Assembly (NCBI RefSeq): GCF_021495345.1
Contig: NZ_CP099397.1
Span: 1-64,000 of the forward strand
Direction of reading: 5' to 3'
Source: Pseudomonas hydrolytica
GTDB lineage: Bacteria > Pseudomonadota > Gammaproteobacteria > Pseudomonadales > Pseudomonadaceae
Length of the DNA: 64,000 bases
Shown here piece after piece: positions 1 through 64,000 of this stretch. A program made the position numbers and the translations under genes. The notes beneath the pieces were generated by a model, which saw only the letters and a list, made by a program, of their open reading frames with translations, made no database searches and was not told the origin of the DNA. Position 1 is the stretch's first letter. The number at the start of each line of letters is the position of its first letter.

Positions 1-1485
1 GTGGAACTATGGCAGCAGTGCGTCGAGCTTCTGCGCGACGAATTGCCGGCTCAGCAATTCAACACCTGGATCCGTCCTCTGCAGGTCGAAGCCGAAGGCG
101 ACGAGCTGCGTGTCTACGCGCCCAATCGTTTCGTGCTCGACTGGGTCAACGAAAAGTACCTGAGCCGCCTGCTCGAGTTGCTGGGTGAGCGCGCCGGGGG
201 CCTGGTGCCGGCGCTTTCCTTATTGATAGGCAGCAAGCGAGCGGCTACCGCTCGGGTCGCACCTACCGCGCCCTTGCCTGCCGCAGCGCGTGCAGCGCAG
301 GTGCAGGCAGCCGCCACGGCGAGCAAGCCGGTACCACCGCCCGCCCAGGAAGAACCCTCGCGCGCCAGCTTCGACTCCATGGCCGGTGCCGCGCCGCAGC
401 CACCGACCCCAGCCGTCGCACCGCGTGCCGAGCGCACCGTGCAGGTCGAGGGCGGGCTCAAGCACACCAGTTACCTCAACCGCACCTTCACCTTCGACAA
501 TTTCGTCGAGGGCAAGTCCAACCAATTGGCGCGCGCCGCTGCCTGGCAGGTGGCAGACAATCCCAAGCACGGTTACAACCCGCTGTTCCTTTATGGCGGC
601 GTGGGCCTGGGCAAGACGCACCTGATGCACGCCGTGGGTAACCACCTGCTGGCGAAGAACCCCAACGCCAAGGTGGTGTACCTGCATTCCGAGCGCTTCG
701 TCGCCGACATGGTCAAGGCGCTGCAGCTCAACGCCATCAACGAATTCAAACGCTTCTACCGTTCGGTGGACGCGCTGCTGATCGACGATATCCAGTTCTT
801 CGCCAAGAAAGAGCGCTCCCAGGAAGAGTTCTTCCATACCTTCAACGCCCTGCTCGAAGGCGGCCAGCAGGTGATCCTCACCAGCGACCGCTACCCGAAG
901 GAGATCGAAGGCCTGGAAGAGCGCTTGAAGTCTCGTTTCGGCTGGGGCCTGACCGTGGCCGTCGAGCCGCCGGAGCTGGAAACCCGTGTGGCGATCCTGA
1001 TGAAGAAAGCCGACCAGGCCAAGGTCGAGCTGCCGCACGATGCCGCATTCTTCATTGCCCAGCGCATTCGCTCCAACGTGCGTGAGCTGGAAGGTGCGCT
1101 GAAACGGGTGATCGCCCACTCGCACTTCATGGGCCGCGATATCACCATCGAGCTGATCCGCGAATCGCTCAAGGATCTGCTGGCCCTGCAGGACAAGCTG
1201 GTCAGCATCGACAATATCCAGCGCACCACGGCCGAGTACTACAAGATCAAGATTTCCGATCTGCTGTCCAAGCGTCGCTCACGCTCCATCGCCCGGCCAC
1301 GCCAGGTGGCCATGGCATTGTCGAAGGAGCTGACCAACCACAGCCTGCCGGAAATCGGTGTGGCCTTCGGCGGTCGCGATCACACCACGGTATTGCACGC
1401 ATGCCGTAAGATTGCTGAACTTAGGGAATCCGACGCGGACATCCGCGAGGACTACAAGAACCTGCTGCGCACCCTCACTACCTGA
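1..1485 (+). CDS. dnaA: Chromosomal replication initiator DnaA
   Basis: DnaA binds DnaA boxes at oriC and opens the duplex. The 494-residue protein has the usual four parts: an N-terminal DnaB-interaction domain starting [11 protein letters not shown], a variable Ala/Pro-rich linker (about 80-155), an AAA+ core with Walker [10 protein letters not shown] (about 198-206) and Walker B LLIDDIQF (about 259), and the C-terminal DNA-binding domain with the [11 protein letters not shown] signature (about 458). The start is GTG at base 1, so the promoter and the upstream origin region lie outside the window. dnaN follows 34 bp downstream, the standard Pseudomonas order. Confidence 0.99.
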
Positions 1486-1519
1486 TTCAATGCAGCTCCA
1501 CGAGGCAAGGGACTAGACC

Positions 1520-2623
1520 ATGCATTTCACCATTCAACGCGAAGCCCTGTTGAAACCCCTGCAACTGGTCGCCGGTGTCGTGGAACGACGCCAGACGCTG
1601 CCGGTGTTGTCCAACGTCCTGCTGGTGGTCGAAGGCCAGCAGCTCTCGCTTACCGGTACCGACCTGGAGGTCGAGCTGGTTGGCCGCGTCACCCTCGAGG
1701 ACGCTGCCGAGCCGGGCGAAATCACCGTACCGGCGCGCAAGCTGATGGATATCTGCAAGAGCCTGCCGAGCGATGCGCTGATCGATATCCGCGTCGATGA
1801 CCAGAAGCTGCTGGTCAAGGCCGGGCGCAGTCGTTTCACCCTGTCGACGCTGCCCGCCAACGACTTCCCCACCGTCGAGGAAGGTCCGGGTTCGCTGACC
1901 TTCAACCTGCCGCAGGCCAAGCTGCGTCGTCTGATCGAACGCACCAGCTTCGCCATGGCCCAGCAGGACGTGCGCTACTACCTCAACGGCATGCTGCTGG
2001 AAGTGCAGAGCGGCATGCTGCGCGCCGTCGCCACCGACGGTCACCGTCTGGCGATGTGCTCCATGGAGGCGGCCATCCAGCAGGACGGCAAGCATCAGGT
2101 GATCGTGCCGCGCAAAGGTATTCTCGAGCTGGCCCGTCTGCTCACCGAGCAGGATGCCGAAGTCGCCATCGTGCTGGGGCAGCACCACATTCGCGCCAAC
2201 ACCGGCGAGTTCACCTTCACCTCGAAGCTGGTGGACGGCAAGTTCCCGGATTACGAGCGCGTGCTGCCGCGTGGCGGTGACAAGCTGGTGCTGGCCGACC
2301 GTCAGGGCCTGCGTGAGGCCTTCAGCCGTACCGCGATCCTGTCCAACGAGAAGTACCGTGGCATTCGTCTGACCCTGGCTGCCGGCCTGCTGAAGATCCA
2401 GGCTAACAACCCGGAGCAGGAAGAGGCCGAGGAGGAGATCGTCGTCGACTACGCTGGCGGCGGTCTGGAAATCGGTTTCAACGTCAGCTACCTGCTGGAC
2501 GTACTGGGCGTGATGGGCACCGAGCAGGTACGCCTGATCCTGTCTGATTCCAACAGCAGTGCCCTGCTGCAGGAAGCCGACAACGATGATTCGGCCTATG
2601 TCGTCATGCCGATGAGGCTCTAA
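1520..2623 (+). CDS. dnaN: DNA polymerase III sliding clamp (beta subunit)
   Basis: The beta clamp encircles DNA and tethers polymerase III. The protein is 367 residues, the exact family length in Pseudomonas. It opens [35 protein letters not shown] and ends with the canonical VVMPMRL that closes the third clamp domain. It sits between dnaA and recF with only 7 bp to recF, consistent with a dnaA-dnaN-recF-gyrB operon. Confidence 0.99.
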
Positions 2624-2630
2624 GCCTTTA

Positions 2631-6158
<3,528 letters not shown>

Positions 6159-6159
<1 letters not shown>

Positions 6160-6163
6160 TTCG
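6159..6163. repeat. Left target-site duplication ATTCG (candidate)
   Basis: ATTCG, including the A of the gyrB TGA stop, abuts the left transposon end and recurs at 35545-35549 immediately beyond the right end. Tn7-family transposases make 5-bp duplications. Removing one copy and the element would restore gyrB followed directly by CTCGCCGTAC and the terminator. Confidence 0.75.
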
Positions 6164-6172
6164 TGGAGGTCG

Positions 6173-6229
6173 TTGAAGTTAATCGGCACTTTCTCCAAAG
6201 TTAGCCGACATCTGCAAAGTTAATCGGCA
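6173..6229 (-). repeat. Left-end TnsB-binding repeats (three copies)
   Basis: Three 16-bp copies at 6173-6188, 6195-6210 and 6214-6229. Read on the minus strand they are TGCCGATTAACTTCAA, TGTCGGCTAACTTTGG and TGCCGATTAACTTTGC. They match the right-end repeats in opposite orientation. The spacing (22 and 19 bp) is tighter than on the right, an asymmetry typical of Tn7-family ends. Confidence 0.88.
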
Positions 6230-6245
6230 ACGGATAGCTGACCTG

Positions 6246-6278
6246 AAACCCCGCAGTCTCTTGGCTTGCGGGGTTTTT
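6246..6278 (+). terminator. Rho-independent terminator inside the transposon left end
   Basis: The 10-bp stem AAACCCCGCA / TGCGGGGTTT is followed by a T run. It lies 87 bp after the gyrB stop but inside the transposon, so it probably now terminates the gyrB transcript and shields the cargo from read-through. Confidence 0.85.
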
Positions 6279-6433
6279 ATTTGTGCTGATGCGAGTTGCA
6301 TAGGTGTAGGTCAAGCAGAGAAAAGCGCTTTTTAGTGCGCCCGTTTCGGCGCGCCATTCGCACTGTTAGCCCTGTTAATATCTACAGTAATTGGGATGTG
6401 CGTGCATCGACCAAGGACGAACAGGATCAAAGA

Positions 6434-9400
6434 ATGCTCAAGCTCGAAGACATCAAGAAAGACGCACAGGTCAGGGGGATCCAGGCGGATGAGATCGTGC
6501 GTATCGTCACGGTCGAGCCTGTTGGCGACAATGCCATTACCGTCTACTTCAAGGACAGCCAGGGCCGACTAGGCGAGCAGATGCTGTTCCGCTCGGACGA
6601 GATGCGCCTAGAGCTTGCTCAGGCTGGCAGACCCTGGTCGTTTGATGCTCCGGGTGCTGACTTTAAGCTTGGATTGGAAGCCTATCGGATCAATCTGGCG
6701 CACCTGTTCGATCCGATGATGGCTGTGCACACGTCCAACGTAGATCCTCTCCCCCATCAGATTTCCGCTGTTTATGAGTCCATGCTGCCTCGGCAGCCGC
6801 TCCGTTTTGTCCTGGCTGATGATCCGGGTGCAGGCAAAACCATTATGGCTGGACTGCTGATCCGCGAACTACTGATGCGTTCGGATGCCAAGCGAATTCT
6901 GGTGGTGTCACCTGGCTCCCTGACCGAGCAGTGGCAGGATGAATTGCTGGAAAAATTCGGCGTGAAGTTCGAAGTCTTCAGTCGTGAGAAACAAGAGCAA
7001 TGCGCCTCGGGTAACTACTTCGAGGAGACCAATCTGCTGATCGCACGCCTCGATCAATTGTCCCGCAGCGAGGAGTTCCAGCAGAAGCTCAAGAACACTG
7101 AGTGGGATCTGATCATCGTCGACGAAGCCCACAAGCTCTCCGCCAACTACTTCGGTAGCAAGGTGAATAAGACCAAGCGCTTCGAGCTAGGTGAGCTGCT
7201 CGGTTCCATCACCCGTCACTTCCTGTTGATGACCGCTACACCGCACAACGGTAAGGAAGAGGATTTTCAGATCTGGCTTTCGCTGCTGGATGGAGACCGC
7301 TTCTACGGCAAATTCCGTGAGGGAGCGCATAAGGTTGATGTCTCCGACATGATGCGCCGTATGGTGAAAGAGGAGTTGCTGAAGTTCGATGGCACTCCCC
7401 TCTTCCCCGAGCGACGTGCCTATACGGCCAACTACGAGTTGTCTGACCTTGAGGCCGCGCTTTACCACGAAGTCACCGAGTACGTGCGCAACGAGATGAA
7501 TCGGGCTGACCAGCTCGATGGTAAGCGCAAGGGCACCGTAGGCTTCGCCCTGACGCAGCTTCAGCGCCGTCTTGCCTCCAGCCCTGAAGCGATCTACCAG
7601 TCGCTCCAGCGGCGTCGTAAACGCATGGAAAATCGCCTGGAAGAGACCAAGCTGCTGGCTCGTGGCCAGGGAGTGGCCAGCACGCTGGGCGAATACCATG
7701 TGAAGAAGCAGATTGAGCTTCCCGATAGCTTCGACGAGTTGGACGAGGAGCTCAGTGCCGATGAGTACGAGCTGTATTCGGAGCAGGTCGTAGACCAGGC
7801 CACTGCTGCGGAAACCATTCCCGAGCTTGAGGCTGAGATCTGGTCACTGAAGGCTCTGGAAGCGAAGGCGCTTTCGGTGGTTCAGTCGGGCAAGGACAAG
7901 AAGTGGGAGCAGCTCTCCTGCTTGTTGCAGGACACACCTGAGATGTTCACCAGCAGTGGCAGCCGCCGCAAGCTGATCATCTTCACCGAGCACCGCGATA
8001 CCCTGAATTACCTGGTTGCTCGAATTGGGAACATGCTGGGCAAGCCCGAGGCTGTCGTGACCATCCATGGCGGCACCAACCGCGATGAACGGCGCAAAAT
8101 TCAGGAGGAGTTCCGCAACAACCCCAATGTCCTGGTGCTGATTGCCACCGATGCAGCGGGTGAAGGCGTGAACTTGCAGAACGCCAACCTGATGGTCAAT
8201 TACGACCTCCCTTGGAACCCAAATCGTCTTGAACAGCGCTTTGGTCGTATCCACCGTATTGGCCAGACAGAGGTCTGCCACTTGTGGAACATCGTTGCCA
8301 ATGAGACCCGAGAGGGGGAAGTGTTCCAGAAGCTTTTCGAAAAACTGGAAATCGAGAAGCAAGCTCTAGGCGGTAAAGTCTTCGATGTACTGGGCGAGGC
8401 CTTTGACAATATCTCGCTCAAGGATCTGTTGATCGAAGCCATCCGCTACGGTGATGCGCCGGAGACCCGTGCCAAGCTTACCCAGGTCATTGATGGGGCC
8501 TTGGATACCGACCACTTGAAGGAAATCCTGCGCCGCAACGCTTTGGTCGAGCAGCACATGAGCCTGGCTGACCTCTACGCAGTGAAAGAGGAAATGGAAA
8601 AGGCCGAGGCCCGTAAGCTTCAGCCCTACTTCATCCGCGCCTTCTTCACCGAGGCTTTCACCTCGTTGGGTGGTGAAATGCGCCCTCGTGAGTCTGGTCG
8701 CTATGAGATTCGCCATGTGCCGGCAGGCCTACGTGAACGGGATCGTGTGATCGGCGAGAGCCGTACGCCCGTGTTGAAGCAGTACGAGCGCATCTGCTTT
8801 GAAAAGCAGCATGTACGGCTACATGGCAAACCCATGGCCGATCTGATTCACCCTGGTCATCCGTTGATGATGGCCAGCACCGACCTGATCCTCTCGGCAC
8901 ATCGCAGCAAGCTCAAGCAAGGCGCGATTCTGGTTGACCCCAATGACGACGGCATTCAACCCAAGGTGCTGTTTATGATTGACCACAGTGTTCGGGAGAA
9001 CATGTCCCAGAACACTAATCAGGCCAAAATCGTTTCCCGCCGTTTGCAGTTTGTCGAGATCGATCAGCATGGCAACACCATCAACGCTGGCTGGGCACCT
9101 CACCTAGACCTGCTGCCCATCGAGAATGCGGATCGCCAGTTGATTGGTGATGTGTTGTCAGCTCCATGGATTACCCAAAACCTAGAAGCTTTGGCCCTGC
9201 ATCATGCTTCCGAACATTTGGTTCCGCAGCATTACCAAGAGGTGAAGGTTCGACTTGAGCGCCAGGCGGATAAGATTCTGGGTGCAGTGAATGAGCGCCT
9301 GGTGAAGGAGATCAACTACTGGTCGGATCGCTTTATCAAGCTCAGCGAGGATGTCAGCGCGGGTAAACAGCCGCGCATGCAGCCAGAAAATGCCCGTCGC

Positions 9401-9970
9401 CGTGTAGATGAACTTACGGCTCGCCTCAGCCAGCGTAAGAGTGAGTTGGAGGCGATGAAGAATGTGGTATCGAGCACCCCAGTTGTCCTGGGCGGTGCTC
9501 TGGTTATTCCAGCAGGGCTACTGGCACAGCGTAAAGGCGAAACCACCTTCTGTGCCGACGCCGAAGCCCGTTCGCGCATTGAATGGGCAGCAATGAACGC
9601 AGTTATTTCTGCTGAGAAGGCCATGGGCCATGAGATTTTTGATGTGTCGGCACAGAAGTGCGGCTGGGATATCACCGCCCGTCCACCTGTTGGGCCGGAC
9701 AATGCCCTGCGCGATGATCGTCATATCGAGGTCAAGGGGCGCGCCAAGGGGGCCACTACCGTCACAGTGACCAAGAACGAGATCTTCTCCAGCTTCAACC
9801 AGGGCGAGAAATTCATCCTCGCCATCGTCTTGGTGGACGGTGATCAGGTCGATGGCCCCTACTACATCAAGCACCCGTTCAAGACTGAGCCTGAGTTCGG
9901 TGTAGCCAGCGTCAACTACGATCTGCAAGAGCTGCTTGGTCGCGCTATTCAACCAGAGGCCAGCCTTTGA
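6434..9970 (+). CDS. SNF2/DEAH-family helicase with C-terminal DUF3883 (Hma/DISARM-type defence)
   Basis: A 1178-residue superfamily 2 helicase of the DrmD/HepA kind. Seen: Walker A DDPGAGKT (about 129-136), DEAH in VDEAHKL (about 230), MTATPHNG motif III (about 265), and helicase-C motifs [12 protein letters not shown] and [10 protein letters not shown] (about 571-611). The C-terminal 80 residues (about 1096 on), with [10 protein letters not shown], match DUF3883, a PD-(D/E)xK-like module often fused to such helicases. The start at 6434 is chosen because AGGA lies 8 bp upstream and [10 protein letters not shown] begins the folded part; the longer reading from 6296 adds a basic, unlikely tail. 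It is first gene of a five-gene operon with methyltransferase, GmrSD-like nuclease and ATPase. Role in DNA translocation during phage defence is inferred from family and context. Confidence 0.9.
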
Positions 9971-10275
9971 GCAGTAGCAATTTTTCCCAGCGAACAAAGA
10001 TAGACGCTCCAGAGCTTTCGCTACCGGGGCGTCGGGCCAGCGATGTTATCGCTGGCGATAGCGATCTGACTAAACCTATCCAGCAGGTACGCAAGCGCTT
10101 CCCGAAAAAGCGGTTGATTGTGGTGTTTCCGGCCAATAGCCAATCTGCGCAGCTCAAGAAGGCAGCCAATGGTTACCTCTCCATTGGTGAAGACAAGCTA
10201 CGTCAAAACCAATTGCCAAATACTGTGATGAATTCCAGTGGCTTTGCCCTGCATCGCCCAACCCACTGGAAATAA
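9967..10275 (+). CDS. Small protein resembling the C-terminal end of NYN-domain RNases; probable internal-deletion remnant
   Basis: A 102-residue reading frame starting with TTG that overlaps the helicase stop by 4 nt, preceded by AGAGG, so it can be translated by coupling. Residues 45-102 ([19 protein letters not shown] ... [19 protein letters not shown]) resemble the C-terminal part of NYN/PIN-like nucleases, including the final RPxxW. The usual N-terminal catalytic half with its acidic residues is absent, and residues 1-44 look like a foreign or residual start. I infer a deletion derivative; it could also be a genuine short partner protein. The family match is by eye only. Confidence 0.55.
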
Positions 10276-10285
10276 GGAATTTTCG

Positions 10286-13183
10286 ATGTATCCCATTAAA
10301 ACCCCCAAGAAGCTGATTGAGGTGGCCCTACCACTGGATGCCATCAATGCGGCTGCGGCACGTGAAAAATCCATCCGGCACGGCCACCCCAGCACTTTGC
10401 ACCTGTGGTGGGCGCGACGTCCCTTGGCCGCAGCACGAGCGGTGATTTTTGCGCAGATGGTCAATGATCCTGGCTTCGAGCGTCATCTTGGCCGAGGGGT
10501 AAACAAGGAAAAAGCCGCAGCTGAACGCGAGCGTCTATTCAAGATCATCGAAGAGTTGGTGCAGTGGGAGAACACCAATAACGAGGAGGTTTTGGAACGA
10601 GCACGGGCTGAAATCTGGAAGAGTTGGCGCGAGACTTGTGAGCTCAATAAGGCACATCCGCAGGCTGCGGAGTTGTTTAATCCGGAAAAACTGCCTGGCT
10701 TTCATGATCCCTTTGCTGGTGGCGGTGCATTGCCGCTTGAGGCGCAGCGGCTGGGCCTTGAAAGCTACGCGTCCGACCTTAACCCTGTGGCGGTAACCAT
10801 CAATAAGGCGATGATCGAAATACCGCCGAAGTTTGCTGGTCGTGTGCCGGTCGGGCCGGAAATCGATGCCGACAAGGGCAGTAAGAAGCGCTCAACCCGT
10901 GATGCTTTCGAGGACTGGTCAGGTGCCAGGGGCCTTGCTGAGGATGTGCGTCGCTATGGTGCCTGGATGCGCGAACAGGCCCAACAGCGCATTGGCCATC
11001 TGTATCCGAAGATTGAAGTCACCGCCGAGATGGTCGCAGAGCGCCCGGATCTTGCCCAGTATCAGGGCGAGAAGCTGACGGTGATCGCCTGGTTGTGGGC
11101 ACGCACAGTAAAAAGTCCTAACCCAGCGTTCAGTCATGCCGAGGTGCCGCTAGCTTCTACCTTTATCCTGTCCAGCAAGGCAGGCAAGGAAAGCTATGTC
11201 GATCCGGTAATTGAGGGTGACAGCTATCGCTTTGAAGTCCGTGTAGGTACGCCTCCTGCATCAGCTAAAGGAGGAACTACAGCGGGCAAGCGTAGTGCCT
11301 TTATCTGCCTCCTATCCGGTGTGCCAGTGGATTACAACTACATTCGAGCCGAGGGTCAGGCTGGGCGAATGGGGCAACGGCTAATGGCAGTGGTGGCAGA
11401 AGGCGCGCGCGGTCGGGTCTATCTGTCACCGACCCAGGAGCAGATTGACGTGGCAGGCTCTGCCCAGCCTGATTGGGCACCGGAAATGGACTTGCCTAAC
11501 AACCCGCGTGACTTTAAGACGCCGAACTATGGGCTGGGCAAATTCGGTGACCTATTTACTCCCCGCCAACTGGTTGCGTTGAGTACTTTCACCGATCTGG
11601 TGCAAGAAGCCATCACTCGCGTGCGCGAGGATGCTCTGGCCGCTGGGATGTCTGACGATGGGGTGGGGCTGGATCAGGGGGGCACGGGCGCTACGGCTTA
11701 TGCGCAGGCGCTGGGGGTGTATTTGGCGTTTGCTATCAGCAAGGTCAGCAATATTGGTTCGACCGTTGCCTCATGGATGAATGATCGTGGCGCATTCCGA
11801 GAAACTTTCGCTCGACAGGCTATCCCTATGGTTTGGGATTTTGCTGAAGCAAACCCGTTCGCAGACGCGGGTGGTAGTTTTGCCACTGCTATTGATAAGG
11901 GAGCTATGGCTGTCCGTGATTTGCCTGAAGATGGCAAGGGGCAGGTCTTTCAGCAGGATGCCCAGACGCAAGTGATCAGCCAAAACAAACTGATTTCGAC
12001 CGACCCGCCTTACTACGACAATATTGGCTACGCCGACCTATCGGATTTCTTCTATGTCTGGTTGCGCCGCTCGCTGCGACCGATCTTTCCCAATCTATAC
12101 GCGACCTTGGCAGTACCCAAGGCCGAGGAGCTGGTCGCCACCCCCTACCGTCATGGCAGCAAGGACAAAGCCGAGGCTTTCTTCCTCGATGGTATGACCT
12201 CTGCCATGCACAATCTCGCCGAGCAGGCCCATCTGGCCTTTCCGGTGACCATTTACTACGCCTTCAAGCAATCAGAAACCAAGGATGACGGTGGCACTTC
12301 CAGCACCGGCTGGGAAACTTTCCTTGCCGCAGTACTTAAGGCTGGATTTGCATTGACCGGTACCTGGCCAATGCGTACTGAGGGTGCGGGGCGCTTGATC
12401 GGTAAAGGCACTAATGCGCTGGCTTCCAGCATCGTACTGGTCTGTCGCCCGCGCACAGCAGATGCACCTACCATTTCGCGTCGCGACTTTATCCGAGAGC
12501 TAAATGCCACCCTGCCAGATGCGCTGGCTGATATGACCCGTGGCGGTATTAACTCGCCGGTTGCTCCTGTGGATCTGTCCCAGGCCATCATTGGCCCTGG
12601 CATGGAGGTGTTCAGCAAGTACAGCGCAGTGATCGAAGCCAACGGTAAGCCGATGACTGTGCGTACGGCGCTGCAACTGATCAACCGCTTCATCGGCGAG
12701 GATGACTTCGATCATGACACCCAATTCTGCTTGGCCTGGTTCGAGCAGCATGGTTGGGCCGAGGGTAAGTATGGCGATGCCGACGTTCTGGCTCGGGCCA
12801 AGGGCACCAGCGTTGGTGGTTTGATAGAAGCCGGTGTAGTGGACAGTGCGGGTGGCGATTTACGGCTACTCAAGTGGGCCGAAATGCCTCGGGATTGGTC
12901 TCCGGAGAACGATAGCCGTTTGGCTGTGTGGGAAGGCCTCCATCAGTTGATCCGTGCTTTAAACCAGGATGGCGAATCCGCTGCGGGAGCCCTGCTGGCC
13001 CGGATGCCCGATAAGACAGCCAGTCTGAACGCGCTGATGTACCGTCTCTACACCTTGTGCGAGCGTCAGGGCTGGGCCGAAGAGGCCCGTGCTTACAATG
13101 AACTCCAAGGTGCTTGGGCGGGTATCGAGCTGGCCTCTCAAGAAATTGGTCATTCGAATACGCAAGTGCAAATGGATATCTGA
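10286..13183 (+). CDS. DUF1156 adenine-type DNA methyltransferase (Hma-type)
   Basis: A 965-residue DUF1156 protein. The N-terminal signature is [19 protein letters not shown] (about 30-48). The SAM-binding motif is [18 protein letters not shown] (about 141) and the catalytic DPPYYDN motif is at about 573, so target-recognition sequence is inserted between them. DPPY points to amino methylation (N6-adenine or N4-cytosine). The start at 10286 has AAGGAA 8 bp upstream; the longer version overlaps the preceding gene. In related loci this enzyme presumably marks self DNA while the helicase and ATPase act on unmarked DNA; that is inference from family knowledge. Confidence 0.92.
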
Positions 13184-13198
13184 TCAAGGAAGTAACGA

Positions 13199-14917
13199 AT
13201 GCAGAACCGGAAGCTGTCGATCCGCAAAATCGTTTCCTATCTGAATGACGCTGAGTCGGAGGGCGGTGGCTTCTGGCTGCCCAATATTCAGCGTCCTTTC
13301 GTATGGAGCGAGGAACAGATCAGTCGCCTGTTTGACTCCATCATGCGTGAGTACCCGATTAGCACCTTGCTGGTTTGGAAGACTCGTGAAGAGGTCAAGC
13401 ACCGCAAGTTCATCGACAACTACCATCGCGACATCAAGCTGACCGATTACCGGGTGCCGGACAACACGCGCTCGAAGATGATGGTGCTCGATGGTCAGCA
13501 GCGCCTGCAAAGCCTGTTTATCGGCTTGAAAGGCAGCTACAGCGGGCGTGAGTTGTACTTCGATGTGCTCAGCGGTGGGGACATGGCTGCTCCCGAGGAC
13601 ATTCGTTACCGTTTCGCCTTCAAGGATAAGGGGTCTGCCAGCTGGCCCTGGGTGCGTTTCAAGGACATGGTGTTCATCAACAACAAGCTCGATCTCCAGA
13701 TTGCCCAAGAGCTTGCTTCGCTGTCGCCTGAAGAGCTGTCAGCAGACGAGCAAATGACCTTGCAGCTGAACGTAGGGCGTGTGCGCAAGGAGTTCGTCAA
13801 CGACGACAACATCACCTTCCAGGAGCTCGACGGGATTGATAACCCGGACGCTTATCGGGTGGATGACATTGTCGAAATTTTCATCCGAGCCAACTCAGGC
13901 GGCACCAAGCTGGGCAAGTCGGATCTGCTGTTCTCCCTGCTGACCTCCAGCTGGGATGAAGCCGACGGTGAAATCGAAGCACTGCTGGAAGACCTGAACC
14001 AGGGCGGCTTTGATTTTGACCGTGACTTCGTCCTCAAGTGTTGCCTAACCGTCCTGAACAAAGGCGCACGGTACGAGGTAGAAAAATTCCGGGATGGTAA
14101 GACCAAGGAAGAGATCATTGCCCAATGGCAGCTGATCGCTGATGCCATTAAGGACGTGCGGGATTTTGTGGTCAGCAAGACGTATATCCGCAGCGACAAG
14201 GCCCTGCCCTCCTATCTGGCACTCATTCCGCTGATCTATTTCCGTTACCAGCACCCGGCTCAGTTCAAAGCTAAGGCAGGGCTGCCTGAGTATTTGCTGC
14301 GTTCACTGGTGAGTGGCGCCTTTGGTGGCAATCCTGACCAGTTGATCGACAAGCTCGTGCGCAACATCCAAGAGCACGAAGATTTTGTGGTCAGTGAAAT
14401 CTTTGGAGTGATTCGCGCCGATGGCCGCAGCCTGGAGATCACACCGGAAGTCATCTTCAACCAGTACTATGGTTCCCGTTCGATCCACCTGTTCTTCAAC
14501 CTGTGGTATCGCGACTTCAATTACTCGCCGGCACTGGGCGCCAATGGCCCGCAGGTTGACCATATCTTTCCGCAGAGCCTGCTGAAGTCGGTTAAGGACA
14601 TCAACCCGGACAGTGGCAAGCGCAATATCCTGCGCTATCGCTCCGAGCATCGGGATCAGATTGCCAACTGCATGCTGCTGACAGCGGATGAGAACGGATT
14701 TGACGGCAAGTGTGCGATTCCGCCACACGAGTGGTTTGATCGCGCCAGGTTTAAAAGCGATGAGGAGCATGAGCAGTACCTGGCTATGCACCTCATCCCT
14801 CAGGATCCCGAGCTGTGGAAGCTTGAGAATTTCGAAGCGTTTATTGAGGCGCGTAAGCAGTTAATCCAGGACAAGTTCAGCTACATGCTGCGCACCGCTC
14901 AGGGAGACCATGTATGA
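13199..14917 (+). CDS. DUF262/DUF1524 GmrSD-like nuclease
   Basis: A 572-residue protein with the architecture of GmrS-GmrD fusions, type IV restriction enzymes. The N-terminal DUF262 domain has a ParB-like fold with IQRPFVW and the NTP-binding motif DGQQRLQSL (about 97). The C-terminal DUF1524 His-Me finger nuclease has VDHIFPQSL (about 453) and the trailing [15 protein letters not shown]. It starts 15 bp after the methyltransferase stop and overlaps the ATPase gene by 4 nt (ATGA), so it is an integral operon member. It may supply the nucleolytic effector; substrate unknown. Confidence 0.9.
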
Positions 14918-17754
14918 CCCTTAAACCTTGGCGTGAGATCGCCGAGCCCCATGAAGATGTGCGTAAAGGCACTTTCGTTCAGGCTGAATTCGCTGCTGAC
15001 ATCACCCGTGTGCATACTGGCACGGCTTCACCGGAGTACCAGAACCCTGCGCTGTTCTTCGAGCGTACCTTCATCACCGAGGGTATGGCGTTGCTGCTGG
15101 ACTCCGTGGTTAAGCGCTTGGCAGGCAAAGGCGGCGATCCCGTCATTCAGCTGCAAACCGCATTCGGTGGCGGTAAGACCCATACCATGCTGGCGGTTTA
15201 TCACTTGGCCAGTGGCAAGGTGCCTGCCAGTGAAATGCCTGGCATCCCCAACATTATCGACAAGGCTGGGGTCAGCGAATTGCCGCGAGCACGTATTGCC
15301 GTGCTCGACGGGATCAAAGCTTCGCCGAACCAGCCGGTTCAGCATGGCCCCGTTCAGGTTCATACCCTGTGGGGTGATCTGGCTTGGCAGCTGGGTGGCG
15401 AGGAGGGTTATGCACTGGTGGCCAGTGCTGATCAGTCGGGCACCTCTCCGGGGAAAGATGTTCTAGAGCAGGTGCTTAAGCTCCATTCCCCCTGCGTCAT
15501 CCTGGTCGACGAGCTGGTGGCCTACATTCGTCAGTTCGAAGAAGGTAAGGCTCTCACCGGTGGCACCTTCGATTCCAACTTGAGCTTCATCCAAGCACTA
15601 ACTGAAGCCCTAAAAGCGGTTCCCACTGCGGTGATGCTGGCTTCGCTGCCGGAGTCAGAAAAAGAGGCGGGCAGCCAGCGTGGTGTTCGTGCTCTGGAGT
15701 CGCTGTCCCATTACTTCGGTCGTGTACAGGCGCTGTGGAAGCCGGTCGGTACTGAAGAGGCTTTCGAAATTGTCCGGCGCCGGCTATTCAGCAATATCTC
15801 GGATCGTCTGGCTGCGGAGAAGGTGTGCCGTACCTTCGCCGATTACTACATTGCGAACAGCGCTGAGTTTCCTGCGGAAACTCAGGAAAGCCGCTACTAC
15901 GAGCGCCTGCTGCACGCCTACCCGATCCACCCTGAAGTCTTTGACCGCCTCTACGAGGACTGGTCAACGCTAGATAACTTCCAGCGTACCCGTGGCGTGC
16001 TGAAGATGATGGCCAAGATGATCTTCAGCCTGTGGAAGGACGGGAACAACGATCCGCTGATCATGCCGGGCAGTCTGCCGTTGGCCGATCCTGATTCACG
16101 TAACGAGGTCACCTACTACCTGCCGCCTGGTTGGGATCCGGTGATGGAGCGTGATATCGACGGCCCGCGCGCCGAGACCGTTGCTATCGAAAATCACAAT
16201 GCCCGCCTCGGTAGTGTGCAAGCCTGTCGTCGTACTGCACGTACCATTTTCCTTGGTAGCGCTCCGACTACTTCAGGTCAGGTACTGCGTGGTATCGAGC
16301 TGATGCGAATCATGCTGGGCACTGTACAACCAGGCCAACAGGTTGGTTTGTTCAAGGATGCTCTGCGCAGCCTGCTGGACAAGCTGCATTACCTGAACAA
16401 CTCCAATAACCACTACTGGTTTGATACGCGCCCGAACCTGCGTCGTGAAATGGAGGAGCGCAAGAAGCGCTACAAGGACAAGGAAGATGTCTTCCCTGCT
16501 ATTCGCAAGCGGGCCCAGGAGAGCTTTGCCGGTGGGTTGTTTGGTGGCATCCATGTGTTTACCGACAGCGTGGATGTACCGGATGACTGGCAGCTGCGTT
16601 TGGTGGTGCTGTCGCCGGATGCGGGGTACAGCAAAAGTGGTACAAGCCAAGCCATTGTGAAGGCCGGCGAGATCCTGAAGAACCGTGGTGATCAGCCTCG
16701 TGGTAAGCAGAATCGACTGATTTTCTTGGCCGCTGAGCAGGACAACGTCAGCCGACTGAAGGATCAGGTGCGCACCATGTTGGCATGGGAGTCCATCGTC
16801 AACGACTACAAGGACAACCGCATCACCCTGGATAACCTGATGGCGAGAAACGCCACAGCCAGCCTCGATCAGGCCAAGGAAGCGCTTAAGCGCATGATCC
16901 GCGAAACCTATAAGTGGTTGCTGGCTCCCGTCCAGACAGCTGTGGCAGGTCGTGGTTTGTCAGACATTCAGTGGGAGCATTTTTCGGTCAATCCAGGTGC
17001 AGCCAACCTGACTCAGGAAATTGAGCGGGTGCTCAAAGAGAATGAGCTGTTGATCACCGAGTGGGCGCCCTACCACCTCGCCAACATGTTGAAGACTTGG
17101 TTCTGGAAGGATGATGTCAAGGAAGTGGTTGCTCAGGAGGTGTGGCAGAAGAGCTGCTGCTACTTGTACCTCCCCCGACTGCGTGACAGCACTGTATTTC
17201 TTAACACCTTGAGTGTTGGCTTGGAGAGCGGTGATTTCTTCGGCGTTGCCCAAGGTAAGGATGGTGATCGCTACCTGGGCTTTGTCTTCGCCAAGTCCGC
17301 CCTGGTTACCCTGGATGCTTGCGAGATCATTGAGCCATCAACAGCTGCTGCCTATGCCGAAAAGCTTCGGAAGGAGAAGGAAGAGGCTGAGCTGGCCAGA
17401 CGCAAAACTCAGGAAGAGAGCGATGCTCATAAGCCGGACTTGAAGGGAGATGGTGGCGCTGAGCCTGAGCCACAGGGCGGGAGCAGTGGCTCAAATGATC
17501 CTGTTGAAGAGATCAGCAAAGCTTTGGCCACGCAGTTCTATGCGTCCACCAGCTTAGATCCTGTGAAGGCAAAAATGGACTTTGCGCTGCTTGTTGACGA
17601 GGTCGTACAGCAGTTCACCGCCAAGCTGGGTGTGGATGTGAAGATCTCTGTTGAGATTCAGGCGACCAGCAAAGCTGGCTTCGATGATGGATTGCAGCGA
17701 GCCGTTAAGGAAAACTGCAACGTCTTGAAATTCAGTTCGGCAGAGTTCGAGTAG
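14914..17754 (+). CDS. DUF499 AAA+ ATPase (Hma-type)
   Basis: A 946-residue DUF499 protein. Walker A is [10 protein letters not shown] (about 82-91), Walker B is [10 protein letters not shown] (about 195-204), and a conserved ASLPESEKE sensor segment follows. A charged low-complexity stretch (about 815-860, [16 protein letters not shown] then Gly/Glu-rich) separates the core from a small C-terminal domain. Large DUF499 proteins occur with DUF1156 methyltransferases and helicases in anti-phage loci; it likely acts as an NTP-driven regulator or motor. Last gene of the operon, followed by a terminator. Confidence 0.9.
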
Positions 17755-17778
17755 GACACACTAACTTGAGAGACTGAA

Positions 17779-17811
17779 AAGCCCCGTTTGCGATGAGCAG
17801 CGGGGCTTTTT
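17779..17811 (+). terminator. Terminator of the Hma-like operon
   Basis: Stem AAGCCCCG / CGGGGCTT with a 14-nt loop and a T run, 24 bp after the DUF499 stop. It may also serve the convergent gene ending at 17822. Confidence 0.88.
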
Positions 17812-17821
17812 GCATGATGGA

Positions 17822-18124
17822 TCAGAGCCAGTGTGGAGGAATTTCGATCTGGAAGTTCTTGGCCACGATGCTCAGCGTACTCATGATCTCAGCATGTCGG
17901 GCCTGGTCGGCAGGTTGCCAGGCAGCGCGTCGATCCAGCAGTAGCTTCAATTCGCCGAGGTTGTACATTCCAAGTCTGTGGAAATTTCCCCAGGTGGGCA
18001 TACCGAATAGGTTGTAGATCACGACGGTTGAGTCGCGCTCACTGGCCAGGCGCTTTTCTCCGGTGATTCGTTCGGCGGCTGACTCCGCTTCATCGCGGTC
18101 GTCGTAGGTGGTGAGCAGTTTCAT
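17822..18124 (-). CDS. Hypothetical protein, 100 aa
   Basis: Unrecognised. The start MKLLTTYDDRDEAESAAERI and the even composition suggest a real small soluble protein, perhaps alpha/beta with an N-terminal ferredoxin-like strand-helix (DEAESAAERI) as in proteins that bind ligands or partners. It contains VVIYNLFGMPTWGNFHRL, and no catalytic motif is visible. It is convergent with the Hma-like operon and lies upstream of nothing else on its strand until 18206. Confidence 0.6.
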   Translation of the reverse strand: MKLLTTYDDRDEAESAAERITGEKRLASERDSTVVIYNLFGMPTWGNFHRLGMYNLGELKLLLDRRAAWQPADQARHAEIMSTLSIVAKNFQIEIPPHWL

Positions 18125-18205
18125 TCTAATAGCGGTAATGGCGAGTCTGGGGCAGGGCTTATCCTGCTTGTGGTAAACATCGGTCAGCAGCTCCTAGTTT
18201 GATGG

Positions 18206-18373
18206 CTAGGTACGACTGTCCTCCGCGAAGTGGGCCTCAATAGCCTCAGCCAACTCTGCCAGCGCATCCTCTAGCCGAGAGTCATGGCGTTGGTCGCCGC
18301 TCTGGGGTTTGAATACTTTGCAGTGGTGCAGGAGTGCTTCTGCGTCGTTCCTGTTGAGATCGAGGGTGATCAT
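18206..18373 (-). CDS. Small hypothetical protein, 55 aa
   Basis: An ATG-initiated frame, MITLDLNRNDAEALLHHCKVF..., ending LAEAIEAHFAEDSRT. It has GGGA about 11 bp upstream, a mixed helix-forming composition with two amphipathic helices (NDAEALLHHCKVF; LEDALAELAEAIEAHF), and sits between two genes of the same orientation. Short helical proteins of this look are widespread in Pseudomonas, but I cannot name a family. The surrounding 358 bp (18125-18482) has no other convincing gene. Confidence 0.55.
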   Translation of the reverse strand: MITLDLNRNDAEALLHHCKVFKPQSGDQRHDSRLEDALAELAEAIEAHFAEDSRT

Positions 18374-18482
18374 TTAATGGTTTCCCGAGGCAAAGAACCG
18401 AATTTACAGGTCATTCTGGATGCAGCGCCTAGTGGCACTGTGTTGGGCCTATCTCGGTTGAGGTAGGCCCAGGATCCGCAGA

Positions 18483-18845
18483 TCAGTGTTGGAGCCAGCC
18501 TTCAACAGCTTCAGCCCCGTACTGCTCTTTCCACTGTTTCAGGATCTTATGATTGCCACCCTTGGTTTCGACAACCTCGCCATTGTTGGGGTTGCGATAG
18601 ACCTTAGTTTGGCGAGCACGGCGACCGCTAGTGGTTACCTGTTTAGCCTGGGAGGTGCGGGCCTGCGGATCCAGGATCGCGATGATGTCCTTCAGGGATT
18701 TTCCGTATTCGGCCATCAAGCTGCGCAGTTTGTCTTCGAAAGCCATTTCATGCTTCAGGGCTTCGTCGTTCTTCAATGCATCAAGTTGAGCCAGTTGCTC
18801 TTGCAGGGATTTTTCGAGAGCACGGTATTCAGCGAGTTTGGACAT
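18483..18845 (-). CDS. MvaT/MvaU-family H-NS-like transcriptional silencer
   Basis: A 120-residue MvaT-like nucleoid protein: N-terminal coiled-coil oligomerisation part (about 1-60, MSKLAEYRALEKSLQEQLAQLD) and a C-terminal AT-hook-like DNA-binding part with YRNPNNGEVVETKGGNHKILKQW, nearly the sequence of chromosomal MvaT. MvaT proteins silence AT-rich foreign DNA in Pseudomonas. GAGGAA precedes the ATG by 9 bp. A silencer carried on a transposon may repress its own AT-rich tns genes and reduce the fitness cost of the cargo; that role is inferred. Confidence 0.92.
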   Translation of the reverse strand: MSKLAEYRALEKSLQEQLAQLDALKNDEALKHEMAFEDKLRSLMAEYGKSLKDIIAILDPQARTSQAKQVTTSGRRARQTKVYRNPNNGEVVETKGGNHKILKQWKEQYGAEAVEGWLQH

Positions 18846-18882
18846 AAATTCCTCAGGGCCCTTGAGTCGTCATTCGATGGGC

Positions 18883-21375
18883 TTAGGTTTCAATAAGTGC
18901 CGGAACAGCAATCTGAGTTTCAATTGCATTGTACAGATCGACGTCGGTTTGCTGCGTCTTGATCGATACCACCAAGCTGTATCTGGTGCGATTGTTGACC
19001 CGGTTTTCCTTCAGTAAGGTTTTCCACCAGCCCAAGGCGGGATAAACCGCGAGCATACCCAGGCCGGACAAGTCGGCTGCTGTACCTTTCCAGATATCCG
19101 AATGCAGTGATCCGCGATGACGGGAGCGAGTGCCGAGTAGCCAGCGTGTATCAGAGCCGCCCCCCTGGTAAATACCCTCTTCTTCATCCCGAGCGCGCTG
19201 ATTGATACGTTGGCGGAAATCCGTTTCATCTTCGCCTGGACGACTGACTTCGAAGCGAAGCCCGTGCGATTCGTAGCGATACCGCCCTTTGACACCGCGC
19301 TCGGCCACACCTGGGTTCGGCTCAACAAAGTAGGACAAGGTGACGCGCATCTCGACGTCTGTCTCGCCTAGGTCAAGGAGTTCCTGTTTGGGCCATGGCA
19401 AAAGATGCAGGTGCATATCTCGTGCTGTAGGGCTCTTCGGGCCCTGCTTCATGAAGGGTTGGAGCTCATCCTCAACAATCAATGTCAGTGAGTCCGCTGC
19501 ACTCCAGAGCGCTCGCCCCAGGTCGGGTACACCAAAGCCGCAGGTTCTAACCAGCCCGGCATAGTCTGCCTTCTTGGCCCCGGTCAAAAAATCTTGCTGC
19601 ATACGCTCCGTCCACTCCGCAGAGTGAACCATCAGAGCGCGAATTGTTTCGGGCCATAATTGCGGATAGGCCGCGAGTATCTGGGCCGCCATGCGTGCAG
19701 CTAAGGCTGAGGCTGCGCTGGTGGCCCAGGTGGTCGAGAAGAGACTTTTATGAGGCTGGTGGTTGGCGGTCAACAAGCACAGGGATGAATGTGTACATGC
19801 CCATTTAGAATCCTTGGCCAGGTTTCCTCCCTCGAACACCACATCAGGTTTGAGTGGCCAGGGTGAGCCTGTCCAATTAAGTGATGTGGTACTGAACGGA
19901 CTCAGACTGCCGGCAGGTGCCAGTGGTTGATAACCAGGACTGGGAGGATCGATTCTGGCCTTCTGAGTGTATGCACCAACACAAAGGGCATTCCAAGCTT
20001 GGCCGGGATCATGAACGGCGTCGGTGAGGTTACTGGCAGGATAATTCAGGTACTCACTTTCATCTGCGTTACCTGCGGAGATGATGATTAAACGAGGGGT
20101 GAGCCGCTCGCCCAATACGTCGAACGCTAATGCATCCACTGTCGCAGACCAAGCTGAGGGCCGACCCCGATCACGACCGTCAGTGCTGGTGATGGCCATG
20201 CTGAAAATGCGCTTGCGTTCTGGCTGGGCAAATTCGGGCTCAGCTATTGCCTGGATGGTCAGTGCACCAAAGGGCTCATCCTGATTCCCTGCCGCAGCAG
20301 GTAGAACCTTGACCGACTCTAATCGATGATTAATCGCCACTGGCCCACTGTCAGTAAGTGGGCCTACGAGGTCACCATACAGAGCTACACCCGCTAGCCC
20401 TGTTCCATGCCCGTGATTGTCGTGAGCTCCCCACTCGGTGTTAATGGTGTGAAGGTCTTGTACATCGATGCCTGGAGCGAGCAGGGGATGGCCAGGGTTC
20501 ACACCTGTATCAAGCAAGCAGATATGTACAGGGACGTTGTCAGCGATGGTCGTGCGCGCGAGCAGCTCATCGACCCACCGGCGCTGCTCATTGGGCTCCA
20601 GGGCATCGAAGAACTCAGCCGTTTCCTTGGCCCGGCGAATTTCCGCAACTTCGTTCAGCAGCGCCATCGATTGAGTGATCTGGGCAAGCGTGCCATGAAC
20701 GTTAATTACTGTGCGTTCAGGGAAGTACAGAACATGCTGGGATATTTTGAAGCCGCATGCCCCGGCGGTAGACCGGAAGCGCTGGAGCACAGACTCTCGG
20801 TCGTCTCTAACTGGAAGCCAGAACTCCCACCAGAGAGATTGCTCAGCATCTGCTGGTAGTGCGGACTTATCATCTGTCCACAGCGCTTCAAACGTCGCAA
20901 CTCGGATTTGTTGAATAGTATTCAACAGCGGGGCATTGCGGGGTTGCCCCTTGCCTGTGTCATTTTCGAGGTACTGAGCAACCAGATTCTCAAAGGTTTT
21001 CAGCTGGCCATCGGGGACAAAAACGGTGGCAAATGTAGTCTGTGCTGCCTCGTCATGGCGGACATTGAGCAGTTCGATGTGCTGTCTGCTGCGAGCCAAG
21101 CTTTCAAAAGCGAGTTCAATACTCGGCTGGCTTTTGAATTCAATTTGAAGCCCTAGACCGGCTTCAAGGCCTACCTGGCGCTGAAGTTGAACAGCTTTCC
21201 CGATGTCCTGGCGAATGTGGCCCAACTGTCCGAGTAGCGCGGCACCATGGGATGCTCTGTCTTGCGGTGGTATGCGCTTTTCCCCACCACCAGCTGCGGT
21301 AGATTGGAATCGCTCAGCCTTGCCAGTTCCCTGAAAAAGAAAGTGTGGACGCTGTCCTGCGTTCTGGTCTGCCAT
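18883..21375 (-). CDS. ietS: Subtilisin-like serine protease of the ietAS defence pair
   Basis: An 830-residue S8-family peptidase without signal peptide, so cytoplasmic. The catalytic triad is Asp in CLLDTG (about 288), His in NHGHGTGLAG (about 322), and Ser in ATSAASA (about 552), with oxyanion Asn in SAGNADES. The usual GTS before the Ser is ATS here. It lies 17 bp downstream of an AAA ATPase on the same strand, the arrangement of IetA-IetS, described first as a plasmid incompatibility system and later shown to protect against phage. The ATPase probably controls or feeds the protease. An N-terminal region of about 250 residues before the triad likely senses or binds the partner. Confidence 0.88.
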   Translation of the reverse strand: MADQNAGQRPHFLFQGTGKAERFQSTAAGGGEKRIPPQDRASHGAALLGQLGHIRQDIGKAVQLQRQVGLEAGLGLQIEFKSQPSIELAFESLARSRQHIELLNVRHDEAAQTTFATVFVPDGQLKTFENLVAQYLENDTGKGQPRNAPLLNTIQQIRVATFEALWTDDKSALPADAEQSLWWEFWLPVRDDRESVLQRFRSTAGACGFKISQHVLYFPERTVINVHGTLAQITQSMALLNEVAEIRRAKETAEFFDALEPNEQRRWVDELLARTTIADNVPVHICLLDTGVNPGHPLLAPGIDVQDLHTINTEWGAHDNHGHGTGLAGVALYGDLVGPLTDSGPVAINHRLESVKVLPAAAGNQDEPFGALTIQAIAEPEFAQPERKRIFSMAITSTDGRDRGRPSAWSATVDALAFDVLGERLTPRLIIISAGNADESEYLNYPASNLTDAVHDPGQAWNALCVGAYTQKARIDPPSPGYQPLAPAGSLSPFSTTSLNWTGSPWPLKPDVVFEGGNLAKDSKWACTHSSLCLLTANHQPHKSLFSTTWATSAASALAARMAAQILAAYPQLWPETIRALMVHSAEWTERMQQDFLTGAKKADYAGLVRTCGFGVPDLGRALWSAADSLTLIVEDELQPFMKQGPKSPTARDMHLHLLPWPKQELLDLGETDVEMRVTLSYFVEPNPGVAERGVKGRYRYESHGLRFEVSRPGEDETDFRQRINQRARDEEEGIYQGGGSDTRWLLGTRSRHRGSLHSDIWKGTAADLSGLGMLAVYPALGWWKTLLKENRVNNRTRYSLVVSIKTQQTDVDLYNAIETQIAVPALIET

Positions 21376-21392
21376 TGTGTGGCTTCACTGCC

Positions 21393-22382
21393 TTATGAGC
21401 GCTGTCTCCCGTGGAAAGCCTTGCGCTCCTCAAGGTTCTTCACCACGTCCTCTGCCGAAATACTGGCGCGATCATGGATGATCGCATCTTTGATGGTGTC
21501 GTCAGCTGCTCGCGACAGCTCTGCATAGCTGAGACCTTCAGCAACTTTACATAGACTGTCCCAGCGCTTGATGGGCTTCGCGAAATTGACGAGCCGATTC
21601 TTCAATACCGCTTTAATTTGCTCGTGATTGGGAAGCCCATACTCGATGACATCGTCGAATCGTCGGAATAGCGCATAGTCAAGAATTTCCGGGTGATTGG
21701 TTGCGGCGATGATCAGGCTATTAGACTGATCCTGCTCAATCATCTGAAGGAAGCTGTTGAGTACACGGCGGATTTCACCGACATCGTTGGCCAAACCACG
21801 TTGGGAGCCAATGGCATCAAACTCGTCAAAAAAGTAGATGCCGCGAGTGTCTCGGATTGCATCGAAAATCTGGCGCAGTTTGGCAGCAGTCTCACCCATG
21901 AACTTAGTGATCAAGCTGTCGAGCCTGACTATGTAGAGAGGGATCCCCAACTCACCGGCGAGAGCAGATGCCGTCATGGTCTTACCTGTGCCTGGTGGGC
22001 CAACCAGAAGGAGCTTTCGTCTGGGGGAAAGACCGTGAGCTCTGATTTTCTCGAAATTGCGCTGTTCGTTGATGATCCGGGCAAGCCTTTGATGTGTCCC
22101 GTCATCAAGGATCATTTCAGAGAAGCGTGTATGGGGAAGGGCAACGGATAGAAGGCTGCTGAGCTCTCCCTTTGGCTGACCAATCGGAACCGGCTGCCTA
22201 TTGGCTAGTTGCTTGGAGCGAGATTTCGCAGAGTCAATGAGCGCACGCAGGTCATCCGCGAGCTTCCCATGGCCTTGTTTGGCCTCATGCGCGGCCAGCT
22301 GCATAGCGACGGCCAAGAAATGGCTGTCGTCGCCTTTGATATGCGAGCGCAGTAGTGCTTTGAGATGTTCGCCGCTGGCCAT
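21393..22382 (-). CDS. ietA: AAA ATPase of the ietAS defence pair
   Basis: A 329-residue classical AAA protein. Walker A GPPGTGKTMTA (about 127-137), Walker B YFFDEFDAIGS (about 181-191), sensor IIAATNHPE, and the arginine-rich FRRFDDVIEY second-region-of-homology segment are intact. About 90 N-terminal residues precede the AAA core. AGGTAGG lies 7 bp before the ATG. It is transcribed immediately ahead of the subtilisin gene. Together they form an ATPase-protease pair of the IetAS type. Confidence 0.88.
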   Translation of the reverse strand: MASGEHLKALLRSHIKGDDSHFLAVAMQLAAHEAKQGHGKLADDLRALIDSAKSRSKQLANRQPVPIGQPKGELSSLLSVALPHTRFSEMILDDGTHQRLARIINEQRNFEKIRAHGLSPRRKLLLVGPPGTGKTMTASALAGELGIPLYIVRLDSLITKFMGETAAKLRQIFDAIRDTRGIYFFDEFDAIGSQRGLANDVGEIRRVLNSFLQMIEQDQSNSLIIAATNHPEILDYALFRRFDDVIEYGLPNHEQIKAVLKNRLVNFAKPIKRWDSLCKVAEGLSYAELSRAADDTIKDAIIHDRASISAEDVVKNLEERKAFHGRQRS

Positions 22383-22514
22383 GGTTACCTACCTGTTTGT
22401 GCTGATAGTGTAACCCGCTTAGGCGATTCGGTTCCTTTTGATGCCATGCCGATCATCCAATGATTCTGTCTTTTGATCTGGATCGAGCATATCGCTGCTG
22501 TCCAGGTCGAATGA

Positions 22515-23420
22515 CTATTCCCGCTCAAGGTGCCGTGCATCAGAGCTGACAGACTCCATGATGGAGACAAGCTCCTCCAGTAGGTCGGCATGATGACGCT
22601 GTAGATAGCCGGCGATTGCCTCGTTGCGAAGTACTCGAGCCAGATAGCCTTTGGCGACGACCAGGACAAGCATGGTCTCCCCCAGCGTATCCTCGACCTG
22701 CTTGTAGTCGTGCTGAAGGTTTTCCATCTCCCGTTCCATACGGGCAATGTCGATGCTGCTGGCTTCGTTGGTGGCTTTCTTTTTCTTTTCGACGAGCATT
22801 TCCGGCCTGGTGGCGGCCAGCACCATGCGTGCATAGCTCTGGGTGAAGCAGTTGGCCGAGATCATCATCTCGACTGTTTCAATTTGCCTCATGGGCTTCA
22901 TCTTGCGCAGTACGCGGAAGACATCATGAGCGACCATCCGAACCTTGAGCATCTCCACTACTTCGGGGGCAATGCCATTCAGAAGATTTTGGCGCTCATG
23001 AATGCGGTCAACGTTGACCCCCAGTACCTGTGCTATCCGTGAGGGCTCGATACCTTTCTTGATTGCCGCCAGGATCATCTTGTGTTCTTGCACCGGGGTT
23101 ATCCGGTTGATCTGGCGGTTGTAGGTGAATCCTTCGTCGTCGGTTGAAATCAGACACAGGGCTTCAGTTCCACCCAGAGTCTTGAGTGCTTCCAGACGCA
23201 AATGGCCATCGAGCAGAATGTAGGAGGGAATCCCTGAAGCCATGACGGGCTCTGGATGAACGGCAAGGGGCTCGATCACGCCCAGCTCGCGGATTGAGCT
23301 CTTGATGGTGCAGAATTTTTTGCTGCCGTGGATTTCCTTATCGAGCTTACGAGTCGGCAGAATTCGATCCAGCGGGATTGAAAGAATCTCGGACTTGAAC
23401 GCCTGCTTCACCTGGCCCAT
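22515..23420 (-). CDS. ParB/RepB-like partition-type protein (RepB C-terminal domain)
   Basis: A 301-residue protein with a ParB-like N-terminal domain (LPTRKLD, ELGVIEPLAVHP, and DGHLRLEALKTLG at about 72) followed by a helical region (EPSRIAQVLGVNVDRIHERQNLL, a likely helix-turn-helix) and a long C-terminal helical part as in plasmid RepB partition proteins. The start overlaps the upstream ParB-like gene's stop by 1 nt (TGATG). No ParA partner is encoded nearby, so plasmid-type partition is unlikely; a DNA-binding role with the recombinase is inferred. Confidence 0.8.
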   Translation of the reverse strand: MGQVKQAFKSEILSIPLDRILPTRKLDKEIHGSKKFCTIKSSIRELGVIEPLAVHPEPVMASGIPSYILLDGHLRLEALKTLGGTEALCLISTDDEGFTYNRQINRITPVQEHKMILAAIKKGIEPSRIAQVLGVNVDRIHERQNLLNGIAPEVVEMLKVRMVAHDVFRVLRKMKPMRQIETVEMMISANCFTQSYARMVLAATRPEMLVEKKKKATNEASSIDIARMEREMENLQHDYKQVEDTLGETMLVLVVAKGYLARVLRNEAIAGYLQRHHADLLEELVSIMESVSSDARHLERE

Positions 23421-24331
23421 CAGCTCATCTCTCCATGGATCCGATCTGCTAGCGGCTTGGGCATATCCTGGATGTCTTCAGTACGTAGCAGCGTGCAGAA
23501 ATAGTCATCAGCGAGTAGCTGGCGCAAAGCGGTCACCATGATGAGCAGGCGTTGTTCATTGATGTCGGCCTTCTTGATCATGACCCGCTGGCGTCGAACC
23601 TCAGCTTGATAGGCATTGAGCAGCTTTTGCGGCGTCGTCATCCGTTCAGAATGGTGTTGCTGTCCATAACGCTTCCCCATGGCTTTGCGCCGGTCAATCA
23701 GCCGACGAATTCGAATCAGCTGATCACCTTTGAGTACCCCGGTTTCGTATGCCTCGACCATGGCCTGTTGGACTTCAGAGTCATTGGCACGAGCAATTTC
23801 GGTAGCGACTTTAATTGGTAGCCAGCCCTTCTCGACCGCAGCAATCAGGCGCTCCTCACCCTGACGTAAGAGCATGAGGATGCCATTTATGTACGCCACA
23901 TCGAGGCTGGTCTTTTCTGCGATTTCTCTTGGTGAATAGCCGCGCTCTGATAGCACCTGAATGGATGACAAGAGGTCTTTGTTCGAATGCTTTCGTCGAG
24001 CCAGATTCTCGACCAGGCTGATGAGAAAGCGATCCGCTTCGTTCGCGCTGACCACTATGCAGGGGATGCTCTTTTCCCCTAAAGCCTGGAAAGCTTCGAA
24101 TCGGCCCTGACCACAGATAATTTCAAATGCGGCTTCAGACCCACGCGCTGTTGGCGTCACAGTTATTGGGCGCTTCAGACCGAGAGCTGCAATGTTTTCC
24201 ACAAGGCGGGCAAAAACCTGCCTGTTTCGGACGCGCGGATTCAGCACGCGAATCTGTTCCAGTGGAATTCTCTGGACAGTGGATGCTTCAGCGACATGAA
24301 GCTCAGTACGAGCATGTCCATGGCGTGGCAT
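23420..24331 (-). CDS. ParB-like DNA-binding protein
   Basis: A 303-residue ParB-family protein: N-terminal nuclease/CTPase-like domain with RVLNPRVRN, IALGLKRPITV-type segment and CGQGRFEAFQALG (about 74), ENLARRKHSNKD, then a helix-turn-helix (YSPREIAEKTSLDVAYINGIL). It overlaps the recombinase stop by 1 nt upstream and the second ParB-like gene by 1 nt downstream. Translational coupling of all three implies equal production and a joint function. Confidence 0.82.
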   Translation of the reverse strand: MPRHGHARTELHVAEASTVQRIPLEQIRVLNPRVRNRQVFARLVENIAALGLKRPITVTPTARGSEAAFEIICGQGRFEAFQALGEKSIPCIVVSANEADRFLISLVENLARRKHSNKDLLSSIQVLSERGYSPREIAEKTSLDVAYINGILMLLRQGEERLIAAVEKGWLPIKVATEIARANDSEVQQAMVEAYETGVLKGDQLIRIRRLIDRRKAMGKRYGQQHHSERMTTPQKLLNAYQAEVRRQRVMIKKADINEQRLLIMVTALRQLLADDYFCTLLRTEDIQDMPKPLADRIHGEMS

Positions 24332-25896
24332 CAGGCGGCCCTCCGGTAAACGGAGCGACGAGATAGCTCGGCAAGAATGTCCAGGGTATTGAACCGATAA
24401 ATCTCCAGGCTGGCCTGGTTGCTCTCGGCCAGTCGAACATGCGGTGAGGACATATCGACAGTGGGTAGGACGTAGTAGTCCAGCGCAGCCTCTTCACCTG
24501 GGGCCATCCGAACGGCGACCGTGATATCCGGGCAAAGCCCCAGGTCAAACCGAATCTTCCAGCGCTTTGCGCCAGTGGTTGATAGTTGGCACCGGCACAA
24601 CACAAGTGAGACCAGAAGCTCCTGGTTTACCTGTATCAAGTCTGTCGCCGGGTCGACATCTACCCTGCCCCCAACGTCCGCGATTTTGGTGATGGTCTGC
24701 TCTAGCACCAGTGGATGCATCTCTCGAAGACGTCGGTTCGCTTCGATGTACTGGTAGTCACGGTCAGGGGTATAGCCGATCAGGGAATAGCAGCGCAGAA
24801 GGCTACCAAAGCGATGTTGGTAGGCGCTGCTGGAAGGACAGCCCTCAGCTTCATCTATGATCAGCCCTGATAAGTAGCCATGACGCTGGTAGATATTTTT
24901 GAGCCGCTGAAGCATTTCTTCGTCGGGCAGTCGATACGACCGCGTCTGAATAATTTCTTGGGCTGCTTGAAACAGTAGGGGGCTGACAATGGCTTGGAAC
25001 GCGCCATCGGCCCGCACCCACTGGTTGGGTTGGTTGCGAATATGCTCCTGCTTTAGCTTGAACGAGGTGCGGTTCCAGACGTTGTTGCCGATGTATTTCT
25101 CGTTGATCAGTACTTGGTGGACAGTGCCACGAGACCATGGCCGGGCGCGATCAGTGAGTATGCCCCGGCCATTAAGCCAGTCAGCGATTTCGCGCTCGGT
25201 TCTGCCCTCTTCCACGAACAGCCGGTAAATCCACTGAACAGTTTCGATTTCTTCTTCAGGCCCTGGCACCAGAATCACACGGTCGGTCTGGATGCTCTTG
25301 TGTTCGCCTTGCCCCAGTTGGTTTTTCACTGAGCCTGCGGCATCAATCAGTTGTCGCCGCAGGCCAAACCCCGCAGGGCCGCCCTGCCGGAACCCAAGCT
25401 CAATCAGGCGTGACTGACCGGCGAATACCTTGACGGACAACTCGCGGCTGTACTCGCCAGCCATCATCCGTTTCACGCTTTTGATGATGTTGGATACAGG
25501 TGAGCCGTCATTGGTGAACTGCTCAGCGCAGTACTGGACAGTTACGCCAGCTTGCCGGCAGCGGACTTCATAGCTGGCACTGACATCAGGGTCTTGAAAT
25601 CGCCCCCACCGGCTGACGTCGTAAACCAAGATGGTTGAGAAAGTCGCCCGCCCGCTTTCTACATCATCAAACAACTGCTTTAGCGCATCTCGGCCTTCAA
25701 GGCGTAGGCCGCTTTTGCCTGCATCGGTATAGGTCTTGATGATTTCGAGCGAATGGGCTGCGGCGTACAGGCGAATGGTGTCGAGCTGATTTTCTGTTGA
25801 GTACTGCTGATGCTCTGTCGACATGCGGACGTATGCCGCCGCTGGTGTGGGGCTAGCTAGATCTGCATTAGTCCCGGATTCAGTCTGATATTTCAT
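24331..25896 (-). CDS. Large serine recombinase
   Basis: A 521-residue resolvase/invertase-family recombinase. The catalytic N-terminal domain has AYVRMSTEHQ with the nucleophile Ser26, followed by the recombinase domain (AGEYSRELSVKVFAGQ; GFGLRR) and a helical C-terminal part. The start at 25896 (MKYQTESG) is preferred over an ATG 15 codons upstream because GTGGGGGCG precedes it at ribosome-binding distance. It heads a three-gene operon with two ParB-like proteins. It could excise or invert a cargo block; no recombination sites could be identified by eye. Confidence 0.88.
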   Translation of the reverse strand: MKYQTESGTNADLASPTPAAAYVRMSTEHQQYSTENQLDTIRLYAAAHSLEIIKTYTDAGKSGLRLEGRDALKQLFDDVESGRATFSTILVYDVSRWGRFQDPDVSASYEVRCRQAGVTVQYCAEQFTNDGSPVSNIIKSVKRMMAGEYSRELSVKVFAGQSRLIELGFRQGGPAGFGLRRQLIDAAGSVKNQLGQGEHKSIQTDRVILVPGPEEEIETVQWIYRLFVEEGRTEREIADWLNGRGILTDRARPWSRGTVHQVLINEKYIGNNVWNRTSFKLKQEHIRNQPNQWVRADGAFQAIVSPLLFQAAQEIIQTRSYRLPDEEMLQRLKNIYQRHGYLSGLIIDEAEGCPSSSAYQHRFGSLLRCYSLIGYTPDRDYQYIEANRRLREMHPLVLEQTITKIADVGGRVDVDPATDLIQVNQELLVSLVLCRCQLSTTGAKRWKIRFDLGLCPDITVAVRMAPGEEAALDYYVLPTVDMSSPHVRLAESNQASLEIYRFNTLDILAELSRRSVYRRAA

Positions 25897-26007
25897 CAGC
25901 AATCGCCCCCACCTCAGCCAACCTTTACCGAGGCAATTCAAAAATGGTCATTAGCGGCCAAGTCGCTTGCATACCAAAAAGAAAGGTAGAAGACAGGGGG
26001 CGGAAAA
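25897..26007. promoter_or_regulatory. Divergent promoter region, recombinase operon / small HTH gene
   Basis: A 111-bp gap between two divergently oriented genes must hold both promoters. It is AT-richer than its flanks (AAAAAGAAAGGTAGAAG). No operator palindrome was evident by eye. Confidence 0.4.
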
Positions 26008-26394
26008 ATGTTCACTAAAACGGGCAGATTTTTTCTGGAGCCGAAGCAATACGCTGCTGGCCTCGCAAAGGCGTTACGTAATGAACTGGGCGACACGCAC
26101 CAGGCAACGAAGACGCTGATGCGCTGGACGAATGCAAACGAGCGGACAGTGAAAAACTGGTTAGCAGGATCCAGTGGCCCTCGGGGAGAGCACCTTGTGG
26201 CTCTGGTCAGGTATTCCGACGCTGCTTTGGCAGCGTTTCTTATGATGGCGGATCGTCAGCACGTAGTGACGACTATTGAGCTGCCGATACTCAGGCAAAG
26301 ACTACAGTCGGCGCTTGAAGGGATTGATGCATACCTCGGACAAGGTGTGCCACCAAGATCTGAATCACCATCGCAGCAAGGCAACACCAGGTGA
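26008..26394 (+). CDS. Small putative DNA-binding protein, 128 aa
   Basis: The segment HQATKTLMRWTNANERTVKNWLAGSSGPRGEHLVALVRYSD (about 35-75) has the layout of a helix-turn-helix (MRWTNANERTVKNWLAG) followed by a further helix, as in Cro/CI-type or transposase-like HTH proteins. GGGGGCGG gives a strong ribosome-binding site. Its position, divergent from the recombinase-ParB operon, suggests it regulates that operon. Function is inferred from context only. Confidence 0.7.
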   Translation: MFTKTGRFFLEPKQYAAGLAKALRNELGDTHQATKTLMRWTNANERTVKNWLAGSSGPRGEHLVALVRYSDAALAAFLMMADRQHVVTTIELPILRQRLQSALEGIDAYLGQGVPPRSESPSQQGNTR

Positions 26395-26507
26395 ACGATA
26401 AATGCAGTGCCACTTCGGCGCTGCATTGCCCAAGGCTGTATTAACAAATTTGATGAGAATGTCTTGAGGGTAAATGGGTATGTGCCCACTGTGCACCATC
26501 ACTGACG

Positions 26508-26888
26508 CTACTGCATGCGTTGAGGTGTCAGGTGAACACCCTGCTCGCGCAGTTTAAGAAATGTTTGAAGTGACTGCCGCCCGCCGTGTGGGTCAAAGCT
26601 GACTATTACATAGAAGCTTCCGCTGAGCGTACGTAACACCCAAAAAGCGCCATGCTTTTCCGCTTGACGAATGTCTGACGTTCTCACCCTGTGGCCATCT
26701 TGAAATCGCCCTGAAGAATCCGCTTTGATATGCCGGTGCATCACGCCAACACCGCAGCAAGAGACAATCGTGGTGTTAGTCAGATAGGCGGTTACCGGCT
26801 CACAAAATTGATAGTCAAACGCCTGGGCCAAGCGACGTTCAGCATATGTAGATAAGGTGATCACCAACTGAGTATCAGGTTTGGACAT
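26508..26888 (-). CDS. Hypothetical small protein, DSxGRF family copy 1
   Basis: A 126-residue unknown protein. It contains HIKADSSGRFQDGHRVRTS (about 53-71) and GAFWVLRTLSGSFYVIVSF (about 80-98), segments that recur in the proteins at 27977-28375 and 34938-35288. It overlaps the upstream 221-aa gene by 14 nt, so the two are probably co-expressed. No signal peptide or membrane segment. Confidence 0.72.
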   Translation of the reverse strand: MSKPDTQLVITLSTYAERRLAQAFDYQFCEPVTAYLTNTTIVSCCGVGVMHRHIKADSSGRFQDGHRVRTSDIRQAEKHGAFWVLRTLSGSFYVIVSFDPHGGRQSLQTFLKLREQGVHLTPQRMQ

Positions 26889-27540
26889 TTGAATTCACTA
26901 TCTTCAGCAAATGCAGACCATGCAAATTCTCATCCCAGAGAAAACCGGCGAGCTTTGAAATACTGGTGAACCACTCTCCGCGTTGACCATCAACCAACAA
27001 TACTATCCGGCGATTGCTTACAAAATCTCCATCAAAGCTCATGGAGTACTCGTCGATCCGAAGCTTTTCACCAGGCTCTATCACTGCATCCATAGCGATA
27101 CCATCCGAGAATGCATTTCCAATTGTTCGGTATTCATCGACACCATCGTCTGTACTTGCGTAGGCATACAAAGATCGACTGAGGTAGGTGATTGGCTGCG
27201 AGGTTCGATTCAATAGGAAAACAGGCTGCTTGTCAGAGCAGCGGTTGAAGTACGGAATAGCCAGGTAAATTCCTGGCGCAGCCTCCTTCTCAAACTCTTC
27301 TAGATTGGCCCGAGCAAGCAGATCGGCAATCTTACTGCGCCTTTGAGCAAGGGAACTGAAGACATCTTCATCAGCGCTTGGGCGACAACCCATGAAAGAC
27401 TCCAGAGCGTCGCACGCAGCTGATAATCGTGCGTAACGTGCCAGCTCATTAGAATGTTGCTCAGCCACAACTGGATGGCAGGCGTTGGCCATGCGTAGAG
27501 CTCTGTTCATGACTTCGTCGTGGATCGGGCGATGAAGCAT
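26875..27540 (-). CDS. Hypothetical protein, 221 aa
   Basis: Unrecognised. Residues 1-90 are mainly helical (MLHRPIHDEVMNRALRMANACHPV; SLAQRRSKIADLLARANLEEFEKE), the rest a probable beta-rich domain (GIYLAIPYFNRCSDKQPVFLLNRTSQPITYLSRSLY; VSNRRIVLLVDGQRG). It overlaps the next gene by 14 nt. No motif of a known enzyme is visible. Confidence 0.68.
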   Translation of the reverse strand: MLHRPIHDEVMNRALRMANACHPVVAEQHSNELARYARLSAACDALESFMGCRPSADEDVFSSLAQRRSKIADLLARANLEEFEKEAAPGIYLAIPYFNRCSDKQPVFLLNRTSQPITYLSRSLYAYASTDDGVDEYRTIGNAFSDGIAMDAVIEPGEKLRIDEYSMSFDGDFVSNRRIVLLVDGQRGEWFTSISKLAGFLWDENLHGLHLLKIVNSNVQT

Positions 27541-27596
27541 CAGAACCTCACTTGATATTTAAACTCAATTCAAGCCTGGAAGTGGGTGAGGTCAGG

Positions 27597-27896
27597 TCAC
27601 GACTCGCGAAACCCGCCATCGCGCGCGACTCGGCCAAATGATGGATCATCCACGGGGGCATCTTCGTCAAAGAGTCTGCTTATCCGACGCTCCTGCCGGA
27701 TGTAGGCCAGCGTGGCAAAAAAGCACTGTTCGCACAGTCGAACGCGGTAGTGGTCACCATCATGGTTCGAACCATAACCCCAGCGTGCCTCTAAGGTGCC
27801 GTATTCTTGGCCGTACCCAGGGACACGGGTTGGCTCTCCGCACACCTCGCAGTGAATGTCGGCATCGGTTTGGCTTGGTGAACTCATCAACGTCAT
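27597..27896 (-). CDS. Small protein with two CxxC pairs (putative zinc ribbon)
   Basis: A 99-residue protein with CEVCGEP (about 16-22) and CEQC (about 55-58) separated by 35 residues containing GSNHDGDHYRVRL, the spacing of a metal-binding ribbon. Function unknown; a nucleic-acid or protein-binding adaptor is plausible. The start could be the ATG at 27896 or an internal ATG at 27887. Confidence 0.62.
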   Translation of the reverse strand: MTLMSSPSQTDADIHCEVCGEPTRVPGYGQEYGTLEARWGYGSNHDGDHYRVRLCEQCFFATLAYIRQERRISRLFDEDAPVDDPSFGRVARDGGFRES

Positions 27897-27976
27897 GCCC
27901 CATGCGGGATTTAGTTAGCGCACTGGATTGATTTTCTTAAAAACTTATTCGTGTTCACCAAACTGTATTTGGCAAA

Positions 27977-28375
27977 CTAGAAAACATGAATAATGGTAGA
28001 CAGTTGAGCTGACTTGCGGGTTCCTTGGCCAATTAGCAAATAAATTGTATTTTGTGTTTCAAACAAGTGTCCATCTGAAAACTTTACAAGTGGCGTGCTG
28101 CGAGCCCAGTCGCCTGGGTTGAAACGGCCAGCGCTATCAAAAATAACGCTATGGGCATAAACCATTACTGGCTGAAGTCCATCACTAATGATTTTAGTTC
28201 GGACAGCTTCGGGCATTTCAAGGTCAATCCAGATCCAGTTCCGTATTACACAAAATGGCTTATTTAGAGAAAGATTTCGAGCATAACTGATAGCTTCACT
28301 ATCTAGCATGTCACGACCGAGCATTGGTACGCCTTCGCCGTGAAGCAGTTCATTAATCGCTTCGAGGATATCCAT
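27977..28375 (-). CDS. Hypothetical small protein, DSxGRF family copy 2
   Basis: A 132-residue protein with VYAHSVIFDSAGRFNPGDWARS (about 72-93) and HLFETQNTIYLLIGQG (about 102-117). The DSxGRFxxGxxxR core matches the 126-aa protein at 26508-26888. It resembles a family common in Pseudomonas that I associate, without certainty, with the label DUF6957. AGGAGAG precedes the ATG. It lies among mobile-element genes and nothing in its sequence shows a catalytic function. Confidence 0.75.
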   Translation of the reverse strand: MDILEAINELLHGEGVPMLGRDMLDSEAISYARNLSLNKPFCVIRNWIWIDLEMPEAVRTKIISDGLQPVMVYAHSVIFDSAGRFNPGDWARSTPLVKFSDGHLFETQNTIYLLIGQGTRKSAQLSTIIHVF

Positions 28376-28419
28376 GGCTCTCTCCTGGTAAGTACTAGAT
28401 TAAGGAGTAGGTGGCTTCG

Positions 28420-29481
28420 CTACAGAGTGCGGGGTTGTTTTATAAACGACACGTATCCATTGTCATGTGCGGAATCGACAGTTGTGACTTCATCCATAAA
28501 TTCTTTGAACGAGTCTGTTGGCATATCGGTTATTAGTTCGGTAGTAAATTCATTATGCAGTACGGTGAATGTATAGGTTTTCTTGACCAGTGAGTCGTGA
28601 ATTGGAGTCTTTAGTTCGTTGAGGTAATGGCCGCTCCATGCGAAAGGGTCGGCCCCGTCTTCCAGCACGCGTGACAATGCATGTCGAAGTGACGTCACCT
28701 CTCTTAAAGTGAATGTTTCGCCGTCACTGATCAGCGTTGATAGGTGGAGCCAACTGCGAAAAAGTTTTTCTTCGTTCGAAAGAAACGCGAGTTCGTGCAC
28801 GAGTTCTGATGACTCTGGAAAAACAAACCACACTTTGTCGAAATAGCTACGTGCGGTCTTCGCGAGCTTGAGTAATTCAGCGGCAGCTTTGATGGCTTTG
28901 CGTGACGTGTCCCCAAGGCGGCAGAAAATGGCGGTGTTATCTTGGCCATGTCGGTCTTTTATGATGAAGAATTGACCGAGTACATCGGAGCGCTCGACGT
29001 GGATGATTTCGCCTTCCTCGATACCGAAGAATGCGGTGCCACAGTTGGTCAATGCCATCACTGTATTGCGTTCATGCTCAAAGACGAGTGACCGGGCTTT
29101 TGAGCGTTTCCCTGCATCGCTTTTGGCGATCCGATCAGCGTATTTCTCGATGATGGACTGAAGGGCCTCCAGCGTGACCTTCTTAGAAATCGCCATGCCT
29201 ACCAGAGACTGAGCCTCTTCAGGTGCAAGCTCATGCAGGCGTTGAATGTACTCAACGTGAGCGTACCCACCACGGACGTCTTCTGGTGAAAGTGGGCCGA
29301 CGAGACGATCTAAGAATCGCCCGGCTCGGATCATTCTCGATAACACTTTTGGCTCATAGTTGTGTTCAGCCGCAAGCTGCTGAATGAGAAGGTTGATGCT
29401 GTCCTTGCCTTCGTAGGCATCCAATGCGGGCTGCACCTGCCTGTAGATCGCATACCAGGGCCCTTTCTTCCGCTTGCTCAT
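28420..29481 (-). CDS. Hypothetical protein, 353 aa, divergent from tnsA
   Basis: Unrecognised. Starting MSKRKKGPWYAIYRQVQPALDAY, the first 140 residues are helical (LLIQQLAAEHNYEPKVLSRMIRAGRFLDRLV; ISKKVTLEALQSIIEKYADR), reminiscent of the HTH part of ParB-like or KorB-type proteins but without a GxxR ParB motif. The C-terminal half is mixed (FFIKDRHGQDNTAIFCRLGD). The start at 29481 was taken because the upstream extension is Cys/Trp-rich and crosses the promoter region of tnsA. A regulator of tns expression is one possibility, from position only. Confidence 0.65.
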   Translation of the reverse strand: MSKRKKGPWYAIYRQVQPALDAYEGKDSINLLIQQLAAEHNYEPKVLSRMIRAGRFLDRLVGPLSPEDVRGGYAHVEYIQRLHELAPEEAQSLVGMAISKKVTLEALQSIIEKYADRIAKSDAGKRSKARSLVFEHERNTVMALTNCGTAFFGIEEGEIIHVERSDVLGQFFIIKDRHGQDNTAIFCRLGDTSRKAIKAAAELLKLAKTARSYFDKVWFVFPESSELVHELAFLSNEEKLFRSWLHLSTLISDGETFTLREVTSLRHALSRVLEDGADPFAWSGHYLNELKTPIHDSLVKKTYTFTVLHNEFTTELITDMPTDSFKEFMDEVTTVDSAHDNGYVSFIKQPRTL

Positions 29482-29617
29482 CCTATGTTCCTTCAGCCTG
29501 ATGGGTCTGGGGTGTGGCCCCGATTGGTTCCAGCTTAGCAAATTTGTGGAACAGTTCCAGTATTGACGACAAAGAAAAGGTTGGCTATGGTGCTCAAATC
29601 TGGGAGACAGTACCAAA

Positions 29618-30325
29618 ATGAGAGTAGCCCCAACGACGGAAAGGCAGATTGATCCTGCGAAGCGGACGCGCCGAGGGCGGCCAGCGTTCCGGATGTCCTC
29701 AGCTGGCAAAGGTGACGTGGTGCTGAAGTGCCAATCACGTCTTGAGTGGCTATTCGCGATGCTCTTTGTGCTTCACCCTGGCATCAGTGAGATCTACTTT
29801 CAGCCGCTGATCGTCAATCTGACAAGAAGCAAGGTGTACAGAAAGAAAATAAAGCTAGACCCGCGATGTAAATATTACATTCCGGACTTTTTGATCGTAG
29901 TGAATGGGAAGGAATTTATCGTCGAGGTTAAGTCTGCTGCATTGCTAGGGATGACCAACAAAGATTTTGACCAGATCCAAGAGATATTCGAAAAGAATGC
30001 AATTGGTTTTTGCAAGCTTACAGAACTGGATTTGGGAGAGGCAGAGAACAATATCCGCATTCTTTATGAATATTGTGTTCATGATGCTGACTCTGTCACG
30101 ACATGGTCGAATGATCTAAAGAGTTTGCTCGAAACTCATCAGGGCATTAACCACGTTAAAGAGTTGGCTGGATTGGTGGAGCCAGTCAATTGGTATGTTT
30201 GTGCCGGTATTTTGCGTGGCGTAATAAGTTTCGATCTGCTGAGTTGGGATTTGATGGGAATGAATTTTCCGGTTGTTCAGGCCTATGGCAGCCTCAAGCA
30301 TTTGGAGGTAATTAGCTTTGTCTGA
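29618..30325 (+). CDS. tnsA: TnsA-like endonuclease
   Basis: TnsA cuts the 5' strands at the transposon ends so that TnsAB-type elements excise fully (cut and paste). The 235-residue protein has the restriction-endonuclease-like core: Glu43 (SRLEWLF), Asp90 (YYIPDFLI) and Glu103-Val-Lys105 (IVEVKSA), in the order of the TnsA catalytic residues. A C-terminal region (about 130-235) should contact TnsC. The stop overlaps the start of tnsB by 8 nt. AT-rich relative to the chromosome. Confidence 0.9.
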   Translation: MRVAPTTERQIDPAKRTRRGRPAFRMSSAGKGDVVLKCQSRLEWLFAMLFVLHPGISEIYFQPLIVNLTRSKVYRKKIKLDPRCKYYIPDFLIVVNGKEFIVEVKSAALLGMTNKDFDQIQEIFEKNAIGFCKLTELDLGEAENNIRILYEYCVHDADSVTTWSNDLKSLLETHQGINHVKELAGLVEPVNWYVCAGILRGVISFDLLSWDLMGMNFPVVQAYGSLKHLEVISFV

Positions 30326-32249
30326 AGGTTTGAAAGTCGGAATGGTTACGAAAATCAATGGCGACTTGTTCGTAATTGATGAAATACTCCTGTCAATTAA
30401 TACCGTACGTTTGGTAGGCAGTGGTGGCGCAAGACTAGAAATTGACTGTGATAAATTTTATGAAAAATTCTCGTCTGGAGAGTTTGTTCTTAATAAAGAA
30501 TTTGAGGTTGCAAAATATAGTGTAGATAGCGACGCAGCAAGGGAAGAGACCCAATTCAGAATGGAACTAGTTGACTTGTATAAAGATCATCTAGAGAAAT
30601 GCTCGAAAAAAACTGATGTCGAGAGAGATATTTCAATATTCTGTTTTAAGCGAGGCCATAAGCCTGTTCGCCTGAGGACAGTCCGTGAATACTATAAAAA
30701 GTACGCTGATGGAAACTATGCAGCTCTCGTACCCAACTATGGTGGTAGAGGTGGCTGTGGTTGGTCTTCAAAGAAAGAGTACGTGGAATTTGTTAAACAG
30801 AAGGCAATTGAAATCTACTTCGCGGATGACAAAGTCAATAAGCGAGGGTTTTATAAACAGGTTGATGAGCTTTTAAGGCAAAAGCTTGGGGATCAAGCTC
30901 CAGAAATAATCATCAGTGAAAGCACATGCAGCCGGACTCTAGAGGGTTTACCCGTTAGGTCTGCTCTCAACGGTAGGCTTAGCAAAAAAGAGCTAAATCT
31001 TGAAGAGCGTAGAGCTATCAAGAAGTACCGCGACTGTAGAGTTTTCGCTGTTGTAGAGCTTGATGCCTGCACCATAGATGTTATGAGTGTGGATGAGCAT
31101 GGAAGAAAGCATACGGAGGTTACGCTCTATCTAATGCGTGATGTTCGGACATCGTATCCAGTAGCTGTCTATGTTATGGCGGGCAAGCCAAGCGAGATGG
31201 GCCTATATAAGATTTTGGAGCAATTCTACAAGCCACGAGACGAAGCGTACTACAAGTCTCTTGGTGTGAACGGGGTAAATATAGTCTCAGCAGCGCATAT
31301 CGGGGTGCTAGTTATTGATAACGCATCCGAGCACTTTGGTAAGTTGGTATGGGAAGTTATTCGCAGGCTTGGTGTGATCGTTAAAAACACGCGCCAGTAT
31401 CGTGGTGATGATAAAGGCTATGTTGAGTCCGGATTTTCCATTTTGAACAAGCGGCTCTTAGGTTTTATGCCGGGAGCAAAGAAAAGTAACGATAAGCGTG
31501 TTAAAAATAGAATGGCAAAAGCTGACGAAGAGGCCTGCTATTCAGTCGAGTATATTTTTAAAGAAATCGTTGAATTTTTCTATGGTACATATATCCATGA
31601 GCTAAGACCCGACCTGGGATTCATCTACGGCAAGCCTATGACTATTGCTCAGGCCATGGAAAAAGAGCTGTCACTATTTAAGCCTCTACCTCCGCCGTCT
31701 CTTGATAAATTTAAGAAGCTGATTGTCACAATGCATTGTGAGGAGCGGAAGTACCAGCACTACGGTGTGGATTTTAAAAATTTCCAGTTCAACTCGACAG
31801 AGCTTGCCAGGTATATGGATAAATCCGGCGAGAAATCTGTACTGGTATATTTCAATCCGGCTGATTGTACGAAGATTTATGTGGCAAAGAAAAGTGATAG
31901 GGAGGGTACGCTTATTGAGGCGCAAAATAAAATGCTGGGAATCCCAGAGATATCATTTGAGGAGGCCTCATCACTTCTAGCTGAGTATTCCGGTGACCAC
32001 ATTATGACTGGTAAGGAATTTCAGAGAATATATGCAAGGAAGCTAATGAAGTTCACTGAAGACAGTCGGCGTAAACCCAAAGTCAAGGACGTCAATAAGT
32101 CTGTAAGAAACAATACGAAGAAGGAATTTAACCAAGAGGTCGGAAAAGCGCTATCTAAGGATGCGGTAAAACCTAAGCAGGTCACTTTTAGTGAAGCCTC
32201 ACATGATGATGATATTACTCCATCTGAGTGGAGTAGTGGTCATGATTAA
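30318..32249 (+). CDS. tnsB: TnsB-like DDE transposase
   Basis: A 643-residue transposase of the retroviral-integrase superfamily. The catalytic triad is visible: Asp in VVELDACTID (about 248), Asp in VLVIDNASEH (about 334) and Glu in DKGYVESGFS (about 369). An N-terminal helical region (RTVREYYKKYADGNY) should bind the end repeats at 6173-6229 and 35413-35536; the C-terminal part ends in a Lys-rich tail likely to contact TnsC. It overlaps tnsA by 8 nt and tnsC by 8 nt. Confidence 0.93.
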   Translation: MSEGLKVGMVTKINGDLFVIDEILLSINTVRLVGSGGARLEIDCDKFYEKFSSGEFVLNKEFEVAKYSVDSDAAREETQFRMELVDLYKDHLEKCSKKTDVERDISIFCFKRGHKPVRLRTVREYYKKYADGNYAALVPNYGGRGGCGWSSKKEYVEFVKQKAIEIYFADDKVNKRGFYKQVDELLRQKLGDQAPEIIISESTCSRTLEGLPVRSALNGRLSKKELNLEERRAIKKYRDCRVFAVVELDACTIDVMSVDEHGRKHTEVTLYLMRDVRTSYPVAVYVMAGKPSEMGLYKILEQFYKPRDEAYYKSLGVNGVNIVSAAHIGVLVIDNASEHFGKLVWEVIRRLGVIVKNTRQYRGDDKGYVESGFSILNKRLLGFMPGAKKSNDKRVKNRMAKADEEACYSVEYIFKEIVEFFYGTYIHELRPDLGFIYGKPMTIAQAMEKELSLFKPLPPPSLDKFKKLIVTMHCEERKYQHYGVDFKNFQFNSTELARYMDKSGEKSVLVYFNPADCTKIYVAKKSDREGTLIEAQNKMLGIPEISFEEASSLLAEYSGDHIMTGKEFQRIYARKLMKFTEDSRRKPKVKDVNKSVRNNTKKEFNQEVGKALSKDAVKPKQVTFSEASHDDDITPSEWSSGHD

Positions 32250-33126
32250 TAGGGTAATACATCATCAGCGATTTAATGAGGCTGTAGATGTTGTTTATGA
32301 CGCATATATTCGTTGTGTGGAAGACGAGCCTGTTATTCAACCTGTGTTTGGTCTGAGTGGTGTCGGGAAAACATTTTCGATCAGGCTTCTAACAGAGAAA
32401 ATCAGAGCAGGTGGAGAGCATGAAGTACTGGTGGTCGAATTCCCCCCAATTCGTAGCTACCGAGCCGTTATTGATGAGTGTCTGATGGTTTTTAAGCTGT
32501 CTCCACGGGCATATAAAAATGAAGCGATTGCCCTGGAGGGGCTGAGAAAGCAAGTTCAATCCAGAGGCGTCAAGCTCATCATATTTGATGAGGCTCAAAA
32601 TCTTCTTGAACGCAAAATAGGCATAGACCCTAAGGCCATGGGAGATACAATAAAGCATATAAGTAATAAATGTGGTGTAAGTATCGCTGTATATGGTCTT
32701 CCCGATGCGGAGCGACTATTCAAAGGGGATGATCAACTTGCGCGAAGGTCGTTGGCTCCCTTTTATTTTTATCCATATGAATGGGTTGGGGCTGAGTTCA
32801 AGTACTTTCGAAATGCATTAGGTGCATCAATCCAGTATTTGCATTCGTTGGATATAGAAACCTTCAAGATTAATGATCTTGATTTTGCTAAGCGTATGTA
32901 TGTCGCAAGCTCTGGTCGCATAGCTTTTAGCGAAAAGCTAATTAAAGAGGTCGTTCGAATGAAAGTTAAGTCGGCTTTTCTTGAGGAATTTGAAACGGCT
33001 TACAAAAGAGCATCATACTCTTTGCTTCTTGGTTCTAATCCATTTGCACCTGACGCTAAGATATCTGATCAAGACATGGCAATGTCGTACACCTCAGCAA
33101 TGGATCAGGCGCGTGCTCATGTCTAG
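32242..33126 (+). CDS. tnsC: TnsC-like AAA+ regulator of transposition
   Basis: A 294-residue ATPase: Walker A GLSGVGKTF (about 37-45) and Walker B LIIFDEAQNL (about 112-121). TnsC bridges the target selector TniQ/TnsD and the transposase. The ATG at 32242 lies in the end of tnsB (overlap 8 nt); an upstream extension would duplicate tnsB coding sequence. It overlaps tniQ by 8 nt, so the module is translationally coupled. Confidence 0.9.
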   Translation: MINRVIHHQRFNEAVDVVYDAYIRCVEDEPVIQPVFGLSGVGKTFSIRLLTEKIRAGGEHEVLVVEFPPIRSYRAVIDECLMVFKLSPRAYKNEAIALEGLRKQVQSRGVKLIIFDEAQNLLERKIGIDPKAMGDTIKHISNKCGVSIAVYGLPDAERLFKGDDQLARRSLAPFYFYPYEWVGAEFKYFRNALGASIQYLHSLDIETFKINDLDFAKRMYVASSGRIAFSEKLIKEVVRMKVKSAFLEEFETAYKRASYSLLLGSNPFAPDAKISDQDMAMSYTSAMDQARAHV

Positions 33127-34936
33127 TCTGTATCCTCACTTTGTTAAGCCATACAATGATGAATCGTTTGATGGGTATCTTTGTCGTGCAGCGGCGGATC
33201 TAGGTTATTCGTCTCCTAGCTGGCTGCTTACTGAGATTGGTATCAAGGATTCTCGTAATTGTTCGGATGAGGATATTTCTGGTTTTGCTCAGCATTATGG
33301 GCTAGATCAAACGCAGTTGTTGCGTATGTACCATTATGGATCCGTTACGGGAGCAAGATGGCGAGGTAATTTTTTTCGTTCCAAAGAGCATTATGTCTGC
33401 CCACAGTGTATGAAAGATGCTGTGTATTTGAGGCAGTCATGGTGTCACGTCCTTTGCACCGCTTGCAGTTCCCACGGTGTGCAGTTGGTGCCGCTAAATA
33501 ATTACGGTGCTGACCTCGGTCTTGGCACAAATTTAAGTTTATTTATGTTTTTTGAGTCAAGCCTAGGTGAATCTCCAGTAAGCAGCATGGCTGCTTCAGT
33601 TGGTCAAATTGAATTGGCCAAAATGCTAGCTGATGCCAATAAAGCTGCTGAAGTATTTTCATTAATCACCGTTGATGGAAAGCTTCCTGAGGATTTCTCT
33701 AATTTCTTGATGCTGCTATCTGAGCTCAAGTCAGGGCGTACTTATAATAAGAATAAAAATATTGGGTTTGATCAGGCGATACAGGTTGCATCCGATATAG
33801 CTGAGCTTCTATTAGATTTCGAGAATGCTTTTGATAAAAATGTTATAGGTCGTATTAGTTCGGCTAATGCAAGGGTGTCCGGTGGTTTTATTCCTGCTTT
33901 GGGCGGATGGTATAAAAGGCTTCATAGAGATTTTACTTCAGCTCCCTATGACCAGCTCCGGGATAGGGTCTCTCGTAAATTAGTTGCTCATGCAGAGGCA
34001 CCGTTAAACCGGAAATTGAAACGAATTGGCTCGGCGTTACTGGAAGAGAAGAAGTCACTTACAGGATCTGAAGCGGCCAGAATGCTTAACTCTTCTCTCG
34101 ACAAGATTGTAGCGATGGTTAAATCAGGCGATCTTAAAGGGCGTATTGTTGAAACCTCCGCTAATGAATTCTGTATGGTTTCAAGGGTTGAGGTTGACCG
34201 GTTGCGACAAGAGTCAGAGAAATTTCTTGACGGTAACCAAGTAATGGATCTTTTGGGTATTCCTAAACGTCTGAAGGATCGACTTGTTGAGTGTGAGATT
34301 CTGGTTCCAGTTAGCAATGAATCTCGGAGTAAGTTTTCTCGTGGAAAATTTAAAAGAGAGACAGTGTTGCAGTTGATTGAAAATCTCGAAAGTTATTACC
34401 AGCCTAAGAAATTTTTATCGGGCTCAACCATGTGCTCGATTAGTCGTAGAAGGTTAAATAAAAGTATCTCGGAAGATATCTATACTGCGATATTTTCCGG
34501 AGAAATTCAGTGCGTTCACATTGATCAGTCCAAGCAAGGGATGGATCGTTATATTTTTGATGACGCGGACATTGATTTAATTGTTGATCGCTCAGGCAGA
34601 AAAGTTGAAATGTCTGTGGCGGATATGCTCGATTTATTTGGCTACAAGCATGCAGAAGTCAAAGGGTGGATCAATGGTGGCCTGTTGAAGGCGCGTTCTG
34701 AGTCACATGGTGAGCACGCTAGGTACTACATATCTCTTCCTGAGTTTAACGAATTCAAGAGTCGCCATATCGTTCTGTCAAAAGCTGCACGCGATATGGG
34801 AAAACTGCCTGCACATTTGGCTAATTCACTTAGGGCTCGCGGGTTGCTGACTGAGACTGAGCTTCCAGAAGGGGATGGAAGACGAGGTTTTCTCATCGAC
34901 GTGCAAAAGCTTCTACTCTACGCTTTGGCGCACTAA
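33119..34936 (+). CDS. tniQ: TniQ/TnsD-family target-selection protein
   Basis: A 605-residue protein. The N-terminal TniQ domain has the zinc-finger pattern CPQC (about 94-97), then W, and CTACSSHG (about 115-122). The long remainder, as in TnsD, holds several winged-helix or excisionase-like modules: GSEAARMLNSSLDKIVAMVKSGDLKGRI (about 315-342), GNQVMDLLGIPKRLKDRLVECEIL, and VADMLDLFGYKHAEVKGWINGGLLKAR. It is the only TniQ in the element. The insertion point suggests that it recognises the 3' end of gyrB, as TnsD recognises glmS. Confidence 0.88.
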   Translation: MSSLYPHFVKPYNDESFDGYLCRAAADLGYSSPSWLLTEIGIKDSRNCSDEDISGFAQHYGLDQTQLLRMYHYGSVTGARWRGNFFRSKEHYVCPQCMKDAVYLRQSWCHVLCTACSSHGVQLVPLNNYGADLGLGTNLSLFMFFESSLGESPVSSMAASVGQIELAKMLADANKAAEVFSLITVDGKLPEDFSNFLMLLSELKSGRTYNKNKNIGFDQAIQVASDIAELLLDFENAFDKNVIGRISSANARVSGGFIPALGGWYKRLHRDFTSAPYDQLRDRVSRKLVAHAEAPLNRKLKRIGSALLEEKKSLTGSEAARMLNSSLDKIVAMVKSGDLKGRIVETSANEFCMVSRVEVDRLRQESEKFLDGNQVMDLLGIPKRLKDRLVECEILVPVSNESRSKFSRGKFKRETVLQLIENLESYYQPKKFLSGSTMCSISRRRLNKSISEDIYTAIFSGEIQCVHIDQSKQGMDRYIFDDADIDLIVDRSGRKVEMSVADMLDLFGYKHAEVKGWINGGLLKARSESHGEHARYYISLPEFNEFKSRHIVLSKAARDMGKLPAHLANSLRARGLLTETELPEGDGRRGFLIDVQKLLLYALAH

Positions 34937-34937
34937 A

Positions 34938-35288
34938 GTGAAGCGCAAGCTAGTTAGTACCAGTCTATCAGTCCAGTCTCGTTACGAGCGGTTACGTAGC
35001 TATGATTTGGATTGCACTGTAACGGGCTATCTTCTCGATGTTGAAATCTGTGTTTGCCATGTTGTTGGGAAGGTATATGACTCGCGCCATACTGGCGATG
35101 GTTGCCAAATTTTCCCGGCTCAGATCGTTGGTATTCACAAATATCAACGAGGTCTATGGTGCATTGAAACTGATAGTGATTACTACGCTGTTGTTAGCTT
35201 TAAACCCAAAGGCCGTGTATCACTAGATTTTTATCTCTCTCTCATTGAATCGGTAAGGCTTTTACCGTCCTCCAATAAGTGCCACTGA
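34938..35288 (+). CDS. Hypothetical small protein, DSxGRF-related copy 3
   Basis: About 116 residues from a GTG 1 nt after the tniQ stop; an ATG at 34875 would overlap tniQ by 62 nt and give 137 residues. The segments VTGYLLDVEICVCHVVG, GLWCIETDSDYYAVVSFKPKGRVSL and LSLIESVRLLP align with VTAYLTNTTIVSCCGVG, GAFWVLRTLSGSFYVIVSFDPHGGRQSL and LKLREQGVHLTP of the protein at 26508-26888. The function is unknown. It is the last gene before the right end of the transposon. Confidence 0.68.
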   Translation: MKRKLVSTSLSVQSRYERLRSYDLDCTVTGYLLDVEICVCHVVGKVYDSRHTGDGCQIFPAQIVGIHKYQRGLWCIETDSDYYAVVSFKPKGRVSLDFYLSLIESVRLLPSSNKCH

Positions 35289-35412
35289 GCACCATATTGC
35301 TCCAGCAGTTGTCGTGTTGAAATCTGAATTGCATTGACATTTTGTCAATAGTCCATTAACTTCATCTAACCACTTTATGCCAGTTATCAGGCAGGCGCCT
35401 CTGTAGGTAATG

Positions 35413-35536
35413 TGTCGATTAACTTTGACGAAACATAGGTTTTTGCCGTTTTACTTTGATTAAGCATGCCGCTTAACTTTGAAGTGACAACGATAGAATC
35501 AAGGCTTGCGGGTTGGGGAATGTCGGTTATCTTTGA
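35413..35536 (+). repeat. Right-end TnsB-binding repeats (four copies)
   Basis: Four 16-bp copies: 35413-35428 TGTCGATTAACTTTGA, 35444-35459 TGCCGTTTTACTTTGA, 35467-35482 TGCCGCTTAACTTTGA, 35521-35536 TGTCGGTTATCTTTGA. Consensus TGYCGNTTAACTTTGA, in opposite orientation to the left-end copies. A degenerate fifth copy may lie near 35350 (AGTCCATTAACTTCA). Between 35289 and 35412 nothing else was recognised. Confidence 0.9.
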
Positions 35537-35544
35537 CGACCTCC

Positions 35545-35549
35545 ATTCG
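35545..35549. repeat. Right target-site duplication ATTCG (candidate)
   Basis: ATTCG directly follows the right-end sequence ACGACCTCC and matches 6159-6163. Base 35545 could instead be the last base of a perfect terminal inverted repeat. Confidence 0.75.
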
Positions 35550-35565
35550 CTCGCCGTACAAAAGC

Positions 35566-35599
35566 GAACCCCGGCCTTGTGCTGGGGTTCTTTTTTTTT
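35566..35599 (+). terminator. Probable native gyrB terminator, displaced by the transposon
   Basis: Stem AACCCC / GGGGTT extended by the flanking G-C pairs, followed by nine T. It sits 17 bp beyond the right target duplication. In the reconstructed empty site it would lie just after the gyrB stop codon. Confidence 0.88.
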
Positions 35600-35756
35600 G
35601 CCCTATGGCAAAAGGCTTACAAACCGAGGCGCAAAGGGCTTCTGCCCTCGTCTGCGAAGCTTGGTTACTCTAAGCACACGTACCGGGAAATGGATATCCC
35701 GAGTCAAGGAAGACAGACCGCGCCAGGAAGGCAAACGACAGGATGTCGGAAGGTCA

Positions 35757-35785
35757 TGAAAAAACCCGCCTCGGCGGGTTTTTTG
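35757..35785. terminator. Bidirectional terminator at the end of the ynb-like operon
   Basis: AAAACCCGCC-TC-GGCGGGTTTTTT: 8-bp G/C-rich stem with A and T runs on either side, 27 bp past the stop of the minus-strand CDP-diglyceride synthase gene. The 160 bp between this and the gyrB terminator hold no convincing gene. Confidence 0.9.
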
Positions 35786-35811
35786 TTGCCTGCGAAAACG
35801 GCGGGCCCTCC

Positions 35812-36744
35812 CTAGGCCCACCAGTAACGCACCATATGGAAGAACACCGGTGCGGCGAAACATACGGAGTCCAGGCGGTCGAGCATGCCGCCATGGCCTT
35901 CGATCATATGGCCCCAGTCCTTCACCCCGCGGTCGCGCTTGATCGCCGACATCACCAGGCCACCGGCGAAGCCGAGCAGGCATACCAGCAGGGCGAAGAG
36001 CGCTGCCTGCCAGAAGGCGAAGGGAGTAATCCAGCACAGCAGGCCGCCAATCAGCGTGGCCAGGGCGACGCCGCCGACGAAGCCTTCCACGGTCTTCGAG
36101 GGCGACAGGCTGGGGGCGATCTTGTGCTTGCCGAACAGCTTGCCGCACACGTACTGCAGCACGTCGGAGAGCTGCACGACGATGATCAGCCAGGCGATCA
36201 GCAGCAGGTTGCGCCCCTCGTAGCCGGGAATGTCCAGGGTCAGCAGGGCCGGTACCGAGGAGATGCAGTACACGGCGATCATCAAGCCCCACTGCACCTT
36301 GGCCGCACGCTCGAGGTAGCGGGTGGTGTCGCCGCCCAGCGAAGCCAGGATCGGCAGCAGCAGGAACAGATAGACCGGGATGAAGATGGCGAACAGGCCG
36401 TACCAGCCGAAGGCGATCAGCAGGTACTGCATCGGCAGGGCGAAGTAGAAGGCCGCCACCAGCGCCGGGTAATCGCTGCGCCGGGTCGGCGTCAGCGTCA
36501 TGAACTCACGCAGGGCATAGAAGGAGACGAAGTAGAACAGCAGGATCACGCCGTTGTTGCCAAACAGGAAAGCGATGCCGATCACCAGCACCATCACCCA
36601 CCAGGCATTGATCCGCGCGTTGAGGTTGTCGACCACCGGGTTGGGTTGATCGCCACTGCGCCGCTTGAGGACGAAGCCGACCAGGCTGGCCAGCAACAAC
36701 AGGGCACCGATACCGGCGAACAGCAGCAAAGTGTTGTTATCCAT
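35812..36744 (-). CDS. CDP-diglyceride synthase-like membrane protein (CdsA/YnbB type)
   Basis: A 310-residue integral membrane protein with about eight hydrophobic segments. The C-terminal CDP-diglyceride synthase signature is present: LSPSKTVEGFVGG (about 214) and SAIKRDRGVKDWGHMIEGHGGMLDRLDS (about 268-295). The enzyme activates phosphatidate with CTP to CDP-diacylglycerol. It is the last gene of a six-gene cluster, starting 1 bp after the acyltransferase stop, and is distinct from the housekeeping cdsA normally found by dxr and uppS. It corresponds to YnbB of enterobacteria. Confidence 0.9.
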   Translation of the reverse strand: MDNNTLLLFAGIGALLLLASLVGFVLKRRSGDQPNPVVDNLNARINAWWVMVLVIGIAFLFGNNGVILLFYFVSFYALREFMTLTPTRRSDYPALVAAFYFALPMQYLLIAFGWYGLFAIFIPVYLFLLLPILASLGGDTTRYLERAAKVQWGLMIAVYCISSVPALLTLDIPGYEGRNLLLIAWLIIVVQLSDVLQYVCGKLFGKHKIAPSLSPSKTVEGFVGGVALATLIGGLLCWITPFAFWQAALFALLVCLLGFAGGLVMSAIKRDRGVKDWGHMIEGHGGMLDRLDSVCFAAPVFFHMVRYWWA

Positions 36745-36745
36745 C

Positions 36746-37369
36746 TCAGGCCTCCTCGGGTGCCAGTGCCAGCAGGGCGTTACGAGCGCGTTCCAGGAAG
36801 GCCTCCTTGCCCTCCCCCTCGATGGGCTCCAGTGCCGCGCCGAAGCTCAGGGTGCACAGCAGCGGCAGTGGCAGCGCTCTGCCCTTGGGCATGACCCGGT
36901 TGAGGTTGGCGATCCACACCGGCACCAGTTCCACGTCCGGGCGCGCCTGAGCCAGGTGATAAAGGCCGCTCTTGAAGGGCAGCAACGGCTCGTCGCCAAG
37001 ATTGCGCGTGCCCTCGGGGAAGATGATCAGTGAGTCGCCGCCATCCAGCGCGTCGAGCATCGCCTGTAGCGGGTTGACGCCTGCCTCCTTGCGTTCGCGG
37101 TCGACCAGCACGCCGTTGAACACGTTATTGATCAGGAAGCTGCGCACGCCCGGCTTCTGCCAGTAGTCGGCGCCGGCCACCGGCCGGGTGCGTTTGCGCA
37201 GCTCCGGCGGCAGCGAGGCCCAGAGCAGGACGAAGTCGCCGTGGCTGCTGTGGTTGGCGTAGTACAGGCGCTGGGTCGCCTGCGCGGTACTGCCGAGCCA
37301 AAGGGCTCGTGCGCCGGTCAGCAGGCGAGCTGCCGAGGTGATGGCGAAAGCGGTCAATGCGGCGAGCAT
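36746..37369 (-). CDS. PlsC-family 1-acylglycerol-3-phosphate acyltransferase
   Basis: A 207-residue glycerolipid acyltransferase. Motif I NHSSHGD (about 39-45) and motif III FPEGTRN (about 116-122) are present. It would esterify lysophosphatidate, making phosphatidate for the neighbouring CDP-diglyceride synthase. One hydrophobic N-terminal segment (LAALTAFAITSAARLL) suggests membrane attachment. It is a second copy beside the housekeeping-type gene at 41736-42503. Confidence 0.88.
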   Translation of the reverse strand: MLAALTAFAITSAARLLTGARALWLGSTAQATQRLYYANHSSHGDFVLLWASLPPELRKRTRPVAGADYWQKPGVRSFLINNVFNGVLVDRERKEAGVNPLQAMLDALDGGDSLIIFPEGTRNLGDEPLLPFKSGLYHLAQARPDVELVPVWIANLNRVMPKGRALPLPLLCTLSFGAALEPIEGEGKEAFLERARNALLALAPEEA

Positions 37370-37378
37370 GGCGACTCC

Positions 37379-37813
37379 TTAAGCGAGAACGATGAAGAAC
37401 CCGAGTACGACGATGACGATCTGTAGCAACAGGCATAGGGCCTGTTTGCGCAGCAGGTCGAGTGCGCCCTGAGATCGAAGGCTCCAGCTGCGGCCAGTCT
37501 GTTGCGCATTTTGCAGGCCAAGATTCTGTAGGGCCTGATCCAGCGCATGAGTCTGGCTGTCGAGCTGTTCGCCGGCTTCAGCCAGGCGTTGGAACAGCTT
37601 GGCGTCTAGCGCGACGCGCAACGCCCAGTACTTTTCGGCCAGGCCGGCGATCAGCAGCGCGGCGCAGAGCAGCGCCAGGATCAGGCTGGGCGGTGCTCCC
37701 AGCCAAGGCGCCAGGCCGAAGAGCACGGCGACCAGGCTTAGCGCGCTGGAGCAATGATCGAGGCTACGGCCACGTCGCAACAGTGCCGCGACCAGCAGCA
37801 GATCAGCCTGCAT
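37379..37813 (-). CDS. Hypothetical membrane protein, 144 aa
   Basis: Unrecognised. Two hydrophobic N-terminal segments (LVAVLFGLAPWLG; LILALLCAALLIAGLA), a soluble helical stretch (LDAKLFQRLAEAGEQLDSQTHALDQALQNL), and a C-terminal segment LLLQIVIVVLGFFIVLA. The start MQADLLLVAALL overlaps the phosphatase gene by 11 nt. The cluster position suggests an accessory subunit of the lipid pathway; no activity can be read from the sequence. Confidence 0.75.
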   Translation of the reverse strand: MQADLLLVAALLRRGRSLDHCSSALSLVAVLFGLAPWLGAPPSLILALLCAALLIAGLAEKYWALRVALDAKLFQRLAEAGEQLDSQTHALDQALQNLGLQNAQQTGRSWSLRSQGALDLLRKQALCLLLQIVIVVLGFFIVLA

Positions 37814-39140
37814 GAGCGACCTCCAACCCCGGTTGTGCATCGGCCATGGATTGCAGCGCGGCCAGATGCTGCGGGCCGAGCACGACCTGTGGCCGCGCCT
37901 GGCGGATCAGCGCCACGGCCGCATCCACGTCCTGGCAGCGGCCGCTATGCAGCAGCCAGGCCGCCACGGCGGTGGCACTGCGCGAGTAGCCCAGTGCACA
38001 GCACACCAGCACTGGGCCCTTGTGGCGCAGGTTTTCTATGGCCTCGGCGGCGCGTTGGCAGGTCAGCGCATCAGGCGCCACCAGATCCAGTGATGGCAGA
38101 CTGCAGTAGGCGCTCGGTGTGCGCAGCAGCGGCAGTTCGGCGCACAGGTCGACCACGGCGGCGTAGCCATCGAGATCACCCGTGCCCGGCAGGCGGCCGA
38201 GGTAAATGCCCTCTGCCACCTGGCTGGGCGCCGGCTGGCGAAACGTCCACAACCGCGAATTGATCCAGGCGCCGAGCAGATAGGGTGCGAGCAACACCGT
38301 CGCGGCCGGGCTGAGGCGCCCGTCGGCCTGCTTCTGGAAACCGCCAGCGCCGAACAGCAGGTAGTTGAGCGCGACCATGGCCAGGGCAACGGCCAGCCAG
38401 AACAGCCATAGCCAGGCACCGCCCAGCTTGACGGCCAGCACGGCGCACAGCGTTGCGCCAAGCCCATAGCGCAGCGCCAGGCGCCAACGCCGTGGATCGC
38501 TGGTGAGGCGCATCTGCGTAAGCGGCGTAGCGCCCTGCAGCGGCAGCAGCCACAGGCAGAAGAAGCCCGCCAGCGCCCCGGTTGGCAGGTCGATGAAGTG
38601 ATGCTGCCAGGTGGTCAGCACGGAGATGCCGATCAGCGCCATCCACCCGTGCAGCAGGCCACGCCAGAACGGGCCGCGGGTGTGATTGGCGAACATCGCC
38701 CAGATGATCACCAGCAGGGTGATATGCAGCGACGGCGCCTGGTTGAAGGGTTTGTCGAAGCCCATCAGCACGTCGAACATCAGGCCGAAGGTGCCGTCCA
38801 GCGGCGGCCGCTCGAAGGTGAAGCGCAGCGGCCAGAGCAGGAAGCAGGCGACGCAGATCACCTGCGCGGCGAGCAGGCGCAGGGCGTGGCGATCCATCTC
38901 GCGGCGGCAGGCCGGCAACAGGAAGGACAGGCCATAGAGCAGGTCGATCGACCAGTACGGCACGATGGTCCAGGGCCACAGCGGGATCTGTGGTTCCCAG
39001 GCGAAGACCAGGCTGCCGACATCATCGCGCTGCCCGGTCAGCCAGTTGGCGAAGCCGTAGCTGGCGAAGAACAGCGGGCCGAGCAACAGCAGCCAGAGTA
39101 CGCCGCGCTTCCACAATCCCTGTTCGCGCGTGTTGTCCAT
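37803..39140 (-). CDS. PAP2 phosphatase / dual-specificity phosphatase fusion (YnbD type)
   Basis: A 445-residue fusion. The N-terminal membrane half is a PAP2 lipid phosphatase domain (APSLHITLLVII, and WQHHFIDLPTGALAGF). After further membrane segments comes a cytoplasmic dual-specificity phosphatase with P-loop VCCALGYSRSATAVAAWLL, a CX5R motif. Two adjacent ATGs (39143, 39140) are possible starts; the second gives a 1-nt overlap with the preceding gene. It likely dephosphorylates a phosphatidylglycerophosphate-like intermediate made by the CDP-alcohol enzyme. Same architecture as enterobacterial YnbD. Confidence 0.9.
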   Translation of the reverse strand: MDNTREQGLWKRGVLWLLLLGPLFFASYGFANWLTGQRDDVGSLVFAWEPQIPLWPWTIVPYWSIDLLYGLSFLLPACRREMDRHALRLLAAQVICVACFLLWPLRFTFERPPLDGTFGLMFDVLMGFDKPFNQAPSLHITLLVIIWAMFANHTRGPFWRGLLHGWMALIGISVLTTWQHHFIDLPTGALAGFFCLWLLPLQGATPLTQMRLTSDPRRWRLALRYGLGATLCAVLAVKLGGAWLWLFWLAVALAMVALNYLLFGAGGFQKQADGRLSPAATVLLAPYLLGAWINSRLWTFRQPAPSQVAEGIYLGRLPGTGDLDGYAAVVDLCAELPLLRTPSAYCSLPSLDLVAPDALTCQRAAEAIENLRHKGPVLVCCALGYSRSATAVAAWLLHSGRCQDVDAAVALIRQARPQVVLGPQHLAALQSMADAQPGLEVAHAG

Positions 39141-40894
39141 CATTTCACCCGTTGTGCCAGGGCTACGCTGAAGATGCCCCACTGGTCGATGCGCTGCGCC
39201 ACCTTGCGAAAGCCCGCCGCTTCCACCAGCTGATCCATCTCCGCCTGGCTGCGCCGGCGCATGACCCAGGCCTGGCCGCCGCGGTGGCTGGTCAGGGCGC
39301 GGGCGATCAGCTCCAGCTGCGGGTGCCAGGGCTGGCCGGTGTAGACCAGGTAACCACCCTCCTCGACCGCCGCCGCCAGCCCGGCCAGCGAGTCGCCGAC
39401 CATCTGGTTGCTGCCGAACAGCTCGTACAGGCCGGAGACCACTGCCAGGGTCGGTTTCGGCTCCAGCGCGGCGAGATCGTCACGGTCGAAGGCATCGCCT
39501 TTGACGAAGCGGGCGATGTCGTCCAGGCCCTTGTGCTGGATCAGGGCATTGCCGTCGCGCACGTTGATGTCGCTGTAGTCGCGCAACAGAATCGAGTCTG
39601 GCCGCTGCGTCTGGCCTTCCAGCGATTCGAGGATGTAGCGGCCGTGGCCGGCGGCGATATCGACGATGCGCACCGCCCTGCCCGTCTCACGCAGCCTGGT
39701 CATGGCCAGGCGCAGCAGCTCCTCGGCGTGCAGCTTGCGCTGGCGGATGCCGCGCCAGCCGATGGAATCCAGGTAGTTCGCATCGATCAGGCGGCCCAGC
39801 GCGCCCTTGCCGGTGGGTTGGTTGCGGTAGACGTAATCGAGGGTGCTGCCGGAATCGAAGCCGGTGTCGAAGCCCAGCTTCACCCCGGCCGACAGCGTGC
39901 TGCCCAGGCGCATGCCGGCTCGGGTGGCACGCCAGTAGAGGTCGCGCAGCGAATTTTTCGGCAGCGGTGCGGCTAGTTCCTCGGCCTCGGCGCAGGTGGC
40001 GCCCAGGCGGTCGGCATCGAGCAGCGAGGGGCGCGTCACCGGCTCCTCGAAGTTGCGCAGGATGAAGCGCCGCGCGCGGCTCAGGGCATGGGCGCGGTCG
40101 CGCTCGCCAAGGGTGTCGTGGAAGAAGCCGGGCAGCAGGTGCTTTTCCTTGCGCAGGCTGCCGAGACGCTCGAAGAAGTCCTCCTGCGGTTTGCGGTGGA
40201 CGACGAAGTCGGCGCCGGAGATCAGCAGCTGGGTCGGCACCTGGATCGCCTGGGCGTCGGCGACGACGCGCTCGGCCGCCTCGTACAGGCCGAGCAGCAT
40301 GGTCACCGAGATTGGCCGGGCGATCAGCGAGTCGTTCTCGAAGGAGGCGATGCGCTCGGGATCGTGGCTAAGGAAGCGCGCCTTCACGTAGCTGTTGACG
40401 AAGAAGTTGCCGCGCCAGGCGTGCAGCAGCTTCAGGCCGGGCCGGGCGAAGGGCACGTAGAGCTTGACCTTGAAGGCCGGCGAGGCGAGCACCAGGCAGC
40501 GCACCTTCGGCGCGTAGTCATGGGCCCAGGTGGAGACGATCACCGCGCCGACGCTTTGCGCCACCACCGCCAGGTCCTCTTCGGCGATGCCGTGTGCGCT
40601 GCCGATATGCTCGATAAAGGTCTGCACGTCGCGCACGCTGGTGGCGAAGCTCGGGCTGTCGCCGCGCGCACCGGGCGACAGGCCATGGCCGCGGGCGTCC
40701 CAGGCGAAGAAATCGCAGTGCGGCAGCTCCAGTTCGTCCACCAGGTGAGCCATGCGCCCGCCGTGCTCGTGGCCACGATGAAACAGCACCACGGCCTGAC
40801 GTGAGCCGTCCGCCGGCACGGTTGCCGGCCAATGGCGATAGCTCAGTTCGACGCCGTCATGGGTGGTGAAGGTATGCAGTTGTACGGGGCGCAT
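39140..40894 (-). CDS. Alpha/beta hydrolase fused to SAM-dependent methyltransferase (YnbC type)
   Basis: A 584-residue bifunctional protein. Residues 1-290 form an alpha/beta hydrolase of the monoglyceride-lipase type: oxyanion FHRGHEHGGR, DARGHGLSPG, and the nucleophile elbow VAQSVGAVI with Ser at about 112. The C-terminal 260 residues are a class I methyltransferase with VRIVDIAAGHGRYILE as motif I. The order matches enterobacterial YnbC. Substrates are unknown; hydrolysis of an acyl group and methylation of a lipid head group are conceivable. Confidence 0.9.
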   Translation of the reverse strand: MRPVQLHTFTTHDGVELSYRHWPATVPADGSRQAVVLFHRGHEHGGRMAHLVDELELPHCDFFAWDARGHGLSPGARGDSPSFATSVRDVQTFIEHIGSAHGIAEEDLAVVAQSVGAVIVSTWAHDYAPKVRCLVLASPAFKVKLYVPFARPGLKLLHAWRGNFFVNSYVKARFLSHDPERIASFENDSLIARPISVTMLLGLYEAAERVVADAQAIQVPTQLLISGADFVVHRKPQEDFFERLGSLRKEKHLLPGFFHDTLGERDRAHALSRARRFILRNFEEPVTRPSLLDADRLGATCAEAEELAAPLPKNSLRDLYWRATRAGMRLGSTLSAGVKLGFDTGFDSGSTLDYVYRNQPTGKGALGRLIDANYLDSIGWRGIRQRKLHAEELLRLAMTRLRETGRAVRIVDIAAGHGRYILESLEGQTQRPDSILLRDYSDINVRDGNALIQHKGLDDIARFVKGDAFDRDDLAALEPKPTLAVVSGLYELFGSNQMVGDSLAGLAAAVEEGGYLVYTGQPWHPQLELIARALTSHRGGQAWVMRRRSQAEMDQLVEAAGFRKVAQRIDQWGIFSVALAQRVK

Positions 40895-40919
40895 GGAATC
40901 TCCTTATTCCTGGAATGGG

Positions 40920-41525
40920 TCAGGCCGCTTCGGCCAACCCCTGGCGAACGCGGTTGTAGAGCGTGTAGAGCAGCAAGACCAGGATCAGGGCCAGCAGCAG
41001 GTTGATCCACAAGGCAGGCAGCAGGCCCGTGGCGACGCCGGCGCCGAGCACGCCGAAGCAGAAGGCGCGGTCGCTCTTGCCCATGGGCCCGTCATAGCGG
41101 CGGGAGGCGCCGATCATGGGGCCGAGCACGCCGGCGTACTCGCTGATCACCGCCAGCAGCACCACGGTCACCACCAGTAGCGGCGAGACGCCGGGCAGCA
41201 GGGCGAAAGGCAGATACAGCGCGCTGTCGGCAACTACGTCGCACAGCTCGTTGAGGTAGGCGCCGAGCTTCGACTGCTGGCCAAACTCGCGCGCGAGCAT
41301 GCCATCGACGGCATTGAGCGCCATGCGCAGCAGCATCCACAGGGGAATCAGGGCGAACAGCCAGGTGATGTGGCTGAAGGCTGCGAGCAGAACGCCGAGC
41401 AGCACGGAGACGAGGGCGGCGGCCAGGGTCACCTGGTTGGCGGTGACGCCGCGCGCGTAAAGGCGTTCGACGCCGGGGCGCAGCAGGTTCTGGAAGGCGG
41501 GTTTGAGCTGGTAGATCGAAGGCAT
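40920..41525 (-). CDS. CDP-alcohol phosphatidyltransferase (YnbA type)
   Basis: A 201-residue integral membrane enzyme with about six hydrophobic segments that condenses CDP-diacylglycerol with an alcohol. The family signature DGxxARx8GxxxDxxxD is read as NAVDGMLAR ... GAYLNELCD, so the first and third aspartates are Asn, while the second and fourth (catalytic base) Asp remain. First gene of the six-gene cluster; a promoter should lie in 41526-41735. Confidence 0.9.
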   Translation of the reverse strand: MPSIYQLKPAFQNLLRPGVERLYARGVTANQVTLAAALVSVLLGVLLAAFSHITWLFALIPLWMLLRMALNAVDGMLAREFGQQSKLGAYLNELCDVVADSALYLPFALLPGVSPLLVVTVVLLAVISEYAGVLGPMIGASRRYDGPMGKSDRAFCFGVLGAGVATGLLPALWINLLLALILVLLLYTLYNRVRQGLAEAA

Positions 41526-41640
41526 GGCAGCGAATTCCCTTTCTTGATCGAATCTTCAGCCATTGCGGCGCACGCGACTGTGCGTCTGTCGAGGCTTGTG
41601 CGATACCACCTGCGTCCGTGCAACTTATACCCAGTCGGGG

Positions 41641-41675
41641 GATTTTCCTAGCGTCGTCGATTAGCCAGGAAAATC
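41641..41675. repeat. Inverted repeat upstream of the ynb-like operon
   Basis: GATTTTCCT (41641-41649) and its exact complement AGGAAAATC (41667-41675) are separated by 17 bp. It lies 115 bp before the operon start and after the plsC stop. No T run follows, so an operator is as likely as an attenuator or terminator. Confidence 0.5.
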
Positions 41676-41723
41676 AGTCGACTAGGTTGGGTGATAGCAA
41701 TTTGATTGTATTTTCTGCACAGC

Positions 41724-41732
41724 TTATCCACA
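41724..41732 (+). other. DnaA box (perfect match)
   Basis: TTATCCACA matches the consensus DnaA box exactly. It stands 3 bp from the plsC stop and about 41 kb from dnaA (about 12 kb without the transposon). A single 9-mer can occur by chance, but it lies near an origin. Confidence 0.45.
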
Positions 41733-41735
41733 GGC

Positions 41736-42503
41736 TCAGACCGGCTCGCCCAGACGGCTGAGCTGCGGCTCCTCGCCACGCAGTTCGGTCTGCTGTCGGC
41801 ACACCCACTGGAAGGCGCGCTCGTTGAGTTCGGCGATGGCGCGCGGGCCTTCGCCCTCGGCGTACATCGGCTGGCCGATGATCACCTGGATGGTACCCGG
41901 GCGTTTGCCCCAGCCTGCCTTGGGCCAGAACTCACCGGCATTGTGCGCGATGGGCAGTACCGGCAGGCCGGCATTCACCGCCAGGGACGTACCGCCGCGG
42001 GAGAACTTGCCGATCTGCCCCGGTGGAATGCGCGTGCCTTCGGGGAACACCAGCACCCAGGCGCCCTGTTTGAGGCGCTCGTCGCCCTGCTTGGCCAGTT
42101 GCTTGAGCGCCGCCTTGGGGTTGCTGCGGTCGATGGCGATGGGCTTGAGCAGCGCCATGCCCCAGCCGAAGAACGGCACGCGCAGCAGTTCGCGTTTGAC
42201 CACCTGGCTGAGGGGTTCGAAGTAGGAGGAAAGAAAGAAGGTTTCCCAGGTGCTCTGGTGGTTGGCGAGGATCACGCAGGGACGTTCGGGGATGTTCTCC
42301 AGGCCGCGCACTTCGTAGCGGATGCCGACGATCACCCTCGCCAGCCATACGGCGCAGCTGCACCAGGCCTGAACGACGAAACGGTAGCGTTGGCGGAACG
42401 GCAAGAAGGGTGCGACCACCAGGCTGATCAGGCACCAGAAGAACGAACTGGACGACAGCAGCAGGTAGAAAAGCGTGATTCTGAGAGCCTGCAATATCGC
42501 CAT
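41736..42503 (-). CDS. plsC: 1-acyl-sn-glycerol-3-phosphate acyltransferase
   Basis: A 255-residue acyltransferase with N-terminal membrane anchor (ALRITLFYLLLSSSSFFWCLISLVV), motif I NHQSTWE (about 78-84) and motif III FPEGTRI. It adds the second acyl chain to make phosphatidate. Its place beside gmhB matches PA0005 (lptA) of P. aeruginosa, which is nearly the same length. The start at 42503 (MAILQALRITLFY) is preferred over an upstream ATG that overlaps gmhB's stop. Confidence 0.92.
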   Translation of the reverse strand: MAILQALRITLFYLLLSSSSFFWCLISLVVAPFLPFRQRYRFVVQAWCSCAVWLARVIVGIRYEVRGLENIPERPCVILANHQSTWETFFLSSYFEPLSQVVKRELLRVPFFGWGMALLKPIAIDRSNPKAALKQLAKQGDERLKQGAWVLVFPEGTRIPPGQIGKFSRGGTSLAVNAGLPVLPIAHNAGEFWPKAGWGKRPGTIQVIIGQPMYAEGEGPRAIAELNERAFQWVCRQQTELRGEEPQLSRLGEPV

Positions 42504-42516
42504 GAAGCCATGCACC

Positions 42517-43047
42517 TTATGAGAGCAGTTGATCGGCGACCGCCGCCAGATCATCGAATACCAGAGTTCCCGGCGGTAACGGCTTGGCCAGGGTACGTTC
42601 GCCCTTGCCAGTCTTTACCAGAACGGGCTGACAATCGACGGCCAGTGCGGCCTGCAGGTCACCGCTGCTGTCGCCGACGAACCAGATTCCTGCCAGATCC
42701 GTGCCGTAGTGCGCGGCAATCTGCCGGAGCATGCCCGCCTTGGGCTTGCGGCACTCGCAGCCATCGTCCGGCCCGTGGGGGCAGTAGACGATCAGCCCGA
42801 CTTCGCCGCCCTGCTCGCCCACCAGTTCGCGCAGGCGCGCGTGCATCGACTCCAGGGTCGCCAGGTCGTAATAGCCACGGGCGATGCCGGACTGGTTGGT
42901 GGCCACGGCCACCGTCCAGCCCGCTTGCGACAGGCGCGCGATGGCGGTGATCGACGAGGGAATCGGAATCCACTCGTCGAGCGTCTTGATATAGGCGTCG
43001 GAGTCTTCGTTGATGACACCGTCGCGGTCGAGGATCAGCAATTTCAT
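42517..43047 (-). CDS. gmhB: D-glycero-beta-D-manno-heptose 1,7-bisphosphate 7-phosphatase
   Basis: A 176-residue HAD-family phosphatase of LPS heptose synthesis. The nucleophile motif is LLILDRDGVIN (about 3-13), followed by NQSGIARGYY, the zinc-binding CPHGPDDGCECRKP loop, and VGDSSGDLQAA. The order glyS-gmhB-plsC is as in P. aeruginosa. Confidence 0.95.
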   Translation of the reverse strand: MKLLILDRDGVINEDSDAYIKTLDEWIPIPSSITAIARLSQAGWTVAVATNQSGIARGYYDLATLESMHARLRELVGEQGGEVGLIVYCPHGPDDGCECRKPKAGMLRQIAAHYGTDLAGIWFVGDSSGDLQAALAVDCQPVLVKTGKGERTLAKPLPPGTLVFDDLAAVADQLLS

Positions 43048-43116
43048 GCAGCCACGCCAGAAGCAGAAATGGAAACCGACGCTGGCCGCGACAACTGCCG
43101 CGGCCAGCGCCTGGCG

Positions 43117-45171
43117 TCAGCCCAGTACCGAGATATCCGCCACGCCGAGGAACAGCCCGCGCAGACGGGCCAGCAGGGCGTAACGGTTGGCGCGCACGCG
43201 TGCATCCTCGGCGTTGACCAGCACCGCCTCGAAGAAGGCGTCCACCGGCTCGCGCAGGCTGGCCAGCTTGGCCAGGGCCTCGTTGTACTGGCGGGCGGCG
43301 GCCAGCGGCTGTACGGCCTGGTCGGCCTGCTGGATGGCGGCGTGCAGGGCGAACTCGCTGGGGTTGTCGAAGTAGTGCGCCTCGACCTGGGCGGCGACGC
43401 CACCTTCGGCCTTGCTCAGCAGGTTCGACACGCGCTTGTTGGCAGCGGCCAGGGCCTCGGCCTGCGGCAGCTTGCGGAAGGCCTGCACGGCCTGCACGCG
43501 CTGGTCGAAGTCCAGCGGCGAGGTCGGGTTGACCGCGCGCACCGCCTGATACACGGCTATTTCGATACCCTCGTCTTCGTAGCGTGCACGCAGGCGGTCG
43601 AAGATGAACTCCAGCACCTGGGCAGCCAGGCCGTCGCTCTTGACCTTGCCGGCGTACTGGGCGACGGCGAAGTCGACCGCGGCGGCCAGGTCCAGATCCA
43701 GGCCCTTCTCGATCAGGATGCGCAGCACGCCGAGGGCGGCGCGACGCAGGGCGTAGGGGTCCTTCGAGCCGGTCGGCAGCATGCCGATGCCGAAGATGCC
43801 GACCAGGGTGTCGAGCTTGTCGGCCACGGCCACGGCGGCACCGGTCAGAGTGCTCGGCAGTTCGGCGCCGGCACCGCGCGGCATGTACTGCTCGTTCAGG
43901 GCCAGGGCGACGTCCTGCGGCTCACCGTCGTTGAGCGCGTAGTAGTAGCCGGCGATGCCCTGCATCTCGGGAAATTCGCCGACCATCTCGGTGGCCAGGT
44001 CGCACTTGGACAGCAGGCCGGCACGGGCGGCGCGCGCCTCGTCGCCGCCGACTTCGCGGGCGATGAAACCGGCCAGCGCCGATACCCGCTGGGCCTTGTC
44101 GAACACCGAGCCGAGCTGGGCCTGGAACACCACGTTGGCCAGGCGCTGGTTGAAGCCTTCGAGCTTCTGCTTCTTGTCCTGCTTGAAGAAGAACTCGGCG
44201 TCGGTCAGGCGCGGACGCACGACTTTCTCGTTGCCCGAGACGATCTGCGCCGGGTCCTTGCTTTCGATGTTTGCCACGGTGATAAAGCGCGGCAGCAGCT
44301 TGCCGCCCGCATCGAGCAGGCAGAAGTACTTCTGGTTGTCCTGCATGGTGCTGATCAGCGCCTCCTGCGGCACTTCGAGGAAGCGTTCCTCGAACGAGCA
44401 GACCAGCGGCACCGGCCATTCCACCAGGGCGGTGACTTCGTCCAGCAGCGCCGGCGGCACGATGGCCGTGCCCTGCTCGGCGGCGGCCAGCTCGTCGACG
44501 CGGCGGCTGATGATCTCGCGGCGCTCGGCGAAGTCGGCCAGCACATAGGCGCTGCGCAGGTCTTCGGCATAGCTGGCCGGGCTGCTGATGCGCACCTCGC
44601 GGTTGGCGTGGAAGCGGTGGCCGCGGGAGACGCGACCGGCCTTCTGCGCGAGGATCTCGCAGTCGACCACGGCGTCGCCGAACAGCATCACCAGCCACTG
44701 GGTCGGACGCACGAACTCGTCGCGACGGGCGGCCCAGCGCATGCGCTTGGGAATCGGCAGGTCGTTCAGCGAGTCCTGCACGATGGTCGGCAGCAGGTTC
44801 ACTGCCGGCTGGCCGGGGATGTGCTGGGCGAAACGCAGTTTCGCGCCGCTGCGGTCGATCTCGGCGATGTCCACGCCGCACTTGCGGGCAAAGCCCAGGG
44901 CGGCCTGGGTCGGGTTGCCGTCGGCGTCGAAGGCAGCCTGGATAGGCGGACCGTCGAGGTTCATGCTGCGGTCGGCCTGCTGTTCTTCCAGCTGTTCCAC
45001 CAGCACGGCCAGGCGACGCGGCGCGGCGTATACGCGGCTGGCGGCGTAGTTCAGGCCGGCGGCCTTGAGGCCTTTCTCGATACCGGCGAGGAAAGCGTCA
45101 CCGAGGCTCTTCAGGGCTTTCGGTGGCAGCTCTTCGGTGCCCAGTTCGACCAGGAAATCTTTCGCACTCAT
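43117..45171 (-). CDS. glyS: Glycyl-tRNA synthetase beta subunit
   Basis: 684 residues, the standard length. It starts [20 protein letters not shown], the family signature, and contains the HD-like region and C-terminal anticodon-binding DALR-type helical domain. It works with GlyQ as an alpha2beta2 enzyme. The ATG overlaps the glyQ stop by 4 nt. Confidence 0.98.
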
Positions 45172-46115
45172 GCTTGCGCCTCCAGCTTGGCCAGTACTTC
45201 GTCACGCAGTTCGGGGGTGGCCATGGGGAAGCCGAGCTTGGCGCGCGCCTGCAGGTAGCTCTGCGCTACCGCACGGGCCAGGGTGCGCACGCGCAGGATG
45301 TACTGCTGGCGCGCGGTCACCGAAATGGCGCGGCGGGCGTCGAGCAGGTTGAAGGTGTGCGAGGCCTTGAGCACCATTTCGTAGGTCGGTAGCGGCAGCT
45401 CCAGCTCGATCAGGCGGTTGGCTTCGCTCTCGTAGAAATCGAACAGCTCGAACAGCTTCTCGACGTTGGCGTGCTCGAAGTTGTAGGTGGACTGCTCCAC
45501 CTCGTTCTGGTGGAACACGTCGCCGTAGGTCACGGTGCCGAACGGGCCGTCGGTCCAGATCAGGTCGTAGACCGAGTCGACGCCCTGCAGGTACATGGCC
45601 AGGCGCTCCAGGCCATAGGTGATCTCGCCGGTGACCGGGTAGCACTCGATGCCACCGACCTGCTGGAAGTAGGTGAACTGGGTGACTTCCATGCCGTTGA
45701 GCCAGATTTCCCAGCCCAGGCCCCAGGCGCCGAGTGTGGGCGATTCCCAGTTGTCCTCGACGAAGCGGATGTCGTGCACTTCCGGGTCGAGGCCGATGGC
45801 CTTCAGCGAACCCAGGTACAGCTCCTGGAAGTTCTCCGGGTTGGGCTTCAAGACCACCTGGAACTGGTAATAGTGCTGCAGGCGGTTGGGGTTTTCGCCG
45901 TAGCGGCCGTCGGTCGGGCGGCGGGACGGCTGCACGTAGGCGGCGTTCCAGGTCTCGGGGCCGACGGCGCGCAGGAAGGTGGCGGTGTGGAAGGTGCCGG
46001 CGCCCACTTCCATGTCGTAGGGTTGCAGCACCACGCAGCCCTGCTCGGCCCAGTAGTTCTGCAGGGCCAGGATCAGGTCCTGGAAGGTGCGCACGGCAGG
46101 CTTGTTCTGGCTCAC
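45168..46115 (-). CDS. glyQ: Glycyl-tRNA synthetase alpha subunit
   Basis: 315 residues when started at the GTG of [21 protein letters not shown], equal to the P. aeruginosa length; the longer upstream reading is not conserved. The class II catalytic core has [37 protein letters not shown] and [10 protein letters not shown]. Confidence 0.97.
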
Positions 46116-46362
46116 GAAAAAATCACCTGTGGAGGCTTGCGAGGGAAAGCCGGGGAGTATATCGAAACTCGACGCAGGCCGCAGGGTGCGGCTGGTACAG
46201 AGCGTGGCCGAGGGCGCAGCGAATCCATTGGCGATGGCTTGGCAAACCATTCGCCCGGCATCGCGAAGAGATTCGCCTACAGGGAATGTTGCCATTCCAA
46301 TAGCTGTATTTATATCCAGTCCTGGTTATAGTCTTCGCTTCATCCCGACCGAGGCCCCGACC

Positions 46363-46929
46363 ATGCCCCGCTGCTTCTGGTGTACCGACGATCCGCTGTA
46401 CCAGGCCTACCACGACGAGGAATGGGGCGTGCCGCAGCGCGATGCGCGCCAGCTGTTCGAGATGCTGCTGCTCGAAGGCGCCCAGGCCGGGCTGTCGTGG
46501 ATCACCGTGCTGAAGAAGCGCGAGCGCTACCGCCAGGTGCTGCATGGCTTCGACCCCGAACGCCTGGCGCGTTTGAGCGACGAGGAAATCGAGGCGCTGA
46601 TGCAGGAGCCCGGCATCATCCGCAACCGCCTCAAGCTCAAGGCCGTGCGGCAGAACGCCCAGGCCTGGCTGAAGCTGGAGGATCCGGTGAGCTGGCTCTG
46701 GTCCTTCGTCGGCGGCGCGCCGAAGATCAACCATTTCAGCGACCGCAGCCAGATGCTGGCAGTGACGCCCGAGGCCGAGGCGATGAGCAAGGCGTTGCGC
46801 AAGGCCGGCTTCAACTTCGTCGGCCCGACCATCTGCTATGCCTTCATGCAGGCCACGGGCATGGTGATGGACCACACCACCGACTGCGACCGTTACCCCG
46901 AGTTGAGCGGTTCGGCGGCGACTGCCTGA
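46363..46929 (+). CDS. tag: DNA-3-methyladenine glycosylase I
   Basis: A 188-residue base-excision repair enzyme that removes 3-methyladenine. The start MPRCFWCTDDPLYQAYHDEEWGVP contains the zinc-binding Cys and the family signature; LSWITVLKKRE, the conserved pocket residues and C-terminal HTTDCDRY follow. Divergent from glyQ across a 247-bp gap that should hold both promoters. Confidence 0.97.
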   Translation: MPRCFWCTDDPLYQAYHDEEWGVPQRDARQLFEMLLLEGAQAGLSWITVLKKRERYRQVLHGFDPERLARLSDEEIEALMQEPGIIRNRLKLKAVRQNAQAWLKLEDPVSWLWSFVGGAPKINHFSDRSQMLAVTPEAEAMSKALRKAGFNFVGPTICYAFMQATGMVMDHTTDCDRYPELSGSAATA

Positions 46930-47022
46930 AGGCTGCGGCAGGGGCCATAGATCGCATCCGGGCTATGTGATCTGACCATGGCAGGTACAATGCCGGCTTT
47001 TCATGCAACCCTGGAGTCATTC

Positions 47023-47910
47023 GTGGAAGCATTCAAAGGCCGGCTGGTGGTCGGCTTTCTCCGTCTGTTCGCCCTGCTGCCCTGGCGCGCCGTGCAAGCG
47101 GTGGGCAATGCCATCGGCTGGCTGATGTGGAAGTTGCCCAACGGCTCGCGCGACGTGGTGCGCATCAACCTGAGCAAGTGCTTTCCCGAGCTGAACCAGG
47201 CCGAACTGGATCGTCTGGTCGGGCAGAGCCTCAAGGACATCGGCAAGACCCTGACCGAAAGTGCCTGCGCCTGGATCTGGCCGGCGCAGAAATCGCTCAA
47301 GCTGATCCGTGAAGTGGAAGGCCTGGAGGTGCTGCAGCAGGCGCTGGCCTCGGGCAAGGGCGTGGTGGGCATCACCAGCCACCTGGGCAACTGGGAAGTG
47401 CTCAACCACTTCTACTGCAACCAGTGTAAACCGATCATTTTCTACCGTCCGCCCAAGCTCAAGGCCGTCGACGAGCTGCTGCAGCAGCAGCGCGTGCAGA
47501 TGGGCAACCGCGTGGCGCCCTCGACCAAGGAAGGCATCCTCAGCGTCATCAAGGAAGTGCGCAAGGGCGGCGCCGTGGGCATTCCGGCCGATCCGGAGCC
47601 GAGCCGTTCCGCCGGCGTTTTCGTGCCCTTTCTCGGCACCACTGCGCTGACCAGCAAGTTTGTCCCGGGCATGCTCAGCGGCGGCAAGGCGGTGGGTGTA
47701 TTCCTGCATGCGCTGCGCCTGCCCGATGGCAGCGGCTACAAGGTGATCCTCGAGGCGGCGCCCGAAGGCATGTACAGCGAGAACGTGGAAGAAGGCGTGG
47801 CGGCGATGAGCGAAGTGGTGTCGCGCTACGTACGCAACTACCCGAGCCAGTACATGTGGAGCATGAAGCGCTTCAAGAAGCGTCCGGACGGCGAGGCCAA
47901 GTGGTACTGA
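47023..47910 (+). CDS. Lipid A biosynthesis lauroyl-type acyltransferase (HtrB/LpxL family)
   Basis: A 295-residue inner-membrane acyltransferase that adds secondary acyl chains to lipid A. The catalytic HxxxxD/E motif appears as HLGNWE (about 119-124). The start is GTG at 47023, with GGAG 9 bp upstream, giving the same length as P. aeruginosa PA0011 (HtrB1). The neighbours tag and the PilZ gene are also as in P. aeruginosa. A terminator follows. Confidence 0.93.
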   Translation: MEAFKGRLVVGFLRLFALLPWRAVQAVGNAIGWLMWKLPNGSRDVVRINLSKCFPELNQAELDRLVGQSLKDIGKTLTESACAWIWPAQKSLKLIREVEGLEVLQQALASGKGVVGITSHLGNWEVLNHFYCNQCKPIIFYRPPKLKAVDELLQQQRVQMGNRVAPSTKEGILSVIKEVRKGGAVGIPADPEPSRSAGVFVPFLGTTALTSKFVPGMLSGGKAVGVFLHALRLPDGSGYKVILEAAPEGMYSENVEEGVAAMSEVVSRYVRNYPSQYMWSMKRFKKRPDGEAKWY

Positions 47911-47928
47911 CCGCGGGACGAGATCGAC

Positions 47929-47953
47929 AAGGCGCCTTGATGGCGCCTTTTTT
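47929..47953 (+). terminator. Terminator after the lipid A acyltransferase gene
   Basis: Stem AAGGCGCC / GGCGCCTT with 5-nt loop and T run, 19 bp after the stop codon. Confidence 0.9.
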
Positions 47954-48026
47954 CCGCCACCCGCTGGGCCTTGGCCCGGGAATGCGCTATTAAAGGCAGC
48001 ACCGCCTTTCCACTCCTGGAGTTCTC

Positions 48027-48293
48027 ATGTCGAACCAGCGTCACCAGGTACGAACCCCGATGAAGTGCCGGATCAAGATCAGCCACCCGAGTTTCGGCGA
48101 GCTGGTGGCACAGACCCGCGACCTGTCCGATAGCGGTGTCTATGTGAAGCACCCCGACATGACGAGCCTGACCGTCGGTGCCGAAGTGACCGGCCAGGTG
48201 CAGGACCTGCCGTTCCCCGCTCCGGTGTTGAAGATGGAGGTGGTGCGTGTGGACACCGAGGGGGCCGGTCTGCGCTTTCTCGACGAGGTCTGA
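48027..48293 (+). CDS. PilZ-domain protein (cyclic di-GMP binding)
   Basis: An 88-residue single-domain PilZ protein. The c-di-GMP motifs are RHQVRTPMKC (RxxxR, about 5-9) and DLSDSGVYV (D/NxSxxG, about 33-41). Position and size correspond to P. aeruginosa PA0012. It should act as a small c-di-GMP-dependent adaptor. Confidence 0.93.
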   Translation: MSNQRHQVRTPMKCRIKISHPSFGELVAQTRDLSDSGVYVKHPDMTSLTVGAEVTGQVQDLPFPAPVLKMEVVRVDTEGAGLRFLDEV

Positions 48294-48529
48294 AGCGCTG
48301 CAACGCAGCGGCCCTGCGGTGGCCTCCCTCGCACTCCATTCTTCCCCTCTGCTCGCTGTACCTGCGCCCGGGCGGACCTGTCCGTTGGTCGCCTGCTGGC
48401 GAAGCCAAGTGAACCCAGCGCCTGTTTCGGCAGTCCGTCCCGGGGACGGGCCGGATGCCCCTCCTTCGATGTAACGCCTTGCCTCGGGATGGCTTCCGGG
48501 TAGCGGCCAACGACCAGGGTCAGCGGGTT

Positions 48530-49051
48530 TTGAACAAGTTCTGCAAGTCACTTTGTCTGGGCGGTGCCCTTTTGTTCGGCATGTGCGCCGAGGCGTCCGC
48601 CACATTCCGTATTCACACCTCCCCCAGTGCTTCGGCTGTACAGGGCGCACCGGTGAGCCGGGCGGAGCCGGCGCGCGAGGTGGTCAAGCGCGCCCTTGGT
48701 GCGGTCGGCATTCCCTATCGCTGGGGCGGCGCCAGCCCGAAGCAGGGCTTCGACTGCAGCGGTCTGGTGCAGTATGCCTTCAAGCCGTTGGAGGATCTCG
48801 ACCTGCCGCGCACCTCACGAGCCCTGGCCCGCCTCGATGCACCGTCGATTGGCCGTCACGAGCTGCAGGCTGGCGACCTGCTGTTTTTCCGTCTACGCAG
48901 CAGCTCGGTGGATCACGTGGCCATTTATCTGGGTGAAGGTCGCTTCATTCATGCCCCGCGCCGCGGCAGCAACGTACGCATCGATCGTCTCGATGACGGT
49001 TACTGGCAACGTCATTTTCAGCTGGCCAAACGTGTCGTTCCCGAGGTGTGA
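48530..49051 (+). CDS. NlpC/P60 family cell-wall peptidase (C40)
   Basis: A secreted peptidoglycan endopeptidase. Catalytic Cys in FDCSGLVQY, His in VDHVAIYLG and third residue His in RFIHAPRRG are all present. The start is uncertain: TTG at 48530 gives LNKFCKSLCLGGALLFGMCAEASA, a fitting signal peptide with cleavage after ASA; an ATG at 48455 would add 25 residues without signal character. Total about 173 residues. Confidence 0.87.
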   Translation: MNKFCKSLCLGGALLFGMCAEASATFRIHTSPSASAVQGAPVSRAEPAREVVKRALGAVGIPYRWGGASPKQGFDCSGLVQYAFKPLEDLDLPRTSRALARLDAPSIGRHELQAGDLLFFRLRSSSVDHVAIYLGEGRFIHAPRRGSNVRIDRLDDGYWQRHFQLAKRVVPEV

Positions 49052-49154
49052 ACGATGAAGCGGACGAGCGTAGCCGGGTGACTCCGACAAAACCTATCCC
49101 GCGGGTCAACAATGCGCTAGAATGCGCGCCGCTCGTGGCCATGCCGGCTGCGGC

Positions 49155-49188
49155 AGTGGGTTCCCTCACCCCACTTCATGAAAAAGGA
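49155..49188 (+). promoter_or_regulatory. preQ1-I riboswitch controlling yhhQ
   Basis: The stem AGTGGG / CCCACT (49155-49160 with 49170-49175) carries the loop TTCCCTCAC, followed by TTCATG and the A-rich tail AAAAAGGA (49181-49188). This matches the preQ1 class I layout: a short stem whose loop pairs with the tail in an H-type pseudoknot, as in the Thermoanaerobacter tengcongensis aptamer. The tail contains the Shine-Dalgarno sequence AAGGA of yhhQ, 7 bp before its ATG, so preQ1 binding should block translation. Confidence 0.85.
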
Positions 49189-49195
49189 CATCGAC

Positions 49196-49846
49196 ATGAC
49201 CCTGATTCCTGCGTCGGTCAGTCGGCCCGTGCTGGCCGGCCTGATCGCCTTCCATATCCTCATCATCATCGCCAGCAACTACCTGGTGCAGCTGCCGATC
49301 ACCCTGTTCGGCTGGCATACCACCTGGGGTGCGTTCAGCTTCCCGTTCATCTTCCTGGCTACCGACCTCACCGTGCGTCTGATCGGCAAGCATGCCGCGC
49401 GGGTGGTGATCGCCCGGGTGATGCTGCCGGCGCTGCTCGCCTCCTACGTGGTGTCGGTGCTGTTCCATGAAGGGGCCTTCGGCGGCCTGGCGGCGCTGGG
49501 CGATTTCAACCTGTTCGTCTTCCGTATCGCCGTGGCCAGCTTCCTGGCCTACGCCTTCGGCCAGTTGCTCGATATCCAGGTGTTCGACCGCCTGCGCCAG
49601 ATGCGCCAGTGGTGGATCGCGCCGACGGCCTCGACCATCTTCGGCAACCTGCTCGATACCTTCCTGTTCTTCTCGGTGGCCTTCTGGCGCAGCGACGATC
49701 CGTTCATGGCGGCCAACTGGGTGGAGATCGCCACGGTGGACTACGTGATCAAGCTGGCCATCAGCCTGATGCTCTTCGTACCGCTGTACGGCATGCTGCT
49801 CAGCGCCATCGTCCGCGCCCTGCCCCAGCGCCCGGCCACGGCCTGA
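49196..49846 (+). CDS. yhhQ: Queuosine precursor transporter YhhQ
   Basis: A 216-residue membrane protein of the DUF165/YhhQ family with about six hydrophobic segments and the conserved ITLFGWHTTWGAFSFPFIFLATDL and WWIAPTASTIFGNLLDT segments. YhhQ imports preQ0/preQ1 for queuosine in tRNA. The start MTLIPASVS is preferred over an ATG 18 nt upstream, because that ATG lies inside the preQ1-I riboswitch and the ribosome site AAGGA fits this start. Confidence 0.93.
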   Translation: MTLIPASVSRPVLAGLIAFHILIIIASNYLVQLPITLFGWHTTWGAFSFPFIFLATDLTVRLIGKHAARVVIARVMLPALLASYVVSVLFHEGAFGGLAALGDFNLFVFRIAVASFLAYAFGQLLDIQVFDRLRQMRQWWIAPTASTIFGNLLDTFLFFSVAFWRSDDPFMAANWVEIATVDYVIKLAISLMLFVPLYGMLLSAIVRALPQRPATA

Positions 49847-49861
49847 GCCGAGCGCACGTAC

Positions 49862-50605
49862 TCAACGCCCGCCGGCAATATCGATCAGCGCACCGGTGGT
49901 GTAGCTGGCCTTGTCATCGAGCAGCCAGACGATGGCCTCGGCAACCTCCTCCGCGCGGCCGGCGCGGCCCAGCGGGGTGGCCTTGCCGAGGCGCTCGGCG
50001 CGATCTGGCTGGCCGCCGCTGGCGTGGATCTCGGTGTCGATCAGCCCCGGCCGCACGGCGTTGACCCGTACGCCCTCGCCGCCCAGCTCCTTGGCCAGGC
50101 CGCGGGTCAGCACGTCCATGGCGCCCTTGGCGCCGGCGTAGTCGACATATTCGAACGGCGCGCCCAGGCTGGCGGCCACCGAAGACACCAGCACCATCGA
50201 GCCACCCTCGCCGCCCCGGCTGCGCGCCATGCGCCGGGCGCCTTCGCGCGCGGTCAGGTAGCTGCCCAGCACGTTGACGTCGAACATGCGCCGCAGGCGC
50301 TCGCCGCTCATCTCCAGTAGCGGCAGGGGCGGCGCGACGATGCCGGCATTGACCACCAGACCGTGCAGCGGGCCGAGCCTGTCCATGGCCTCGAACAGGC
50401 GCTGCACCTCTTGCTCATTGGCCACGTCGCCAGGCAGGGCGACGGCTGAGCCGCCCATGGCTTCAATCTGCGCCACCACCTCATCGGCGGCGGCGCGGTC
50501 GCTGCGATAGTTCACCCCGACCGTCCAGCCACCGGCGGCGGCCAGCAGGGCCGTGGCGCGGCCGATGCCGCGGCTGGCACCGGTGATCAGCAGGTTCTTG
50601 CTCAT
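49862..50605 (-). CDS. SDR-family oxidoreductase
   Basis: A 247-residue classical short-chain dehydrogenase. Cofactor motif TGASRGIGRA (about 7-16), NAGIV (about 88-92), catalytic Ser in VLVSSVAAS and YxxxK in YVDYAGAKGA are intact. The preference for NADP(H) is likely from the Arg after the second strand (NYRSDR). Substrate unknown. Convergent with yhhQ, 15 bp between the stops. Confidence 0.9.
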   Translation of the reverse strand: MSKNLLITGASRGIGRATALLAAAGGWTVGVNYRSDRAAADEVVAQIEAMGGSAVALPGDVANEQEVQRLFEAMDRLGPLHGLVVNAGIVAPPLPLLEMSGERLRRMFDVNVLGSYLTAREGARRMARSRGGEGGSMVLVSSVAASLGAPFEYVDYAGAKGAMDVLTRGLAKELGGEGVRVNAVRPGLIDTEIHASGGQPDRAERLGKATPLGRAGRAEEVAEAIVWLLDDKASYTTGALIDIAGGR

Positions 50606-50637
50606 GGGGAGGTCTCCTGTTCGTTGTGGTCATCATG

Positions 50638-50714
50638 CGTAGGGTGGACGACGCGTCACCCGTCCACCACCTGACGAGTCCAATGGTGGACAAAAAAGCG
50701 TTGTCCACCCTACG
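50638..50714. repeat. REPIN-like pair of inverted REP hairpins
   Basis: The outer arms CGTAGGGTGGAC (50638-50649) and GTCCACCCTACG (50703-50714) are perfect inverted repeats. Each half also folds alone: GGTGGACG with CGTCCACC (50643-50668), and GGTGGAC with GTCCACC (50685-50709). Two facing REP hairpins in an intergenic gap define a REPIN. Confidence 0.8.
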
Positions 50715-50808
50715 GCAGGGGCTCGTCAGTAACCAGTGGGCAGGACGGGTGGCCGCTAGCGGACTCGGGGGTTACCATGCGCGCCCTTCTAGCGACCCGC
50801 ACCTGCTC

Positions 50809-52251
50809 ATGAAACCTGCAAGCTTGCGCGCCGACCTGCTGGCCGGCCTGACCTCGTCCTTCGCTTTGGTGCCCGAGTGCATCGCATTCGCCCTGGTGGC
50901 CCAGGTCAACCCGCTGATGGGGCTGTACGGCGCTTTCATCATCTGCACCCTCACCGCGCTGTTCGGCGGCCGGCCGGGCATGATCTCAGGCGCAGCCGGC
51001 TCGATGGCGGTGGTGATCGTCGCCCTGGTGGTGCAGCACGGTGTGCAGTACCTGCTGGCCACGGTGCTGCTCGGCGGCCTGATCATGCTGGCGTTCGGCC
51101 TGTTGCGTCTGGGCAAGCTGATCCGCATGGTGCCACATCCGGTGATGCTGGGCTTCGTCAACGGCCTGGCCATCATCATTGCCCTGGCCCAGCTCGAGCA
51201 TTTCCAGCACGACGGCCACTGGCTGCAGGGCAAGGCGCTGTACCTGATGCTCGGTCTGGTGGCGCTGACCATGGTCATCGTCTACCTGCTGCCACGCCTG
51301 ACCCGTGCGGTGCCGCCGGCCCTGGTAGCGATCCTCGGCATCGGCGCGCTGGTCTACCTGCTGGAGCTGCCGACCCACACCCTTGGCGATATGGCGCAGA
51401 TCGCCGGCGGGCTGCCGAGCCTGATGCTGCCGGACATTCCCTGGAACCTGGAAACCCTCGCCATCATCGCTCCCTATGCGGTGCTGATGGCCCTGGTCGG
51501 CCTGCTGGAAACCCTGCTGACGCTGAACCTCACCGACGAGATCACCGCCACCCGTGGCCATCCGGATCGCGAATGCGTAGCGCTCGGTGCGGCCAACATG
51601 GTGTCCGGCGCGTTTGGCGGTATGGGCGGCTGCGCGATGATCGGCCAGACCGTGATCAACCTCAGCTCGGGCGGGCGTGGTCGGGTCTCCGGCGTTGTCG
51701 CCGGGGTGATGATCCTGCTCTTCGTGCTGTTCCTCTCGCCGCTGATCGAACGCATCCCCCTGGCAGCACTGGTGGGTGTGATGTTCGTGGTGGCGCAGCA
51801 GACCTTTGCCTGGGGTTCGCTGCGCGTGGCCGGCAAGGTGCCGGCCAACGACGTGCTGGTGATAGTCGCCGTGACCGCCATCACCGTGGCCACCGACCTG
51901 GCCACCGCCGTGCTCTGCGGCATCGTCATCGCCGCGCTCAACTTCGCCTGGCAGCATGCCCGCGAACTCTATGCCGACAGCGATATGCAGGCCGACGGCA
52001 GCAAGCTGTACCGCGTGCATGGCACACTGTTCTTCGCCTCCTGCACCACCTTCCTGGCGCAGTTCGAGCCGGCCGACGACCCGCGGCAGGTGACCCTGGA
52101 CTGCCGCCACCTGAGCTTCGTCGACTACTCGGCCATCGCCGCGCTGAAGACCCTGCGCGAGCGCTACGAACGCGCCGGCAAGCACCTGCGCGTGGTGCAC
52201 CTGTCCGAGCGTTGCAAGCAGTTGCTCAAGCGGGCTGGGGCTGGCGAGTAG
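50809..52251 (+). CDS. SulP-family anion transporter with STAS domain
   Basis: A 480-residue transporter of the SLC26/SulP family with ten to twelve hydrophobic segments, starting MKPASLRADLLAGLTSSFALVPECIAFALVAQ, and a cytoplasmic C-terminal STAS domain (LDCRHLSFVDYSAIAALKTL). Substrate is probably sulfate or bicarbonate, not decidable here. The start at 50809 was chosen because the sequence before it is REP repeat, not protein-like. Confidence 0.92.
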   Translation: MKPASLRADLLAGLTSSFALVPECIAFALVAQVNPLMGLYGAFIICTLTALFGGRPGMISGAAGSMAVVIVALVVQHGVQYLLATVLLGGLIMLAFGLLRLGKLIRMVPHPVMLGFVNGLAIIIALAQLEHFQHDGHWLQGKALYLMLGLVALTMVIVYLLPRLTRAVPPALVAILGIGALVYLLELPTHTLGDMAQIAGGLPSLMLPDIPWNLETLAIIAPYAVLMALVGLLETLLTLNLTDEITATRGHPDRECVALGAANMVSGAFGGMGGCAMIGQTVINLSSGGRGRVSGVVAGVMILLFVLFLSPLIERIPLAALVGVMFVVAQQTFAWGSLRVAGKVPANDVLVIVAVTAITVATDLATAVLCGIVIAALNFAWQHARELYADSDMQADGSKLYRVHGTLFFASCTTFLAQFEPADDPRQVTLDCRHLSFVDYSAIAALKTLRERYERAGKHLRVVHLSERCKQLLKRAGAGE

Positions 52252-52429
52252 GACCTTCTGTGCAGTGTCACGCTTTGGCTGGCACGTATGAAAAAGAACG
52301 GGTGCCATCGCTGTTTTCTGCGAACTCCACGAGCGCGCTGGCGCGGATGAACAGGCAAAATTCGCCGGCTTCGCCAACCGCTCTCGGGCCAATCCGAAGC
52401 GCCGGAGTGTCATATATAGGGAGATATCC

Positions 52430-53257
52430 GTGAAAAGACTTTTGTTCGTGTCGCTGGCCGGCCTGCTGCTCGGCGCTTGCTCCAATCAGGCCGTGCAGCA
52501 GGAGCAGGCACCCTCTGCGGCCGAGAACGACCAACGGCTGGTCGGCATCTGGGCGATGCTGCCGCTGCGTAACGGTATTGCCAACGTTGCCGAATACCGC
52601 GCCGACGGCAAGGTTCTGCTGCACTCCTTCAACTGCGCCGAGCCTGACAAGCGCGGTATCGAAGAGTCGGACTACCGTTTCAGCGAGAACGGCCGGACCA
52701 TTCATGTCTCCTCGCCTCAGCGCGCCTTCGACCTTCAAGTGCTGGACCTTCAGCCGAACAGCATGAAGCTCGGTATGCAGGTGGCGGGCTTCGAGCTGAA
52801 TTTTTCCTACCTCAAGCGCAACGAGGTCGCGCCGCTGTGCGCGCTCTACGTCGAACCGCAGGTCGATGAAAGTAAGCAGTCAGCGTTCAAGGCAAGCGAC
52901 TTCGTCGCGGCTCCGTACATACCGGCACACGCCGATATCGAGCGCTACATGGGGCGTTGGGTAAACGAAAAGGAAGAGTTGCAATTCGAGGTGATCAAAG
53001 ATTCATCCGGTCGTGCCAAGCTGCATCACGCCAGTGACAAGAACTGGCATTACCTCTTCAATGACATGAACTGGCAGGGCGACGAGCTGCATTACCAGAG
53101 CTTTGCCTACTCGGATCAACCGAGGCTGTTCAGTCATCCGTTCCACAAATCCCAACATCGCTCGATCCTGTCGCCACAGGCTGAAGCGGGCAAGATTCGC
53201 TACAGCTTTTTCATCGGCCAGAAACGCTTCGATTACATTCTGATGCGCGAGCAGTGA
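52430..53257 (+). CDS. Putative lipoprotein, 275 aa
   Basis: A GTG start with GGGAGA upstream. The signal peptide MKRLLFVSLAGLLLGAC ends in a lipobox LLGAC, so the protein should be anchored through Cys17. The rest contains two similar beta-rich halves: VGIWAMLPLRNGIANVAEYRADGKVLLHSF and MGRWVNEKEELQFEVIKDSSGRAKLHH, as in lipocalin-like or META-type folds. Function unknown. Confidence 0.85.
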   Translation: MKRLLFVSLAGLLLGACSNQAVQQEQAPSAAENDQRLVGIWAMLPLRNGIANVAEYRADGKVLLHSFNCAEPDKRGIEESDYRFSENGRTIHVSSPQRAFDLQVLDLQPNSMKLGMQVAGFELNFSYLKRNEVAPLCALYVEPQVDESKQSAFKASDFVAAPYIPAHADIERYMGRWVNEKEELQFEVIKDSSGRAKLHHASDKNWHYLFNDMNWQGDELHYQSFAYSDQPRLFSHPFHKSQHRSILSPQAEAGKIRYSFFIGQKRFDYILMREQ

Positions 53258-53286
53258 TGGCTTGGCGCAGCCGCTGCGCCAACGAA

Positions 53287-53322
53287 AAACCGCTGCCCTG
53301 TCGCCAGGTGCAGCGGTTTCTC
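53287..53322. terminator. Bidirectional terminator between lipoprotein gene and trpA
   Basis: A perfect 10-bp stem AAACCGCTGC / GCAGCGGTTT with a 13-nt loop. An A run precedes and T-rich sequence follows, so it can serve both converging genes. Confidence 0.85.
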
Positions 53323-53338
53323 TTGCCGCGGTGGGCGA

Positions 53339-54148
53339 TCAGCGGCGCGCGCTGCGTACCCCTTCGGCCAGTTCGCGACACAGGCCGAGCACGCCGTCGA
53401 TGGCCTGCTGCGGGCTTTTCGCCTCGGCGATCTTGTCGATCAGCGCCGAGCCGACCACCGCGCCCTCGGCGCGCTTGGCCACTTCGGCGGCGTGCTCCGG
53501 GGTGCGGATGCCGAAGCCGATGCAAACGGGCAGGTCGGTGTGGCGACGCAGGCGCGCCACGGCTTGCTCGACATGATCCAGGGTCGCCGCACCGGCGCCG
53601 GTGACACCGGCCACCGACACGTAGTAGACGAATCCGGAGCTGCCGGCCAGCACGGTGGGCAGGCGGTCGTCGTCGGTGGTCGGGGTGGTCAGGCGGATGA
53701 AGTCCAGACCTGCGCTCTGCGCCGGTTCGCACAGCTCGTCGTTGTGCTCTGGCGGCAGGTCGACCACGATCAGGCCATCGACGCCGGCCTCTTTGGCGTC
53801 GCTGATGAAGCGCTCGACGCCGTAGACGAAGATCGGGTTGTAGTAGCCCATCAGCACCAGCGGCGTGCTCTGGTTGCCGGCGCGGAATTCGCGAACCATC
53901 TGCAGCGTCTGATGCATGCCCTGCTTGCCGGCCAGCGCGCGGATGTTGGCGAGCTGGATGGCCGGGCCGTCGGCCATCGGGTCGGTGAAGGGCATGCCCA
54001 GCTCGATCACGTCGGCGCCGGCCTCCGGCAGGCCCTTGAGAATGCTCAGTGAGGTGGCGTAGTCGGGATCACCGGCGGTGACGAAGGTCACCAGCGCGGC
54101 GCGGTTTTCCGCTTTCAGTTCGGCGAAACGGTTCTGCAGGCGGCTCAT
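53339..54148 (-). CDS. trpA: Tryptophan synthase alpha subunit
   Basis: 269 residues. It cleaves indole-3-glycerol phosphate and passes indole to TrpB. Seen are the catalytic Glu in [16 protein letters not shown] (about 47) and Asp in [11 protein letters not shown] (about 131), and the signature [13 protein letters not shown]. The start overlaps the trpB stop by 4 nt. Confidence 0.98.
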
Positions 54149-55359
54149 GCGTGTTTCTCCTGGTTGTCCTGCATGTGGTGCATCACGGTCTGCATGTCCT
54201 TGTCGCCACGACCGGACAGGTTGATCACCATCAGGTGATCCCTGGGCAGCTTCGGCGCACGTTTGAAGGCTTCGGCCAGCGCATGAGCGCTTTCCAGGGC
54301 CGGGATGATGCCTTCCAGGCGGCAGCAGTGGTGGAAGGCGTCGAGGGCTTCGTCATCGCTGATCGGCACGTATTCGACGCGCTTGATCTCGTGCAACCAG
54401 GCGTGTTCCGGGCCGACGCCGGGGTAGTCGAGGCCGGCGGAAATCGAGTGGGCATCGGTGATCTGGCCGTCGTCGTCCTGCAGCAGGAAGGTGCGGTTGC
54501 CGTGCAGCACGCCCGGCGCGCCGCCGGCCATGCTCGCCGCATGCTTGCCGGTGTCGATGCCATGGCCGGCCGCCTCGACGCCGACGATCTGCACGCCTTC
54601 ATCATCGAGGAAGGGGTGGAACAGGCCGATGGCGTTGGAGCCGCCGCCGATGCAGGCCACCAGCGAGTCGGGCAGGCGGCCTTCCTTCGCCAGGATCTGC
54701 TCGCGCACTTCGTTGCCGATCACCGACTGGAAGTCGCGCACCATGGCCGGGTACGGGTGCGGGCCGGCGGCGGTGCCGATCAGGTAGAAGGTGTTGTGGA
54801 CGTTGGTCACCCAGTCGCGCAGGGCCTCGTTCATGGCGTCCTTGAGGGTGCCGGTGCCGGCGGTGACCGGAATTACCTCGGCGCCGAGCAGCTTCATGCG
54901 AAAGACGTTGGCCTGCTGGCGGTCGATGTCGGTGGTGCCCATGTACACCACGCACTGCATGCCGAAGCGCGCGGCCACGGTGGCGGTGGCCACGCCGTGC
55001 ATGCCGGCGCCGGTCTCGGCGATGATGCGCTGCTTGCCCATGCGCTTGGCCAGGAGGATCTGGCCGATGCAGTTGTTGATCTTGTGCGCGCCGGTGTGGT
55101 TCAGGTCTTCGCGCTTGAGGTAGATCTTCGCCCCGCCGAAGTGCTCGCTCAGGCGCTCGGCGAAATACAGCGGGCTGGCGCGACCGATGTAGTCGCGCTG
55201 GAAGTAGGCCAGCTCTTCGAGGAAGGCCGGATCGCTCTTGGCCTTCTCGTATTCGGCGGCCAGCGAGTTGATCAGCGGCATCAGGGTTTCGGCGACGAAC
55301 TGACCGCCGAAGCGGCCGAACAGGCCACGAGCGTCGGGGCCGGTGCGAAATGAGGTCAT
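54145..55359 (-). CDS. trpB: Tryptophan synthase beta subunit
   Basis: 404 residues from [15 protein letters not shown]; an ATG 24 nt upstream is less likely. It joins indole with serine using PLP. The PLP lysine lies in [11 protein letters not shown] and the phosphate-binding loop is GGGSNAIG. In P. aeruginosa trpBA is controlled by the adjacent divergent trpI; here trpI begins 811 bp away. Confidence 0.98.
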
Positions 55360-55597
55360 GGCGTGCTCCTTGTCGACAGCCAATGGCTGGCAGGGCGAGT
55401 GAGAGATGGGCCCATTCTAGCCCCATGAGACGCGGCGAAAAGCGATTTGATTGAGCTTATTGGTCAGTAAAACTCACGAATCGAAAGGCGCGCCGGTGTG
55501 ATGCGCCACACGCGGTCGACTACTGGGCAGAACTTGGCGCTGCCCAATCTGTCCCAGCCGCAGGCGGCGTGGCGCCGCCCCACAGGGAGAGATACGA

Positions 55598-56095
55598 ATG
55601 CATAAGGTAATGGCGGTAAGCGTGATCTGCGCGGCGCTGGCGACGACGGCTCAGGCTGCGACACTGGAACTCCACGGTATTGGCAACTCACGCGATGTGG
55701 CGTGCAAGGGGCAGGACGTCAGCATCAGCGGCGCCGACAACCACTTCCGTTTGAGTGGCGACTGTGGCCGCGTCGAGGTGCACGGTTCGAAACATGTGAT
55801 CAGCCTGGACAAGGCCGCCGGCCTGGAAGTGACCGGTGCGGCGAATCAGATACAGGCCGGACGGCTCGGTGGCCTGGATGTGGACGGAGCCGATCACCAG
55901 ATCACGGCCCAGGTGCACGGCGACGGCCAGCAGCCCGCACAGGTCGTGCTCTATGGCGGCGGCAACGTACTCACGCTCGATCTACAAGGGCCAGTGCGGC
56001 TGGAGGTCAATGGAACTGATCAGCAGGTCACCTGGCAAGGGGACGATCCGGAGGTGGAAACCAGCGGCATCGACCACCGTTTGCAGCGGCAGTAA
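55598..56095 (+). CDS. Secreted DUF3060-type beta-repeat protein
   Basis: A 165-residue protein with signal peptide (MHKVMAVSVICAALATTAQA) followed by short beta repeats of the pattern xVxVxGxxHxxxL (ISGADNHFRLSG, VHGSKHVISLD, VTGAANQIQAG, VDGADHQITAQ, VNGTDQQVTWQ), as in DUF3060. It is probably a periplasmic beta-solenoid. AGGGAGAG lies before the ATG. It stands between trpB and trpI, which normally are neighbours. Confidence 0.85.
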   Translation: MHKVMAVSVICAALATTAQAATLELHGIGNSRDVACKGQDVSISGADNHFRLSGDCGRVEVHGSKHVISLDKAAGLEVTGAANQIQAGRLGGLDVDGADHQITAQVHGDGQQPAQVVLYGGGNVLTLDLQGPVRLEVNGTDQQVTWQGDDPEVETSGIDHRLQRQ

Positions 56096-56169
56096 GCAGC
56101 TGCCAGGTTGGCGGCCCGCCGGGAACATGATTAGATGCCCCTGACTCGTCAGGAAAAATCACCTCTCCC

Positions 56170-57081
56170 ATGAGCCGCGATCTGCCCCCACTCAATGCTC
56201 TGCGCGCCTTCGAAGCGGCTGCCCGCCTGCAAAGCGTCAGCCGCGCCGGCGAGGAGCTGCACGTCACCCACGGCGCGATCAGCCGTCAGATCCGCGTGCT
56301 GGAGGAGCAGCTTGGCGTCAGCCTGTTCGACAAGGACGGCCGCGGCGTGAAACTCACCGAGGCCGGGGTGCGCCTGCGCGATGCGGCGGGCGATGCCTTC
56401 GAGCGTCTGCGTGGGGTCTGCGCCGAGATCCGCCAACGCCAGGAAGGCGCCCCCTTCGTGCTTGGCTGTCCCGGCAGCCTGCTGGCGCGCTGGTTCATTC
56501 CCCGCCTGGATCGCCTGAACCGCGATCTGCCCGAGTTGCGTCTACAGCTGTCGGCCAGCGAGGGTGAGCTGGACCCGCGCCGGCCCGGTGTGGACGCCAC
56601 ACTGTGTTTCGCCACGCCGCCCTGGCCGGCGGATGTACAGGTGCATGAACTGGACACCGAGCGCATCGGGCCGGTGCTCAGCCCGCGCTATGCCGGGTAT
56701 GAGGCTCTGCGGGGTGCGCCCGCCGCCGCGCTGCTCGGCGAGCCGCTGCTGCATACCGTGTCGCGGCCACAGGCCTGGCCGCAATGGGCGCTGGCGCAGG
56801 GGCTGGAGCCGGCGCGCCTGCAGCAGGGGCAGGGCTTCGAACATCTCTACTACCTGCTGGAGGCTGCCGCCGCAGGGCTTGGCGTGGCCATCGCGCCGCA
56901 GCAATTGGTGGCCGACGATCTGGCCGCCGGGCGCCTGCTGGCGCCCTGGGGCTTCGTCGAGACAGGGGCAAAACTGGCCCTGTGGGTCCCGGGCCGAGGG
57001 CATGACCTGCGTGCCGAGCGCCTGGCCGGCTGGCTGGCCGCGGAGCTGAACGGACTTGCTGCGCTTCGGTCGCCGGTATAG
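56170..57081 (+). CDS. trpI: LysR-family transcriptional activator of trpBA
   Basis: 303 residues, strongly like P. aeruginosa Trp[42 protein letters not shown], the N-terminal winged HTH, and the effector domain with [35 protein letters not shown] and [14 protein letters not shown]. TrpI activates trpBA in response to indoleglycerol phosphate. It is oriented away from trpB but with a DUF3060 gene between. Confidence 0.95.
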
Positions 57082-57134
57082 CGTGGCGCGACCGGCCGCA
57101 TCCAGCGCCCGGACCATGACAGGGAGCAATCAGC

Positions 57135-57374
57135 ATGAAAGAAAGTCGTGACTATCTGGAGATGGCCTTCCGCTCCATCAAATGCTTCGCCGATGACGGC
57201 AAGCTGCTGGTTCACGAGCTCGAAAGCCTGGTCGACATCGCCCGCCGCGACGGCGTGGTCGATGCCAACGAGAAGCGCATCCTGCAGGGCATCGTCGCCC
57301 GCCTGAACCCCGCCGAACTGACCGCCGACATGCAGACCAAGATCGCTGCGCTGAGGGCCGAGCTGCAGTTTTGA
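57135..57374 (+). CDS. Small conserved protein, 79 aa (TerB-like)
   Basis: An all-helical, acidic protein (MKESRDYLEMAFRSIKCFADDGKLLVHELESLVDIARRDGVVDANEKRILQGIVARL). The xDGxVxxxExxxLxxIxxRDGxVDxxEKRIL pattern recalls the TerB fold. A similar small gene follows trpI in P. aeruginosa (PA0038). AGGGAGC is the ribosome-binding site. Function unknown. Confidence 0.85.
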   Translation: MKESRDYLEMAFRSIKCFADDGKLLVHELESLVDIARRDGVVDANEKRILQGIVARLNPAELTADMQTKIAALRAELQF

Positions 57375-57472
57375 GCCAGCCGCCTCGCTTGTTCTTTTCC
57401 TCAGCTTGGCTAGCGTGAACGGTAGGTGGTTTCCATTGCCTACCAGAGGTTCATCCAGCTGAGGAGAACAGC

Positions 57473-57688
57473 ATGACCGATCACCACACCTACAAGAAGA
57501 TCGAAATCGTTGGTTCATCGCGAACCAGCATCGAGGACGCCATCGAGAACGCCCTGAGTGAGTGCGCCAAGAGCGTACGCAACATGGACTGGTTCGAGGT
57601 GGTGGAAACCCGTGGCCATATCGAGGACGGCAAGGTGGGTCACTACCAGGTCACCCTCAAGGTCGGCTTTCGCCTGAGCGGTAGCTGA
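57473..57688 (+). CDS. Dodecin (flavin-binding)
   Basis: A 71-residue dodecin: HHTYKKIEIVGSSRTSIEDAIENALSECAKSVRNMDWFEVVETRGHIEDGKVGHYQVTLKVGFRL. The invariant Trp of the flavin sandwich is present (MDWFEV). Dodecins form 12-mers that store FMN or riboflavin derivatives. A short inverted repeat (GGTAGG / CCTACC) lies about 30 bp upstream. The 3' end overlaps the convergent epimerase gene by 32 bp. Confidence 0.95.
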   Translation: MTDHHTYKKIEIVGSSRTSIEDAIENALSECAKSVRNMDWFEVVETRGHIEDGKVGHYQVTLKVGFRLSGS

Positions 57689-58634
57689 TGCCCTGTGCGT
57701 TGAGGAAGGCGAGAAAGGCTTCGCGGCTGGTGTAGCGCGGCTGATAGCCGAACTCCTCCTTCAACCGCTGGTTGGCCAGCACCGGCCGGTAGCGCAGAAA
57801 GTCCAGTTGCTCCGGGCCGTACTGGCTCAGCCCCAGCGGCTTGAGCAGGCGCAGCGCAGCGGCCAGCAGCGTGGCCGGCACGGGCCGGTAGGGTTTGCCT
57901 AGAATCTCGGCAATCTCCGCCAGGCTCAGGGCGCCATCGCCGGCCAGGTTGTAGATGCCTTCGCGAGCGGTCTCCAGCCCCTGGCGGATGATGCCGACCA
58001 CGTCCTGCTCCCAGATGAACACGAAGCGGCTGTCATGACCGCGGACGCCGAGCACGGCGCGTTTCTTGAACAGGTCGCTGATCGGGTTGTTCAGACGGCG
58101 GCCGAGAATGGTGCCGGGACGCAGGATCAGCTGACGCAGCTGCGGGTGCTGGGCGCGGCTGCGCGCCAACAGCTGCTCGATCTCCAGCTTGTGCCTGGCG
58201 TAGACGAAATGCGGGTGCCCACGCAGCGGCTGATTCTCGTCTATCCACTCGGCATTCTCGGGGGCATAGCCATAGGCGGCGCCGGAGCTGGTGACGATCA
58301 GCTGGCGCACGCCGTTGGCGATGGCGCTGTCCACCAGGCACTGGGTGCCGCCCACTTCGATGGCGTGCAGGTGTGCTTCGCTCATGTCGCGCGGTGGCCG
58401 TATCATGGTGGCCAGGTGGACGATGGCGTCCGGTTTCCAGCCGGCAACGCAGGCCCGCACCTGCGCGGGGCGGCCCATGTCCAGCAACACCGGCTCGACG
58501 TTGGCTTTCAGCCCGCGACTGTCGAGCGCGCGGATATCGGCGGCGATCAGCGTCCATTGCGGATGCTGAATGGCCAGTTCGTCGAGCAGTTGGTGGCCGA
58601 TGAAGCCGGCTGCGCCGGTGATCAGAACGCGCAT
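57657..58634 (-). CDS. NAD-dependent epimerase/dehydratase family protein
   Basis: A 325-residue extended SDR protein. The NAD motif is MRVLITGAAGFIGHQLL (GxxGxxG), with HLATM, catalytic Ser in VTSSGAAYGYA and the YxxxK motif YARHK. The start at 58634 excludes a long low-quality upstream extension. Substrate unknown. The C-terminus runs 32 bp into the dodecin gene on the other strand. The 283 bp upstream (58635-58917) hold a possible 59-aa frame, MANGHFRHYLAAR, which I could not support further. Confidence 0.9.
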   Translation of the reverse strand: MRVLITGAAGFIGHQLLDELAIQHPQWTLIAADIRALDSRGLKANVEPVLLDMGRPAQVRACVAGWKPDAIVHLATMIRPPRDMSEAHLHAIEVGGTQCLVDSAIANGVRQLIVTSSGAAYGYAPENAEWIDENQPLRGHPHFVYARHKLEIEQLLARSRAQHPQLRQLILRPGTILGRRLNNPISDLFKKRAVLGVRGHDSRFVFIWEQDVVGIIRQGLETAREGIYNLAGDGALSLAEIAEILGKPYRPVPATLLAAALRLLKPLGLSQYGPEQLDFLRYRPVLANQRLKEEFGYQPRYTSREAFLAFLNAQGISYRSGESRP

Positions 58635-58917
58635 GGCTGTCTCCCCGCGGCGCTTGGCGGCCGCCTGGCCTGGTCGATTGCGGCAAGCGCGCCGGGGCTT
58701 GCTGAGCGCGCTGAGCAGGCCTCGTAGTTGTTGTTGAAAGCCTTTTGCCAGTCTAGGCCGGAGCGCGCCGCCAGGTAGTGGCGAAAATGGCCATTGGCCA
58801 TGATGATGCGTGCCAAGCCGACCAGTGGTGTGGCGCCGTGCACAGCCCGCAGGGCGGCCGCTGGCGAGCAGGGTGCGATTCGGGCAAGCTGAGGGCGCAT
58901 GTTCAGGGAGGAATGTC

Positions 58918-59499
58918 ATGTTCAGATCAATGCTGATGTTGCTGGCCGCGCTGGCGCTGGGCGGCTGCATCGAAAGCGAAACGCCGCTGGTCGAAGAGCG
59001 CCGTCTGCTGCTCAGCGGGGAGGATTTCTCCGCCTACGATGCGCCGGATGGCGGTCGCTACGAGAAGCTGGTGACCTATGCGGCGCGCAGCATCGACCTC
59101 AGCTTCGAGAGCGAAGGCAGCGACTGGTTCTATCTCTACAGCGGCGTTTCGCTCTATCCGCGTGCCAGCGACGCACTGATGACCAGCTACGCGGAAACCT
59201 TCGGCGCCTCGTTCGGCCTGCGCGGCAGCGGTCTGGTCGAGCAGGAGCTGCCGCTGCAAACCAAGCTGGCCGCGCGCGCCAGCCTCAAGCTGCTGACCCA
59301 GGACGGCGAGCCAGTGGGCAACCTGTTCTATGCCACGGTCGGCAACAAGTCGATGTTCACCATCTTCACCGGCGTCTACTTCGAGCGTGCCGAGGATTTC
59401 GAGGCCTTCGTCGCGCCCAAGCTGCTCGCCCTGCGTCAGTACAAGCACGACGATCCGCTGCTGACCTGGGCTGGCAGGACGCTCGGTTTCGACGAATAG
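58918..59499 (+). CDS. Putative lipoprotein, 193 aa
   Basis: GGGAGGA precedes the ATG. The signal peptide MFRSMLMLLAALALGGC ends with lipobox ALGGC. The mature part is a mixed alpha/beta domain (DLSFESEGSDWFYLYSGVSLYPRASDAL ... LLTQDGEPVGNLFYATVGNKSMFTIFTGVYFE) of a Pseudomonas-type unknown family. Cell-envelope location is inferred from the lipobox. Confidence 0.85.
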   Translation: MFRSMLMLLAALALGGCIESETPLVEERRLLLSGEDFSAYDAPDGGRYEKLVTYAARSIDLSFESEGSDWFYLYSGVSLYPRASDALMTSYAETFGASFGLRGSGLVEQELPLQTKLAARASLKLLTQDGEPVGNLFYATVGNKSMFTIFTGVYFERAEDFEAFVAPKLLALRQYKHDDPLLTWAGRTLGFDE

Positions 59500-59568
59500 C
59501 CGCCGCCGCGCACCAATCGTTCCCGTCTCGCGGCCGGGTTGGCCATGGTTGGGAATGCCTGTAAGAGC

Positions 59569-59659
59569 GGTGCGCGCGGCGCACCCGACGACCGCCCGCC
59601 CTCAACCACACGCCGATGACGAAGACGTCCACCGCCCCGTAGGGTGCGCCGTGCGCACC
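59569..59659. repeat. REP-type inverted repeat pair
   Basis: GGTGCGCGCGGCGCACCCGAC (59569-59589) faces GTAGGGTGCGCCGTGCGCACC (59639-59659), an imperfect inverted pair. Each arm also contains its own GGTGCGC hairpin. It shares the GTAGGGTG start with the repeat at 50638 but has a different body. It sits between convergent genes and may act as a terminator. Confidence 0.7.
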
Positions 59660-59741
59660 ACTCGTTTACGGATCGGAGGGCATCGCCACGACCTCGGCGG
59701 CCTCGGACACCCCAGAAGCCCGGCCGGAGGCGGTAGACCGT

Positions 59742-60971
59742 CTAGCCGAAGAACCAGTAGCACACGCCGATGGCGGCAATAATCCCAGCCGCATCGGCCA
59801 CCAGCGCGCAGCCCACGGCGTGACGGGCGCGCTGCAGGCCGACGGCGCCGAAATATACCGCCAGCACGTAGAAGGTGGTTTCGGTGCTGCCCTGCACGGT
59901 GGCGGCGATCAGGGCGGGGAAGCTGTCGACGCCGAAATTCTCCATGGTCTCGATCAGCATGGCGCGCGCGGCGCCACCGGAGAAGGGCTTCATCAGCGCG
60001 GTCGGCAGGGCGTCGACGAAACGGGTATCCCAGCCCAGCGCCTCGACCAGCCAGCGGATGCCGTCGAGGCCGAAATCCAGGGCGCCGGAGGCACGCAGCA
60101 CGCCGATGGCGCAGAGCATGGCCACCAGATACGGCAGCAGGCTCTTGGCCACGTCGAAGCCGTCCTTGGCGCCTTCGATGAAACTTTCGTACACCGCCAC
60201 CCGGCGCAGGGCGCCGACCAGCAGGAACAGCATGATCAGGCCGAACAGGGTGAGGTTGCCGAGCAGCGAGGACAGCGCCGCCAGCGCGGTGGCGCTCATG
60301 CCGGCCAGCAATGCCATGAAGCCGCCCAGCAGCAAGGCGGTGGGGATCAGGTAGGCCAGCACCACCGGGTCCCACAGGCGCAGGCGTTGCACCAGGGCCA
60401 CGGCCAGCAGCCCGGCCAGCGTCGAGGCGCTGGTGGCGAGCAGGATCGGCAGGAAGACCAGGGTCGGGTCTTCCGCGCCCTGCTGCACGCGGTACATGAA
60501 GATCGATACCGGCAGCAGGGTCAGCGACGAGGTGTTGAGCACCAGAAACAGGATCTGCGCATTGCTCGCGGTGGTGGCGCTGGGGTTGAGATCCTGCAGG
60601 GCGCGCATGGCTTTCAGGCCGATGGGCGTGGCGGCGTTGTCCAGGCCCAGGCCATTGGCGGCGAAGTTCATGCTGATCAGTCCCAGCGCCGGGTGGCCGC
60701 GCGGCACTTCCGGCATCAAGCGGGCGAACAGCGGGCCCAGCAGGCGCGCCAGCAGATCCACCAGACCAGCCTTCTCGGCGATGCGCAGCAGGCCGAGCCA
60801 CAGCGTCAGCGTGCCGAACAGCACCACCATCAGCTCCACCGAGAGCTTGGCCATGGCGAACAGGCTCTCGACCATGGCGCCGAACACGGTGGCGTCGCCA
60901 CCGATCAGCCAGCGGGCCAGGGCGGCGATCGCACCCAGCAGGAAAAAACTCAGCCAAAGGCCGTTGAGCAT
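59742..60971 (-). CDS. SpmA/SpmB-type nucleoside-recognition membrane protein
   Basis: A 409-residue protein equal to SpmA plus SpmB of Bacillus in one chain: two Gate-domain halves. The first has MNFAANGLGLDNAATPIGLKAM, the second ALPTALMKPFSGGAARAML and ETTFYVLAVYFGAVG. Multiple membrane segments. Transport function is suspected in the family but the substrate is not known; the name spore maturation is historical. Confidence 0.9.
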   Translation of the reverse strand: MLNGLWLSFFLLGAIAALARWLIGGDATVFGAMVESLFAMAKLSVELMVVLFGTLTLWLGLLRIAEKAGLVDLLARLLGPLFARLMPEVPRGHPALGLISMNFAANGLGLDNAATPIGLKAMRALQDLNPSATTASNAQILFLVLNTSSLTLLPVSIFMYRVQQGAEDPTLVFLPILLATSASTLAGLLAVALVQRLRLWDPVVLAYLIPTALLLGGFMALLAGMSATALAALSSLLGNLTLFGLIMLFLLVGALRRVAVYESFIEGAKDGFDVAKSLLPYLVAMLCAIGVLRASGALDFGLDGIRWLVEALGWDTRFVDALPTALMKPFSGGAARAMLIETMENFGVDSFPALIAATVQGSTETTFYVLAVYFGAVGLQRARHAVGCALVADAAGIIAAIGVCYWFFG

Positions 60972-61019
60972 TGCGATCCCCCTTAGCTCGAAGTCGCGAA
61001 GCGACGCCTTCCTTGCTGC

Positions 61020-61053
61020 CCTTCTCCCTCAGGAGAAGGTGGCGCCAGGCGCC
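61020..61053. repeat. Tandem hairpins between spmAB-type gene and ivy
   Basis: CCTTCTCC (61020-61027) and GGAGAAGG (61032-61039) form one hairpin; GGCGCC-A-GGCGCC (61041-61053) follows. Placed downstream of the Ivy gene on the minus strand, it may function as its terminator or be a dispersed repeat. Confidence 0.5.
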
Positions 61054-61135
61054 GGATAGGGAGGGCATGCCGTTATGGCGGGGGATGATAGCGTGCCGAC
61101 GAGGTTGTAGGGGACCGCCGGCAATGAGCCGTCAC

Positions 61136-61597
61136 TCAATACCAGTTGGGGTCGTTGCGCAGCTGCTCCATCAGCATCTGCTGGATTTCCTCGCTGGGCT
61201 CGCCCAGCCAGCGCAGGCTGGCGTGCTCGCTGGGGGCGCGATCTTCCGGCAGGCCTTCGGGCACCTGGACGTAGAGCGCATAGGCATCGTCGTCCTGCCA
61301 TTCGAAGGCGATGTACGCGCGCTGGCTGAAGCAGTTGTGCGCTTCGCACACCTGGCCCACCAGATAGCGGTCACTGTCGGCTTCCACGGCCTGCATCGGC
61401 GTCGACAGGCCGCTGAGGTTGATCAGCCAGTCCGGCAGGCGTTCCTCGTTCTTGACCAGACCCTGCCAGGCCTCGCGGTATTCGGCGTTGCTGGTCAGCA
61501 GCTCGCCCGGGTGGAAGGCGGCATCTCGATCGGCGGCCTGGGCCGCCAGGGCGCCACCCATCAACAGGGCGGCGGCAATGGCGTGCATCAACTGCAT
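61136..61597 (-). CDS. Ivy-family lysozyme inhibitor
   Basis: A 153-residue periplasmic protein with signal peptide (MQLMHAIAAALLMGGALAAQA). The conserved Ivy loop CxxHxC appears as CEAHNC, and the fold elements LPDWLINLSGLSTPM and ALYVQVPEG match the family. Ivy proteins inhibit c-type lysozymes and may also restrain lytic transglycosylases. AAGGAGA precedes the ATG at 61597. Confidence 0.9.
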   Translation of the reverse strand: MQLMHAIAAALLMGGALAAQAADRDAAFHPGELLTSNAEYREAWQGLVKNEERLPDWLINLSGLSTPMQAVEADSDRYLVGQVCEAHNCFSQRAYIAFEWQDDDAYALYVQVPEGLPEDRAPSEHASLRWLGEPSEEIQQMLMEQLRNDPNWY

Positions 61598-61607
61598 CGA
61601 CGTCTCC

Positions 61608-61772
61608 TTACATGCGGGGGCGACGGCCCATGATGAACGAGATGATGAACAGCACCAGGAACACCACGAACAGGATCTTGGCGATACCTGCGGCGGTGCC
61701 GGCGATACCACCGAAGCCCAGTACGGCAGCGATGATGGCGATGATCAGAAAAGTAAGTGCCCAACTCAGCAT
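61608..61772 (-). CDS. DUF1328 small membrane protein (YtjA type)
   Basis: 54 residues, two membrane segments: [51 protein letters not shown]. This is the complete DUF1328 signature. Often stress-induced in proteobacteria; function unknown. Same strand as ivy, 10 bp upstream of it. Confidence 0.93.
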
Positions 61773-61791
61773 GGCGTTTCTCCTCGGTGGT

Positions 61792-61992
61792 TCAATGGGT
61801 AGCGGCCCAGGCGGGCCAGGGGTGTTGCGGGTTGCTCGGGATGGCCGGCTGGCGCGGGCTGCCCTCGGGCAGGTCCAGCTCGGCGGTGGTGTTGCGGCTG
61901 GCGCACAGGGTCTGGCCAACCAGCAGGACGCTGGCGAGGATCAGACTCAGCAGTAGCAGCAAGGCTGCCAGCACCAAAGCGACTATCCACAT
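61792..61992 (-). CDS. Small hypothetical membrane protein, 66 aa
   Basis: An N-terminal transmembrane segment ([27 protein letters not shown]) followed by a Pro-rich periplasmic or cytoplasmic tail ([27 protein letters not shown]). AGGAGA precedes the ATG. Likely in one operon with the DUF1328 gene and ivy. Confidence 0.7.
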
Positions 61993-62341
61993 GGCGGTTC
62001 TCCTGTCGCATTGGGGCGAATGGCATGTCCGCCCCTTCCTTTTCCAACCTCGTGACCGGTGCATCACCGATCACTCAACCAAAGCATTGCAGCGCCCGTG
62101 CCAGTCTTTTGCTGGAAGTAAATCCTTTTAAAATCAGTGACTTGAATATTGGCTGGGGTGACCGGTGACGGGCATCCTGCCCGAACGGGCGTTTGCCGGT
62201 CGTGCGTTTTGCCCGACGGCCAGGCGCCGGGGGCCGTTGATGTGGTCGCCCGCCGACCGCTCAGTCGGTATACTCGCTGCGCCCGTGTGCCATGCGGGTT
62301 CCGCGCCTCAGAACAACAACCGCGCCGCGAGTCTCGAGCCG
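61993..62341. promoter_or_regulatory. Divergent intergenic region upstream of the thioesterase gene
   Basis: This 349-bp stretch has no convincing gene. It separates divergent genes and must carry promoters both ways. A TATACT -10-like hexamer lies at 62269-62274 preceded by CGG (extended type), 68 bp before the thioesterase ATG; no good -35 is visible at 17 bp. Around 62120 the DNA is AT-rich (CCTTTTAAAATCAGTGACTTG), a second candidate promoter area. Confidence 0.4.
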
Positions 62342-62743
62342 ATGAACGACTACGAACAGGAAGATCCGATCCCTCAGGGTGACCTCGCCCTGCAGATCAC
62401 TGCGCTGCCGCGCGAGACCAATGGTTTCGGTGATATCTACGGTGGCTGGCTGGTTTCGCAGATGGACCTCGCCGGTACCGCCATGGCGAGCAAGGTCGCG
62501 GGGGGCCGCGTAGCGACCGTGGCCATCGATCGCATGGCCTTTCTGGTGCCGGTGGCGGTGGGTGCGCAGTTGTCCTTCTACACCCAGGCCCTGGAAGTGG
62601 GGCGCAGCTCGATCCAGATGATGGTCGAGGTGTGGAGCGACGATCCGTTGTCCAACGAATGGCGCAAGGTCACCGAGGCGGTGTTCGTCTTCGTCGCCAT
62701 CGACGGCAGCGGCCGTACCCGCCCGGTACCGGCACGCCGCTGA
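62342..62743 (+). CDS. Acyl-CoA thioesterase (hotdog fold, YciA-like)
   Basis: 133 residues. The hotdog signature is ETNGFGDIYGGWLVSQMDLAGTAMAS, with the catalytic Asp in the segment MDLAGT, then VDRMAFL-type VAIDRMAFLVPVAVG and KVTEAVFVFVAID. Hydrolyses acyl-CoA. The start at 62342 (MNDYEQEDPIPQG) begins the conserved part; upstream in-frame sequence is not protein-like. Confidence 0.93.
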   Translation: MNDYEQEDPIPQGDLALQITALPRETNGFGDIYGGWLVSQMDLAGTAMASKVAGGRVATVAIDRMAFLVPVAVGAQLSFYTQALEVGRSSIQMMVEVWSDDPLSNEWRKVTEAVFVFVAIDGSGRTRPVPARR

Positions 62744-62818
62744 AGCTGAGGCTACTCGCCGTCGACTGCCGCATTCCGGCGCTTGGGGGCTGCAGGGCTC
62801 TATCCACCTGACGGCCTG

Positions 62819-63451
62819 CTAGTCGTAGGGTACCCAGCCATGGGCCAGGGCATGCTTGAGCAGGTCTGCCGGCTTGTCGATAGCCAGTTTGCGCCTGATG
62901 CTCAGGCGATGGGTTTCCACGGTGCGCACGCTGATCTGCAGGGTGCGGGCCATGACCTTGTTGTTCAGACCCTGGGCGAGCATCAGCAGCACCTCGCGTT
63001 CGCGCGGCGTCAGTTCGTCTTCGCTGGGGGCCGGCTTGACCAGCTTGCGCGCGATATCGCCGCTGTAGAAGCTGCCGCCGGCTGCAATGGCTTCGATAGC
63101 CGCGACGATTTCCCGGGAAGGCGCTTCCTTCAGAACGTAGCCGCTGGCGCCCACCGCCAGCGAGCTGCTCACGTACTCCTGATTGTCGTACATGCTCAGC
63201 ATCAACACCTTTATGGCGGGGTAGCGCTCGCGCAGCTGGCGGGTCAGTTCCAGCCCGTTGATGTCGCGCAGGCCCACATCCATCAGCAGGATGTCGACTG
63301 GGGTGCGCTGCAGCAGGTCGAACGCCTCGGCGCCACTGCCGGCCTCGCCGACGACCTGGAAATGAGGCAGCACCTCGAGCAGCGCGCGAATACCTTCGCG
63401 CACCAGAGCGTGGTCGTCTATCAGGGCAATTCGTATGGTGGCAGCGGTCAT
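62819..63451 (-). CDS. NarL/LuxR-family response regulator
   Basis: A 210-residue regulator. The receiver domain has IDDH (about 11-14), phosphorylation Asp in LLMDVGLRDINGLEL (about 58), and Lys in GYVLKEAP (about 109). The C-terminal LuxR HTH reads ELTPREREVLLMLAQGLNNKVMARTLQISVRTVETHRLSIRRKL. It pairs with the histidine kinase encoded 40 bp upstream. Target genes are not evident. Confidence 0.95.
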   Translation of the reverse strand: MTAATIRIALIDDHALVREGIRALLEVLPHFQVVGEAGSGAEAFDLLQRTPVDILLMDVGLRDINGLELTRQLRERYPAIKVLMLSMYDNQEYVSSSLAVGASGYVLKEAPSREIVAAIEAIAAGGSFYSGDIARKLVKPAPSEDELTPREREVLLMLAQGLNNKVMARTLQISVRTVETHRLSIRRKLAIDKPADLLKHALAHGWVPYD

Positions 63452-63491
63452 GGATGCGCGCTCTTGTTGTTTTGGTCGTTTCAGTCGAGAG

Positions 63492-64000
63492 CTAGGGTGT
63501 CGGTAGTGGCAGCGTCACCATCAGCTCCGTGTGGCCGGGTTGCGAGGTCAGGGCGAAGCGCCCGCCAAAATGTTCGACACGCTGGCGGATGTTGCGCAAG
63601 CCGATACCGCCAGTCAGGGTGTCGAAATGCCGGGAGCTGAAACCGACACCGTCGTCGCGAACCCGCAAACGCACCCGTCGCGCCCGGCCGTCGAGGCTGA
63701 TGGCAACGGTGTTCGCCTGCGCGTGGCGCTCGATATTGGTCAGGGCTTCCTGCAGGATCCTGAACAGCGCAACCGCCATCCCATCGTTGAGCAGTGTATC
63801 GCCCAGGTCGTTCTTGTAGTCGATCAGCAGGCCGCTGCGTTGCTCGAATTCGGCGACCAGCTGAGCAATCGCGGCGGGCAGGCCGAGGGTGTCGAGCAGC
63901 GAGGGGTGCAGGTCGTGGGAAATCCGTCGCACTTCGCCGATGGCACCCGCGAGCCGCTCGGTGCCCTTGTGCAGCGTGTCCAGACCCTGCTCATTGCCCG
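63492..64000 (-). CDS. Sensor histidine kinase, NarX/UhpB type (partial, C-terminal part)
   Basis: The frame runs off the window's right edge, so only about 169 C-terminal residues are seen. The phosphorylatable His is in VRRISHDLHPSLLDTLGL (HisKA_3), followed by the ATPase domain: RILQEALTNIERHAQAN (N box), RDDGVGF (G1) and GGIGLRNIRQRVEHFGG (G2). Partner of the downstream response regulator. Confidence 0.93.
   Translation of the reverse strand, partial: GNEQGLDTLHKGTERLAGAIGEVRRISHDLHPSLLDTLGLPAAIAQLVAEFEQRSGLLIDYKNDLGDTLLNDGMAVALFRILQEALTNIERHAQANTVAISLDGRARRVRLRVRDDGVGFSSRHFDTLTGGIGLRNIRQRVEHFGGRFALTSQPGHTELMVTLPLPTP

Follow-up and report, generated by a model that had tools for sequence, protein, structure and literature searches.

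The window analysed here is a stretch of 64,000 nucleotides of Pseudomonas hydrolytica DNA. It carries a Tn7-like transposon of approximately 29 kb with phage-defence cargo (6164–35545), which begins 4 bp past the stop codon of gyrB in the dnaA–dnaN–recF–gyrB cluster and leaves that gene intact (Table 1). ATTCG flanks the element on both sides (6159–6163 and 35545–35549), and the A of the left copy is the last base of the gyrB TGA stop codon, as the first-pass annotation had proposed in placing the start of the element 4 bp past the stop. The outermost 10 bp form a perfect inverted repeat (TGGAGGTCGT ... ACGACCTCCA), followed inwards by TnsB-type 15-mers, three at the left end on the plus strand and four at the right end on the minus strand. 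These seven sites are the sole strong matches in the 64 kb, scoring at least 21.5 against 13.4 for the next best, with a matrix derived from these same seven.

Table 1. Features of the gyrB-associated element and its flanks (positions in the window)
Feature	Position	Strand	Basis or remark
gyrB, 3′ coding end (putative attachment gene)	3676..6159	+	827 aa, six GyrB-type Pfam domains; last 20 codons read
Left target duplication copy, ATTCG	6159..6163	.	Sequence; empty site in G324
gyrB-proximal end: TGGAGGTCGT and TnsB-type sites 6174–6188, 6196–6210, 6215–6229	6164..6229	+	Site matrix
Terminator-like hairpin just within the left end, in the orientation that would terminate gyrB transcripts	6246..6280	+	Fold −20.2 kcal/mol, z −5.8
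Cargo: HmaA helicase	6434..9970	+	PADLOC HmaA, 2255 bits
Cargo: HmaB adenine methylase	10238..13183	+	PADLOC, 1814 bits
Cargo: GmrSD-type protein (PADLOC HEC-05), between hmaB and hmaC	13199..14917	+	Domain and PADLOC match
Cargo: HmaC ATPase (DUF499)	14914..17754	+	PADLOC, 1573 bits
Cargo: IetS-like S8 protease	18883..21375	−	Domain/PADLOC
Cargo: IetA-like AAA ATPase	21393..22382	−	Domain/PADLOC
Cargo: two RepB/ParB-like proteins and a large serine recombinase	22515..25941	−	Domain matches
tnsA	29618..30325	+	Tn7_TnsA-like_N, E 1.3e-5, 26.1 bits (cut-off 26.5); homologues precede tnsB in relatives
tnsB, DDE transposase	30318..32249	+	Mu-transpos_C; Tn6677 TnsB match, 3e-7
tnsC, AAA regulator	32191..33126	+	TniB, 46.7 bits (cut-off 22.4); VchTnsC, 6e-12
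tniQ, TnsD-type, 605 aa	33119..34936	+	PF06527; alignments; fold
Small ORF overlapping the end of tniQ	34875..35288	+	Some relatives have a homologue past tniQ
Far end: TnsB-type sites 35413–35427, 35444–35458, 35467–35481, 35521–35535 and ACGACCTCCA	35413..35545	−	Site matrix
Right target duplication copy, ATTCG	35545..35549	.	Sequence; comparison with G324
Native gyrB terminator, displaced by 29 kb	35562..35600	+	Fold −18.8 kcal/mol; directly after gyrB in G324

Ends, empty site and genes of the element

The element in the window terminates in TGG...CCA. In its relatives, among them G346 (P. protegens FD6), the ends read TGT...ACA, and relatives show a duplication of 5 bp. If the window ends are taken as canonical TG...CA, just TTCG (4 bp) lies beyond them, since the A at 35545 belongs to the end and to the duplication alike. 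The length of the window duplication therefore depends on where the end is placed: either the element spans 6164–35544, with 5 bp duplicated and the last A missing from its right end, or it spans 6164–35545 with a 4-bp duplication. The limits first given for the element, 6159–35549, take in the duplications; the element proper is 6164–35544 or 35545.

The empty site, which had been considered reconstructable and worth seeking in related genomes, was found in G324, whose gyrB 3′ end is 92% identical to that of the window and whose gyrB stop is followed directly by TTCACTGGCGGTACAAAAGCGAACCCC. The right flank of the window, from 35546, aligns to G324 from the first base past the stop with 92% identity over 265 bp. 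Further empty sites are present in G028, G399 and G075.

A terminator-like hairpin lies just inside the gyrB-proximal end in 31 of 37 elements. In the window it was seen by a separate hairpin search and folding; a terminator scan of 5900–6700 returned none, which can be put down to a loop exceeding the limit of the scan or to an imperfect stem. The hairpin would end gyrB transcription and probably replaces the gyrB terminator that insertion moved 29 kb away. The fixed place of such hairpins inside the ends suggests selection for insertion that is harmless at the level of the transcript.

TnsB, TnsC and TniQ of the element are closest by sequence, among solved structures, to proteins of type I-F3 CRISPR-associated transposons (CASTs), and no solved structure matched TnsA. 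D249, D254, D334 and E370 of TnsB are invariant across 25 TnsB sequences. The tniQ ORF opens at 32981, and its homologues begin near the ATG at 33119; similarly, the HmaA ORF opens at a TTG at 6296, and the HmaA model fits from residue 47, the ATG at 6434. A winged-helix reading of the TniQ C terminus comes from VIA-align comparison of the predicted fold and from Pfam HTH_17, which all 15 members match at E values up to 1; Foldseek with the C-terminal model alone returned nothing at E 0.001. The small ORF overlapping the end of tniQ has no Pfam or PHROGs match.

Recurrence of related elements downstream of gyrB

Genome surveys for relatives of the window TniQ found them in 28 of 398 Pseudomonas genomes. 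A scan of contigs with the window TniQ alone gave 0 loci and with alignment A1 gave 17, and the plasmids searched gave no TniQ match. An element end lies 4–12 bp past the gyrB stop in all 28 genomes, which bears out the expectation that other tnsABC–tniQ elements would begin at gyrB, and in 24 of the other 27 tniQ follows gyrB along the contig, with both genes on one strand. An element end at gyrB is also present in eight of nine further named genomes (three alphaproteobacterial) and in G525, from another family. With close relatives at the same place in other bacteria, gyrB looks like the regular landing site of this transposon branch. Insertion is in a single orientation wherever it can be read. 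Both ends were looked for in 32 relatives, and 22 of these show a far end that matches, with a perfect 5-bp duplication; two candidate far ends each passed in G005 and G232. The far end was not found in three relatives at contig ends (G338, G004 and G728) and in six where it falls outside the fetched stretch (G725, G238, G266, G093, G066 and G257), and it is absent from the 39.8 kb searched in G721. Near-identical elements occur in species with diverged gyrB, and their left 5-mers differ. Little sequence is common to the target duplications, or to the right flanks, of different elements; the 3′ codons of gyrB are conserved.

The end motif TGTMGR stands 2–12 bp past the stop at 27 of 150 listed Pseudomonas gyrB places, these being the best gyrB matches rather than a random sample; the count was made from 45 pattern matches, intended to be the ones that fall in these 150 genomes. 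The first-pass view of gyrB as an uncommon target does not hold within this TniQ branch, where gyrB is the rule. In three genomes (G012, G018 and G007), gyrB is followed by an end of the element type, and the approximately 10 kb examined contain no related tns gene; these are either remnants or non-autonomous copies.

More distant TniQ relatives behave differently: eight of nine class-level genomes have no element end at gyrB, so gyrB homing marks one branch rather than TniQ proteins generally. TniQ homologues at unrelated loci, named beforehand as evidence against a gyrB site, do occur among the more distant relatives; in the genus sample, all 28 genomes with a relative of the window TniQ have an element end at gyrB. 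The further suggestion of a near-universal target was examined in Alpha- and Gammaproteobacteria only. The TniQ tree contained 19 hand-picked 'other' TniQ sequences, for four of which (G277, G365, G176 and G211) the gyrB position was not seen. It left out four copies identical to G238, the short TniQ of G525, o_G276, G097, G232, G397 and L166, and the long TniQ of G525 was entered as a 439-aa ORF.

Selection of the gyrB site

On the sequences compared, we take as established the element, its boundaries and empty site, its recurrent position and orientation, and the spread of near-identical copies among species. Very probably it is a Tn7-like transposon that uses the 3′ end of gyrB as a dedicated attachment site read by TniQ. 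TnsB would bind the repeats of its site in the two ends and, together with TnsA, excise the element. TniQ, a TnsD-type protein of 605 aa with a TniQ core and C-terminal winged-helix modules, would bind the conserved 3′ codons of gyrB and recruit TnsC to that place, and insertion would follow approximately 5 bp past the stop in one orientation, with gyrB kept intact. Transposition would be by cut and paste, and the window copy is presumably active.

An alternative that we regard as unlikely is that a partner protein reads gyrB and TniQ is a mere bridge, the small ORF at the end of tniQ acting as the reader, like TnsF for comM in Tn6022. The position of this ORF, and its homologues past tniQ in some relatives, would fit such a role, and a function of TniQ as a hub for TnsF has been published (PMC10293859). 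However, tblastn and phmmer found the small ORF only in the window, G346, G371, G149, G097 and L161 (L162 and L163 being G371 and G097 again); it was not found in the other gyrB elements searched, whereas a long TniQ is common to them. The window TniQ exceeds 600 aa, and in the same survey a length above 400 aa is taken to suggest direct selection (PMC10293859). We rejected the small ORF as the gyrB reader because it is not common to all gyrB elements.

A still less probable explanation is that gyrB is a tolerated hotspot near the origin, with islands swapped there by homologous recombination between flanks, or that insertions elsewhere have been lost. The same Hma cargo (96% nucleotide identity) does occur at gyrB in G345 beneath a different end, which indicates that content at the gyrB site is exchanged. 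Against this explanation as the origin of the pattern stand the position within a few base pairs of the stop, the single orientation, the own 5-bp duplication in 22 of 32 elements, the differing left 5-mers of near-identical elements in species with diverged gyrB, the use of the same site in Alphaproteobacteria, and the location of other Pseudomonas TniQ types elsewhere, several of them approximately 32 kb upstream of gyrB. An island arising by homologous exchange was rejected, as independent insertions with their own duplications are seen. Least probable of all is RNA-guided homing by an element-borne CRISPR-type guide matching gyrB, as in type I-F3 CASTs, which the kinship of TnsB, TnsC and TniQ to CAST proteins might suggest but which we rejected: no cas domain was found in the subset of the element's ORFs that was scanned, the element has no 20-mer repeated at 45–90 bp spacing and no tandem array, and its best matches to the last 300 nt of gyrB (longest 13 nt, best 23/32) are no better than those of shuffled gyrB (10–13 nt, 21–23/32).

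Relation to known Tn7-like elements

Tn7 proper inserts at the glmS terminator, its attTn7, whereas the window element with its putative TniQ reader lies approximately 5 bp past the gyrB stop. The two differ further in that in the window's group the cargo precedes tnsA and tniQ is at the far end, and no tnsE match was found in the subset of the element's ORFs scanned. Like Tn7, the window element encodes TnsA, TnsB, TnsC and a TniQ-domain selector, has in its relatives a 5-bp duplication, and inserts in one orientation just past an essential conserved gene that stays intact (PMC11406308). Tn6022/AbaR (TniQ and TnsF, comM) and Tn6230 (yhiN) are likewise Tn7-like elements with a chromosomal site of their own. 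In Tn6022/AbaR, comM is read by TnsF and inactivated; here gyrB is intact and no common TnsF-like partner was found. Passages of a review describe parE, a gyrB paralogue, as a TniQ-read site in the I-F3 CAST branch, for example Tn7017 (PMC11406308). Unlike these CASTs (Tn6677 and kin), the window element uses gyrB rather than parE and has no CRISPR array, no spacer-like gyrB match and no Cas domain in the scanned ORFs.

The passages of that review name few chromosomal sites for Tn7-like elements, these being glmS, yhiN, comM, parE, tRNA genes and RNA-guided sites (PMC11406308). We found no mention of gyrB as a Tn7-type site in the openly licensed literature, although one may stand in supplements or subscription papers. 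A Tn7-like cluster described in P. putida HB3267 (B479_00025–00140; PMC4731212) probably starts right after gyrB, judged by its locus tags, and the passages of that paper on the cluster make no remark on gyrB as its site. By sequence comparison, gyrB appears to be a new attachment site for an element of known kind.

We see an even chance that proteobacterial chromosomes have in gyrB a second general site of the attTn7 type. On this view, TnsD proteins of an old branch, with a winged-helix array, would read the 3′ codons of gyrB in Alphaproteobacteria and Gammaproteobacteria alike, about one-sixth of the listed Pseudomonas gyrB places bear an end motif of such elements, and a replacement terminator carried by the elements would keep the transcript of the essential gene in order. 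Those TnsD proteins of I-F3 CASTs that read parE would then be sister readers, directed at the paralogue. Common to two proteobacterial classes, the site adds a natural, orientation-specific and gene-sparing landing pad, and since it offers a set of readers that have diverged while their short coding target is one and the same, the sequence code by which TnsD-type proteins read DNA can be put to the test. The site also marks a place where defence cargo is exchanged (here Hma, HEC-05 and Iet).

Several Pseudomonas genomes also have TniQ pairs approximately 32 kb upstream of gyrB, at what is presumably glmS; we treated these as a separate group and left them out of the comparison.

Extent of the element and its empty site

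In the genome carrying the window, represented by a single contig of 5.29 Mb, the gyrB stop is followed by a Tn7-like island with a G+C content of 41–58%, compared with mostly 60–69% in its flanks, and the inverted repeat TGGAGGTCGT...ACGACCTCCA lies at its outer limits. Repeats of 15 bp of the type CAAAGTTAATCGGCA occur three times at the left end and four times, inverted, at the right end; in a matrix scan the rest of the 64 kb scored nowhere near these, the matrix having been derived from the same seven end sites that it then scored. The first-pass annotation placed the start of the element 4 bp past the gyrB stop, which proved correct, and proposed an ATTCG duplication, which is indeed found at both sides. 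Its length is either 4 or 5 bp, because the terminal A of the element is also the first duplicated base, so that there is either a 5-bp duplication with the right end one base short or a 4-bp duplication. In relatives the ends read TGT...ACA and the duplication is 5 bp long. The empty site anticipated in related genomes was also recovered: in one relative (G324) TTCACTGGCGGTACAAAAGCGAACCCC comes after the gyrB stop, and the right flank of the window from 35546 aligns there starting at the first base past the stop; in three more genomes (G028, G399 and G075) the homologous right flank likewise comes after gyrB.

Features of the element and its surroundings
Feature	Position	Strand	Remark
gyrB 3′ end	6159		
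ATTCG, left copy	6159–6163		
Element	6164–35545		
HEC-05 gene	13199–14917		GmrSD-type; between hmaB and hmaC
Two RepB/ParB-like genes, large serine recombinase	22515–25941		adjoining
429-aa ORF	28420–29709	−	beside tnsA; no clear family
tnsA, tnsB, tnsC, tniQ	29618–34936	+	domain matches
Small ORF	34875–35288		overlaps tniQ end; no known family matched
ATTCG, right copy	35545–35549		
rsmX small RNA gene	35679–35784		Rfam, 68.4 bits; just right of gyrB terminator

Related elements at gyrB

Among 398 Pseudomonas genomes, 28 contain a match to the window TniQ, a predicted TnsD-type target selector; the count includes the genome of the window. All 28 carry an element end 4–12 bp past the gyrB stop, in line with the first-pass annotation's suggestion to look there for other tnsABC-tniQ elements. 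Among the 27 other carriers, tniQ lies downstream of gyrB on the same contig and strand in 24; the two genes are on separate contigs in G397, G097 and G006. Three kinds besides the window were set apart by end sequence and gene order: elements with TGTAGG(T/C)GGG ends, the window's nearest kin by TniQ, and those with TGTCGA(T/C)GGG ends both begin with cargo and carry the tns genes nearer the far end, and in those with TGTAGG(T/C)TCA ends the tns genes adjoin gyrB. Some TGTCGA-ended elements have relatives of the small ORF 3′ of tniQ, and several of them have two in tandem.

A wider scan of genome contigs gave 17 loci, 8 already known and 9 new. An element end lies 5–6 bp past the gyrB stop in eight of the nine, namely P. 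taiwanensis, P. lactucae, P. izuensis, P. viridiflava, Pseudomonas sp. LP_7_YM and the alphaproteobacteria Roseovarius, Pseudooceanicola and Roseibium; the Kiloniella MAG has no element end after the gyrB stop. In six of these eight tniQ is downstream on the gyrB contig, LP_7_YM and Roseibium being divided between contigs. At class level, TniQ matches were found in 10 of 303 genomes, window counted. The best of the nine others, G525 from another family, has its element 3 bp past the gyrB stop, with a duplication (GATGT) that takes in two stop bases; the remaining eight match more weakly and over part of the protein, and in none of them does an element end follow gyrB. The proposal that TniQ relatives share the gyrB site holds for the 28 Pseudomonas genomes with a match, for eight of nine further genomes and for G525 and fails for the eight weaker matches, which makes gyrB homing the mark of one branch and not of TniQ proteins at large.

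A far end was accepted if it terminated in ACA, mismatched at no more than one of its outer seven bases and was bordered by the 5 bp seen on the left. Such ends, expected by chance about 0.02 times per 30 kb, were present in 22 of 32 relatives (window excluded). A second element-type end lies directly after the right duplication in Pseudooceanicola and two bases past it in G149, which suggests, from the arrangement of ends, elements or remnants stacked at gyrB; no second tns gene set was seen in the G149 stretch examined.

A scan for a gyrB-like stop followed 2–12 bp on by TGTMGR, anywhere in the genome, gave matches in 117 of 398 Pseudomonas genomes. Of 150 gyrB places listed (best gyrB matches), 27 bear the motif at the stop, some of them remnants; by our estimate, base frequencies would give about 1%. 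In G012, G018 and G007 an element-type end follows the gyrB stop, but the 10 kb examined showed none of the related tns genes; we read these ends as putative remnants or non-autonomous elements.

In a 2024 review, glmS, yhiN, comM, tRNA genes and parE are among the chromosomal sites (PMC11406308), and passages on P. putida HB3267 report a Tn7-like cluster, B479_00025-00140, without remark on gyrB position (PMC4731212); judged from its locus tags, this cluster probably follows gyrB. No mention of gyrB as a Tn7-type site was met in the openly licensed literature searched. We rate gyrB as a new attachment site used by a new branch, and the element itself as of a known kind.

Insertion point and gyrB-proximal hairpin

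In 25 of 26 insertions the element starts 3–7 bp past the stop, and in the remaining one 12 bp past it. The last 20 gyrB codons encode almost identical protein, with most codon positions 1 and 2 invariant, a conservation also expected from coding constraint and therefore no proof of reading by TniQ. Little conservation is seen in the duplication (0.1–0.7 bits per position) or in the right flank (0.0–0.8 bits; 24 flanks, including two chance picks), which shows that the point of insertion is not itself read. The gyrB side is thus the likely signal for element position.

In 31 of 37 elements a terminator-like hairpin in the gyrB direction, starting 54–85 bp inside the element, lies within 200 bp of the gyrB-proximal end, cases that are not independent because six elements are near copies; the background was 138 of 1280 random windows of the same elements, either strand. 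The window hairpin folds at −20.2 kcal/mol (z −5.8). None was present within 200 bp in G120, G724, G525 and three alphaproteobacterial ends. The hairpin is predicted to serve, probably, as a replacement terminator for gyrB. On the other side, rsmX directly right of the gyrB terminator means that the island has gyrB as one neighbour and a regulatory RNA gene as the other.

Mobility and cargo

In five genomes, where the far ends lie past the stretch examined, element DNA is at least 99.9% identical over the first 6.9 kb and the gyrB 3′ ends are only 79–92.5% identical; the left 5-mers are TCAGG (G238 and G266), TCCGG (G093), ATTGG (G066) and AGGTA (G257). In G345 the window's hmaA cargo is found at gyrB under another end (96% nucleotide identity over 3.6 kb), and part of hmaB is 82% identical at the same site, which we read, from these alignments, as apparent swapping of cargo between elements at gyrB.

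The window cargo comprises a complete Hma set, a GmrSD-type HEC-05, an IetAS-like pair, two RepB-like proteins and a serine recombinase. HEC-05, set inside a Hma system that is otherwise complete, may be a defence gene that is nested there or cooperates with it, and the recombinase with its RepB/ParB-like neighbours is possibly a separate integrative unit nested inside the transposon.
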